DNA from: Heterotrichella gracilis
Lineage: Eukaryota > Sar > Xanthophyceae > Tribonematales > Xanthonemataceae
Assembly: GCA_032358255.1 (NCBI GenBank)
Contig: JAULBX010031924.1
Coordinates: forward strand, 101,481-165,480
Direction of reading: 5' to 3'
Length of the DNA stretch: 64,000 nt
The position numbers and the translations under genes were made by a program. Positions within the stretch are counted from its first letter, which is position 1; each line of letters starts with the position of its first letter. The notes below the pieces were generated by a model. That model did no database searches. It was not told the origin of the DNA and saw nothing but the letters and a program-made list of their open reading frames with translations. Positions 1 to 64,000 of the stretch are shown one piece after another.

Positions 1-87
1 TCACCGCCGCTTTGCCCACAGCGCAAGGGGGATGCAAAGCAGGCAGCACAACATGATCCCACAGCCAAGCTACCCCACGCACAACTC

Positions 88-102
88 GCCCTAAACCCTA
101 AA
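88..102. repeat. Interstitial telomere-like tract supplying a stop codon
   Basis: Two CCCTAAA units lie here, flanked on both sides by the 8-bp direct repeat CCACGCAC (75-82 and 104-111). Read on the minus strand, the tract encodes the final residues and the TAG of the P/Q-rich protein. Confidence 0.6.
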
Positions 103-1702
103 ACCACGCACGATTGCCGCATTCTTGCTCAGCTTCTTGTTCTCCCCTGGCGCTGCCTTCTTGGCCTTAACCCCCTTGCCCTTATCCCCGGGACCCTCCT
201 GACCCCCTTCCCCCTCCCTGTTGTGCTCAGGCGCCAGCTGGAGCGGCAGGCCCCCACCCAGCGGCCCCATGGGGTGTGGATGCTGTGGCTGGCGTTGCTG
301 TGCCTCAGCCATTGTTGCTGCTGCTAGGGCTCGAGACTCCAGCTCCTCCACCGATATGGCGTGCACCGCCCGCGGAGGGTTCATGTGGGGGAAGGGAGGG
401 GGCGGGGGTGCGCGGGGCAGGCTGTGGAAGTGGTCTGAGGGGGGAGGGGGCTGGGGCAGGTGGTGTGGTGGGCCGGGGGGCTGGCTGGGGAGGTGGTTGA
501 GGGGATCTTGGGACCAGATGCTGTTGCCGCCTCCCCAGATACTGTTGGTACCTAGGGAGCCAATGAAACCTGTTTAGGTTTTAAGGTTTAGGGTTTAGGG
601 TTGAAACGTGCTGTTGGTACCTGGGGTGCAATTGAACCCCGGGTTGTCATATCCCCTACTATTTACGTCCGAGACCAAGATAAACACCTTAGCAAGGGAC
701 CCTGCCAGGGCCTACATTGTGAGGCAACGACAATGCACGCGGTTTTGGTAGGGAAGGTGGCGCGCCAACCCCCATTGCTCCACCACCGCATGCCAGTGCA
801 ATGCCGTCAATGTGCACCACTTCAGCGTGCAATGCAATGCCTCTTTTATGCCAGATGAGTAGCCTCCCACACAGGCCAGTGCCGCATCAAGTTGTGGGGG
901 GCCAGGTGCACTGCATGTTGATCAGCATGCGTTTCCAGAGTATGTTTTGCAACCAATACAACACACCCCTAATGCATGCTTATGGCAACCCACCTCCCCA
1001 TAGCGCGCTGCCTCCCCACGTCGGCCCAGCCGCGGGCGCCGTGTCATCCCACAGCGACCCTGCACCATCACCAGGTCCCGGTGCAGGCACAGCTTGGGGC
1101 TGGAAGCTGTGCATGCCTGGTGGGGGCTGGCGCTGCCCTTGCAGGTTTCCTTGGTGGGGGTTCCCGGGCCGCATGAAGGAGGGCATTCCAGGTGGCGGGC
1201 CTACTTGATGAGGCTCTCCAGGCTGCATGAAGGCGGGCATTCCAGGTGGGTGCGGTGGCAAGCCCAGGTTGGGGGGTGGGGGGTGCTGAGGAGGTGGGTG
1301 GTGGGGATGAGGCTGGGGATGAGGCTGTTGCCAAGCACTCAAGCTGGGCTCTTGCAGCTGGAAGCCGCGATCAGGTGGAGGCATCGGAGGGCCTGGCGCA
1401 TTGCCCATCATGCCCTGGCGATGATGGTTGGTGCTCTGTAGGAGGGCCAGGAGGGATGCCCCATTGTTGGGCTGGGGCTTCTGAGGGAAGCCGTTGCCTT
1501 GAGCGAACAGGCCGTCGAGCGGAGATGGCTGGTTTGCTGGAGGAAACAGCGGGAAGTTGCTGCCCTGCTGCGGGTGGTGGGCGTGCTGGGTATTGGTGTT
1601 AGGGAATTGGCTGGGCTGCTGCTGCAACTGGTTGTTCAGCCCCAGGTTGAGGCCACCAAATGCACCCGCCACATCGCCAGGACCGTTGTTTGTGGCCCAC
1701 AT
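91..1702 (-). CDS. P/Q/G-rich low-complexity protein, function unknown
   Basis: I do not recognise this protein. The first exon (1702 down to about 985) starts at an ATG with an in-frame TAG three codons upstream (that TAG could also be a CCCTAG splice acceptor). It encodes an N/Q-rich head, then a proline-rich tract with near-repeats of PPGMPSFMRPGNPHQ. A second exon (about 557 to 91) repeats the tryptophan motif NSIWGGGNSIW, carries a long proline stretch, then an ordered-looking segment AISVEELESRALAAATMAE, and ends in a basic tail (KGKGVKAKKAAPGENKKL). The composition suits an intrinsically disordered RNA-granule or scaffold protein, but that is inference. The exon-exon phase was not closed exactly, so the donor near 985 is uncertain. 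The last residues (GFRV) and the TAG stop are encoded by a telomere-like CCCTAAA tract. Confidence 0.5.
541..639. repeat. Duplicated exon acceptor with telomere-like filler
   Basis: 541-570 and 610-639 are diverged copies that share CTGTTGGTACCT and a CAATGAAACC/CAATTGAACC end. Between them, 574-602 is a TTTAGGG-type tract. On the minus strand the lower copy holds the acceptor of the second exon of the P/Q-rich gene, so the upper copy is an acceptor-side ghost in the intron. Confidence 0.6.
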
Positions 1703-2670
1703 GGCGCCCTAGGGCCCCAGCCCAGCGGGGTATGTGCTGGTTTCAAGGGCTAATGCTGCACAAAAGACGTCTCAATGCATGAGAGCGCATTCTCGAAGGC
1801 AGGGCGCTTGTAAGGGGCCCACTCTACCTAGTGCGCGTCAGCCCGACTGCGTTCCTGAACACAGTATCAACGTCGCGTTTCTTCCTTATATGCGGTCGGT
1901 GGAAACCACCGACTTCATAAAGGGACAAAAAAAGGTGTCCATGATTGAATGTCGACCCCCTCGTTGACACTGGTGCAACACCCTTGACAAGGGCCTTCAA
2001 GGGTGAAGCCTTATGATAAGCCTTGGTCGGACCACATGCATATAGAACGGCAACCAAACGAGGAGCATAGTGCAAGTCGTGCGTTCTTATCTCAGTACGC
2101 ATCTGCGTGGTTGATTAAGCATCCCTCTGTAAGCATCACATCCATTATATCCTGCAGTGCATGTGCTTGTATGTCACGGTTGACACTGCCCTGTGCGTGT
2201 GCCGGTGGAAAGTGCAGCAACGCGCTGATACTGTAACCCATGCTGTCCGGTTACTGGTGTCGTTGCTGTGGTTGACCTTGCGCCTGCCGTAAAGGCATCC
2301 ATAGTCAATACATCTTGCTAGCCGTGGCGTCAACTTCCCAAACAGCGTGGTTACTGGGAGCGCCCAAACGCCAGCCATGCGCCATCTTGCAAGGCGTATT
2401 GCCTTTTCAGGATCGCCGCAGTCCTCCAAACCGTGTATGGTGTGCAACCAGTTCGCCAAGAGACAACGGCATGTGACTAGGCAGGAAACCCGGGTTAGGG
2501 CAACCCCGCAGGATGACTCACAACCCCAGTCCAAGTGAGTAGCAAGTGACCTGGCATACCCTTCAAGGCACCATTACACAATTACGCTCTCTTTGTGCAC
2601 GCAAGCTCAACCCATTAGTCACTACAGTACTGGGATCTGCAGTGTCTTCCTCACCTATCCCAGGCTACAC
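1703..2670. other. Intergenic region, no supported gene
   Basis: This is the probable divergent promoter region between the P/Q-rich gene (-) and cytidine deaminase (+). Open frames exist on both strands, but none shows domain-like sequence or paired splice sites. I see nothing else definable. Confidence 0.5.
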
Positions 2671-5299
2671 ATGGGCACCAAGGTCCTAGCTACCCCGCCA
2701 GCAACAACCCTTTGCAACCCTTGCAGGTTCTCCCAAGTGTCAGAGCTGCCCAACATCATACACAGTGACACGGTGTTCATAGACATCGATGCCCCCAAGG
2801 CTGCCACCGACACCAGCCCCCTGGCACTGGGTGGCAAGTTCAGGTGGGAATAAGAATAGTAACAATAATAATAACAAGTTCGAATAAGACAGGGGGACTC
2901 CCTCTAACAGGCCCTTGCAACACAAGTCTTTTTGCCATGTGAGGTGCACTCTCAACCATAGTGGTTCAGCCAACTGGGGGGGGATGTCTCTGGGTTGCAT
3001 GGGGAAGGGTGGGGAGGCTAACCAGCCCTAGGGAGGCTCTTCACCACTAGTTGTGTCACCCGCCAGCACTTGCGCCTTGCTGCAGGTTGATCCCTGCCGA
3101 TACCAGGAGGTGCTCCAAAAAAAACCATAAATTTCTTCATTTTTACCCAAATCAAATAAAGTCCCTCAGGCAGCAATGCGCCCTTCTTGCAGGTTGACCC
3201 CCGCCGAGGTCCAGGAGGTGCTCCAAGAAACTGGGTACAACGAGGACGAGCTGCTGCAGGCGCTGATACGGCCCGCCTCAACACTGGCTCGACCACCCAT
3301 CTCCTCGTTCCACGTGGGCGCAGTGGGCCTGGGTGCTTCGGGAAGCTTGTGAGTGCACCGCCACTTCTTTCACATGTGCATGCTGAGCCACACTGCCTAC
3401 ATCAGACTTCTTCTGCGCCATGACCAAAAATGAATAAAAATAATAGTAATAATATAAGAAACGGAATTGAATAACCTGCATGACTGTAGTGCACCGGTTG
3501 CAACCATTGAAAGCCATGCTCAGCTGCTCTGCAATCAGCTCCATGACCATTCTTCTCCTGTAGCGCACACCTCCCGCTGCGTGCGGAGCCTGCCTCTCAC
3601 CAGCAGAATCCTAAAAATTAAACCCTAACCCTGACTGACTTTGCTGGCCTGTGCCAGGTATGTGGGCGTAAATTTGGAGTTTGCCCGCCTGCCGCTGTAC
3701 AACAGCGTGCACGCAGAGCAGTTTCTGATTGTGAATGCGGTGCACCATGGGGAGAGCGCCATACGCAAGCTGGCGGTGTCGGCGGCGCCCTGCGGCCACT
3801 GCCGGCAGTTCTTCTGCGAACTAGGGTGTGCGGTGCGTTCCCAAACCCTAAACACTGGACCCTGAACCTAATGGGATTTTTGGCGAGCTAGGGCGTGCAA
3901 GCGTTGCTAAATTCTGAACCTTTAACATCTTCTTGGCAAGCTGGGGTGCGGTGCATGCGAGGTGGATGCGTGGGTAAGGGACTTAGGTGCATGGGGGGTG
4001 CATGGGTGTGCGGTGAGTCAGTAGTGGATGCATGTGTGTAGGGATCAAGGCGTAGGCGGGGCGCATGGGCGTGGGATTACAAGCACAGAGCTTGATGCCA
4101 CTGAATCATTTGTACGCACCCAAATGGCCAGCATGGGCTCAATCTTCCTGAGGATCCTTCAAACAACAAACCCAACTGGGGTATCGCAGGACGAGATGGA
4201 GATCGTGTTCAAGAACCGCAGCCACACCCTGGCGCAGATCCTGCCCGAGCGCTTCAAGCCCTCCGACCTGCTCCCAGACACCCAGCTGCAGCTGCTGCTG
4301 GAGCGACAGGACAACTCCATGAACTTCACAGACGGGGTGTACCACCTGCTCCAGGCGCGGCAGGACGATTCCTGCTTCCAAAAGGCGGCGGATGACGCCA
4401 TGCAGGAGGCCAGAGGGGTGGGTGGCGCTTTCTGGTGACAAGTCCCAAATGTGTCTGGTGCATGGCATGTGCACCTGCCCATCCATTGCTGCATATTGGC
4501 TTGATGTCATAAGTGACGGTAGAACAATGTAAAAGTTAAATGAAGAATGATGGCAATTATCGTCCATTGAATAATAGTAGTAAATAATAGTGATAAGGTG
4601 GGTTAACAAACAAAAAGTACTAGAAGACCTTTGCAATCCCATAAATGATGCAAGATTGGCACAAAGGTATGACGACTCTGACATGTGGCTGTGTGGCTGC
4701 AGTCCTACGCGCCCTACAGCAGGTGTCCGGCAGGGGTGAGCATTATCCTTGCCAGCGGCGAGGTGTACAGCGGCGGCTACATTGAGAGTGCGGCCTACAA
4801 CCCCTCCATCCCCCCGCTGCAAACCGCCATCATCGACGGCATCATCCAGGGCATGCCCACATACGCCGAGGTGCGCGGTGATCATGTATGCAATGTGCGC
4901 ATCTGTGGGCAGTAGTGCGAACCCTAACAGGTGTATCCAGTAAGATGCATGTGCTTGCCACGTACAACACTGCGTACACACAGGGCACTGTGCCGGACCA
5001 CCCCCACCCCCAGCTTGCATACAGCATGAGGCTCAATGATCCGCTAGCCTGGCATGTCAATGTGCTTTGGCAAGCTTACCTCCTGAGGATATGCTTTGTT
5101 TGCTGCAATGGTTGGCCATGCTCCTGCCCCTTGAAAAGCCCTGAACCCTTTGAAAACCCTAGACCATGTGCAGGTGCGGGAGGTGGTGCTTGTGGAGCTT
5201 GAGGGCGCGCCTGTGCACCATGCGCCGACCATGCGAGTCATCCTAGAGCAGATAGCGCCACACGCCCACCTCACGCTGCTCACGGCACTAAGGGAATAG
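2671..5299 (+). CDS. CDA: Cytidine deaminase, plant-type (two-domain)
   Basis: Hydrolyses cytidine/deoxycytidine to uridine/deoxyuridine in pyrimidine salvage. Six exons join in phase: 2671-2843, 3193-3348, 3658-3832, 4190-4417, 4703-4870 and 5174-5299, giving about 341 residues; plant CDAs are near 300. The zinc and catalytic signature is complete: HAEQF carries the zinc histidine and catalytic glutamate, and PCGHCRQF the two zinc cysteines. The second, degenerate deaminase-like half is present ([14 protein letters not shown], then [13 protein letters not shown]), as in the plant dimeric enzymes. The start is uncertain: ATG 2671 is the first in-frame ATG, but a good TTGCAG acceptor ends at 2726, so the true first exon could lie further upstream and the segment from 2727 be exon 2. 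Several introns carry ghost copies of the exon edges. Confidence 0.92.
3072..3120 (+). repeat. Acceptor-side ghost of CDA exon 2
   Basis: This copies the region around 3178-3230: a TGCAGGTTGA acceptor followed by CCAGGAGGTGCTCCAA. It then breaks off into an A-rich tract before the true acceptor. It lies in the intron upstream of the real exon and cannot keep the frame. Confidence 0.75.
3841..3959 (+). repeat. Two donor-side ghosts of CDA exon 3 with CCCTAAA filler
   Basis: The exon end, CGAACTAGGGTGTGCG at 3817-3832, is echoed at 3876-3904 (GCGAGCTAGGGCGTGCAAGC) and again at 3929-3959 (GCAAGCTGGGGTGCGGTGC). A degenerate CCCTAAA/CCCTGAA tract at 3841-3870 separates the real edge from the first ghost. 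Confidence 0.65.
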
Positions 5300-6024
5300 A
5301 CAAATTTATGGAGCAGCCCACATTCGTGGCAACTGCACTGGGACCCTCCTCAAGAGTTGGCAGTCGGCAGGGCTGGGTGTGGGGCTGTGGGTGGCTTGCG
5401 AACTGGCATGGGTGGCGATTCCAGTGGCATATAGACCGCACAACTTTGGTGCGTCAGGAACTGCGTATCTGTGACGGCGGCTGTATGGAGGTTCAGAATA
5501 TCCAAAGTGTGGAGCGTTGATTTCCTGCCCTGGTGCTGATGACAGCTACCGGTCCACGTACCCCCACCCATCCAGTACATTGATTCTGCCAGCAAAGGTG
5601 GTTGAACGGTATCAAAATATTAGAACTGCAACATAGCAGAATTGTGTAGGATATACCGTTTTTTTTATGTTGATAGACATAGAGATTGCTTGCTATCTGC
5701 TGACCGTAATCAGTGTTGGCTTGCAGCTGGGCAATGGCATGGCGCAGGTCATGTGCTGGGAGGTTGTGGGCAAAGACCATTCTCCGGGTATAAAGTATGA
5801 TTTCTACTGATCTGCCATCGTGTTTTGGATGAGCAAAGTCCTTTGCGGGATCCTTGCCATGGATCATGCTATGCAATGCTGGAATAAAACCCTAGCTTAA
5901 CCCTAGGCTGGGGTTTTGCCTGCCAGTAAACTTTAGCGCGATCGACTTGTCACACCAGCGGTTTCCCCTGATGCCACAACCACTGTTAGGTCACGGGCGG
6001 TTGCACTGTCCGCCTCTTTCGTAC
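5300..6024. other. CDA 3' region and spermidine synthase promoter
   Basis: No coding sequence is supported. Degenerate CCCTAG/TTAACCCTAG motifs lie at 5888-5912, before the spermidine synthase start. The rest is presumably 3' UTR and promoter. Confidence 0.5.
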
Positions 6025-7994
<1,970 letters not shown>

Positions 7995-8869
7995 ATTGCC
8001 CCGCCCAGCCAGCGAGGTTTTCATCCTGGACCTCCCCTTCTACCGCAACCAAGCAAGGCACATTGCAGTCTCCAGGCTGTCGGTCAAGCACATGTACACC
8101 ATGGTACAATTGGAGGATCCTTGCATCCGGGGAGTGTAGGGCGCAAGGAGTCAGCACCCTGCAGCACAGCAAACTGGAATTGACTTTTCCTCTTGACGGC
8201 ACTGGTAGACATAGGTAGTGATTATTGAAGATATTCTTATCCAGTGAATTGGTGTGTTGAGTTTCATTGCTGGACACGTTGCGAGCCATGGCCCCCCAAG
8301 AACAGCCCCCTACAAGGACGTTGACACCCCCTATCCTGACCCAGACATGATAACACAAGGGGGAAGAATGGTACTACTGGCAGCTCTATTGCAGTGTACA
8401 TTACCACCCAGCACCCATGGTGGGGCGTCTTGTCACCCTGCAATGTATGTGCATGGGGCACAGCGGTTAAAATTTGACACTGGTGACTGCTGACGCTGTT
8501 GCACCAGTGCGCAACACGGGTATGGTCCATATTTACCCGCAGCCCTGCAAGAGGAAGGTCGTAAAAGTGGAAGCTGAAGTGCATGGGCCACTCCATTTTT
8601 TAAATGCACTGCAATTATGAAAAAGGCAATAATGGACAGAATTTACCTACCCGATTCTGAAATGTGGCTATCTTCCCCCGGGCCAACCACCCTTGACAAA
8701 AGCACACTCGAAACAGAACCCTGCTTATACAACGTGAGTATAACGAGGCGATCTTGCCCATTCGACTGGAGTGCATTTGTCTTGTTGCCACTTGGCGAGG
8801 ACCTGTTATTTGCCTTGCTTGAAAAGGGCACCCGTTGGTGACAGCGCCCAGTAACGCTTTAGTAAATGC
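7995..8869. other. Spermidine synthase 3' region and LYR/BIG 5' region
   Basis: No gene is supported. The downstream end contains ATG 8866, which opens a 25-codon frame overlapping the LYR start in another frame. This is a possible upstream ORF. Confidence 0.5.
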
Positions 8870-9297
8870 ATGAGCGCTCGTCACCTTTACCGGCACCTGC
8901 TGAGGGAGGTCGGCAAGGTGCCCGTGAAGCCTGTTGCACGTAAGTTAAGGCACAACATCCGAGAGCTGTTCCAAGCCCATCAGGTGGTCCCTGCAACCGA
9001 GGCCGTGCACAAGCTGTATGGGACAGCAGTGGCATCCTTGCGAGTTCTGACCTGGCTGAATAGCCTTTCAGAGGTTCGTACAGTGCATTTGGGTCATAAT
9101 TCACTTCAAGGCAGTCGTGCGTTGGTTCCTTGTGCAAGTCCGATCGGCTTTCTGCGCGTGATCAGAGTGGCATGTGTGCAATCCTGAGCTGTTGGAACTG
9201 GTGCCATGCACAGGTAGAACTGCAGACCCTTTACAAACAGTTCCTGGTAGCACCAGCTGGTGGATCCGTGGCACACAATGGGTCCCACCCCCATTGA
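8870..9297 (+). CDS. Small LYR-motif protein, FMC1-like assembly factor
   Basis: Two exons (8870-9073, 9214-9297) join in phase to give 95 residues ending in TGA. An exact L-Y-R tripeptide sits at residues 6-8 within HLYRHLLREVGK, followed by a basic helix (RKLRHNIRELFQAHQ) and two more helices. This matches the size and layout of Complex1_LYR proteins, most like FMC1 (mitochondrial ATP synthase assembly); the exact subfamily is my inference. The start codon has a weak context (T at -3) and a second ATG just ahead of it in another frame. The stop lies 20 bases inside the coding start of the BIG ARF-GEF on the same strand, so exon 2 is shared with that gene's 5' end. An independent function is likely but unproven. 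Confidence 0.65.
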
Positions 9298-12200
9298 ACT
9301 TGTGGGCCCTTCGTTGGAAAAGATTTATAATGCAGCAGCGGGCAGGAAGTATGTCAAACTGAGGCAGGACACCAAGGTAAGGGTGCAAGCCTCATGCTCT
9401 GCTCAATATGGTCACAGCAGTCTATGTTCAAGGTACCTTCACTTGTACACTGCCAACTTTGACTGGGCATTGTCACCAGCAACATGCGTATGACCATTTC
9501 AAAATTCAACACCACGGTCTTGACAACACATTCATCTGTGTTGCAGGACCTGATTGGAAAGCTGAATCAGCTGCTGCAGCCTGTAGTGCCACAGCAAGCT
9601 GCCCCTCCAGCAGGTAATACTGTTGCTGCTGTTGTTGCGCCTCCAATTGTCAAGGGTTGAGCACCTGTTGGAGGTCTAAGCAGTCCTCGTTGCAGGGAAC
9701 GCCTCACAACCGGTGTCACCTGTGGCTAAGGCTGGGGAAGATGCACCAGACATTGAGCAGGATGGCATCAACGAGGGGGGCGATGTAAGCGAAAACGGCG
9801 AGGAAGCGCCCAGCAATGGCGATGGGGTGGCACATGCCCCGGTTGCAGTGGACGCTCAGCCTGTTCAACCTGCTGTCACCCCACGGCGGGTGTCTATGTC
9901 AGCGTCTGCGGCACAAGGTGTGCACCACTGCCCAATTACTCTTGCAGAATGTCCGCCGCCAGCGCCACAGAACCTGTTGTGACACGCCCACATGTTTTTG
10001 CAGCTGTCTTGGACCTCTTGCGGGAAGCAATTGAGACGCGCAAGCCACAGCTGGTGGAGCTGTCGCTGGACTGCATCCAGAAGCTCATTGCCTACAAGCA
10101 AATACAGGGCCCGGTGTTGAACATCAACCACCGGCGGGAGCAGACTGGCAAAGGTGGCAAGCGCTTGCCCGACGATGACGAGGAAACGGATGTCAATGCC
10201 GCAGACACACAGACACCTCAGGTAATTACTGCACAGCTGCGGGAAGTGTGGCAAGGGCTAGCAGACGCCTACTGAACAGCTGCCGTGGTGCTGTGGTGGT
10301 AACGGTGTGTGACATGTCTGCAGGCACAGGCATTGGAGCTGCTGTGCCGGTGCGATGACATCCCTGATGAGGGTGTCGAGCTCCAGGTCCTGAAAGGGCT
10401 CCTCACAGCAGTCACGTCTACCACGATCTTGGTCCACAACCAAGCGCTGTTGCTGGTGCGTGTGAGCCCCCATCTGGTGAGTTGTTGCTTTTGCGGGTCC
10501 CAACAGCCAGTTGAGCGGTGCGGTGTTGCTGCAGGCTGTGCGGACGTGTTACAACATCTTCCTCATGACCCGGAGCGAGGTGAACCAAACCACAGCCAAG
10601 GCGTCGCTGACCCAAATGCTGAACGTGGTGTTCCAGCGCATGGAGGCAGGCTCGGAAACAGTGGTGGTGGCCCCGATAGTTGTCAGCGACATGCTTGGGT
10701 TGCCATCCACCGATGCGTCAACACTGTCAGCATTCGTCCAGTCATTCTTGCTGGAGGTAAGCAAGGGGTAGTGTAGGTGGATGCAGGCTGCGGCATCCGC
10801 GCTGCAAACATGACATGTGCAGGGCTGGGTGCCTCAAGCTTGTGCAAGGGTGATTGCTAATCTGGCGTTCTTGCGAAAATGCCTGTAATTAATTAATTAA
10901 TGACATGTGGCAACTTGTGGGCAGGTGGTCACCAGTGTCGATCCTTTCGCCACATCATATGTGGAGGACATCCAAGCGGGGCTTGACAACGCATTTGTGC
11001 ATGAGAATGGTGCCGACTCTGGCGACGAGTCTGAGGACCCAGCTGCCAAGCAGCGGGCAAGGGCTGTGTCAATCGCCAGCCTGGCGCCACCGCTTGCGGG
11101 CGAGGGTACGTGCTTTAAAAAGCTTGAAATATAATATGAAGGAAATATCATATAAAGGCACTGATAAAGGAAGCATATATGTCCTTCAAGGCTGGCTGCA
11201 CCCTCCCTTTGCAGCATTTATTTGCATATTTAGCATGCAGCATGGTCCACGCATTGATGCATTACATTGGCATTGCCATGCAATTGTGCAGGGAGCCAGC
11301 CGGATCAGCCTCAGACTGCCACTGGAGCCACCGCTGAGTCTGACAAGGAGGATACCGCCACCACGCTGCGCAAGGACGCCTTTTTGGTCTTCCGTGCGCT
11401 GTGCAAGCTGTCCACCCGCACAGCGGACTCCAGCACGGGCAGCGATGCGACTGTCATCCGGGGCAAGGTACGCCATATGTACATGCATGGCATGAAATAC
11501 AAGAGCATATAGGGGCCAAGTGACTTGTGAGTTGAAAAGGATGGCTTCCTGGGTTGGTGGCTGTGGACGGCAAGTTTTTTTGGGGGGACGATGGACATTT
11601 TTGGGGAGCAGAAAGACGATGCATGCAATTGTAGATCACCATTTATGATGGTAGTGGTGTAATGCATGGCTGTGTGCTGCAGGTGCTGGCGCTGGAGTTG
11701 CTGAAAATCCTGCTGGAGAACGCGGGACCAGCGTTCCACACCTCAGAGAAGTTTGCCTCTGCCATCAAGCAGTACTTGTGCTACAGCCTGCTGAAAAACG
11801 CATCGTCCTCAGTGCCCCAAGTCATGCGCCTCACTTGCTCGATCTTCCTCACCCTGCTCAACAAATTCCGGCACCAGCTGAAAGCGGAGATCAGTGTGTT
11901 CTACCCAATGATCTTCCTGCGCGCGATTGAGCCACCATCGGCACCACAAAAGCCTGCACCTGGAGGTAATACACAATTTATTTGAGACTCTAAGACATGC
12001 CTCATTTACATCGCATCATTAACATCGCACATCACCTGTGGGCATAGCCAAGCCTGCACTGCTTTGGAGTAAGTAGGCTGCGCCATTGGGGGATCAACTC
12101 CTCCTCAGCCCATGTGCAAGCTGTGTGGCATACGCCATGCGCCTTGTACTCCGTGCTCATACGTGGCGCGGCAGCTCACATGCCCTCCCTCCCGTCTCAC

Positions 12201-15200
12201 TGCAGGCGGCCCGCCCCAGCCACCCCCCGCGGTGGACCTGGCGCACCGCTCGGTGGTGATGAAGTGCCTGCTTTCGCTGTGCGAGGAAGGCCAGCTGCTG
12301 GTTGACCTGTTTGTAAACTACGACTGCGACCTGGAGGGGTCCAACCTGTTTGAGCGCATGGTCACGGCGCTGGTGCGCATCGCGCAGGGCGTGCCCACGG
12401 CGGACCCAGGCACGCAGCAGTACATCGATGAAGACAACCTGCGCTTTGAGGTGCGCTGCGGTCTTATATTATTATAATAATGATTAATGTTAATATTACT
12501 GTTGTTATTACTTGTATTTCAACATTCCAACAAGAAAGCCAGATCAGCTGTGAGGTGCGCTGCGGTGTGGCAGGGGGGAAGCATTGATGGTCCTGGTAGC
12601 AGGGGTGGATGGCGAGGCAGGACGGGGATAGCAATGCACGATGCGACAGGACAATACATAGAGTCCTGTTTGGATAATGCAGCTGGTTTGGAATATGCAG
12701 CCTAAGGAGAGCTCTCCTTGGCAGGGCACGGCGGTGTGTGTATGCTCATGTTTGCATGGTTCAATGGAGGTGCCGAGGTATGTACGTGTATGGTGGGGGG
12801 CTGATGCAGCCGCTGGCAATGCGCAGGCGCTCAAGTGCTCTGTGGCAATCCTCAAGTCGCTGCTGGATTGGTACTCGTGCCAGAGCGGGCAGGGGGACAA
12901 CATGGCGGCCATTGCGGAGACCAAGCTACCAGATGGTCCCAGCGTGCTGGATTTGTCGGGGGAGGCCAGCGCCCAGGTGATGAGCAACGAGAGCTCCAGC
13001 AATGACATGGAGGTGCACCAAGGTGAGCTCCATTGCCATGCGCAGGTGCATGGTTGCACTCGGAATGCTGTGGGCGCGCTGGGTGTGGAAGGTGGGGCTG
13101 ATGCCGCTAGGGGGGCTGCATGTCACTGAGGGTGCCAAGTCGTGGTTTGGAGCGATGGCCAAGTGCCCCGCCTGCTACTCGGCACCAGCCAGGCATCACC
13201 AGCTTGATGCATGCGTCACTACCATTACTAATGCATCGCCAGCCAGCCACCCCTCGGGCTGACATGGACAGCATGACCTCACTGCAGGGGCGTTGGCTAA
13301 TGTTTGACTGCGCACGTTCCCACCCGTGCATTGGTCATGGGCATGGCTTGGTCAGCGATTTGAGCTGCTGTGCGTGTGTGCAGAGCCCGACTCTCACGAT
13401 GCCCAGAAGCTCGAGACCTTCAAGGCCACCAAGAAGGTGTACCAGGAGGGCATCCAGATGTTCAACAAGAAGCCAAAGAAGGGAGTGGCATACATGCAAG
13501 AACAGGTGGGGCAGGATGCACAGCAGCTCCCATGTGCTGGCAGGGTGGGCACTTTCATGGTCCATGCCGTGTGGCTATCTTCCTGGTGACAGGGCCTCAC
13601 ATGCACTTTTTGCCGGCGCCTTTGAATAATGATACGGGGCGCAATTGCCTGACCACTGTTTACATCTGGAGTAACGTATCTTACCTGGGGCACCCTTGTA
13701 ACTATCAATGCAGCTGAAGCCCTGTCCATGGTTGCATCGGACTTGGGGAGTATGCATGCACCTGTCACTGTAACTCCTGCCTGACCCGCTGTGTGCTCCT
13801 GCAGGGTGTGCTGGGGCGCTCCGCTGAGGAGGTGGCCAAGTTCCTGCAGAAGACACAGGGCCTGCACAAGACCATGATCGGCGAGTACCTGGGCGAGCGC
13901 GAGGAGATGTGCCTTGCGGTCATGCACTGCTACGTGGACGCCATGGACTTCACCGAGGCCGACTTTGACGAGGCCATCCGCAAGTTCCTGTCTGGCTTCA
14001 GGCTGCCTGGCGAGGCCCAGAAGATCGATCGGCTCATGGAGAAGTTTGCCGAGCGCTACGTGAAGTGCAACGCGGAGTCGTTCAAGAGCGCCGACGTGGC
14101 GTACGTGCTGGCCTACTCGGTCATCATGCTCAACACCGACGCGCACAACCCCATGGTCAAGGTCAAGATGTCCAAGCAGGTAGGGGCGGGGCTGTGAGGG
14201 GGCGGCGCATGTTGGCACAGCATGCTGTGGAGGCAGTTGCATGTGTGTGCCTGTGGGGGTGCATGGCCAGGTGGTAATGGCTGCTGTGTGTGGTGGCAGG
14301 GGTGAAGCCCCAATGGGACTTCCAAGGCGCTAGTGATAGATAATCCACATGGCGTTTTGATAAAAGATTGAAGCCATTTATCCTTTTTAATACACTGATT
14401 TTACATTATTTTCGATTCAATTATTTTCAACAATAACGCAGATCAAGTTTGTGGAGCCCGGGTTTGCTCCCTGAATCTGAAAATAAATATATTTTGATAG
14501 GAAAAACCTAATTCCTGGATTGAATTACGAATGTTGTTCATTGCTCTTGCAAAAAAAAAAAAAAAAATCCACAAAGAAACTATGCACCAACCTGCTCCCT
14601 GCCTGTGCCCAGGACTTCTTGCGCAACAACCGCGGCATCAACGACGGCGGCGACCTGCCCGAGGAGTACATGAGCGCGCTGTACGACCGCATCGTGCACA
14701 ACGAGATCAAGATGAAGGACAGCCCCATGGACGGCGTGGCCATGCAGTCAACCAAGCAGGGCAGCCAGGGTTGGCTGGACACGGTCATGAACCTCATCCC
14801 GGGGCGCAAGCAGCAGGCATCCATGGAGCCCTCGGATGACGCCATCAGGCGCACGCACGACTTCCTCAGGTGCGCGGGTGGTGCGCTTGCTCTCAAGCAC
14901 TGAATTCAGCAATTTGCACCTGTGGCTCCTGGGTGCCAGCATGGTTGCATGCTTGCAACCATGCTGGGGACATGCAACGGCAGGGTTTGCTGGGCTCATG
15001 CATATTATTCTTAGCAAGTGATATGCCTGGTGGCCTGGGTGTGGTGCCAATGACGCACAAGAGCCTGCATCGCGCAACCATGTTGTAAAACTGACAAATC
15101 ACCTGGCGCCGTTTGTGACACTCTAAATGATCCCGGCTGCATGGTTAGAGTGCATGTACCTAACTGACTGCCGCGGCCACTTGTTGTGCAGGGAGCGGGC

Positions 15201-18200
15201 CAAGGGCGCCACCTTCTTCTCCGCCACAGACAGCGACACCATCCGGCCCATGCTGGACGTGGCCTGGGCCCCCATGCTGGGCGCATTCTCTGTGCTCTTT
15301 GAGGAGTACGAGGACCCCCAGGTACTGGAACTTTTTATTTTGCTGTTTAAAAGACAATTTGTGAATTTTTTCCTAAAATGGATGTTTTACTTACTCCCAA
15401 CGGTCTTGCGAGCCCGGGTTGGCTCCCTGAATGTGATTGTCAAATAAATTTTGTAGTGTTGCAATCTTACTTTGTTCACTGTTTCATATTTGGACCCCCA
15501 GGTGACCACCCTGTGCCTGACTGGCTTTGTCACCGCCATCCGCCTGACCTCGCTCATGGGCATGGGCATGTTCCGCAACACCTACGTCACCTCGCTGGCG
15601 CGCTTCACCATGCTGCACGCGCCCGCAAACATGCGCATGAAGAACGCGCGCGCCTTCAGGGCGCTGCTGCTGGTGGCGGAGATCAGCGGGAACCACCTAC
15701 ATGTGAGTAGCCGCAAGCATGCATGCCTCTGGGCAGTGCGGTTGTGGCCGGGTAGTGGAAGCATGATGGGGTTGCTGAGACGCTTTCTGTCATGTACTCT
15801 TTTGCACATATCCATATCCACAGCTACAACAGCAGCATCACTAGTCATAGTCTGCTGGGAAGCCTTGCAATGATGAAGGCTGCTTAGAATATATGACGGT
15901 GGATGAAATTCAAGCATGCTCATCAGTGCAGCATGCTTGAATTTCATTCACCGCAACAAAAAAGGGCAGGACGGGTTCACTTTCTCTCAATAGGCGCGTA
16001 GCACTTGGTCAGTGTGGCACCACACTGAGGTGCCTGCTTGCCCCCCGCAGGACAACTGGCTTGAGGTGCTGCGCTGCGTGTCGCGCTTCGAGCTGCTGCA
16101 GCAGCTGCACAGTGGCCTGCCTGGGGACGCCTTCCTGTTTGCACCCGACAGGGAGGAGCTGCAGGAGAAGGGCAAGCGTAAGGGGATACTCAAGCTGGGT
16201 AAAGGTAAACAGGCTCGTTGAGTGGTTGCGGTGTGGTGTGGCGTTCAGCGCTGGGAGGGTGGGCTGTTTGAGAGTGTTATCTGCTTCAGTGGAAGCAACA
16301 ATGCGCACCCTGTGATGGGCCCGAGGTCGCAACAGCCACATGTCATGCATGCTGGCCGATTCGCCGGGTTTTTGCCTTTGGTTTTATCAACTGCAGCAAA
16401 CTACCCTTTTATTTTATGTTTCTGTCACACGCGCGTGTGTGGGAGGTGCGCGGCCTCTCAAACCTCTGAACCCTGTGCCCCCCAGGGAGCAGCAACGGGC
16501 GCGCAGAGGGCGAGCGGGACGTGCTGCCGTCGCTGGGCGAGCCGGGCTTCTACCTGCAGCCGCGTGGCAAGGGCAAGGAGCACGACCACTTCCCCTCGCC
16601 GCCGCCCGAGGTGCTGAGCGAGATTGACTCCCAGGAGCTCAACCGCCTGTTTGTGCAGAGCGACAGGCTGGACAGCGAGGTGCGCATTCCTACTTCATTT
16701 TATTTTTGTTTAAACAGCTTTTGAAGCCAGGCGGGATGCCGGTACAATTACAATACAGTTGCATGCGTGCTCCAGAATGGATGCATCCATGCCGGTCATG
16801 CCGCCAGGCCAGGCGGACATCAGCAGCGTTAATATGGGCAGGCAGCAGCACCAAACAGCAACACCAAGCAGCAGCGTTCAGTGCCTGACAATGCAGGCAT
16901 TAGGCAAGGGGCGGTGCTCTTCAAGCCTTTGCCAGCTAATGGTGGCCTGCCAACTGCAAACATGGTGGCTGGTGCGCATATGATATCCTGACTGTTGCTG
17001 CGCATGCAGGCCATCGTTGAGTTTGTGCGCACGCTGTGCCAAGTGGCGGCTGAGGAGCTGAAGAGCCTGCAGTACCCGCGCGTGTACAGCCTGACCAAGA
17101 TTGTGGAGATTGCACACTTCAACATGAGCCGCATCAGGTATGGGCCGGTCTGCGGGCGGTTTTTGGGCAAGGGATTAGGGTTGCATTTATTTTTTCCCTT
17201 CAATTATTGGTACATTTTACTTTGGTAACATAATAATATCATTGAAAGCATTTGCAGTGAGCCGCTTGAAGCATGTGCACTGAGGGCACCGCGCTTCCAC
17301 AATTGGGTACATTTCCACTTTCTTAGCATAATGGTGACATTTAAAGCATTTGCACTGAGGCGCTTTATGTCTTCCGCCTTTCAGGCTTGTGTGGAGCCGC
17401 ATCTGGGCGGTGCTGTCGGACTTTTTCGTGGAGGTGGGTTGCCACAAGAACCTGCAGGTGGCCATGTACAGCGTGGACAGCCTGCGCCAGCTGGCGATGA
17501 AGTTCCTGGAGCGGGACGAGCTGTCCAACTACACCTTCCAGAACGACTTCCTCAAGCCCTTTGTGGTGGTCATGCGCCAGTCCAAGTCGGTGGAGATCAG
17601 GGACCTCATCATCAGGTGCGTGGGATGCGAAAAAGTGATATAAAGAACTGAAATTGCGCAAGGAAGAACATAAAAGATAGGCAAACATAGTTGATTACAG
17701 TATATTACAGTTGATTATATATAAAAAGAAACGAATGTACAATAGCCCTCATGCACAGTAAGATTGGGTGTCAGAGCCAGATGGAATGAAATCAGCGAAC
17801 ATCAATTACAGCAAAGCAGCCGTGGCATGACCACAGTGCATTGCACGTGACCAAGCGTTCGCGCGGCCTTCACCACGCTCTATATTCAGCGCCAAGCAGC
17901 TGACGTGCATGTACCCCTTCCCGTGCGTGCAGGTCGGTGTCTCAGATGGTGCTGGCGCGCGTGGCCAACATCCAGTCGGGCTGGAAATCCATGTTCATGG
18001 TCTTCACCACTGCCGCCAACGACGAAAGCCCCAACATCGTGCGCCTGGCGTTTGACACCATTGAGAAGATTGTGCGCCAGCACTTCAACCACATCACCGA
18101 GACCGAGACCACCATCTTCACGGACTGCGTCAACTGCCTCATCGCCTTCACCAACAACCCGCACAGCCTGGACGTGTCGCTCAACGCGATCGCCTTTTTG

Positions 18201-21200
18201 GGATTCTGCGCAACCAAGCTGGCTGAGGGAGACATAGGTGCGGGTGGAAACTAATTGGGGCCGCAAGGGGTGCATTAGTATAATGTGCAAAACAGGCAAG
18301 AATTGTTCGCCTCAGGGCGTGGCCATTTGATCAACATCGGTAGTGTGAGACTGCATGAAGTTGTAGTCTGCTTCACTGGGCTGCCTATGGCACTGGGGAG
18401 AGGCCAGATCAGCAGACAACCTTGCACAAGCGGCGCAATACAGGTCACCTGTCACAGTTCTCGTCATTTGCTGGTACAGTGCGATCAAGGTCTCCAATTG
18501 CGCATGGCGAACCGACCCCTGGTCCTGTGTGCTGTGCAGGGGATGTGGAGGAGCTGCCAGAGGGTGCTGCCGGGGAGATGCTGGCTGGGCGCTACCAGCT
18601 GCACATCAGGGCGTCAGGCAGCGAGGAGCTGGCGGAGACATCGGCGCGGGGCGAGGCCGAGGGGGGGGACCCTGACGCTAGCTCCACAGGGAGGGAGGAG
18701 GATGGGGGGTCGCCCAGCGCAGCAGTTGGGGGGGGCATCAGGTTCACCGACAAGGATGAGCACATGTACTTTTGGTTCCCGCTGCTGGCGGGGCTGTCGG
18801 AGCTCACCTTTGACCCACGGCCTGACATCAGGTGCGCAGGACGCTTAAGTGGAGATCGCCGCCTGACAGTACCTTGCGATGATGGCGCCAGATGTTGGCT
18901 TCATTTAGTGCCACCGTGGTCTCATGTCATCAGCAATCACATTTGGCCAGTGTAGCACATGACCTGGTCCCATAACTGCATGGTGCATTCCTGCATTTCT
19001 CAATTGCCACCCCCTGGTAGCGTTTTAGGCAAATTTAGTGGGGGCGTCACTTGCATGGTGCAACCCTGCATCCACGCGCTCACGCCAGGGTCCTTTGGTG
19101 CTGCAGGAAAGCCTCGTTGTCTGTCCTGTTCTTCACCCTGAAGGAGCACGGGCAGTCGTTTGAGCAGAAGTTCTGGATCCGCATCTTTGACTCGGTGCTG
19201 CTGCCCATCTTTGACCACGTGCGCGCCGAGGTGACCGACACAACCACATTCACCGATGACAAGCGCCGCGCGGAGGTGGACTCGTGGCTGTACGACACAG
19301 CCAAGCAGTGCCTGCAGGTAAGGGGTGGAGGGGCTGGGGGTGGGGGTTATAGCGCGAGACATGGTCATGAGTGCAAAAGCCATGCACATGTGGGGGGGCA
19401 TTGGTGGATGGGTATGGAAGGAGAAGGAACTGCCATTGTGTGAGCCAATGACATGGGGTGGAAAGTAGCTGGCATGTGCACAGTGCGTTTGGTTTGCCTG
19501 GCGGTGGCGGCATGTGCCTGGCAGATGCGTGACCGACCCTAAACCCTGACCCACTGTGGTGCAGAACATGGTGGACGTGGTTGTCCAGTTCTACAGCATC
19601 ATCAGCATGATGCTGCCGCGCATCCTTGACCTGCTGCTGGGGTTCATACGGCGCACGCACCAGAGCCTGGCGGCGGTGGGCGTGGCGGCGCTGGCGAGGC
19701 TGGTCAACGGGGCGGGGCCGCACTTCACGGAGCAGGTAGGGAAAATCTTCCTTGTGTCCTCTTTACCACAGGCAAGCACATTTCCCGGCCTTCAAGTCAG
19801 TATCATTCTTGCACAGCATAACTCAACATTGGGCAGGAGGCATGTGCTCCTTTTTGCTCTCCTCTTGTTGACGACAGGTGGGTAAACTGCATCACTCAAC
19901 CTGCATCACCTGTTGCTTGCCAGCGTAGAATCTTTTACCTTTCTTTTAATTTACTTGTTATTTCAATTATTTTACTTTTGTTCAGGTGTGGATGGATGTG
20001 ATGGCCACCATGCAGACTGCTGTTGCGGACACGCTGCCAGACATAGTGGGCCTGGTCAACAAGGAGCAGGGGCCAGAGGCGCACACAGAGGAGGAGCCAG
20101 CCAGCCCCTCATCGGCGTCGGGGCAGGATGGGTCGGAGAGGGCATGGTCGCTGGCCTACGGGGCGGGCTCGCGGCGGCTGGCAGAGGTAGGGTTTGCAGG
20201 GTTTTGTTTACCCTTTAGTGCGCTGTGGTGGCGCCTGGGTCACCAACCCCTGCCTAAGCAGCAGCTGCTGCTGGGTTGTACATGTATGTAGTTAGATTTT
20301 ATGTACGGGTAGTCACACAGGCAACCTGTCATTGTGCGGTTCCGTGCCTCTGTGAGCCCCTCCCTGGCTAGGCCTTGGCTAGGTACCTGTGTGGGTAGTT
20401 CAGCTGTCCATATGCATGTGGTGACGCCAACATTCCCTGGTGCGTGCGCAGGTGCGGTGCCGCGCCTCCGTGCAGCTGCTGCTTGTTCAGGCCTTTGGCG
20501 AGGTGTACACGCAGCACAACCGGCGGCTGAGCGGGCAGGCCATGGCGCACATGCTGGACACGCTGGTCATGGTGGCCAACCACGCGCGCAGCATCAACTC
20601 GGACTTCAACCTCAGGCAGCTGCTGCTCATGACGCAGCTGAACGACATGGTGGGTAACGGAGCGGTGGCAGGGGGGGAAGGGTAGCATCTGCATGTGGCG
20701 CAGGCCAGTGGCATGATGTGCACTGTCAGTGGACGTGTGGACCACAAACACTCGCTCTCTCCACACACCATTTCTTCCTCCCACCACCTTGCCCTCTGCA
20801 GCAAAATCGCCCTTTGCATTCCATTTGCCTACGCTCCCTTGATCAAGCACCTCCCTTCCGCCCCAGGTTGCCGGGGACCGCAACCTCAAAACCCTGAACC
20901 CTAAACCCTGCACCCCTCCCCAGGTTGCCGAGGACCGCATGCTCCCCGACCCGCCCCTGCTCAAGCTCGAGGTCGAGGCCACCACCGCCTACCTGTCCAT
21001 GCTGCAGCACCTCAACGCGCTGGGATCAGCAGACGTCAAGGGGCTGTGCGGGCTGGAGGAGCGCCTGGTGCAGCTGTGCATACAGAACCTGCAGCGCTTC
21101 GAGTCTGGCGGTGAGCGCGCGCGGGACGGAGGGCTGTGCTTGCATGAATGAAAATGAATTGCATTGATGAAAATAAGATGGCATTCATGAAAATGAATGC

Positions 21201-22039
21201 CTCAATTTGATGTAATGCCCATGCGCTCTCAAGGAACATTCCCCTGGGCATTGCACTGTGTCTCAGATCTTCAGTACTGGCATGGTGGTGTGTCAGATGC
21301 AGAAGATGTCACCAGTAGTGCACCTGGCTGACCCGTGAGCCTGACAGGTGCCCACACCCCTGGCGCACTAAAGTTTTCTAATCAATTTTCATATTATTGT
21401 TAATAATATACCTTGAACCCTCCACCTGTCCCTGTGCAGGCATGGCGCACTCCCAGAGCGGGCATGCAGAGTCCGGTGCGCTTGCGCCCCTCATCGTGGC
21501 CACGCTGCGGGTCATCTCCACCTTCTCCAACCAGCAGTTCAAGCACTACCTCAAGGTGTGTGTTGCTAGGGGAAGCCACCTGCCCCCTGCATTGTACCTG
21601 CCCCTGCATGGGGTTGATCCGAAATCTTCCCCTTGGATACCTAGTGATCCCAGCAGACTTGTGATGGTATTCTTGTTCATTGGTTTGAAATTTGTACTGT
21701 ACTGTCCTTCGGTCAGCCGGTGCGGGGGGATGTTGCAGTCCTGATATGGTTTGCTCAGGCATCAACATCACGCTGCCCCAGTCAACGTGTTTCGGCAAAC
21801 CTTTCACCTTGTCCCTTCCTCACCCAGCGCCCTGCGCCCTGGTATTATGGACAATGTGTATAATACCCATTGTTCCATATATTTATCCCTTTTTTTTTCC
21901 CCAGGAGTTCTTCCCCCTGCTCACCACGCTCATCAGCTGCGAGCACGCCCCGCCCCAGGTCACAAAGGCGCTCAGCGAGCTGTTCACGCAGCGCATAGGC
22001 CCGCTGGTGGCGGCTAACAGCAGCATTGCGCTATCGTAA
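9278..22039 (+). CDS. BIG: BIG-type ARF guanine-nucleotide exchange factor (Sec7 domain)
   Basis: Large brefeldin-A-inhibited-type exchange factor that loads GTP on ARF GTPases at the trans-Golgi/endosome. About 29 exons give roughly 1,880 residues, within the family range. Order: N-terminal DCB region (about 9547-11100); HUS region (about 11300-12450, with [20 protein letters not shown], matching the HUS box); Sec7 domain (about 13381-14700) with the catalytic-glutamate motif [17 protein letters not shown] and the second motif [18 protein letters not shown]; then HDS regions to the end, including WRMA-type segments such as [13 protein letters not shown]. It starts at ATG 9278 with a strong context (A at -3, G at +4); exon 1 ends at 9376, exactly 33 codons. 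Exon 4 begins at 10004, fixed by phase. Acidic low-complexity inserts lie near 9720-9900 and 18600-18740. Confidence 0.95.
12444..12566 (+). repeat. Donor-side ghost in a BIG intron with AT-rich filler
   Basis: The exon end and donor (TTTGAGGTGCGCTGCGGT, 12445-12462) recurs at 12548-12565 with one mismatch. The copies are separated by about 80 bases of ATT-rich sequence unlike the surrounding GC-rich DNA. Confidence 0.75.
14454..14480 (+). repeat. 27-bp element shared by two BIG introns (copy 1)
   Basis: This matches 15410-15436 at 25 of 27 positions around GAGCCCGGGTTTGCTCCCTG. Both copies sit in AT-rich introns and are followed by an AAATAAAT stretch. Confidence 0.7.
15312..15503 (+). repeat. 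BIG intron bounded by 12-bp direct repeats
   Basis: GGACCCCCAGGT occurs identically at 15312-15323 (exon end and donor) and 15492-15503 (acceptor and exon start). The intron is 15322-15501, and splicing restores DPQ-VTT. Such repeats at both junctions are expected when an intron arises by duplication or insertion at an AGGT site. Confidence 0.75.
15410..15436 (+). repeat. 27-bp element shared by two BIG introns (copy 2)
   Basis: Second copy of the 14454-14480 element, inside the 180-bp intron that is bounded by direct repeats. The core GAGCC...GGCTC can also fold on itself. Confidence 0.7.
15904..15946. repeat. Perfect 17-bp inverted repeat in a BIG intron
   Basis: TGAAATTCAAGCATGCT (15904-15920) is followed after nine bases by its exact reverse complement (15930-15946). 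With two mismatches the stem extends outward to about 24 bp (ACGGTGGA... against ...TTCACCG). Confidence 0.85.
17206..17362 (+). repeat. Imperfect direct repeat within a BIG intron
   Basis: 17206-17267 and 17305-17362 align, sharing TTGG-TACATTT, a CATAAT core and AAAGCATTTGCA(G/C)TGAG. The second copy abuts the true acceptor. Confidence 0.65.
20861..20940 (+). repeat. Acceptor-side ghost of a BIG exon with CCCTAAA filler
   Basis: CCCCAGGTTGCCGGGGACCG (20861-20880) copies the true acceptor and exon start CCCCAGGTTGCCGAGGACCG (20918-20937). Between them, 20888-20910 is CCCTGAACCCTAAACCCTG. This is the cleanest example of the pattern. Confidence 0.85.
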
Positions 22040-22934
22040 CCAGCAGCCATGCAGCTTGGGGGCTGTGCGGGGAAGCGGGGAGGCTGTGAGGCGCTAGAGA
22101 TGGCATTGTCAATGCTGCTGGAGGCGTGAGTAACACGAGCTGGCGCTGTTCAAATGGTTTTGCACCACAATACTGCAAGCTGCTGAGCACTGTGAACAGA
22201 TAAATGTGAGTCTGGGTACTGTGGGTTGAAGGACCAGCTGTAACAGATTATTATTTCATCAAAAGCGGAGAAATTGGTGCAAACTATGAAGGCCGAATGA
22301 TAACCATTCATCCCTTTGTTGGTAGACATCCGCTCCCAGGGAGCAGCGTACAACCAGGGCTTGAATCAGCGGTAATGTAACAGTTAGTTACTAGCAGGTT
22401 CAATTCCTAATCTTAAAAAGTAATCGAGTGTCAAATAAAGTGACAGTGTGGCGTTATTTGACACTCGTTTTACTGTGCTATGATAGATGCAGCCCAAAAA
22501 ATGCGGAGAAATATCTACAAACAGGAATGCACCAAATCACTACGTGTATGTTGCAGGTAAGACATAGCTATAGACACTAATAGCTGCTGCTGTTTACAAG
22601 CAGTGCCACTCAAGAGTGAGATGTGATAGTAATACTATTGTGCGCTGAGACTGAAAATATTAAAACGCACACAGCGGTACTATGTTTAGTCAGCCTGTCC
22701 GATCCAGTCTGACTCTTCATTTGGCTCTTGGAAAAACTCTCGATGTGATTTATAAATTTAATTACCTCTTTGAAGAAAGCTGAGACTGATTGGGACATGA
22801 GCGAGTACTAGCCTAGCACGGTCTAAGAGCCAATTGGACACAAGTGCAAGTACAGTTGTCCCAATGGGCCACGTGTTGAACATAAAATGCCAACCGTTGG
22901 CAAGTGTCTGATGCACAATGCAATCAGTGATGGG
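22040..22934. other. Convergent 3' region between BIG and the BTB gene
   Basis: AT-richer than its surroundings, with no supported exon. It holds the hairpin at 22425-22467 and presumably both 3' UTRs. Confidence 0.5.
22425..22467. repeat. 14-bp perfect inverted repeat between convergent genes
   Basis: CGAGTGTCAAATAA (22425-22438) pairs with TTATTTGACACTCG (22454-22467) across a 15-base loop. A hairpin in an intergenic 3' region could be a terminator-like or foldback element. Confidence 0.8.
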
Positions 22935-25900
22935 CTACAGATTCGTACCCATGCAGTGAACCCCATAGACGAAGCAAATCACCCAGAAAAAGAAGCGATC
23001 TGCTAGAATTCCTGCTTCACTAGACTGCGGAAAATTGAAGACTTGGTCCAGGCCTCCCTTCCACACCACTGGAGCCAAGACTGCAATGTGGGCAATGGAT
23101 ATGAGGGGCAATGCAAAACCCAAATCTGGCAACCTCTTGCGATGTGCAAAGAAAGACTCCTTAGCAAAGAAGATCTTAGTGGCATGAGGATGAGCATTCC
23201 CTGCCCCAATGACCTGCCACTCGAATGCCACCTGAACACTGACGTTGGTTGTGCCAAATGCACCGTTCAAAGAGCTAGCAGGGTACAAGATGCACAGCAA
23301 CCCCGTTTGGACTGACATTAGGGCAACTAACCATCTCCATATGGTGTGAGACCAAGTCAAGGGCTGCAAAGCGGCGGGGGGCCCTGCAAGGGGGCATTCA
23401 ATGAGTCAGATCTGAAAGGACCTGTCCTATAATGCACAGCATAACTCAGCCAAACCTAACACCTAACCTTTGGTTGGCAATGCTGTGTGTATGCACGGGC
23501 TGGAGGTGAGTCGTGTATACATGCATGCAGGAGTATAGGCCAAATCCGAACCATGAACATGAGCGCTCCAGCAGAGCTGCGTGCCATGCCCCAGTGGGCT
23601 GAGAGGGTGCCACTCTGATACTATCAGAAAAACATAGTTTGACCTATTAGGAGGAGCAAAATGTGACCTTAACAACGGGTGTTGGGGCGCTTGATGCCTA
23701 TTCAATTCAAATCATCAGTGCATGCCTTGAACACCCCTCAGGCTGGCATTGATTTCAATGTGAAATGCATGTCCTCCCCGCCACTCTCCTGATCCCAACC
23801 GTTCAAGGGGTGACCCCTGGCCTTGATTGGAATGTGAAATGCATGACCTCCCTGCCACTCTCCTAATCCCACCTGTCACAGGGCCAGCTTTCCAACCCAT
23901 GCCCGGGATGGTGAGGAGACAGGCGCTTTGGACCACAAAGAGCGACCCAAACACAAGGAGTCCGAACAGCAGTCTTGCTGACCGCCAGGCTGTGGTCATG
24001 CCAATATTCCAAGCGTGCAGCTCAAGTGCCAGACCCCCGAAACCCAGGAGGTGGAGGTGCGCTCTCCACAGCACAGCTGCAGCATATCCATTGCGGCAAT
24101 CATTCTGCGCGGTTGAAAAAAGTTACAAAATAATGTTAAGTTATAGTTTAACATTTGTAAGTCTTACTTTGACCATGACAGTGGTGGTGCGTGAGTGCAA
24201 TAAAAGTAATGACTGACCAGCCACCCCCCTACAAGGTGGAAACCGTCTCAGTCAAGGCTCCAAACTAGTTGGCCCAGAGGAACATATACTGCTTAGTAGC
24301 TAGGTACAAATCGTGCGGGTCCTGCACAGGCTTGAACTGGCTTCACATGGTAAATTACAAGATATATACTTACTTAGCCCTACACCTATGCATAAATAAG
24401 GCAGCTTTGCATTACATTTACTTTCCTTTTCCCATTTTCTTTTTTAATTGTCAGGTACTTGATCAAGTCTTTAGGCAACACAACATCACGCAGCCCCTCA
24501 CCACTAATTTTGCGCAGCCTGCGCACGTCAGGGACACCATGAGAAACGTGATCCCCAGCATGCACGCCACAGTCCCCAGTTCTAGCTCCTGCATGGGATT
24601 GGAAGGCAGCACATCCGCGGGAAGGAACGCGTAGCCAATCTGTATCATAGGGGACAAGGCGGTTGTCAACACAAGGTGGACATTTCAATCCACTCCTTGT
24701 GATGCAGTGCGGTCCACAGGTGCTGCAGTGTGATGAAGTGTGATGATGTGTGCCGTCCACAGGTGCTGCGGTGTGATGAAGTGTGATGACGTGTGCTAAG
24801 TGTGCTGTGGTGTGACAAAGTGTGGTCACCAGTGAAGGTGGTGAAAGGGTGCTGAAGTCATGGCGACAGTAACGGAATTAATTAAACACTATTGGGGAGG
24901 CACACCATGCACACCCCTCTCCTGAACCACAGCTGCCTATCACTCAGGCCTGTGACATTGGCAGCTGGCCCTGCAGTGGGGTGTGCCCCGTGTACCCCCA
25001 CATCCTCTGAAACTCTTACAACACACACCCGGCTGTTCACCTTTTGGGCATATCCTTTCATTCTTCCTTTCTATACCAGTAAAATGGCCTCAGTACGTTA
25101 CACAAATCACACGCGTCTCCCCTGCGGGAGATTGTTCACGCACCATTGTGGGGGTGATGAAGGCGACAGCTGCCAGCAAGAAGTAGGCCACAGCAAGCAG
25201 AGAGTACGCCTTGGCCACCCAGTAGATGGCACCACAGCTTTCCTTCTTGAGACCTTTTTTTGCTGGGGGAACTTTGTCTGTGTCGTTCTTGTGCGTGAGT
25301 GCGCACTGCTTGTATATGCGCGCCACCTGCTCCTGGCTCATGAGGCCATTTGGCTCCACGTGATCCGCCACTACACGTGCCGACAGCTGTGCTGTGTCTA
25401 TGAGCGCCAAGGCAGGCTGCAGGAGCTGCGCCAGTGCACTAGGCTGTAACCCACGTGCGCTGCCTTGACCACCACTCGCCACCCGCTCCTTGCCCCACTC
25501 CACCAGCGCAACCACCGCCTTGTCTTGGGTCAAGGGAAGGCCGGCCGCATTGGAAAGCAGCCACAGCACCGCTGGCATGCTGAACCCCTCGAATGTGAAG
25601 CTGTCACTGGCCCACCCTTTCATGGCGCCCAACAGCGCTGCCTGGAGAGGTTCTGTGTGGAGCTCGATGGTAGCTGAGAGCACCTGGCCCACTGTTGCAG
25701 GGCTGAATTTAGCAGCAACAGCAGCCTCGATTGCACTGCAAAGCGAGTCTAGACCGTACTGCGACGACAGGGAGTGGGCATCCACTGCAGTGACACCAGG
25801 CTGGATGGCTGTGAGGCTGGCAGAGTACAAGGTGTCCAGCACCAGCTTCAATGCGTCACTGGAAGCACGGGGCAGCTGTATTTCACTCTCGCCCCCGTTC

Positions 25901-26124
25901 AGCAGGCGCTCAAAGTAGGTGATTCTTGCTGCCAGGAAGGCCCTGTTGGCGTGCACCTGAGCGCCATCCTTGCACACAAAGCACACATCCATGTCGTTGC
26001 AGGCACCGGACTGAAGTGCCAGCAGCTTCTGGTTCTTAAGCCCATCTTCAGCTTGCAACAGCCGGTTGGCAGCCACGTCAACCTCTTGAGGTTGGGGCCG
26101 TCTGCGTACGAGCGTGAGATGCAT
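22935..26124 (-). CDS. BTB-BACK protein with multi-span membrane tail
   Basis: Four minus-strand exons close in phase 0: 26124-25144, 24639-24502, 24104-23880 and 23363-22935, for 590 residues. Residues about 45-125 form a BTB/POZ domain (DVCFVCKDGAQVHANRAFLA, then YFERLLNGGESEIQLPRA). The next region fits a BACK domain (PAVLWLLSNAAGLPL then VVALVEWGKERV). From residue about 305, hydrophobic helices follow, by my count seven: YSLLAVAYFLLAAVAFIT; TVACMLGITFLMVSLTCAGC; a segment around LLGFGGLALEL; ARLLFGLLVFGSLFVVQSAC; WRWLVALMSVQTGLLCILY; LGFALPLISIAHIAVLAPVV; FFFWVICFVYGVHC. I know no standard BTB family with such a tail. An upstream exon is possible: a TACGCAG acceptor lies just inside the N-terminus. 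Two adjacent genes rather than one remain possible. Confidence 0.65.
23744..23875. repeat. Imperfect ~55-bp direct repeat in a BTB-gene intron
   Basis: Two copies share AATGTGAAATGCATG(T/A)CCTCC and GCCACTCTCCT(G/A)ATCCCA. They start near 23744 and 23820. Confidence 0.7.
24711..24797. repeat. Tandem ~44-bp repeat in a BTB-gene intron
   Basis: Two adjacent copies of GTCCACAGGTGCTGC(A/G)GTGTGATGAA..., each ending in GTGATGA(T/C)GTGTGC. Confidence 0.75.
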
Positions 26125-27188
26125 ATCGTGCTCGTGGGGTGGTGGGTGATGGGTAGTTTCAATTTAGCTCACAGACCTATTTCAGCCAAGCCTATAAGTT
26201 CATACTGTGGATACAACACAAGCAAACAAACTTCTACAAACTTGAGGTTTGCGTGCTTAAGTGCCCTGCTTTGAAGTTCCTGCCTTGTGGGCTCGGACTC
26301 GGCCACAGAGTTCGGACAGTACGAAGTGCAAGGCTTCAGCTGTCGGTACCAAGTCAAGGCTTGTCACAAGCGATGAGTCATAACAGCTTTCTCGGTATCT
26401 ACTGGTACATGGTTTTTGTAGAAAACAATACTAGAGCAGCCGGGTGCCCTGTATGCATAGCTTTGAACAGACCCCACATGCATGCATGCATGCATGCATG
26501 CATGCATGCATATGAAGTGCATGCGTTGCCACCACACCACGAGACCTCCACACCCCACACATTGCAGGCCTGGAACACCATTTACATATAGATGGAAAGC
26601 TGTAAGTTGGCGCAGCCCGTTATGAGTACCGACTTGCCTGTTTAGGGTTTAGGGTTTAGGGTTGCAGGCCGTTGCACCCTCCCCAACTGTTGTCCGTTGA
26701 TCAGCTCGACCCCCACGGTGGCCCAACATATAATGCTCGAAGACTTCGGCCAGGACTTACTGCCTTTTTTCTTGCGAAACGTGCTTCATTTGCAAAACCA
26801 TTCAGAATTCTGCAGCAACTGTACCAGCTCCCTAGGTTACCGTGTATCTGAAAGTTGCGCAGATGCTGTATCCCAACATTGCTCTCGCCAATTAAGCATG
26901 GCGTCAGCTGTTTGCCACAAAAACCAGCTACCTGCCAGTAACACTACCGGGGGGTCCAGGTATCAAAAGGGAGCCATCTTCCCTTGCAGGATACGCCATG
27001 CTGTGCGTGTTGCCAGGAGGCACACACAACACAGTGTCAGCGTAGCAGTGAATAGCCAAGGCTTACCAGCCAGCAAAGGGGACGAAAGCCCACCAGTGAT
27101 TGTTTCAGGAGAGGGCAGCAAGGAGGCATTGGGCCAGTCTAGTCATCAGAAGGTGCGTGATGTTTGAAGTGTGACCTCTGCTTGCTTT
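26125..27188. other. Region upstream of the BTB gene, no supported gene
   Basis: Probable BTB promoter or 5' exon region. It holds an (ATGC)n microsatellite (26477-26511) and a TTTAGGG tract (26643-26663) with weak flanking repeats (GCAGCCCGTT/GCAGGCCGTT). Open frames here lack domain-like sequence. Confidence 0.5.
26477..26511. repeat. (CATG)n microsatellite
   Basis: About eight uninterrupted units of the self-complementary tetranucleotide, able to form a cruciform. GCATGC motifs are frequent elsewhere in the window. Confidence 0.9.
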
Positions 27189-27804
27189 CTCACTGACTCA
27201 TGCAACGGCACCATTTTAAAACTAATGTGTTCTTCTCAAGCAAACCCAACGGTTTCGTGTCTGAAGCTGCCACCCGTGTGGGTGCTGCTGTTGGTGCTGG
27301 ATGGGGTGCCGTTGCTGCTGTTTACACACTGGTCGTGGTGCACCATGTACTGCAGTTTAGTTCCCTTGTCTGTTGCATGCATAACAGGCACTCAGTCTAG
27401 AAGTCCAGAATACTCCATATTAGCAAATTCCATTTCTCCAAAGACGTGCAACAAAGTCAACCCAGCTCAAGAGAGTGTTATGGACAAACATACCTGCAGT
27501 GGATATGGCCTTGTGCTCGTTGACAATGGCCTCTGTCAGCTGGGCATCGGAGACAGCGCCAGCACCAAGCTCCTCTGCAGAACACGATTGGACTCACGCG
27601 ACAAAGGTTGAAACAGGTTGGCCCATGTTTCCCGATTGAGAGGCAGGAGCTTAATTACATACCTCTCTTGCGTTTCAGGTTGTAGCAGTACAAGGCCGCT
27701 GTGGCCACTGCTGCGGTGTCAACGCCCACGTCGTTCTGCTTCTGGAGCCCCTCTTCGGCTGACGCCAGCAGGTCGGATGCCATGTCTACCCCTTGATGAG
27801 CCAT
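27189..27804 (-). CDS. Small unrecognised protein
   Basis: I do not recognise this. Exon 1 (27804-27663) starts at ATG with MAHQGVDMASDLLASAEEGL, then VDTAAVATAALYCYNLKRKR, and ends one base into a codon before GTATGT. Exon 2 (about 27572-27491) follows a CTGCAG acceptor and joins in frame as EELGAGAVSDAQLTEAIVNE, ending before GTATGT. The two exons give a helical, alanine-rich, hydrophilic sequence. The 3' part is unresolved: an exon using an AACAG acceptor near 27320 would add an Ala/Pro/Thr-rich tail (TAPHPAPTAAPTRVAASD) and stop near 27189, but other acceptors give other frames. Confidence 0.4.
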
Positions 27805-29028
27805 GGCAGGGGCAAGTGCTGCGTGGAGTATGACTCAGCAAGTTATGGCTTTGCGAAGTGAGGACCGCAGTCCCACAAGCTGCACGAACTCACAGAGTAG
27901 CTGTGTGATCAGTTGCAGTCCTAGCAACAAACTATAGGACTCCCGAGCATTCAGCCAAGCCAATATATTGTAGGCGTTTCTGTAGGTGCTCTGAAGGTGG
28001 GTCCTTGGGTGACAAACCTTTGGGCTACTCGGTCGTAGCACCCTGCGCCCTAGGGTTGCCTTTCAGCTGGCCATCCCCCAGTACTCCGCAGTGGCTATGC
28101 GCAGCGCACAAGTGATAGCTTGCAATTGTAGGGTGTAAATAAGGCTTTGACTTGATAGGACGGCACCTGGTTGCCCAAATAGTGACAGTTTCCTGGAATC
28201 GCATGCATGCCTTTGAACGGTTCTCCAGTTGTGGTGCACTACGGAACCCTTCATAGGTGTTTCCACTTGCAGCGTGTAACGATAATGCGCTACTGTTTTT
28301 CTCGCTTCAACAGTGGGCCTGACCTTGGGTGCCCGCTGCCATACAGGCGACAAAGCTGAAGCGACAGTCAGATGCATGCATGCATCTGCGACGCCCCTGG
28401 CAGACTGCGACGACCCATGGCACAGTTACTTGCTCTGCGCGCTTATCTCTAAAAAGTTGGACAGGGTCACCCGATAAATCGCATTGGCTCCTGAGAAGTG
28501 GGATGTTGCAAGTTACATGCAAACCCAACTACACTCAAGGCCCCATAGCACGCTGAAGTACCAACTGCACCTGGTGTGGGGGCCCCATCCAAGAATAGCA
28601 CAGCAGCCAATACTCAAGGGTTGCTCCTATCAGTTCTGAAGTACCTCACTTTGAAGCGAAGTTCCCTGACCCCAAAATATTGTAACGTCCACCCCCTCCC
28701 GCTGGACTCAATGTCAGACAACCACTGGCATACACCTGACTGCATTGCAGTATGGTTTTACCTAAGGCATGCATTCCTCTGACTTCATTGAAAGCCAATA
28801 AACCACCGTGCGCTGCAACCCATCCCCAAAACCAGCGCCCCCCCCCGCCCCTCCCCGCCCCCCCCTCAACCCCCCAACATGCTGTCGCCCTACCAAAAGC
28901 GCTCTTGTCCTCCCGTTCAGAAAGAAAACTTCACACTCTCGCTCCCGTCAAACCATAACCCTGGCCCTATCCCACCCAAAGAGTAACCAGCTCATAGTAG
29001 GTCCATCACCACCACACAACAACCTCCC
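27805..29028. other. Intergenic, no supported gene
   Basis: A few open frames occur, but none has splice-paired or domain-like content. 28840-28875 is a C-rich low-complexity tract close to the 3' end of the OPR-RAP-SAP gene. Confidence 0.5.
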
Positions 29029-32000
29029 TCACCCCCCTTTCACCACCAGCTTTGCCTGCAGCTCGTGCTCCAGCAGCCGCATAAGCACCTCCCCCTTGCG
29101 CCCCGCCGACGAAAGCCGGTAGTACCGACACAGCGTCCGCAGGTCAGACAGCCGACACGCCGACAGCGCCTTCTCCCGATCAGCCCACGCCATCACTATG
29201 GGCGCCCCATCCGCACCCCCCTTGGGCTCCGGCACGCCGGCGGGGTAGGAAGATCTCTTCCCCCGCTCCTTGGGCAGGGGGAGCAGCTTGAACGCGCCAG
29301 AGGGGGGGGCGCGGGTGACGGCGGCCTGCGCCGCCGAGGCGGCGCGCACCGCCGCCTCGGCGAGCGACGCCGACGTGATGGCGGTGGTGCCGCGGGTGAG
29401 GGAGCGCACGCCAGGGCGCGTGAGTGGGGGCACGGGTGGGGCGTCCTGCGGGCGGGGAGGGGGGTGGCCAGGGGCAGCGGGCGGGCTGCATGCGCTCTTG
29501 TGGGGTTTGCAATGATGCAAGGTAAGGGACACCTCAGTGCATGTACACACTGCTGCGCATGTGTGGTTACAGACCACCTCAGTGCATGTAAACACTGTGG
29601 TGCGCATTTGTAACCAACTGTGCACCCTAGCTAGGGTTCCTTTTTCTCTAGGGCCTCACCCGTAATCGCCCTGGCTCCCCCACCGCCTCTTGCAGCATCA
29701 AGGGGATTGGAGAGGTGGGCTCGGGCAGCAAGGGGGGGGAAATCGCCACCCCGCCCTTGAAATCAGGGGAGGCCGCCGCCTGGGCGCTCTGCAGCAGGCG
29801 GTTGAGGTAGGCGGTCTGCGGGGGAGGGGGCAATGTCAGCATCACAGAAAACATTGGAGGAGTACGCAAGCATATTAGGATAATGGGAAGAGCACGTACA
29901 CCCACGACGGCGTGCACGCAAACAGGGGCTAAGCCAGCAGGATGTGCAAGGGGGCGCTAAGGGGGCGCGCTGCCCAGGGAAGGGAAGCAGTGACAGGACA
30001 CTGCAGGGCAGGGAACTGGCGTATGCCCTTTCTGTGGCTCATATGAAGATTTAGAACCGAGGTCTACATTCACCAGAATCACAAGGAGAAAACCATGTGC
30101 AGATACCCCGCTGCTAATGGACTTGGTCCTACCTACTTTGCCTAATCTGCTCCCAGAATATACCGCTCATAGACTATGAGCCATAGTCGTGCGAGGACAT
30201 AAACCCTAAACACAAACCCTATCCTATGCAATCCCTACCTTCTTCCCCTTGTCTGCTCCCAGTCGGTACCAGTCGTAGTAGGGTACGCTCACCACGGTCC
30301 ACCCCAGCGCCCGCAGGAGGCGACGCCTGGAACACCACAAACACACCCGCTCTAGGGTTCAGGTGGCAGGTATCAGGGTTTAGGGTTTAGGGTTTAAAGC
30401 GTCGGGTATTGAGCGCGGCGAAGGGGTACCGCACCTTGCCTGGGAAAGGAGGTGAAACCATAGCATGGAGTGAACAGTGATGTAAAACGTTTCGGCCCCA
30501 CCCAAACCCCACCCAAACCCTAGCCCGTTCCCCACCTGAGTATGGTGTGCCCCAGTGGCTTGCACGTGTTGACGGTGAAGTGGTAGGGACCATCCACCTC
30601 CACAGCCAGCCTCCTCCCTCCATCCTGCACACACATCGACAAATGATAAGATAAATACATGATTCAGGCTATACAATGGAAGACCAGGGGTGGGGGCACT
30701 TCAGGCAAGCACACTGGTTGCAGTACACATGCCACGCCTACTGGAAAGCAACCCACATGGCAGATGCCCATGCATACCTTGCCCTCAGTTGACTCGAGCG
30801 CCATTCAGGACAAGACCCTGACACACCATCACCACACACACCCCACGCCACCCCCATCCCCACCATCGCAGCCTCCCCCACCTACACTGTCCACGCTAAA
30901 CAGCCCATCCTCTGTCAGATCCCCATGGTGTGTGCCACCCCCATCAGAGACAGCACTAGGGACACACCACCACCACCACCACCACCACCACCACCACCAC
31001 CGCCACCACCACCACCGCCACCACCACCGCCACCACCACCACTGTCGCACCGCCACCATTGCCACTACCACCACCACAGCAACAGCCACATTCACAGCCA
31101 CCGTCAACATAACCCCCACCCCCACCGAATCCACCACCACCACCCCACCTGAATGGCAATGTCCACGCTGAACAGCCCGTCCTCCGTCAGGCACTCGTTG
31201 GTGTGCGCCACCCCCATCAGCGACAGTACTAGGGACACATCCCGGTGGAAAGCAGATAGCTGCACACTGGTGGCGGTGGCCTTCCAATGCCTGCAGACGG
31301 AGGGAAACCGTGAGGGGTTGTGTTCAACCCTAAAATGAGCTGGCCACTGGTGGCAGTGGCCTTCCAATGCCTGCGCACAGGACACAAAGATCACGCACGT
31401 CATCCTTCCAATTGAAGAGCTACAATGCCTGTGGTTTCAAACTTCAATTACAAGGAATTGCTAGCTTTTTTTACTTCTACGCTAACACACATCGATTTCA
31501 GGGACTTTTTCAACAAATCCACTCACTTCTGGGGTTTCCACTCACTTGAGGGTTTCACAAGGCCTAGGCTAGGGTTTCACAAGGCCAAGGCCCTAGGCTA
31601 GGATTTCCACTCACTTTATTGCCTCCTCCAGCACCTCAATCGGGATATCAAAGCTGACCTGGGCGGGCACAGTGCCCCTTCGCACCTCAGCCAGCGCCTC
31701 TAGCCGGGCCAGCAGCAGTGCCTGCAGGAAATTGAGGGCAATGCATGCAGAAACTGAGGGTCTTGCCTGCGAAAATTGAATGCAATTCCTGCACACATTG
31801 AGGGCGATATGGTTCCATGGGGATACGGTGTGAAGGTGGCGTTCCCCAGGTGCATGGAGAGCATTTGCAGGTTGGTATTTAGGGTATTGTGTGGGCATGC
31901 ATCGCTTACCAATATCTTAAAAGCACACACAACATCAGTTCTACTTCCCCTCACCTGGAACAGCTGGTGCATCTGCACAGGCTCCATGCCCTCCAACTAC

Positions 32001-35000
32001 GAACTACCCAGACGAAACAACTCTGGAATTTTAACACAAGGACCATGCATTTTTATACCCGCACAGGGGTGTTTTGACAACCATCTTTACCGTCCCCAGG
32101 TTAGGGAAGTGACCGACACCAGAGATTTCCATCTCCCACCCAATACCCTACGCTAAGGTTCCCCCTCACCTGGAACAGCTGGTGCATCTGCACAGGCTCC
32201 ATCCCCTCCACCCCGCAGTCCACCAGGTTGGCGATCAGCGCTCGGAAGGCGGGGTGGATGGTGGACCGGAGCACCGCAAGGGCCCACAGCACGTTACTAC
32301 ATGCCTGAGGGGTAAAGGTGTCGACCTGGAGGGGAGGGGAAGGAGGGGGTGGGTTGCAGTTAATTGTTTCTTAGAGGTGTGCGATTATGCACATCTGAAG
32401 AATACAAAACCAATTTACAAAGTCACGGAATCCCTCCATGAGCCCTGTGAACATCTATTTCAGGGCATCCTCTGCACTTCGCGCTGGTCTGATTTACAAA
32501 CACAGGTAGCCACGTACATTCCCCTATCACTTCCCCACCCAGCACCCTACCCGCACCCTAGCCCCTCTCCCCCCACCATTCATGGTCCATGATCCCTAAA
32601 AACCCTGAGCCCTAAACCCTAAACCCACTTTTGCCTCTATCTCCCTCAGGAACACCGCCAGCACCCTGCCCGGGTGGCAGCCCAGCTTTGCAAATGCCCA
32701 CAGGCAGTTGGACATCTCCTGGTCGTTCAACCCAGGCAGGCGCCGGTCAACCTCAGCTGCAGGGGGGGAAGCAAGGATTTTAGGGTTTGTGTTAGGGTTT
32801 TGCCAGGCGCCGTTGAACACCTGTCATTGGCATACAAGCGTTGCTTGCGAGCCTATGTCGCTTGCTCCATGTACGACAGTCCCAACATTCCACACAGCCA
32901 CACATGCTGTTTACAATAACCCTGTGCTACCCTCACCAATGAGGGACTCCAGCAGGGTCTCTGGGTAGTAGCGCATTGCGGCAAATGCCCACAGGGTGTT
33001 GGAAATGGCTTGGGGCACAAAGGTGGTCAGGCGGCCCGGGCGGGCCACATCCTGCTCAAATGCCTGCGTATTTAGAGGGGGAGAAGGGGGGTCAGGGGGT
33101 GAAATGGCATGTGTCATGGGGGTGTGAGTCAATGTGCGCAGTACTGGGGATCGCACATCATGCATGCATTGTGGCCTCAAATGACAATGTGCAACAACCT
33201 CAACCCACACCTGCGCACTGCAAGACATTGCAAGTGCAACTTTCCATGGTCGTGATTAACCCTTGTATATGTTCTACCCTCGCACCCCCCACCCCCTCCA
33301 ACAGACACCGCCACGTACCGCCACAAATTGCAAATGCAGCACGTTCATGCACACCTTATATAAGGTTCTCCCCCCCCCCCCCCCCGATACATCACCAATA
33401 CCCCCAACCCCACCCAACCACCACCAGCACCACCACCACACCAATACCACCACCACCACCTCCCACTTACCGCCAGGAACTGCAGGTGCACAATGTTCAT
33501 GCGCGCAAACGCCAGCATTGTGTTGGACAGCTCCTGCGCGTTGAACTCGGGCAGGCGGCGGGCAGCCTCAATGCCAGCTATCTCAAAGAACCTAAGGGAT
33601 AATAAAACATATGTTTTAATAAGTAGACAACTGTATACAAGAAACCAAGTAGTGGATCTTGGATGCATGGATGATTGAATGAAAAATGCAAGCAATACAA
33701 ATGGATGGATGATGTACCAATGGAAGCCTCATCCAGCTACAGAGAAAACTTGAGAAATGACAGAGGAGAGATGCCCAATCTAGCAGGCAGGTAAATCTCC
33801 CCCTTTCGTCCCACACCTCCATCCCAGAACCAAAAAACATCCATGCAGTAACCATGTTGCTTTACCTGGGGTGGGGCCGGTTGATGGTGGCAAAGGCCCA
33901 CAGCGAGTTGGAAATCGCCTGCGCAGCGCACTCCTCCAATCGGTCCCCATCGGCCATCTCATCCCCGATCGCTTGCAGCAAATCGTCGTCTGTGTAGTTG
34001 AGCACCGCCAGGCTCCATGCGATGTTAGAGATGGCCTGCGCGGCAAACGGCTGCAGCCCCCGCCGCCTGATCTCTCCAGTGATGCGCTCCAGCGCGTCCG
34101 GCCTGCACCAGGGGATGAATACATGGAACGCTTTGACACAACCAGGAGAACCTGTGGAATGGAATTACACTTACATGGACCTTCCGTATAGTTTACACTG
34201 GATTGATCTCGCCTGGCATGAGCGCGTGTGAGGCGTAGGCTAAGGACAAGACAGAATGACCTTGCGGCCCCCCGCCTTGCCCGGGCGGAAGCCAATCCCT
34301 CCCTTGCCCTCCCTTGCCCTTGCCCTTCCCATTGCAAATGCAATTGCCATTACCATCAGCATTTCCGTTTCCATTGCCATTGCCATTTCATCACCATTTC
34401 CATCATCATTTCCATTTCCGATTCCATAACCACCATTACCCTGCCCTAATCCTAGAAGAAGAAACAATAATGACCGCAGTTTGCCCTTACCCTCCCCAAA
34501 CCCCACCTGGCACAGGCTGAGCGCCCAAATGCCCAAGCTGTGCTGCCTGCCCCTGTCGTACACCTCACTTGCCCTTACCCTACCAAAACCCTAAAGGCAA
34601 ACCCTACCTGCACAGGTTGAGAGTCCCGAAGGCCCACATGGTATTACTGATCTCCTGCTCCTTGAAATCCCGGGGATCCAGCGCCACCACCCGGTCCAAC
34701 ATGGGGTCCAAAATGAGGGGGTCGCTGATTTCCAGGGTGGCGAGGCCCCACAGGATGTTTGCCACCTGGCGCGCCCCCAGCTTTGGTATGTGGTGCCGCA
34801 CCCGGTCAAGCAGTGCAGGCAGGTGGGGGCTGGCACGAACCGTGTCGGAGCGGGCCTAAGGGGGGGGAGAAATATGGGGAAATGTGAGGGTCCTGGAGTG
34901 CATCATTCTGAAGCGCTAATAAATGGCATAATTGTGATAGAGACGATAGGGATGAAACTGGGAAAATGTGCCCTCAGCTTTTAATATGTGGAGGCATATG

Positions 35001-37359
35001 CAGCAGACAAGCAGGTGGGGGCTGAAACGGACCAGGGTGGAGCGGGCCTTGGGGGATGGGTGTAGAAACGTGGGACTCAGCGCAAGCCTCCCCGCCCCGC
35101 CCTCGTCTCGTCCCCTCCTTAATCCCTTCACTACCAACCCCTTACAATTGCGCATTCAATAACAACCAAACCTCATCCAAAACCCTGCACGCCCGTGGTT
35201 CACGCCCTGCCACCACCACCCACCACCAACACCACCGCCAACACCACCATCACCCCACACGCCTTACCCGCGCCTCCGACATCGTCCGGGCCAGCCGATG
35301 CACCGAGGTGGCGCAGTTAATGACATCATAATACTCATGCAGGTCCCGGGTGATGTGGTACACGCTTCGCCACCCACTGGCCCGGGTCAGCAGCTTGTTG
35401 ATCGCCACGTGGAGCGCATCCGCAACATCCCCCATGGCTGCATCGGCTTTCCCGGGCACCGGCACCCCGTCTTCATCCAGCAGGCCCACCTCTTGGAGCT
35501 TGCGCGCGTAGTAGCCGGGCTCCAGGGCGGCTGCGGGTGGGGTGGGGGGTGGGGGGTGGGGCCAGGGGGGGAAGGGGGGGAAGGGTCGGCATTACGAGGG
35601 TGGTTGTGGTGGTGCAGTGGGGGGGAATAGGCAAACAGCTACATCTGAAACCTAATTCTTGAGATCTAACTTATTCCTGGGCTTTGCGGTCCCCACTACA
35701 GGGTAGGGTTTACGGCATGCAGCAGCGGCGCCCCTAGGCACTCTCCCCCACCCTTATTCACACGACAAAATGCGCAGGGGTGGCCGCACTCCCAAACTTG
35801 ATTGTAGTGATCTAACCTACACCAGGGATGCGCCACCTCCAGTTCAAGGTTTCAATATAGGGTTTGGTTCCAAGCCACTCACCCAGCTGCTCGTCCTTCT
35901 CAGTGACCTTGATATGGAGCAGGGGCGACCCCCCCGCGTCATTCGAGTATCGGTTGCGCTGGGACTGCCGCCGCTGCCACGAGCCATTCTCTGGCGCCTC
36001 TCTCCCCCCCCCTTCCTCCCTCCCCCGCGTGCCTGCGTACTGTTTCCTCCCCTTGGATGCCCCCCCTTCCCTGGCAGCGTCCCCCTTGGTAGCTGGCTGC
36101 GGTTGCTGCTGCTGCTCTGGGGATTGTGGGGGTGGGGAGGGTGTTTTGTGTGCCGAGCGGGGGTTGGGGGTGGGGTCCTCCAGGAGGGGCTTGGAGGCGG
36201 GGGTGTTGGGTGGGGGGCGGGTGGGGGGTGAGGGGGGGCTGGTGGCTACCTTGATGACTTCATTGGAGGGCTCAACCCTCTCGGCTGCAGGTGGAGGGTT
36301 TGGGGTCAGGGTTGGGGATTCAGGGTTTTGGACAGTTTCAGCTTCTCGTGCAGGGGGTTTGGCCTGGCCTGGCCCTGTATTTGGTCACATGGGAGGGGTC
36401 CATGATAACGTTTGTAGCTTCCCATCTACCCTATTGTGAAATGAGCCCCTTCCCCCGTCCATCGTATGGACCCGCATCCGCCACTCTACCAATCAATTGG
36501 GATAATCAAAATATGATTCAATGCTTCCACTCATTTTGCACAAGGATGAGGTCCCAATCTCCTGCTGCAACCCATGCACTCCCCTCCCCTCCCCTACACA
36601 CCGGGTACCCAAATCGCGTCCCTCCATCCTGCGTCACCCCATGCACCACCCCTCCCACCCACCTTGTACCAAGATGAGGTCCCACCCCTCCCATGCATCA
36701 CCCCCCGGCCTTCAACATCCACAATCTCAACCCCCCATTTACCTACATTAACAATAACAACCCCCTCCACTTCCTACCTGGTACCGAGATGAGGTCCCTC
36801 CCCCCCGCCCCATCCCACCGCGCGGGCACCTCCTCCCCCACCTCCCCCCACAGCTCCTCTTCCTTGTATTCCCCCTCTTCCGGCAGCTTGCCTTGGACCA
36901 GGGGGGGGGGCTTGGGCCCGCGGCGGGGGCGGGGGGGACGGCGTGTGCCTGCGGAGGGGTGGGGAGTGGGGGATGGAAAAGAAGGATGCGGGAACGCATG
37001 CGATGGAAGGGGTGCATGTTGGTGTGCGTATAGTATATGTGTGTTGGTGAGGCTATGGTGTGTGTTTGGTGTGGTATGTGTGTGGTGGGTGCGTGTACGC
37101 ACGTGGCGCATCAGTGCCCTTGCTAGGGTTTAGGGCTTATCGTGGATGCTGTTAGGGTTTACGGCTTAGGGTGTGTACGCACGTGGCACATCAGCGCCCT
37201 TCTCCTCCCCAGCCCCAGCCCCCTCCCCCTCCGGTGTGGCGTGGGGGGTGGGCAGGCGCCGGTGGGTACTGCGGCTGCTGGTGGAGCAAGCACCCAGTCC
37301 CCCTCGCTGGAGGGCTCCTCCCCATTGTGGGGGCTGGGGAGTGGGGGGCGGGGCTGCAT
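29029..37359 (-). CDS. OPR/FAST-type repeat protein with RAP and SAP domains
   Basis: Probable organelle RNA-binding factor acting in chloroplast or mitochondrial RNA processing or translation. At least 15 exons. From the N-terminus: a disordered Pro/Gln/Gly-rich part (37359 to about 35880); a helical stretch (35530-35280); then about eight degenerate repeats of the QAISNTLWAFA type at 34860-32170 (RQVANILWGLATL, QEISNTMWAFGTL, QAISNIAWSLAVL, QAISNSLWAFATI, QELSNTMLAFARM, QAISNTLWAFAAM, QEMSNCLWAFAKL, QACSNVLWALAVL). A full RAP domain follows (31290-29790), with LAVEVDGPYHFTVNTCKPLG and RRLLRALGWTVVSVPYYDWY. The last exon adds a SAP-like helix-turn-helix (LSACRLSDLRTLCRYYRLSS to LMRLLEHELQAKL) before the stop. 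ATG 37359 is chosen because the next junction (GTGC|GTACAC to 36955) then closes in phase; a transit peptide is not obvious. Introns are rich in ghost exon edges. Confidence 0.85.
30131..30287. repeat. Donor-side ghost of the second RAP exon with CCCTAAA filler
   Basis: The real exon edge (+ strand 30235-30287: CTACCTTCTTCCCC, TCTGCTCCCAG, TACCAGTCGTAG) is echoed at 30131-30181 (CTACCTACTTTGCC, TCTGCTCCCAG, ATACCGCTCATAG). AAACCCTAAACACAAACCCT at 30201-30220 lies between them. Confidence 0.75.
30895..30964. repeat. Donor-side ghost of the first RAP exon
   Basis: This copies 31163-31235 (shared CAGCCC(A/G)TCCTC(T/C)GTCAG and GCCACCCCCATCAG). It is separated from the original by a long (CAC)n tract. 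Confidence 0.8.
30965..31140. repeat. (CAC)n/(CCACCG)n microsatellite
   Basis: Long, nearly pure CAC triplets decaying into interrupted ACC/CCG units, in a RAP-domain intron between a ghost and its parent exon. Confidence 0.95.
31339..31380. repeat. Acceptor-side ghost of the first RAP exon
   Basis: CACTGGTGGCAGTGGCCTTC and CAATGCCTGC here copy 31266-31300, the real exon start (minus strand). This exon therefore has ghosts on both sides. Confidence 0.75.
31953..31998. repeat. Donor-side ghost of an OPR exon
   Basis: CCTCACCTGGAACAGCTGGT and the following CACAGGCTCCAT are identical to 32165-32205, the donor end of the repeat exon. The copy lies about 210 bp further along the intron in the direction of transcription. 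Confidence 0.9.
32738..32824. repeat. Acceptor-side ghost of an OPR exon with TTTAGGG filler
   Basis: The real edge GCAGGCGCCGGTCAACCTC (32739-32757) recurs as GCCAGGCGCCGTTGAACACC (32802-32821). TTTTAGGGTTTGTGTTAGGG at 32777-32796 lies between them. Confidence 0.75.
34501..34645. repeat. Donor-side ghost of an OPR exon with CCCTAAA filler
   Basis: CCACCTGGCACAGGCTGAG and GCCCAAATGCCCA (34504-34536) copy CTACCTGCACAGGTTGAG and GCCCACATGG (34606-34641). CCCTACCAAAACCCTAAAGG lies at 34579-34598. The true donor GTAGGGTTT is itself telomere-like. Confidence 0.7.
35010..35056. repeat. Acceptor-side ghost of an OPR exon
   Basis: AGCAGGTGGGGGCTGAAACG and GGAGCGGGCCTTGGGGG copy 34817-34866 at the real acceptor. 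The copy lies upstream in the direction of transcription. Confidence 0.75.
37096..37203. repeat. Donor-side ghost of the first OPR exon with TTTAGGG filler
   Basis: GTACGCACGTGGCGCATCAG and TGCCCTT (37096-37122) copy 37174-37201. Two TTTAGGG-type tracts (37126-37139 and 37152-37171) lie between ghost and parent. Confidence 0.8.
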
Positions 37360-38768
37360 TGCCCCTACTGCAGGCGGCCTGGAGGGCTGTGAAGGCTGGT
37401 GGGCAGTGTGCAGGGGGGGCGAAGCATTGTAGCTTCATGGGCGAGGGGCCCGGCTAGGTGGAGGGTGCCTGTGCCGGGGGGTGGGGGAGTAGGGGGGTAT
37501 GTACAGGAGAGGGTGGGGGTTGTGTCACTGCAGGGTTGCGCCTTGAAGCCACTGCAAGGTTTGTAGCTAGTGCAGTACCCGTTGTGGTGATGCATATATG
37601 GGATTCAGGTGCTGCTGCTTTGAAGGTTGGCACTGCCTGTATTGGCAGTAGGTAAGTTCATAGACTAGTGGTATGTTTCTGGTCAAGAGCAGACTGGGCA
37701 TGCAGCGTGGTTGGGAGGTGCAACCGGATAAGGTTGGCGCATGCATACAGGATAACTTGGGCGTACCATTAGGGTGCCCTCCGAGCGCTCCCACGTAATT
37801 GGTCGCTGCCAGCGCAAAACAGTGTATCTCAAAGAGCGCGTTCTATTAAACTACGCGTGGTGTGCTGGTATTTGGCTAGATTGACCTTGAGCCCAACCAG
37901 GGGTGATGTCGCCACGGTACCGCACGAGTGCTAGCAACCGCTCAATCCCTACTGCACAGTACAAAACCTATCCACGGCTCAGTTCAGTCGCTTCTCTCTA
38001 ACGCAGGCTATGCGTGGGATAGGGAGGACGAAGTGGGTCTCGAGCAAAAGCAAATTACACACGCATGTGTCATGTGTGAAGAGTTGGCAGGAGTTGCGTC
38101 AAAGGGGGCCGTCGACACATACGACACTTAGAGCACTGGGTGTGTGATGTGGACCTCGTTTGGTATAGAACTGCGGCGGGTAAATCTAGCAAGAACCAAT
38201 TGAGGGCTGAAGCCTTCAGTGAAGGCGGCCTAGCTAGTTATTTTTGCTTTGCTTCCCTGTGCCACACCTGGTCGGGCCAAGGATAGCACTCCAAAACCCT
38301 CCTAGGGTTACCTTGCTATCATAATATCAGGTAGTCCCACACCATCACAACTTTTGGCGGCCCAAACCGACCAGTTAACCTTGCAAGGTGCTAGCATCCG
38401 CTGGCAAATGACGTGTTTCACCGCTTGGGACGCTTGTAACCTTGCACGCGCACGTGAACCCCTGACGGCCCGTTCGAGTACTGGTCGCGGTGGATGCGCC
38501 TTCACCCAGCACAGATCTAGTCAACTTTGCCAAGGTCTCCAGATTCTGCACCACTGCCCGAAACAATTGTCTGTATCTACTGGGCATGTGTTGATCAGGC
38601 TGGGGTCTGGCGTGCTTGCTGCACAATGGTATAGGCGAGGCGAATTGCCATGCATGCATTTCCGAGAGTTCTGTAGATAGAGTCCCGCTTTGGGGAGGGC
38701 CAGACCGTGGGGTACGACAGATTTACAGGTAGCAGATTGTAACTCCCGATCCTCAGTCGTTGGTTGCT
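37360..38768. other. Divergent promoter region of the OPR and RWDD1 genes
   Basis: No gene is supported. The two ATGs point away from each other. Open frames in the middle are short and lack splice-paired structure. Confidence 0.5.
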
Positions 38769-41700
38769 ATGGATTATCAAGCAGAACAAGAAATGGAGCT
38801 AGAGGCATTGGAGGCCATACTGATGGACGACATTACTGGTGCGGAACACGGCGTTTGAGGCCAACCGTAACGTAAAAGACGTTTTAGTAGCACCCCGAAT
38901 GCTTTTGTTGCACCTTTGCCCAAGTTAAGCTACCTGGAGATATTGATGCATGCTCACCCATGCATGATCAGCCTTGCTTAGGTTGGTGCACTGGCCCTTG
39001 TTGTCCGGCAAGACCAGAGATAATTGTGCTCTTTGCAACCTCATTCAAAGCTTCTGCCACAGTAAATGCATGCGTATCCCAAGTATGGCGACAGCAACAC
39101 GCGTGCCCTGCGGGAGGGATGCATCCCCTGCCACACTATACATGCCGCGTGCATCTGTCTTAAATCCTGTACAAGAAAACACACACTTTAGCAACACACT
39201 CAGCCACTGCGTTATCTGTTGTGTTACCCTAAACCCCGGCGTGCCACCTGCAGAGTTTGAGGGCACCCTCCCGGGTGACTGGCAGCCAGCGGGCAAGTGC
39301 TACCAAGTGGCCATTAACCCACAGGACGGGGCCGCACAAGACAACGACCTGTCAGGTCCGAACCACCCACCTCTCAGCGCACAGCCCCACCACCCCGCAC
39401 GGGACACCACCGCCACCACCACCACAAAAATAACCCCATTCGCCATCACCACCACCAACACCATCACAGTGGCACTGGATGCCATTTGGATGTCAATGTA
39501 CTCGTGCAGGATTTAAGGATAAGCTTTAGGGTTTGCTAGCGGTGGCGGGGTTCTGCGGGGTTCTGCAGCAACTTACCATACGTGGGCGCCACAGCCTAGC
39601 CAATATCCCAAGCGGTGTTCACACCCTTGCCTAGAGTCTCCCTCCCCCTTGCAACCCCTCACCTCTCCTCCACCCCCCTGCAGTCAAGCTGGAGCTCATT
39701 TTTGCACACACAGCCAACTACCCAGACGAGGCGCCGCACATACGGGCCAGAAGGTGGGACAATTTGCATTCCTACGGTCATCCATTGCACCCCCGCTGGC
39801 ATGGTTCTAACGCCATGCATGTCCCCCACGTGCGTTGCATGTGTGCAGCACCCCAGCGGTCATGTGGGCAATATGCCCCATCATGCGCATTGTCTTCGCT
39901 TTCCTCTAGCACTCCATGACACTCCACAAACTCCCTACCCCTCCAAACGTGCATTACTACGCCTGCGCCATTGCACCACGGCCCGCTCCAGCCTGGTGAA
40001 ATGACACCAATGGAACCCTCCCCTTGCCCCTCATCAACCCGCACGTACCCCCTCCCCTCCCCTCTGCAGTGTGCGCGGGTTGTCCGATGCCGACATCCGC
40101 AGCCTGCAGGTGTTGCTCGACGATGCGGTAGCGGAGAACCTGGGCATGGCTATGGTGTACACACTGGTCACGGTGGCACAGGTGGGGGGTGGGGTTTGCT
40201 GGTGTGTGGGGGGGGCCTGGGGGGTGGCTATGGTGTGCATGATTGTCACACTGGCACAGGTGGGGGGTGAGTGTCTGCCTGGGGGATTGGAACAATGAGG
40301 TTCGCGCTGGCACAGGTTGGGGGTGCGGGTGGGGGATGGGCATGCTAATGCTGGTGTAGGTGTCGGGGGGTGGCATGGGGGTTCATGCTGGAACAGGTGG
40401 CATGCAAGGGGCACATGCTGGCGATATGCAAGGGGAGCATGTGCGTGGCAGGGCTGCATGAGCATTATTTCACAGAAAGCCATCCCATATCCCCCCAGGA
40501 TTGGCTCTAGGAGCGATCTAGCAGCCCCTTGGAGCCCGTGCTGGACCCCCAACCAGTACATTCGCACACCGCATGCACGGAACGTTGGAGTTTGCATGCT
40601 AAATACCCATGCGCAGTTGACTGTGCTCTGCGTTCTCAGCGATCGAGTATGCCAACACTTTACCATAAACCATCCCCTTCCCCCAGGATTGGCTCCAGGA
40701 GCGGTCCAGCGGCCCCTTGGAACCTGTGCTTGACCCCGAGCAGCTGCGCAAACTTGCTGAGGCAGCTGAGGAGGAGAAGCTGGCTGCGCTCCGGTCCCAC
40801 GGCACACCGGTCACGCCCGAGAACCTGGCGGTGTGGAAGGAGCGGTTCAGGAGGGAGATGGCGGCGGCAAAGGCGGGGTGAGGGGTGGGGTGGGGGGTGG
40901 GATGGGGTGGGGTGTGCTGCACGTGTGGGGTGTGTGGAAGGAGCGGTTCAGGCGGGCGGCGGCGGCGGCAAAGGCGGGGTGAGGGGTGGAGTGGGGGGTG
41001 GATTGGGGTTTGATGCACGTGGTGGGGTTTGATGCATGTGTTGGGTGTGTGGAAGGAGCGGTTCAGGAGGGAGGCCGCGGCGGCAAAGGCGGGGTGAGGG
41101 GGGGGGGGATGGGGTGGTGCACATGGGGGGGGTTAATGCACGTGTGGGGTTTGTGGAGCAATGGGGATGGCGCCATCCAACCTAGCGCTAGGTGGGGGAT
41201 GAGGTGAGGTTCATGGGGATGGCAGAGACAGGGTGAGGGATGGGGCGGGAGGGGTGAAGGGCGGGAGGGGTGAAGGGTGTAATTTGTCTGAAAATGCTGG
41301 CTGTTTGCTGTTGCATGGCGCGAGGAGAGTAACGAAGCAGGCGCTAGGAACATCATCACTTGAGCGCCTGTGCTTTTTTCTGCGTCATCATTAAATGTCA
41401 CCTGGGCCCCTTTGCACATAAACGCTCCCCTACATCCCTGCCAACATAATCCTCCCCCTACTCCCCTACCAACGCCCCCTCCCCCCTTCTCCCAGCCCTG
41501 TGGACCCCTTAGCGGAGGAGCGCAGGTCGCGACTCAGTGGCAAGCAGTGGTTCTTGCAGCAGGAGGCTCGGGGCGTGCCGGTACGTGGCGGCGGGGGTGT
41601 GAGTGTGAATCGCAATTGTGGTGTTGTTGCCATTGGATGATTGCCATGGAACAAAGGTCATGTTGATGGGCTTTTGTGAGTGCCATACTGGAAATGGTGG

Positions 41701-42527
41701 GGGGAGCTTACTTGCCCATGACAGGACATTTCTAGGATTAGGGTTTATTGGTGAAGCTGGCTGGTTCCTTGATGGATTACGTCTCTATGGTCCGGAACTG
41801 TGCACATAAGTATCATGTATGTGGTATTAAGTGTTGACTGGTGACAATTCCCTTTACTTCCTGCCTTCTACGCCCTAGTTGGAACTCCACCACACCCCAA
41901 CCTCTCACGCTTCTTCCCCCCAGGTTGTTGAGGATGAGCATGTGCCGGAGGGTGCTGAGGACGAGGATGATTTTGATGTGGATGACTCTGACCTGGACTT
42001 TGAGGAGGAGGAGGAGGACGACGAAGGTGAGGGGTGGTGCTGGTGTTGGTGCGGTGCTGGTGCTGGTGCTGGTGCTGGTGCTGGTGCTGGTGCTGGTGCT
42101 GGTGCTGGCGCTGGCGCTGGTGCTGGTGCTGGTGCTCGTGGGGGGGTAATGAGCACGTGCTGCTTGTGCACGTGGAAGAGTCTGTGTGGAAATTTAGAAA
42201 GCTGCGGCGGACACAAATCACCATGTTTATTACGTGACATTGATTTTGCATTATGGACTCGTTAATTCAGTTGTTGGCGTCTATATGACTAAACACTGAC
42301 ACGCTGTACATGGTGTAGTAGCAATGTGCATGTCACCGCAGCATGCACGCTACAGGGAGGAGGTGCACCCCCCTTCACTCCCTTACCTCCCCCTAAGACC
42401 CTCACTTTACCCCTCACTTTCGTTGACCCCCCAAGACCCTCCCCTTGCCCCTCACGCCCCGCTTTCCCCCCCAACAGACCTCGATGAGGACGAGCTGCTG
42501 AATCAGTACCTGGAGGCAAAGACATGA
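38769..42527 (+). CDS. RWDD1: RWD domain protein, RWDD1/DFRP2 type
   Basis: Binds and stabilises DRG GTPases that act on stalled translation; Gir2 in yeast. Eight exons close exactly in phase (38769-38838, 39254-39355, 39684-39753, 40070-40181, 40687-40877, 41496-41580, 41924-42026, 42478-42527) for 260 residues, close to human RWDD1 (243). The N-terminal RWD domain has QEMELEALEAILMDD, then HTANYPDEAPHIRAR with the diagnostic YP, then VAENLGMAMVYTLVTVAQ. The DFRP-type C-terminal region has HGTPVTPENLAVWKERFR and RLSGKQWF. The tail is very acidic (EDEDDFDVDDSDLDFEEEEE) and ends LLNQYLEAKT. Three of its introns contain ghost exon edges, and one contains a long (GGTGCT)n tract directly after the donor. 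Confidence 0.93.
40228..40330 (+). repeat. Donor-side ghosts of RWDD1 exon 4
   Basis: The exon end ATGGCTATGGTGTACACACT plus GGCACAG|GTGGGGG is echoed at 40228-40268 (GTGGCTATGGTGTGCATGAT, GGCACAGGTGGGGG). A shorter copy lies at 40304-40330. Confidence 0.75.
40490..40552 (+). repeat. Acceptor-side ghost of RWDD1 exon 5 with a stop
   Basis: CCCAGGATTGGCTCTAGGAG onward copies 40682-40740 (CCCAGGATTGGCTCCAGGAG) at high identity. The glutamine codon has become TAG, so the ghost could not be used as coding sequence in frame. Confidence 0.88.
40846..41105 (+). repeat. Exon 5 end of RWDD1 present three times
   Basis: TGTGGAAGGAGCGGTTCAGG, then GGCGGCAAAGGCGGGGTGAG, occur at the real exon end (40836-40882) and again near 40930-40983 and 41047-41100. 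Each copy keeps a GTGAGG donor and G-rich intron start. Confidence 0.88.
42040..42142 (+). repeat. (GGTGCT)n tract in an RWDD1 intron
   Basis: About 15 hexamer units (GCTGGT) run directly from the donor region of exon 7. They are GC-skewed and near-perfect. Confidence 0.95.
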
Positions 42528-43551
42528 GCGCGTGCTATGCCCTTATGTAGGGTTTTTAAATGAGGTATATACCCAGTGAGTTACTCATAACCAGGGGTGG
42601 GGTGGGGGTGTCGGGTCCATGTGGGTGATGGGTTGGGAAGGGGGAAGGCGGGGCATGCTGTCCATTTGAGCCACACTGTGCGAGGCTGCAAGACTGGTGC
42701 TGGACAGGAGGCTCTGTTCGGGGTAGAACGACATTAATTTGCGATGTGGCTGGCGTTTGTAGCTGCATCTGCAAGACCACAGAGTTAGGAATCATTGGGG
42801 GAGGGGGTGGATCAGGGCCCGCCCTTGCGCGTACCGCCAAAAACTTATCCTGGATTTCAACAAAACTGGCTGCGCTTGACAACTGCCCTGATGCTGCGAG
42901 CCGGGTGTGGCCGTTTGTCAATTGTGTTACACCATGCACTGCAATTCCAAATTCGAATTGTTATCACCGGTACTGTTCTTGTAACCATGAAATTCAATGC
43001 CATTTATTCAAGCTTGAAAGTAGGAGTCGCCCGGTGTCTTGCCACCCATTGGGTTTCTGTCTTGGCAAGGCAGAAACCTGTCACGTGACCCGCATCATGG
43101 CATGAAATCGTGCAATCTTGCAGTAAAGCGCTTTCAAGAGTGATCCCACTGGCATGACATGAGTCATTGTGTCGAACTTGGCGACTGTTACAAAATGTGG
43201 AGAGGGTGCTCAGTGACACTGAGCTTGAGTAATGACCATGTTCATGACGTTGCTGGTGACTTGCTTCTAGCTACTCCTAGGAGTCTGCGTAATGCAATGA
43301 TTGCATTGCTGCGAAGTGCAAAACTGTTTTTTACATGAACAGTACGCACTAGTAACCGTTTACACCAACTCCAACACCTCCTCTACACCGGCCTCGCCCC
43401 TTTCCTGGTGCAACACCTGTCTAGCACATGCACCTCACACCTCGCTCCCATTGGCCAATCCCCTCTCCACCTCCACCACCCCTCCCTGTGCCCCTGCGCC
43501 ATCTCAGGGTCTAGAAGTTAATGTCCAGAGAAACTCTATAGGTTTAGCTAA
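42528..43551. other. Convergent 3' region between RWDD1 and the Myb gene
   Basis: A minus-strand open stretch (42939-42556) has a possible donor and acceptor but no recognisable domain. I treat it as untranslated. No other feature is seen. Confidence 0.45.
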
Positions 43552-46500
43552 TTACTCCGCGGCTCCAATCCTCATCCCCTCCTCCTCCGCCTGCACCGAC
43601 TCCCTGAGCTTGGGGCAGAAGGTGTCCACCAGGTGACCCACGCAGTAGCGCAGCGACCTGTCCCTGTGGCCCGGCACGTGGCGCAGCATGAGCTTCCACC
43701 TGCGCTGCGCCTGGACCCCGGTGCGCCCCGCCACCAGCTGACCCCAGGGCACCTCCCAGGGCTGGGTTGCGGGGCTTGCCAGCAGGGATTTGAGCATGCG
43801 GCGGTCGTCCCCGGGGCCCCACTCGCCTGCGGGTGGGGACGAATTCTGGTGTGAGGATTGTTGTACATGATATGATACTGCACCCTTTTCAACCCTGGCT
43901 CTCTTTGGTTTCATGTTGCCTCGCTGGCTAACCATGGTGGCCAGAATCACACCATCACACACCCACACCCACACTCTCCCACAAAGATGGCCTCTCCCCA
44001 CAACTCTCCACCACAAATTGGCACAGCACACAGGAAGCCCTATACCTCTACTCCCTCCTACACCCGCCCGCCCCACACCGCACAAACCCCCGGCCCCACC
44101 TCCTGCCACAATTGACGGGCACAGGGTGCGGTACCACTTGTTGAGGCACTGGCTGTGTGAGCGGGCGCCCACTGCGCAAGAAAACCCTAAACCCTAACCC
44201 CAAACCCTAGCTCCTACCTCTTGCCACCATTGACGGGCACAGCGTGCGGTACCACTTGTTGAGGCACTGGTTGTGCGAGCGGGTGCCCACCTCAGCCGAC
44301 ACCTGGCGCCACTCAATATCGTCCAGCTGGATGTTGGTGGGCAGTGGGGCGGAGGGGTCCAAATGGTGGGCAGAATCCTGCAACCACAAGGGTACATTTG
44401 CGTGAGAAATCTAAATGAGAGAACTCAATTAAAACCAGATCAAGAGAGTACATAGGAATAGGCCATCCCTAATCCAAGTATATCCCTTGTTCGTTTGGAA
44501 GCAGAAGCGGGGAGATGATCCTGTAACAGCAGAAAGCATGTCTTCCCCATGACAGAAATACTGTGATATCGTACGGAAGAAGGCATACCTGCTTTGTCAC
44601 CATCACCTCCTCCACTGCCCTCCTCAGCCGCGCAATCTCGTCCTCTGACCAGGCACCAGAGTTCTTGGCAGCACCCAGCTCCATCTCACGCCACCTGGCA
44701 GCCACATGACGTTAGGTTTTTTTAATAGGTAATAGGGTTTGTGCCTAGAGTATCATCCCCTTTCAGGCACTGGAGTTCTTGGCAGCACCCAGCTCCATCT
44801 TCACGCTACTTGGCAAGTGTAGGACCGTAGGACGGGAGACATGTCAGCAAACTTGGCCAGGGTACAGGCTAGGGTACACCAGTAGAACCCCAACACTGTA
44901 GCACCATCCCCACCCCACCACCAGAGTGATACCCCACCCCACCCCCACCCCCCGGCCCCCACCCACCTGTCCCTGCAGCTGTCCGGTATCCTCCCCAGCG
45001 CCGCCCCAATCTCCTTCCACATGGACACCTTGGAGGCCACCAGCTCAGCCAGCTGCGCATCCTCCTCACTGGACCACTTGCCCTGGGGGAATGGGAGGCA
45101 AAACCCTTAGCTAGGGTTCCTGAAGAAGGTGAATCAGCAGCTAGGTTATTGGCAACCTAGCATGCAAAATATTTGTATAAAAAGCCCACTGATCTACTTG
45201 TCCAGGGACATCAGAGGATGGGGTAAAACCCTTAGCTAGAAATATTCAAAGTAGGAGCTTCCCTTGTTCCACAGCCTGAACCCCGCAGTTCCACACCGAC
45301 TGAAGGTGCCGTAATGCATGGCAGCGCCTGCACGACCTCCTGCCAAGGCCCTACAATACAAACCCTACCCCAGGGTTTCACCTCACAACTTACCGATTAA
45401 ACCCAAGGAAACAGCCATTACACCAGGGTCAACCCCACATCCACCCACACACCTGGTAGTTCCCCGGGTGGAACAGCCTGAACCCGCAGGTCCACACCGA
45501 CTTGAAGGTGCGGTGGGGCAGCGCCTGCGCAATCTCCTGCCAGGGCCCCATCTCCGCCCCTTTCCGCCTGTGCTTGCGGGCCTCAAACAGCCAGGAGTGG
45601 TCCCCGGGATCCATGCCATGCTGCTCCGCGTAGGCGGCCACCGCGGCCTTCAGGGTGTCTTTTTCGGCCTGGGAGAACCTGCCGCGCTTGGCGTTGGTGC
45701 GCTTCTCGTCCTTGCGCCAGTTGGTTTCGCCTGTGTGTGAGGGTGAGCGATGGTGGGCGAGGAAGTTGGGGGTGCAGGGCGTGGTTGCAAATGGAAAGGA
45801 GGGGGTAAGCGCATTGCAGAGCATATCCATCATCATTCATGGCAAAAATAACTATATTTGGAATTTATTCATTCGAAATGAAGGTGCTTGGGGCGTGGAA
45901 AGGGGTAATGGATGTGGTCGTCAATGCATTCAATTCTTACGCTGCAGGCGCAAGGGCCAGGTGCATGCATGCCTTGGGTTCCGTGGTCCACAGCTCATTA
46001 CACCTGCATGCCCTACAAATCATACTCAAATGCACTGACCTAGACCCTGAACATGCAATTATACACACCGCATGCACACACAAAGCTTTGCAGATGTCTA
46101 CTCGCCAACGACCACATTCAACGATGTCCAAATGCCAACCCGAATGCACCGCCCTAAGCCATAAATCCCCTAGACATGCAAAACCTACATAGTACCACCC
46201 CACCTGGCCGCTCAGAGATGGCGAGGCCCCCAAATCCAATGTCTTCAATCCCCTCATCCTCCACCCCTTCACCCTTCTCCATGGCCGCTGGAAGGGGCGA
46301 TCCAGGGCCCCTATGTGCGGTCTTTTTCTTCCTCCCAGCAGGCTGATCCTCCGGGGCTGGTGCTGCTGCCTCCCCCTCCCGTTTTCGCTTCTTCTTCTTT
46401 TTCTCCTTCTCCCCTGACTGATCCTCAGGCGCTGACGCTGCTGCCTCCCGCTCCCGTTTCCTCCTCTTCTTCTTTTTCTTCTTCTCCCGTGACTGATCCT

Positions 46501-47050
46501 CCGCCGCTGGCTGCTCGCCAGGTGGCGTTGGGGCTGCGTCTGACTCGACTGCCTGGTGGCTGACCGTCTTGCTGCGCTTTGTCTTGTCCCCATTGACATG
46601 CTCAGGAGGGGCTGTGTGGTGCTGCGCTGGTGTGGGACCTTCAACTAATGGTGTGCCAGGTGTCGTTTCCACGGTGTCCTGGGTTGCCTGCTCACCTTTG
46701 CGCCGCTTTTCCTTGTCCCGTTTCTTTTTCTTTTTCTTCTTTTTTGCGGGTTGCTCCTCTTGCAAAACTTCTGTTTGCTGCTGCTGCTGCTGCTGAAGGG
46801 CTGGCACTGCCTCCTTGTGCTTTTTCTTCTCCTTCTTGCTGTGTTTCCCGTGTTCCCCGCCATGTTTCCTCCTCTTCACTTTCTCCCCCTCCTCCTCTGC
46901 GGCCAAACCAGCCTGCTCTGCACCACCCTCCACCTCCACCGCCTTCCGTTTCATCTTTTTCTTGTGCTCCCCCTCTGCTGCATCCCGCTGCCTCTTCTTC
47001 TTTTTGTGCTTCACTTCCTCGGCGGCCCTGCGCACACCATATGCATGCAT
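43552..47050 (-). CDS. Myb/SANT DNA-binding protein, TTF1/Reb1/DMTF1 type
   Basis: Likely nuclear DNA-binding factor of the family that includes Pol I terminator proteins TTF-I/Reb1 and DMTF1. The N-terminal exon (47050-46200) is an extremely Lys/Arg/Glu-rich region with many K6-K8 runs (nuclear/nucleolar signal). Next comes a first Myb-like unit (45730-45475: RGRFSQAEKDTLKAAVAAY ... GPWQEIAQALPHRTFKSVWT). A second follows (45085-44970: GKWSSEEDAQLAELV ... MWKEIGAALGRIPDSCRDR), a third (44697-44590: GAWSEDEIARLRRAVEEVM, continued at 44380-44215 by IEWRQVSAEVGTRSHNQC and LNKWYRTLCPS), and a fourth (43830-43552: EWGPGDDRRMLKSLL ... VPWGQLVAGRTGVQAQRRW). The stop is TAA. The target site and pathway role are inferred. 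The start could be upstream if the TGCGCAG at 47030 is an acceptor. Confidence 0.78.
44100..44292. repeat. Donor-side ghost of a Myb exon with CCCTAAA filler
   Basis: 44100-44172 copies 44220-44292 at about 85% identity, including GTGCGGTACCACTTGTTGAG and a splice donor. AAAACCCTAAACCCTAACCC (44180-44199) plus more separates them. The ghost frame is open and has an acceptor of its own (GCGCAG), so use as an alternative exon cannot be excluded. Confidence 0.85.
44640..44816. repeat. Acceptor-side ghost of a Myb exon
   Basis: GAGTTCTTGGCAGCACCCAG and CTCCATCT(T)CACGC recur at 44663-44692 (real) and 44770-44800 (ghost). AATAGGGTTTG lies between. Confidence 0.85.
45293..45547. repeat. Donor-side ghost of the first Myb exon with CCCTA filler
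   Basis: TTCCACACCGACTGAAGGTG and GCAGCGCCTGC (45292-45332) copy 45491-45526. AAACCCTACCCCAGGGTTT at 45360-45378 lies between. A neighbouring ghost pair around 45075-45115 and 45195-45240 shares AAAACCCTTAGCTAG. Confidence 0.75.
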
Positions 47051-48506
47051 ATGCTCAAAAGTGCAAACGGGAAGGAGCAACACTGCCAGTGTGCAAAAAT
47101 CCAACCCACGGGTCAACTGTGCATTGACATATGCAGTAGGCTTTTATGGAAGGCACCCAACGAATACCCTTTGAGTTGCTGTCAAGCCCGAGCTTAGAAC
47201 AAAAGCTAGCTCAACAAAAGTTAGCCCAATGCAGCCAACAAGTGTGCTACCTTCTCGTACATTACGATACCACTACCACAGTCAGGGGCCAAGTGCTACG
47301 CTCGAAGCAGCAAACCTACTTGTCTGGGGACGACATGTTGGTGGACCGCCGCTTGAACGCCTTGCCACACAGGCGAGGGCCGCTGGACTAGTGTGATGTA
47401 TAGACACTAGTGTTCTCCCAAGTAGTTGGTGCAGCTTCTGCCTATAGTAAGGGGCAGCGTCCGTGTCTACGGTTCACAGACACGGGTGGCAGCCAAACAG
47501 ATGAAAAAGGCGGGGCCCGACTCCAATCATAATCTTGGAGGCGGATTTGCTTTACAGGTGGAAACCACATTTAATTCAAGCACAAGAACGGCGTTCAGGG
47601 CCTTTCAAGACTGGCAAACGCACGAAAGGACGTCAGGAATGCTGTTCACATGAAGAGTTTTGGCTTCGTGCTGGCAATGATCACATGGCCTGACCTCCCC
47701 GCTTCTCTTGATGCATTTTGATGGGCAGTGGCCTTGCTTTCTGAGAGTTGTGATAAAGGAGAGGTGTTTGGCAGGGGCTTCCTAGTTCTGTGGACGATTC
47801 AATTGCCTGGCCTGCTATTGCCCTGGTAAGCTAGCAAAGCCCTCCAATATAGCAGTGCTCGGAACAGCTTAGTGGCAAAGTACACCCGTTTCCTGGCCTA
47901 GGCCTGCCGTTTCACGAAGTAAAGGAGTGTGCAGGTCCAAGCAACCTAAGCAAAGCACAACATACTTTCTACTTGCTTTGAATAAAATAACTCCAAGTCA
48001 CTCCAAGTGCAGCGTGTCTGGGGCCCTATCTTATTGGGCAGGGTGTGCATTTGACGTGTCCAAATCGGTTGGTTTGCTGCAGCCATGAGCCCGTAGCAAG
48101 GCTAAACCCTTTTGCACGAGGCACCATACACTGTGGCGGTGATCTCTTTCCTCGGTAGCCAGCCAACGCACCGAATTTTGCCAGCTGGAGACAGGTATCG
48201 GACACCTAGTAACGGTACGGTGGATCCACCAAGTCACCCTACCATGCACCGTGGCGTGCCCTGCACTGTCCTCGTAACAACGTTGCACTGCCGTGGTTGG
48301 GCTCATCAAGCTGTTGACTAGCCTTCCTTCAAGCCTGTTCACCACTGCATAGTATTATTGCCAACAATAATATAGTTGTCCCAGCTTCACCAGTGTAGGC
48401 CATGCATGATCAGGCGTTATCTCTGTCTAACAACAGCCATAGTATAGTCCAGTACCTTCTAACCACTACAACCTAGTATGTGTGTGGTACAGGGAGATAG
48501 CACAGC
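47051..48506. other. Divergent promoter region of the Myb and EDR2_C genes
   Basis: No supported gene or repeat. Short open frames lack codon structure. Confidence 0.5.
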
Positions 48507-51500
48507 ATGGGTGGCTGCTGTTGCTGCAAAACCAGCCTCGTCAAGGATGAATTGCCACCGCCTCCCAACAAGGGGACAGTGTCCGTGACAGGTACGTTAC
48601 ATTCAGCAGCTCTTGTCACCTATGTTTTCTGGTTTTTGGTTGATATCCAACCAACACCGTGTGTGCTCCTGCCCAGCCAATTCAGACCAAGGCACCCCGG
48701 AGAGCAATGGCGCTCCAAAATTAGAAGTCAAACTCTCCAGGCGACTGTCGCTGGGCCTAAGTATGCTCTCCCACCCTGCTGTTCCCATTCTCTCGCTCCT
48801 TAAGCAGTGGTCCCCATCCTGCAATTTCTGTCGAGCATTGCCCATCACCAGTGACAAGCCATTTTGTCGTGCTTCCCAACATCCTCAAGCCAGTCTTACT
48901 TGCACAACCACCAGATATGCTTGTCAAACAATTTTGATTGCAAGTTGTTAAATAAAATTCAGTGCACGACTGGAGAGCCACCTGCCAGCAGGGTGGTGAC
49001 CGGCTGCTGGTGGTGTGCAGGTGACGACGAGTATGCAGACGCAGTGGAGTCGCAGGAAAACACCTATGTAGACGATGGTGAGTGGTGGGCGGTGGTTCCT
49101 GCTTTGACACACTTGCACTTGTGCCGCTCCCATGCCACTGCATGCACCTGGTGGGGAATGGGGGAGGCGGTGGTTGCGGCGATGCGGCGGGTGTGCCTCA
49201 CCCTATGCTGAAAAGCCATGCGTGATGAACCATTGAAACAGCGGCGGGTGGGGATGTGGGCCAGCACTGCGGTTCCCATTACCACCTGCTTCAACGCTGC
49301 GCATCAGCCATGCATCATTGCGTCAGGCATCCATCCTGCTGGGCACAGTCAATGCACACCAGGTTGCTTCCGACTCCTGCTAGCCCGTGGGCAGAGCATC
49401 CACAGATAACCCGCATCCCATCAATCTCCCAATCCCCCACTGCGCCACAGCCTCCAGCCCGCGGCCGCCCCTCTCCCCCCTCACCTACCGGGTGGGTGGC
49501 GAGGAGGCAGTGGAGCCCTCGGGGTCAAGCCTGGTGCTGTGCGGCGTGCCGGTGGACCGCGTGTTCAGGAGCGTCAGCTCGCCCCGCGCCGCGGCGGACA
49601 GCCCAAGTGGCTCCCTGCGCCCTGGCGGCTCATCGCTGTGGGTACGTGTGCATTTGGGGGCTGCTAGGGTGAGGGTGTGCCTAGGGTTTAGTGCGTAGGG
49701 GCAATGGCAGGGCACCCAAGTACAGTATTTGCATGTGTCATGGATCTGCATGTGTCATGGATTAGTGTCGTGTGCGCACGTAGCAGTAGCGCAAAGGGGG
49801 TGGAATCGGGAAGACGGGGTGTTGCTCCGCCTGTGTGCACCGCAGCGGCATGGGTATTGCTCCACCTCGCCGTGGGTACTTGCGCACCAAGTGTCCAGGA
49901 GTAATGCTGTGACGCAGCTGGGGCAGTGGTGTGCACATTGGGTCCAGGACGCAGGGAGTAGGGTTGAGGGCAGTGCAGTTTGAACATGTGAGTCAATACG
50001 TTGATTTCGTACTTGGATAACAATGCATGTAATCCCACGGAAGTAATAAATAGTCGCCATACACGCCAAGCTATCCTTGCCGCTGCCAAGCGCCAGTACT
50101 GACCTGTGCCTCCCCATTGGGGATGGTACCTGGCATAGGCAGTCACGATACAACCAAGCAGGGGCTGAAGCTGGGCACCGATGGCTGCCATGCCAATGTG
50201 GTGCAGTGAACCATAGGCGTAGACCTGCAGCATTGCTAGCGCCTGACTCTGCTGCCTGTGTTGCAGGACCGGCTAGCTTTCCGTACGCCGCTGCAGTCCC
50301 TGTCGCAGAGGATGAGCGCGGACCAATCAAAGGTACGAGGGGTGGGTACCAGCTTGGGGCAGCGGGCTTCTTACACCACCCGCATGCACACAGGTTATCA
50401 GCTAGCTGCGGGGTTTCACATGCGCACAGCCACCGCATGCACGCGAGTTCATTAGCTAGCTGGGAGGTTGTACATGCGCACAGCCACCGCATGCACGCGA
50501 GTTCATTAGCTAGCTGGGAGGTTGTACATGCGCACAGCCACCGCATGCACGCGAGTTCATTAGCTAGCTGGGAGGTTGTACATGCGCACAGCCACCGCAT
50601 GCCCGCGAGTTCATTAGCTAGCTGGGAGGTTGTGCATGCGCTTCAGCAGCACCACCAGCTCAGCAGCCACCCCACATGGTGTATGTGGCAGGGGCCTACC
50701 AGGGTGCAGGACAAGTTTTCATTCTATCCATGAGCATGGTGCAGCTGCTTCATGGTGCAAAATGTGGCAGGCAACCCAGTACCCTAACGACCGCATGTGG
50801 AATATGAAAAGTAGCTGTTGGCACTCTTCTCAATTTTCACGCAATTTTTTCGTTTGCATTGCCAACTCTGAGCGCAACCCCCACCCAGCTGGGCACCCAC
50901 TGTTTAGTTTCCAGAGTGAGGATTCCCTTCCTTTGCCAACTTGAACTGGGTTGCATTGGCCTTTTGTGTGTTGTACAGGTGGTGGCCGAGGAGAAGACGC
51001 CTGTACGCTTTGTGGCGGGGACAACGTTCAAGGTGGGTGGGTGGGGAAGGGGGTAGCACTGGTGGCTTTTGTTGGGGGGGCGGCAGCGCTAGCAGCTGTG
51101 CAATGTGGGCGGTAGAACATGTGGAGGTGGGATGTGGGTCAGTGGGCAACACACGACATGGATGTGGGAGAGGAGGTGGGCTTGTCGCATGCACCACGTC
51201 AAGGTGTTTGAGGGAGTGTGCTGGGGCTGGAAGGGCGGTAATGGTTGGGTACTGAGTGTGTATGTGGGTTGCCTGGTGGTGGCGAGGAGCCCCCTAACTG
51301 TGCAATAGCTTTGTGGGTGTGTGGATGTGAACCAGGTGGTGGGTTGTTCTGGGGTTATGGGCTCACCGCATGCACCATCAGCGGCATGGCTGGTACCACA
51401 GCCGCCTGCGGTGCGGATTTGTGCGCAGTGTGGTACAGGGGGTTCTCGAGCCGTGCACACCTCATAAGCATGCAAGCGGTGATATTTCGTGCTAGTACCA

Positions 51501-54133
51501 ATGGCGGGAACAGCAGCGGCTGGGCTAGGGCAAGGGACTAGGATAGGACTCCAGGGGTCTAGAGTAGGTTAGGGTCCTATTCCCTGGTCCCGGAGTTGCG
51601 CCCCTTTCACCTTCCCTCGTCAGATGGTGCAGTACAATGCTCGATGTGAGGGTTTAGGGTTCAGGGTTTGGGATTTAGGGCTTAGTATCTGGGGTGCGTT
51701 CAGTAGCTGACCCTCCAACCTCCCTTTCCTTCAGCGGCGGGACCCCTCCGCCCCCCAACCCAGCGAGTGCTGGGATGAGGCGGACCCCAAGTCCTTCATG
51801 GTACGATCCAAGGGGTACATGCGCAGCAAGCAGAAGGAGCAGAGCGCGGTGGGGTTGTACAGGTGAGGGTCAGGGGCATGGATCTGGGACGAGCAAGGAT
51901 AATCAGATAGGATCATAGGGCGTGTTGCTACATGTTGTCACCCATAGGGATGGGATAGGGCAATTACATTGCGGCAATTCACATCACACACGTGTAACTC
52001 ACAATTGCAGCAGTTCATACCATGCACGTCCATGCGGCTCGTTCTTACCTCCACCCACCCGTTCACCGCCTCCCCGTTCCCCCAGGCTGATTGGCGTGGA
52101 CCTGTTTGAGACCGAAACCAAGGTGTCGCACGTGGCTCGGCATGTGGATCTGCCCCCGCCACCGCGATTGGGTCCGGCTGTCGATGCGCTGCCACTAGAA
52201 CAGCGCCTGCCCCCACTGCTTGTGATCCACTTGCAGCTGCCGTTGTACCCGGTGAGTGGGTGGTGGTGGATGTATCCCTCAAGGGGCACGCATGTAATTG
52301 TAATTGTGACTGGGCGGTGGTAGTGGTGGTGGTGGTGGAGAGGAAGCAGGGGGCCGGAGGGGAAGCAGGGGTAATATAAGCTATACTGGAGCACCAAAAG
52401 AGCACATAGATGGATCCCCTGGGGAAAGGGGGCGCGTGGGTGTCTGCCCTCGCCTGTGTGCCCCTGTAGTGCCCTGCGATCCCTAAAGAGAAGTACAACC
52501 GCTGCTCCTTGGCATGCAATGCACCACATCATTGGCATCCCTTTGCTGTCCATCACATCATGCCACTACCCACTCCTCACCGCACGCATTCAACTTTTCT
52601 TTGGCCTCCACCACACACCCACCACACACCCACCACACCTCCCCTTCCCCCACCGCAGCCCAGCCTGCTTGGTCGCAGCGAAGGGCGCGGCTACAGCATG
52701 GTGTACTATTTTGCACTGCCAGAGGGGTGGGAGCCGGACCAGCTGGGCAATGATGCGGCGCTGGGGCTGGTGCAGCGCTTTGTGCACGGGGGCAAGGAGT
52801 TTGACGGGTGAGGAACAGCTACCTGATTAGCTTGCGCACCATCCCAAATGGATCATTTGGGGGTTGTATAAACGAGTATGAGGTGGCCCCTGCTTTGCAC
52901 ACTCTGCACAATCCCGGTTACCCTTGTGCACCATTTGCGATCTGGGGAATAACATGAATGTAAATGAGGTGGGGTCGCTCCGCACACCACGCGACCATCC
53001 CTTCCCCCATCAATCCCTTCCACCAGCACCCCAAAAAGCAGCCGCCCATACTCCATCCCCACCCACCCTCCCTCCCCTTCCCTCCCGCAGCACCCCCACG
53101 CGCGACCGCCTCAAGCTCATCCCCCGCATCAGCAACCCCGAGGAGTGGTCCACCTGCGCGCCCCTGTCCTCCACCGAGCGGCGCCTGCTGGCCAACTACA
53201 ACGACAAGCCGCTGCTCACGCGCCCGCAGCAGTCCTTCTACACGGGGGAGGGCTACCTGGAGGTGGACCTGGATGTGCACAGCTGGGCGTACCTGGCCAG
53301 GAAGGTGGGTGGTGGGAGGATTCGGATGTCCATAGGTGGGGCCTGGCAAGTTGTGTGGGGTGGGTGGAGGGTGGACCTGGATCTGCACAGCTGGGCATAC
53401 CTGGCAAAGAAGGTGGGTGGGGGGTGGGGTGCGGGGTTGGGGGTTGTGGATGGTGGGGGAGTGGAGGGCTACCTGGAGGTGGACCTGGATGTGCACAGCT
53501 GGGCGTACCTGGCCAGGAAGGTGGGTGGGTGCGGGTTGTGGATGGTGGGGGCGGAGGGGTTTCTGGAGGTGGACCTGGATGGGCACAGGTGGGCATGGCC
53601 AGGAAGGTGGGGGGGCGTGGAGGGGTACCTGGAGGTGGAATTGGATGTCCACCTGTGGGACACCGGACGTGCAAGTTATGTGGGTACGGTGGGGGTTGGA
53701 GTGGGTGGGGTGTACTCTGGATAGGGATTGCGGACGGGGGGGAAACGGATACCTGGATGTGGATCTGAGTGTGCATGCTGGGCACACCTGGCGCCTGGGT
53801 AGGGTTCTGTAGGGCTTTGCCTGAATGCAGCTGGCATGGGAGGCTGGACTACGCCCCCCCGCACACACACAAACTCATCCCTCTCCTCCCAGCTTCGGCA
53901 CACCCTGCTGCCCGTTCATCCTCATTCCCTATAATTCCCCTCTGCAGGCCTTCCAGTCCTTTGTGCCCCGCCTGAACACCTGCGTGTTTGAGAACGCCTT
54001 TGTGGTGCAAGGCAACAGCCCTGAGGAGCTGCCAGAGGTGGTGCTGGCGTGCGCACGCATGTACCGGGTGGAATTCAGCACGCACAGGCCGCTGCCGGAG
54101 GCCCCTGCGGATGAGGGCGCATCCCCGGAGTAG
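48507..54133 (+). CDS. EDR2 C-terminal domain (DUF1336) protein, N-myristoylated
   Basis: Probable lipid-binding or membrane-associated regulator; in plants this domain ends EDR2, which restrains defence-linked cell death, but many stand-alone members have no known role. About 11 exons, ending 53950-54133. The N-terminus MGGCCCCKTSLVKDE has Gly2 and four cysteines, a strong myristoylation plus palmitoylation signature. A disordered Ser/Pro part follows. The EDR2_C domain runs from ECWDEADPKSFMVRSKGYM through LYRLIGVDLFETETKVSHVA, LLVIHLQLPLYPPS, GYSMVYYFALPEG, TRDRLKLIPRISNPEEW, EGYLEVDLDVHSWAYLARK, to FENAFVVQGNSPEELPE and RVEFSTHRPLPE. There is no START or PH domain, unlike full-length EDR2. 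Junctions checked by hand close in phase. The intron after the VHSWAYLARK exon holds five or more copies of that exon's end. Confidence 0.87.
50365..50640. repeat. 54-bp minisatellite in an EDR2_C intron
   Basis: Four near-identical 54-bp units start at 50419, 50473, 50527 and 50581 (beginning CATGCGCACAGCCACCGCAT). One diverged unit precedes them. 54 is a multiple of three, so an 18-residue repeat stays open on both strands, but no splice or start context supports translation. Confidence 0.93.
53248..53800 (+). repeat. Array of diverging copies of an exon end in EDR2_C
   Basis: The exon end that encodes GYLEVDLDVHSWAYLARK (53250-53303, donor AAG|GTGGGTGG) recurs at about 53365-53412, 53466-53520, 53557-53608, 53622-53670 and 53745-53795 with rising divergence. 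The reading frame of the real exon stays open through the first four copies, to about 53722. Confidence 0.9.
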
Positions 54134-55551
54134 CGCGAGGGGCGCTGTGGGTGGTGTGTTAACCCCAAGAGGGTGAGAGCGCATCCCCGGGGTGGCAATG
54201 GGGCAAGCAGACCACCGGCTAACCTCGGAGCCAGGGACGGATGGGTGGGCACATTTATTTGGGTTCTTGATGTGTTCCAATTTTTGCAGGTGGTGTGTAT
54301 TCTTGCGAGTTGCTGGGGGGTGTTGTGTTGCCTGGGGCTGTGCTGCCACTGTTTTTCTCCTTTGAATGCTTTTCCGACATTCTGCAGCCAGCTTTTAAGT
54401 GATTTGTCCTGTCTCTGTCAATCTGTTGTGCTGTTTCAAGACTACTTTATACTGTTGTTACTATCAGGTGTTGTCCCAACCTCCATTCTTGGTCTAGACA
54501 GTGCAGGTAGATCGTGTGTCCTGTACGCTGCCACTTGTTTGTTTGGCAGTGGCCACCAGATTCAGGGGGTTGGGTTGAGTTGGGTACCACACAAGTGTTG
54601 GTGCGTACAGTGTCATTTCTGTGCCTTTTTTCCTGCTACGGTGCTGCTTCAAGCCCGGGCAGCCGTCGGGGCTTTGCCACAGCACTGCGGTGGGCTAATT
54701 CTATTTGGAAAAGCCTATGTGTGGATATTTAGCATTAGAGAACAGTGTGAGAGCTTGTAGTTGAGGAGCCTTTGTGGCCCCTGGGGTCCCTGGCCTGTTT
54801 GATGATGTTTAGCTTCACAACTGAAGTGCAGCAAGGTTGCAGTGAGTACCTATACCGTCCGTTAGACTGCAAATATATCACTGATATCCATACTGTTCAG
54901 CCTGTGCCGCATACTTGCAAACTGTACTTTCAATGTGAAGGGTTTTGTGGAGCTGCTGCTCACGAGCTCTGCTCACGGCAGCTTGAATCTGACTGAGCTG
55001 TAGCCGCAAGAAGACTTCACCCTGCACACGACCTCTGTAAATGTTCTGCTGGGTGTACCTTTTACAGAGCATTGCTTGTCAAGGAAGTCAGCGCCAGAAA
55101 CCTGCTGCACACGTGGTTTTTCCAGGGCTGTTTGTAAACTTGAAAAGTAATTCGATTTGGGTAATCAGAGTCTGATGCTTCACTGGAAGGCGCAACAGCT
55201 CTATTTGCCACATGAATGTCCAAACCTTCCCTTCCCTGTCTCAGGGTTGAGGGGGCTGCACAGCCGAGGTATTATCCATGCCAGGCTTTTGTGACCCTAC
55301 CTTAGGGCAACGGCAGCGTCCTGTATACCATGCAGTGTGCCAACGCCCATATGTGTATCACCAACTCCTACCCCTGCATATGCTAAACCCCTGCTAAACA
55401 CACACGGGTAGCTTCATTCTCCCGTTGTCTTAGCCCTGCACCTGCGCTGTGCGCACACTCGCACTTGCACAGGTGATAGATAGCCAAGTGTGTGTGCCTT
55501 CCCACGAGGGTTGGACAACCTATCTCCTCAACCCTGCTCCAGCACGGTCCC
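54134..55551. other. EDR2_C 3' region and THIM promoter
   Basis: 54173-54192 repeats the end of the coding region (GCGCATCCCCGG at 54117-54128 and 54179-54190). The rest is T-rich and looks like a long 3' UTR, with TGTAA motifs such as the one at 55035 that could act as green-algal poly(A) signals. No gene is supported. Confidence 0.5.
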
Positions 55552-57814
55552 ATGGTGGAGCAACTAGACGTGCGTGGCTCATCCACGTGCGAGGTGGACC
55601 GGCGCATCAGGGAGCGGTCTCCGCTTGTGCAGTGCATCACCAACTTCGTGTCCATGGATCTGATGGCAAACACGCTGCTCGCTGCAGGTGCCTCGCCAGC
55701 CATGGTACGAGGCGTATATCAGCGTTTGTGTACACACATATCGTGTAGGTGGGGGCATTGCTGCAGCAAAACGCCACTTTTGACGGTACCTGGGCATTCC
55801 ACTTCCACATATGCATGCATGCATCGACACAAATGGACATATGCATGCATACTGCCGCCAGCGGCACCAGAAGACTCGCGTAGACACCGCCTAACTGGGC
55901 GATCGGTGCCGATAACTGGCCTTGCACCAACGTACTCAGTCAGTGAATATTGTAGGTTGGGCATCTGAAACCCTAAACCCTTATTCGGTACCCTAGCTAG
56001 GTGACAAATTCTCCCTGGTCCACCCTCGAGGATCATATTCCCTCCCCGGGATTTCCCCTGACAGGTCCACGCCCCCGACGAGGTTGAGGAATTTATCTCT
56101 ATCGCTTCCTGCCTCCTGGTCAACATAGGCACACTGAGCACAGGCTGGGTGGCGGCCATGAAGCTGGCGGTGGCGCGGTGCAAAGCCCTAGGGAAACCCT
56201 GGGTGCTGGACCCGGTGGGGTGTGGGGCAACCACCCTGCGCACAAAGGTAGGCCCCGCTTGCTGCAACAATAAAGGAAACAATAATTTATTGAGTGAATG
56301 AATAGTAATCACTTGTGGACATGGGCGAGGCGCAAGTGTGCAATTGTGAATGGTGGATAACTGTGTTTGTTGCCACGTAAAAACTTGGGTCCCATCCTAA
56401 AATCTACGCATACTATGGCTGCAGGTCAAGCCCTCGTGAGGACATGCCTTGACTGCATGTGCATGTATTCAAGCCATTACTGTGAACCCTAAACTTTAAT
56501 ATGCCGCTAGCTGAAGCCTATTTGCATGACAGCTCTTGCCGCACACTTGCCAACCCCCTCCCCCCGCAATTTCCCAACCCCAGGCCTGCGTCGACCTCCT
56601 ATCCCTGGGACCCACAGCGGTGCGTGGCAACGCATCAGAAATCCTTGCCCTGGCGGGGGCTGCAGGCACCACCAGGGGGGTAGACAGCACTGCCAGTGCG
56701 CACGAGGCGCTGGAGGCTGGCCAGCAGATAGCGCGCGAGTACGGATGTGTGGTGGGCATATCCGGTGAAACTGACCTGGTGCGTGGGGGTTGGCTGGGGC
56801 GTGGGGTGTGTGTGTGCATGTGGGGGGTGAGTGAGTGCAATTGTGACGGTGATGGGCATGACAGAATGCAATTGCATGTGCAGGGTACGGGTGTGAACGT
56901 GTGGTTGTGATTGTGCATTTGCATGGGCATGTTTAGGTCAAGGATTTAGGGTTTAGGTAGTGCATTCCAATGCCACCAGGCTGTTGCCATTTCCACCCTC
57001 ACCCTTGAGTGCGCATCCACATGTCCCCACTTGTTGCGTTGCGACAGGTGACAGATGACGAGCGCGTGGTGAAGGTGGATGTGCTGCAGCATGGTGAAGG
57101 AAGTGTGGAAGTGGGGTTGCTGCAGCGCGTGACTGCCACTGGTTGCTCTGTGACTGCGCTCATTGCTGCAGCGCTGGCGGTGGCTCAGGACCAGCCGATG
57201 TTGGCAACAGCACATGCGCTGGCGCTGTTCAAGTACGCCTAAGTCCTAAACCATAGTTAAATCATGCTCTGGCGCTGGCGCTTTCAAGTACGCAAAACCC
57301 TGAATGCGGACTGCAACAATTACCCTGGCGGTCTTGGAGTATGCCCTACACCCTAAACCCTAGCCAGCCCATTGTGCATGCCCCAGCCCAATTTCGGCCT
57401 GCCAATAAAAGCAATTGCATTGAAACGCCACCCAATGCATACCGTACCGTATCATTTGAAGCAACAAGCAAGTTATTACGCCTCATCTCAAGTATGAGGG
57501 TGTCAGCCAAGTTGGCTGAGCCAACGCTATTATTGTGGTCAGGGATGACGCAGGGTGAGAAACTATCGTGCCAATGGTGGTCAATGCCCCGCGTGCCTGC
57601 AGGTTGCGGCCACTGAGGTCGTGGAAGGGCCCTGACCCCTAAACCCTAAACCCTAAACCCTAAACCTTGTGCCTGCAGGTTGGCGGCCACTGAGGCGGTG
57701 GAGGAGGGTGCCCAGGGCCCAGGCAGCCTGCGGGTGGGGTTGCTGGATCGGCTGCATGAAGGGCAGGAGCGGGACGAGATTAACTGGGACAAGGTGGTGT
57801 TGACGCTCGAGTGA
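55552..57814 (+). CDS. THIM: Hydroxyethylthiazole kinase (ThiM)
   Basis: Phosphorylates 4-methyl-5-(2-hydroxyethyl)thiazole for thiamine salvage. Five exons close exactly in phase: 55552-55704, 56065-56247, 56584-56778, 57048-57232 and 57679-57814, for 283 residues, normal for the family. Motifs: PLVQCITNFVSMDLMANTLL and AAGASPAM (substrate site), LLVNIGTLSTGWVAAMKLAV, PWVLDPVGCGATTLRTK (nucleotide and phosphate binding), RGNASEILALAG, ISGETDLV, and VTATGCSVTALIAA with the active-site cysteine of the ATGCS motif. The end, GAQGPGSLRVGLLDRL, is the usual GPGSF-type closure. ATG 55552 gives a short leader only, and the frame is open further upstream, so a longer N-terminus is possible. The last intron carries ghosts of both flanking exon edges. 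Confidence 0.95.
57217..57362 (+). repeat. Two donor-side ghosts of THIM exon 4
   Basis: The real edge GCGCTGGCGCTGTTCAAGTA (57217-57236) recurs at 57271-57290 (TGGCGCTGGCGCTTTCAAGT) and more weakly at 57323-57342 (CCTGGCGGTCTTGGAGTATG). They are separated by CCTAAACC, AAACCCTGAA and, after the last, CCCTAAACCCTAG. Confidence 0.75.
57592..57712 (+). repeat. Acceptor-side ghost of THIM exon 5 with CCCTAAA array
   Basis: GTGCCTGCAGGTTGCGGCCA (57593-57612) copies GTGCCTGCAGGTTGGCGGCC (57669-57688), and both continue ACTGAGG(T/C)(C/G)GTGGA. Between them, 57637-57665 is four CCCTAAA units, the longest pure array in the window. Confidence 0.9.
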
Positions 57815-58953
57815 ACTTTTCCTAAAGGGGGCCCCAAGATGGTTGTCACACGGCTGCCGCCAGGGCAGAGGAATAGTGTGCCACGCCTCCGAGGTCCTTA
57901 GGATGGCATTTCCAACAGCAATTTTCACATGGGTCCACGGAGTGAATAATCATTGGAGTCCAAATGTTGCACAGAGTGGACATGTGATACGGTAATGTGC
58001 CACATGCTGCACGGTAGCTTGACAAGCTACAATGTAGTGCGCCCGCATCATGCCACGGCAATCATTGTGGCAGTTTGTTCCAAAATGGCACCCTGAAACT
58101 CTCCGGTCCATGCTACTATGGCATTGTCAAAGCAGTGGCAATGCGGCATGGTAACCATGTCTACAAGCCCGACCGGTTCAACTCAATAGTTCTAGTAGAT
58201 TTCAAAGTACTCTGTGCACACTGTCAGCAGCCGCTGCTGTTACAGTAGCTGGCTATACATAGCTTGCAATTCATTTGACATCTGCACCTGAGTACAGAGT
58301 TGGGAGCCACAGGCTCGTGCGCTCCTTGCAAAAACATATTGGGTATGAATCGCATGGCATGGTGGGTGCAGGCAGCTCAATTTGAAAGCCATATCTTCGT
58401 CGTTCAACAGTTTCCAACGATTGGTAAATCACAAATCAATTTGTCATTTATCCTTGGAATCTGGGTTGAATGTCAACAGTTACTGCCTCAACCCATATTG
58501 AATACCGTATGACGGATGGTCTCTTTCTACAGTCACAGTGGCATCATGATATTATCCTCCGCATATATGCTCAGAACCGTCCTAGTGAGCAAATTGCAAT
58601 GATTGTGCACTCAACGGATGGCCAATTTAAATTGGAAATGCATACCATACCAAGCATGTTGAAATTGCCATCAAATGGGGTATAACCAAGGGCCACCCCT
58701 GATCAATTACACCAGTTCAACTTTTGCCAACCTGCAACAAAATTTCACCCCGAAACAAAATGCAAAAAGGAGCAGGAAAGAGAAATGCAGTAATGCACCG
58801 CAACGTACCTTGCACTGGATATGCAACCCACAATGATATATTTCTAACTGTCAAGATCAGCAATGTCCGTAAGGAAGTATACCCCGCACATCTTTACAAG
58901 GAAGTCCAGCCCAGCTTTGGTAGCTGCTCTAGCTACTGGTGCCCAACTACATG
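57815..58953. other. Convergent 3' region between THIM and the FBH1-like gene
   Basis: AT-richer, with no supported exon and no repeat that I can define. Confidence 0.5.
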
Positions 58954-61900
58954 TTAATTAAGTGCATGGAAAGGTGCATTTCCATTGATGGGTGCCAGCT
59001 GTCTGTTTGTCTCAGTACCTCCAAGCTCCTGCCACAGCATGTGACCAGCGCTGCGCTTGGGCCTCCCATGGGCACCCATTATCAGGGTCTGGTGCAGGTG
59101 GATGGCAGCCCCCTTGGGTGAGCCGGCCAAGCTGCTCCAATTTGCGTGGTGCATGTCACGACACACCAGCGTCCTGCCTCCTCATGCGCCCATCCCCACC
59201 ACCTTGCCTACCTCCCGGACCCCACATGCAAAGTCCGGTGCTCACCCCAGTTTGCCACTGCCCCAGTCCCACATTAACCCACAACCCCCTCGGGCCTCCA
59301 CTCCCCTCGGCCCCCACTCCCCACAACGCCCCACACGCCATCCAGCTGGCGCAGCCCTGGCACACCAGGTTGTCATTCACCATGATGTCAAATGTAGCGC
59401 CAGGGGGAGCGTGAATTAGCTGCTGACAACCCCCTCCGCATCGCTGCCCTTCCGGCGGGGGCAGCATCATCTCACCCTGTGCCTGCGTAAGGCATTGTGG
59501 GTTTGCTGGAGCATGAAAAACCGTAGTAGCAAGCACAGGCTGTGTACCATGCCTCGAGCAGTGCACATGGTTTCAGGGAGATGAACGCTCACTTGGATTT
59601 AGCGTTTGAGCAGGAATATGACCTTTTGGGTTCAAGGTAAGATTTGACCAACAGCGGCTTCCAGACTCAACCTCAGTACCTGTTCAGCCTGGCCCGCAGC
59701 CCCCTCATCACCCCCTCCCAGCACCACCCGCGCAGTGGCATACCCGCCCGCCACCCGCCAGGTGACTTCCGAGTTGAGAAAAAGCCAGCGCTTGGCGCGT
59801 GTTGCCGCAATGTACACTAGGTTGTTTTCGTCCACGTCCCGATCTGGACCTGGAAGGGAAGCAAGATTCATGGCTTGAGACAGGAGCATCATGTCCCTGA
59901 TCATTGGAATAGTTTCTTTATGTGCCATGCAAAGGCAGTCTCTGGGCATTTGTGCAAATCTGATGTGGTTCATCAGCGCAAGTGCATAATGAAAGCCAGT
60001 GACCTAGAGCAGGAGGTGAAACCTCAAAAGTTCAGGTCAAAGCACACAGCTGGCCTGATGCACCCATTGCGATCAAGTCGTCACTGAAGGTTGCACATGC
60101 ACGTCCGCGCACCTCCTAGCTCCATGTTGTGCCCAACCGCCACTGCGCTTTGGTCCTCCTTTGGTCACAGCTGCGGGAAGTCCGTCTCCATGTGCACATA
60201 GTCCCACTCACCCCCCTTAGCCCTATGGGCGGTGGTCAGGATGAACTGTGCAAACCTCTTGTCCTGATTGGCCGCCGTGCGCAGAGCATTTGCCACCTCC
60301 AGGCTGTTCAAAGTGAACTCCTCCAAGACTCTGACAGCTTTCAACCAATCTCTGTCTCCTGCACAGGTGATACCATTTGACCAGGTGGTCAGATCGTGTG
60401 GAGGGCATCAACTCTAAACCCTGGAGATCTCTTAGCACAATAAACAAATAAAAATGGTGACAGTACCCATGGCAATCTCTTGGTCGTCCATAACAGCCTA
60501 AACTCTTAGGCATCCACAATCTCTGCTTAGTCTAGTCCTCTGCTGCGACTCACCCTTGCCATTGCTAAATCGATACTTCCTTACCTTCGCCACCATAAAA
60601 AACCACTACCTGGTATATATACATATTTTTTTGTGTATAAAGTCACCATATACAACATCAACTGTCACCTCTCATAGCAACCAGTGCACCATGCAAATGC
60701 AATGCATGCCACGCAGACCCGGCCAAAAAGCAAGCAATACAGCCAAGTTCTGAACTGCAGCACCCACCCACCCATCACGGTGCCCTTGTCCCCCACCATA
60801 CCTTCACTCTCAGCATACTCAATAATATCCTGTGAGCTAATCCTCCCTGGTGGCCGCAGCCTCATCTCCTCCCTGCTCAACCGCGCATCCCTCCTGTACT
60901 CCAGCTTGTGCAGCAGCTCCACTCTTTCTGCAACGAGGATCACTTTCTCACTCATGTGCACCGAGTAGCCCTCGCCGATGAGGAAGAAGGCGGCCTTGGT
61001 AAGCGCGAGGTTGCCGCGGCAGATGTAGGTCAGTGGCTGCTGGACGCCTGCGCCAGAATAGGATTCTTTAACATATTATAAATGTATTTATTTATCACAC
61101 TGTACACTTTAACAATGTTGATACATTCCTCTGTGCATCCACACTAGCTTCAGAGCATTACAAGACCAGGAACAGCAGGAGGAAATTGCAAAGGCTATGT
61201 GACAAGGTAGGATACCAAACGGGAGTTGCATAGCAAGTGCCAAAGACAGGAGGCATGGTCATGCAAGGGGGGGGGATGGATAACAACTGGGATAGCGCTA
61301 AACATGGCTGAGTACAAATTGCAGGCGGCATGTGCTTTGTCCCAACTGCAGCATGGATGTATTCTCTAATCAGGTTTATTACAGGAATCATGAGGGGCTA
61401 ACTAGGCTTGCTAATGAACTCCATGTCTTGTCGCCACTCACCACCAATCTCCACGATAGGAAGCACATCGCTGAAGTTCACCGATCTAATCAGCAGGCCC
61501 CGCACCACCTCAGGCGCATCGTGCGGCCCCACTGCACCTGTTCCCATGTCCATCCTCACAAACTGGAGCCCCTATTGCACGGAGCAGTCTATCGGCCCAT
61601 GCCGATAGAAGGAAACTGTGTTTTTGCAGGTTGGTACATACAGACAAGTTTTCCCCACTACTGGCAGAGGTTCGCTTTTCTGATATGCACTTGGCCTTAC
61701 GCAACGCTGGCCTGCACGAACTGGGTTACGTTTACGATGTACGAGTGATTCGGGGAGGCATACATTTCCACTGGCAGTCCACCAGCCTGGGTTGCAAAGC
61801 AATTTGTCCTCATTGACAAACCTTCAAGTCTGCTACTTGACGCTGATTGGGACGAGGTCTAAGCATGCTCAACAGTTTGTGCACGCCCATAATGTGCAGC

Positions 61901-63552
61901 ATTTTGTCAAACAATGTGCTGGGTATTCATGACACCCACCTTGCCAAGACACCCAACGGGAGCCCTTACTGACAACGCCAGCGTCATGGGTGCTCAAAAA
62001 GGACACCCAGCCTCACGACTGTATATGACACGACGTCAGGCTGAGCCAACACTGTGCGCCAGCTTCAAAACCCCAACAGCAGGTATGAGGTACAGGCACC
62101 GAGCAACACACGGACTGGATGTGGCCATTAGACTCAAGAAGGACGCTCTCGGCTGGGTTGCTCAGCGGTAACCTCCAGTGGGTTGCTCAGCAGTGAACTT
62201 CAAGTGAGGGCACCCAGCACTGATGAGTTGCCAGTGCACATGTAGCCTGTGGACGCTCGTGCAGCGTCACTAAGCAACGTCGGAGTTCAAAGAATGCTCA
62301 TGAAAGGACTGCAAAGTATGGCATCAAGCAGCGTTTTATAGGATGTGTTGAAGGCAGTGTTGAAGGCTGCAGACTCCCCCTGTCGTGCGCACATTTAAAT
62401 TTTGGCCACCTGGCGCTCACCCATTGGCCGTTTAATGGACAGCTCAATCCGTGGCCAATAGGAGAGCAGGGATTCACAGACCATGGATTGTCAGACACTG
62501 GAGGCAGGCAGCATCCCAGACAAACAACAAGCAGCTGTTTTTTACATCAAGTATATTTTGTCACAAAACTAACAAATGGATTGTCTTGGCAGGTTCTATG
62601 CACTACATCCACCCTTGCAGTTGGCGTGAATCTGCCAGCACATCTGGTTGTGCTAAAAGGTAGGTTGGTGCCCAAAAAGGGTTGGTACTGCTAACCACGT
62701 CGTGGTGTACAAAACATAGAATTGTATGCGTGTCATACACAGCATTGACATATCACGTTGCCTGCGTGGAGTTGGATTGATTATGTGAAAAGGCCAGAGC
62801 TCTCAGAAAGCTAACAAAAGCATGCTCCGTGTTATGCTGCAAACTTCAGGAGAGACACTTGAAGCCGCCGCCGCCGAGAGCCCGCCACGATGGGCCGATA
62901 GACTGCTGATGGGTATGTGCTCTGGCCAATGAGGGGCCGCGCATTAACACCGTAGAACAGCTGCAGCAGCCTGCAAGGCAAGCAAAGCAAGCAATCAAAC
63001 TTTACAATGGACATTGCATGGGGCTGTGCATGCCTGCTATGCTGCATGTAAGCCCTTCCCATTACATCCATGAGCAGCCCTGGACATAAGTGGTGATTGG
63101 GCAAAGGCTTTGCCGGCACCGTGAGCCTCACATGCAGACCACCTGGCAACACTACTGCCCCCAGCCTGCCCCCAGCATTCGTACCAACCCCACTACCCGT
63201 GGCACATCTTAAACCACCCCGTCCCTCACTACCCCCAGCAGCCGCCACACCAGCATAACTGATCAACTACACCCACCCCTCACCTAGTTGCCACTGCTGC
63301 CACCTCCGGCCCAAAGCGGAATGACCTCGTCAACCGCAGGCACACGTGCCCCGGTAACACCGCCTCGTCCATGGCGTTGACGCAATTGTTGAAAGAGTAG
63401 ATATGCTGGTTTGCACCACCCACTAATATCTTGCGGCAAAGCTGGCGCCTGAGGATCTGGAGCGTGACTGGGTTGAGGTCCTGGGACTCGTCCACCAGCA
63501 TGCAGGAGATGCCCCAGGCCGGCTGCAGCCAGGGGGGACGCATGTACAGCAC
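58954..63552 (-). CDS. FBH1: FBH1-like UvrD-family DNA helicase, 5' part outside window
   Basis: Superfamily 1 helicase of the FBH1 type, which limits RAD51 recombination at stalled forks. Only the part from motif II onward is inside the window; motif I and any F-box lie beyond the right edge. Minus-strand pieces in order: 63526-63284 with MLVDESQDLNP (motif II), LVGGANQHIYSF (motif III region) and LTRSFRFGPEVAAVAT (motif IV); 62970-62830 (LLQLFYGVNARPLIGQ); 61050-60810 (PLTYICRGNLALTKAAFFLI, then RVELLHKLEYRRDARLSREE); 60360-60170 (FILTTAHRAKGGEWDYVHME, motif V); 59850-59665 (DENNLVYIAATRAKRWLFLN, motif VI); 59480-59340 (cysteine-bearing tail, GGGCQQLIHAPP ... NLVCQGCASW); and possibly 59180-58954. 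Several junctions, and the exact stop, were not closed. An extra exon near 61570-61441 is possible. Confidence 0.78.
61577..61604. repeat. Inverted copy of an FBH1-like exon fragment
   Basis: GCAGTCTATCGGCCCAT on the + strand here is the reverse complement of ATGGGCCGATAGACTGC at 62889-62905, which is inside an exon on the minus strand. It is a short inverted duplication in the adjoining intron. Confidence 0.6.
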
Positions 63553-64000
63553 AAGCTTTGCTGTTTGGATTGGTGTAATGGCATGTCTAGCGCCACATGT
63601 TTTGAAAATTTCTGACTCTACTCAGCCCTTGAGCAGCATAAGCAGTGCCATGACAGTCGTGGGTAGGGAAGACATGAAGGATATATATAATCTGGCTAAA
63701 GTGCTGGAAAATATGGAATGGACTGTAACCTGTCCCCCAGAAAATGTGCCACAAGCCTCTGGTCATTGTATTGCAGTCTCGATTTTCCAATTACATTTGC
63801 TGCAAGAGTTTGAATTCTCCAAGCCTGCTCAAGAGGAATTCCTGGTCACGCAAAGCAGTGCATCCAAACATACTATCAGGGGTGTTAATATACAGTGGGA
63901 GCCACGCAACTGAGTAAGGTTTTAGTCAGCAGAAACGGGGGGGGCACTTTGATGCCCAGGATGTTTTCCAAGGCACGACACGTTGGGTCGCTACACAAGT
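63553..64000. other. Intron or upstream part of the FBH1-like gene
   Basis: No exon is recognised. The helicase N-terminal half should lie here or beyond the edge. Confidence 0.45.

Follow-up and report, generated by a model that had tools for sequence, protein, structure and literature searches.

Telomere-repeat tracts between short direct duplications in the alga Heterotrichella gracilis: possible scars of staggered-break repair

Why do short telomere-type arrays lie within genes, between two diverged copies of the same stretch of DNA? The question was raised by a 64,000-nt stretch of the Heterotrichella gracilis genome (the window), in which a sequence-only reading had listed ten CCCTAAA/TTTAGGG tracts. 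Each was said to lie exactly between two copies of an exon edge, and repair of staggered breaks with telomeric filler was proposed as the cause.

Seams and exon edges in the window

We compared the 150 bp flanks of each listed tract with 1000 random positions per site; p values are uncorrected for ten tests. Direct copies flanked eight of the ten tracts; at 3841 and 32777 the similarity did not clearly exceed chance. The copies bounded the tract closely at five sites (574, 20888, 37126, 44180 and 57637), where it lay no more than 11 nt from both; at 30201, 34579 and 45360 "exactly between" overstated the fit, the farther copy being 44, 43 and 94 nt away, respectively. The element at 45360-45378 had been misread as a tract of this kind and is a palindrome, AAACCCT-N5-AGGGTTT.

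542..639, minus strand: seam 1 (listed site 574); copy 542-570, tract 572-602 (TTTAGGG on the plus strand), copy 611-639; 29 bp, 83% identity, p 0.04
3841..3870, plus strand: listed site, unsupported; 15 bp copy, 133 nt away, p 0.07
20858..20939, plus strand: seam 2; copy 20858-20882, tract 20889-20909 (CCCTAAA on the plus strand), copy 20915-20939; 25 bp, 92%, p 0.02
26640..26663, minus strand: tract without flanking duplication
30128..30262, plus strand: seam 3, loose; copy 30128-30156, tract 30200-30221, copy 30234-30262; 29 bp, 83%, p 0.05; 44 and 13 nt separate the copies from the listed tract
32777-32796: listed site, unsupported; 15 bp copy, p 0.20
34498..34636, plus strand: seam 4, loose, with degenerate tract; copy 34498-34535, tract 34579-34598, copy 34599-34636; 39 columns, 82%, p 0.04
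37093..37201, minus strand: seam 5; copy 37093-37121, tract plus non-telomeric filler 37124-37172, copy 37173-37201; 29 bp, 93%, p 0.03
44095..44290, plus strand: seam 6; orphan copy 44095-44172, tract 44182-44209, working copy 44213-44290; 78 bp, 91%, p 0.004
45271..45528, no strand assigned: duplicated exon piece, 45271-45331 and 45473-45528, around AAACCCT-ACCCC-AGGGTTT at 45360-45378; 62 columns, 84%, p 0.02; no tandem tract
57216..57293, plus strand: duplicated 5' edge of the thiazole kinase intron, 57216-57238 and 57272-57293; spacer with degenerate telomere-like piece (by eye)
57233..57678, plus strand: GT-AG intron of 446 nt in ThiM (thiazole kinase); once spliced, the reading agrees with homologues on both sides of the joint (joint compared by eye)
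57593..57702, plus strand: seam 7; orphan copy 57593-57625 (one-base deletion), four-unit tract 57637-57666, working copy 57669-57702; 34 columns, 91%, p 0.03
19536-19547, 30375-30396, 51649-51685, 55968-55981, 56945-56957 and 57344-57362: further tracts without flanking duplication

As a picture of the window the ten-site list was partial, since it left out the tracts that lack a duplication. Among the 15 testable window tracts (16 were scored, one lying too near the edge), eight rows (seven sites) reached a direct score of at least 13. Rfam at gathering scores gave no match across the window. Ten long ORFs searched with Pfam yielded one BTB domain.

Placement at exon edges, claimed for all ten sites, is supported by homologue comparison in the thiazole kinase gene only, by Pfam in the Myb-like and BIG2-like genes, and by eye in three events. 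The second copy of seam 2 (20915-20939) lies at an apparent 3' splice site, placed by eye, of a BIG2_C-like exon whose Pfam match (E 1.7e-5) falls below the domain's cut-off. The working copy of seam 6 forms the end of a minus-strand Myb-domain exon, with Myb_DNA-bind_6 in its reading frame. When region 43950-44450 around this seam was searched across the assembly for a second copy that might be an empty site, it matched itself only.

The working copy of seam 7 lies at the 3' splice site of the last thiazole kinase exon. The intron before it has duplicated edges at both ends and holds three telomere-like pieces, one of them degenerate and recognized by eye. Intron growth, as had been suggested, is clear in this one gene and not genome-wide.

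Flanking duplications beyond the window

A scan for flanking repeats, proposed earlier as a check on the whole genome, was carried out in a 206 kb sample from elsewhere in the genome and in the window. In the sample, 103 tracts were merged to 99, and a direct score of at least 13 was found in 48/99, compared to 3/99 for inverted copies and 9.0% of 5000 random positions. The copies are direct, as described, and tens of bases long (22 to 109 bp). With one tract taken per 300-bp cluster and the window included (72 of 74 clusters), 30/72 scored directly and 2/72 inverted, against 9.1% of local control positions (binomial p 2e-13, approximate). The C2 loci had been chosen for carrying the motif, and subsets without them are given apart: 14/42 clusters scored against 7.9% (p 2e-6), and 8/30 in random contig pieces alone against 6.8% (p 7e-4; both binomial, approximate).

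The excess also held against microsatellites passed through the same filter, which dropped any repeat whose flanks hold the same motif and passed 66 of the 118 tracts and 97 of the 130 microsatellites. A score of at least 16 was reached by 20/66 telomere tracts and 10/97 microsatellites (Fisher p 0.002), and a score of at least 13 by 27/66 and 16/97. Simple repeats also show some flank duplication, since 26/130 unfiltered microsatellites reached 13 (7/21 of the trinucleotide repeats); the excess over random, local and microsatellite controls stands with microsatellites themselves somewhat raised. Over half of the tracts scored no duplication.

Approached from the duplications, 77 tandem pairs with a spacer of 8-130 remained after low-complexity ones were dropped. 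The spacer was telomeric in 22/77 (4.4% expected) and, among pairs from DNA sampled without regard to the motif, in 12/50 (3.1% expected). The other 55/77 had no telomeric spacer, showing that this genome also fills seams with other DNA. That would suit the capture of pre-existing telomeric fragments or circles at staggered breaks by end joining, a process that needs no fresh telomerase synthesis and yields identical seams.

Twenty-six seam events could be bounded, and 14 of these were clean, each holding one tract with no others close by. In 11/26 a further tract lay beyond the copies at a distance of no more than 45 bp (2.9% of random 45-mers), and in 5/26 a tract lay inside a copy, four of these also having an outside tract. 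At C2:262463 and C2:241187 we found arrays in which every unit carries a tract, and part of the duplication signal does stem from local arrays. Such outside tracts, inside tracts and arrays would be expected if a tract already in place had formed a fragile or slippery spot, and slippage or unequal exchange between tracts had afterwards duplicated the adjoining DNA, as in the birth of a minisatellite. We regard this order of events as unlikely: just one tract is present in 14/26 events, and in the exon-edge cases the gene stays continuous at both outer sides, an outcome not easily obtained from one later round of copying.

The copy number, in the thousands, and the direct repeats that flank many copies also resemble transposition. 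The inserts of the 14 clean events comprised about 19-62 nt of telomere and filler without a visible common body, and among the recurring 7-mers listed beside tracts, those not telomere-like came from at most four places. A common retroelement or introner body with a target-site duplication of steady length was rejected in a 270 kb sample. The copy lengths vary over the range given above, and at least 58 RVT_1 matches in 68.5 Mb were counted as few. Insertion of a transposon, introner or telomere-tailed retroelement with long target-site duplications is highly improbable.

Tract register, junctions and a proposed route

CCCTAAACCCTAA occurs 7,831 times in 68.5 Mb and its reversed control 13 times; a rough genome-wide estimate is 14,000-19,000 tracts, mostly of about two units. 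Tract boundaries were measurable at 101/121 ends and 105/121 starts. They show a preferred register, new in this analysis, that starts with TTAGGG or TAGGG and ends with GGGTTT. Ends stopped at GGGTTT in 34 of the 101 tracts, in 10/25 bounded seam events (25 of the 26 were measurable) and in 5/14 clean ones. Genome-wide counts, covering three of the seven registers, gave 504 bounded 16-mers of the form TTAGGG..GGGTTT, and 250 and 84 in the two others. Exact TTAGGGTTT made up 26/88 of the 9-10 nt runs, and the exact 16-mer 8/38 of runs of 16 or more. The favoured lengths of 9 and 16 share both ends and so fit a template 5'-AAACCCUAA-3' copied once or twice; the bias is what templated synthesis from such a template would give. 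Randomly captured fragments should end in all seven registers but the observed ends are biased, and we consider fragment capture improbable.

The register AAACCCTAA is also that of the plant telo box (PMC3022908), and selection on a binding site could therefore yield part of the bias. If the motifs were telo-box or splicing signals under selection, the duplications would be incidental. The palindrome AAACCCT-N5-AGGGTTT, with its exact 5-nt spacer, occurs 476 times and looks like a dimer site. Selection does not predict flanking duplications, and the motif took both orientations relative to the gene (three and three among six events read by eye); as the main cause it seems very unlikely. Facing pairs were also considered as products of the extension of both break ends. 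This was rejected, the predicted order, G then C, being rarer than the reverse (11 and 16 near pairs; 59 and 476 at the 5-nt spacer).

Junctions were less telling. Copy and tract abutted at the G-strand 5' side in 3/14 clean seams (3, 6 and 1 nt shared), about the chance level in a small and degraded sample, and the other 11/14 had 1-15 nt of filler there. The 3' side was alike, with abutment in 2/14. Microhomology, at this level in the 14 clean seams, was dropped as proof of telomerase, and the lack of a clear excess in register at the joints also suits fragment capture. Filler was shorter on the telomerase-priming side in 9/14 clean events, 8/12 by strict register and 13/26 overall, which is not clear, and strand asymmetry was dropped as a telomerase sign.

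With moderate confidence, we interpret the tracts as insertion scars of staggered breaks, telomerase addition, fill-in and end joining. Two nearby nicks or a staggered break would produce overhanging ends, the overhangs being about 20-90 nt long. Telomerase would extend a free 3' end with G-strand copied once or a few times from its template, and fill-in followed by end joining would set the tract between tandem copies. If a splice site falls inside the duplicated piece, one of the copies would stay working and the other would decay in the intron, which would grow. We infer the break, the enzyme, the order of these steps and intron growth as a general trend. A TERT RNA-binding domain was found at one place in the genome and Ku domains at two; a search for CTC1 gave no match, either here or in the control genomes.

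The telomerase and staggered-break reading draws on flank copies that are direct, not inverted, and more frequent than at random positions, local positions and microsatellites, on the telomeric spacer excess, the register bias and the TERT and Ku domains, and on the single-tract events and the thiazole kinase intron duplicated at both edges. Counted against it are microhomology at about chance, unclear filler asymmetry and reversed facing-pair order; the duplications without telomeric spacer and the tracts without duplication; and the possible telo-box bias and somewhat raised microsatellites. The break-repair proposal made from the window is partly supported, by telomeric seams above chance and by a register that fits templated synthesis; two sites fail, in-register microhomology is at about chance, and local arrays contribute to the signal.

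A broader version is offered tentatively, as possible rather than probable: that telomerase is a genome-wide insertion engine in this alga, making template-phased scars at many thousands of staggered-break repairs and thereby supplying a main part of intron sequence as introns grow from their exon edges, with the paired scar AAACCCT-N5-AGGGTTT pointing to a dimeric enzyme or binding protein. If true, telomerase in break repair, thought rare, would have a major part in shaping a nuclear genome, and tract, register and copies would form a readable record of thousands of repair events. The intron-growth mechanism becomes testable, and the telomerase RNA template of the alga (5'-AAACCCUAA-3') is predicted from genomic scars alone.

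Comparison with known systems

We found no report of such tracts in algae in the openly licensed literature, nor did we find the tract numbers, the duplication share and the exon-edge cases in an alga in print. Chlamydomonas reinhardtii, a green alga, also has internal telomere repeats, but as a single blot band of about 200 bp for which end-to-end fusion was suggested, duplications being unmentioned in the available text (PMC6549138).

Plant telo boxes share the register AAACCCTA(A), present in these tracts, and a non-processive telomerase has been proposed for them, one that acts a single time at free 3' ends where chromatin is open. They differ in being single motifs that favour 5' gene ends, with no flanking duplication reported in the portion available (PMC3022908). 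Intron gain by tandem duplication or introners likewise makes intron sequence from duplicated or inserted DNA, as far as the accessible text describes it (PMC4974935, PMC9860276); here, in contrast, an existing intron was apparently lengthened, and there is no case of a wholly new one.

The pattern seen here matches published break-induced small tandem duplications. CST-Pol alpha fill-in at 3' overhang breaks gives direct copies of overhang length and end joining, but the text available mentions no telomere repeat at the seam (PMC8355091). The adjoining direct copies found here are also tens of bp long, with or without filler.

Telomere insertion at breaks is, as stated earlier, known from mammals, with target duplication in 4.5-16% of sites (PMC2246262, PMC7215372), and staggered breaks have been named the likely cause of duplicated flanks (PMC7215372). 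According to the available text of both reports, mammalian interstitial telomeric sequences are short internal arrays with flank duplications in some, fillers, and introns also hit. Plain duplications were seen at 6/130 rodent, 4/25 primate and 3/66 horse loci, plus two horse loci in complex events, whereas 33-42% of tract clusters score here (8-9% by chance), by a different method. Mammal genomes hold 100-326 loci with four or more units, compared to our rough 14,000-19,000 tracts of mostly about two units, and in-register microhomology, a mark of telomerase action in mammals, is about 75% in rodents and about chance level here (3/14, small degraded sample) (PMC2246262, PMC7215372). The H. 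gracilis seams share with the mammalian break-repair sequences a short telomere array at a non-terminal site and flank modification that includes direct duplication.

Direct duplications around telomere tracts

The genome to which the window belongs comprises 68.5 Mb in 903 contigs, in which CCCTAAACCCTAA occurred 7,831 times and the reversed motif 13 times. In 211.5 kb chosen irrespective of the motif, we scored 59 tracts (short interstitial CCCTAAA/TTTAGGG arrays) in 43 clusters, a rough extrapolation being ~19,000 tracts or ~14,000 clusters genome-wide. Tracts were unevenly spread, and 7 of 16 random pieces had none.

The sequence-only reading had placed direct copies of flanking DNA around ten window tracts; eight had such copies and two showed no clear ones. 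Elsewhere in the genome, direct flank repeats were likewise in excess: of 99 tracts, 48 reached a flank similarity score of at least 13 in the same orientation and 3 did so in inverted orientation, compared to 9.0% of random positions. With a single tract per cluster, direct repeats were seen in 30/72 (inverted, 2/72) against 9.1% of control positions taken 250-1500 bp away. The same per-cluster test gave 14/42 in DNA chosen irrespective of the motif (control 7.9%) and 8/30 in random pieces excluding the window (control 6.8%). Roughly one quarter to one third of clusters thus carry a recognisable duplication once the chance level is subtracted. At score 13 under the same filter, telomere tracts exceeded microsatellites (27/66 vs 16/97), although microsatellites were still above random positions; unfiltered trinucleotide repeats gave 7/21 at this score.

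Viewed in reverse, 22 of 77 spaced tandem duplications had a telomeric spacer (chance 4.4%), as did 12 of 50 in the motif-independent part (chance 3.1%). The association between telomere tracts and tandem duplications is real. The other 55 of the 77 held different fillers, and telomere sequence is therefore one common filler among others.

Well-bounded events numbered 26, of which 14 had a single tract and no other telomeric sequence nearby (clean seams). A further tract lay just outside the copies in 11 and inside a copy in five, four events belonging to both groups. At some loci, tract and neighbour were copied jointly as arrays, including two in pieces picked for carrying the telomere motif:

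C2:262463 segment, bases 2113-2378: minisatellite-like array, unit ~60 bp, telomere tract in every unit
C2:241187 segment: minisatellite-like array, telomere tract in every unit

Each of the two may have grown out of a single seam. To account for the extra tracts and jointly copied arrays, a further process is needed, for example slippage or tract-to-tract exchange. The window also holds tandem arrays at 50380-50641 (54-bp unit, 4.9 copies) and 53247-53573 (108-bp unit, ~3 copies).

Intron edges and a telomeric palindrome

Exon-edge duplication with intron growth, as earlier proposed, has one clear case in the window, a thiazole kinase intron lengthened at both ends (57233-57678; 446 nt, GT-AG). 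Compared by eye, its spliced reading fits homologues across the joint. A four-unit tract separates the two copies of its 3' edge, the inner of which is broken by a one-base deletion, and the 5' edge is likewise duplicated. The best named matches of the kinase were green algal, the top one (63% identity) labelled Chrzof1, which we take to be Chromochloris zofingiensis; on this basis the genome is assigned to a green alga. A Myb-like gene (seam 6) and a BIG2-like gene (seam 2; Pfam match under the cut-off) were consistent with the kinase case. In L042, a piece outside the window, exon edges read by eye in a gene with an LGFP repeat (4279-8700; single Pfam match) are duplicated on either side of a telomere tract in no fewer than three places and of a palindrome in one. 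Tract orientation relative to the gene was 3 vs 3 in six events judged by eye, which counts against a simple splicing signal.

The palindrome, AAACCCT-N5-AGGGTTT, came to light via facing tract pairs. Listed site 45360, taken earlier as a telomere tract, proved to be one of its copies:

Window 45360-45378 and 45101-45119
L041 (outside the window) 265, 656 and 4447
L042 5136
L045 (outside the window) 5240

Genome-wide there were 476 perfect copies with a variable core; a 6-nt spacer gave 39, the opposite arrangement 59 and reversed controls 0-1. The 5-nt spacer also stood out in the sample: it gave 6 copies without mismatch, 13 with at most one and 31 with at most two, whereas no other spacer of this arrangement exceeded 0, 2 and 12, respectively. 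Palindromes with at most one mismatch lay between direct copies in 4 of 13 cases (control 13%), an excess that is not clear. The palindrome might represent either a paired version of the scar or a site bound by a dimer.

Tract ends and a possible role of telomerase

On the G strand, tracts most often started with TAGGG (26/105 measurable) or TTAGGG (23/105) and stopped with GGGTTT (34/101 measurable; 10/25 at bounded seams, 5/14 at clean seams). Mismatch-bounded exact 16-mers, counted in three of the seven registers, numbered 504 in TTAGGG..GGGTTT and 250 and 84 in the other two. Exact TTAGGGTTT was commonest among runs of 9-10 nt (26/88) and exact TTAGGGTTTAGGGTTT among runs of at least 16 nt (8/38); preferred ends were less plain at 11-15 nt. 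Lengths of 9 and 16 with common ends are as expected from one and two rounds on the template 5'-AAACCCUAA-3', and are the strongest hint of telomerase in these sequences. The register bias falls short of proof, because AAACCCTAA doubles as the plant telo box and selection could have preserved it.

A TERT RNA-binding domain matched in two pieces at G000:C626:23723-24513, the sole matching place found in the genome, and Ku domains matched at two places. A CTC1 search was empty in this genome and in the control genomes alike. RVT_1 gave at least 58 matches in the 68.5 Mb, many by their coordinates close to contig ends or on short contigs; retroelements look scarce or badly assembled in this genome.

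Comparison with mammalian break repair

In rodents, about three quarters of telomere insertions have in-register bases in common with the break (PMC2246262). Among the 14 clean seams here, three had copy and tract directly adjoining on the G-strand 5' side, with 3, 6 and 1 nt in common, and the remaining 11 had 1-15 nt in between. In this small sample of old seams, abutting was near chance level overall, yet every abutting joint shared at least one base.

We infer an order of steps in which telomerase would extend a break overhang and CST would fill in the extended overhang ahead of end joining. Tandem duplications at 3'-overhang breaks in mouse and human cells require CST and Pol alpha-primase fill-in (PMC8355091). 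Combined with mammalian telomere insertion, such fill-in would give the copy-tract-copy product. Two mammalian studies link telomere insertions to breaks, name staggered breaks as the likely source of direct duplications and report such duplications at between a few and 16 percent of insertion sites (PMC7215372; PMC2246262).
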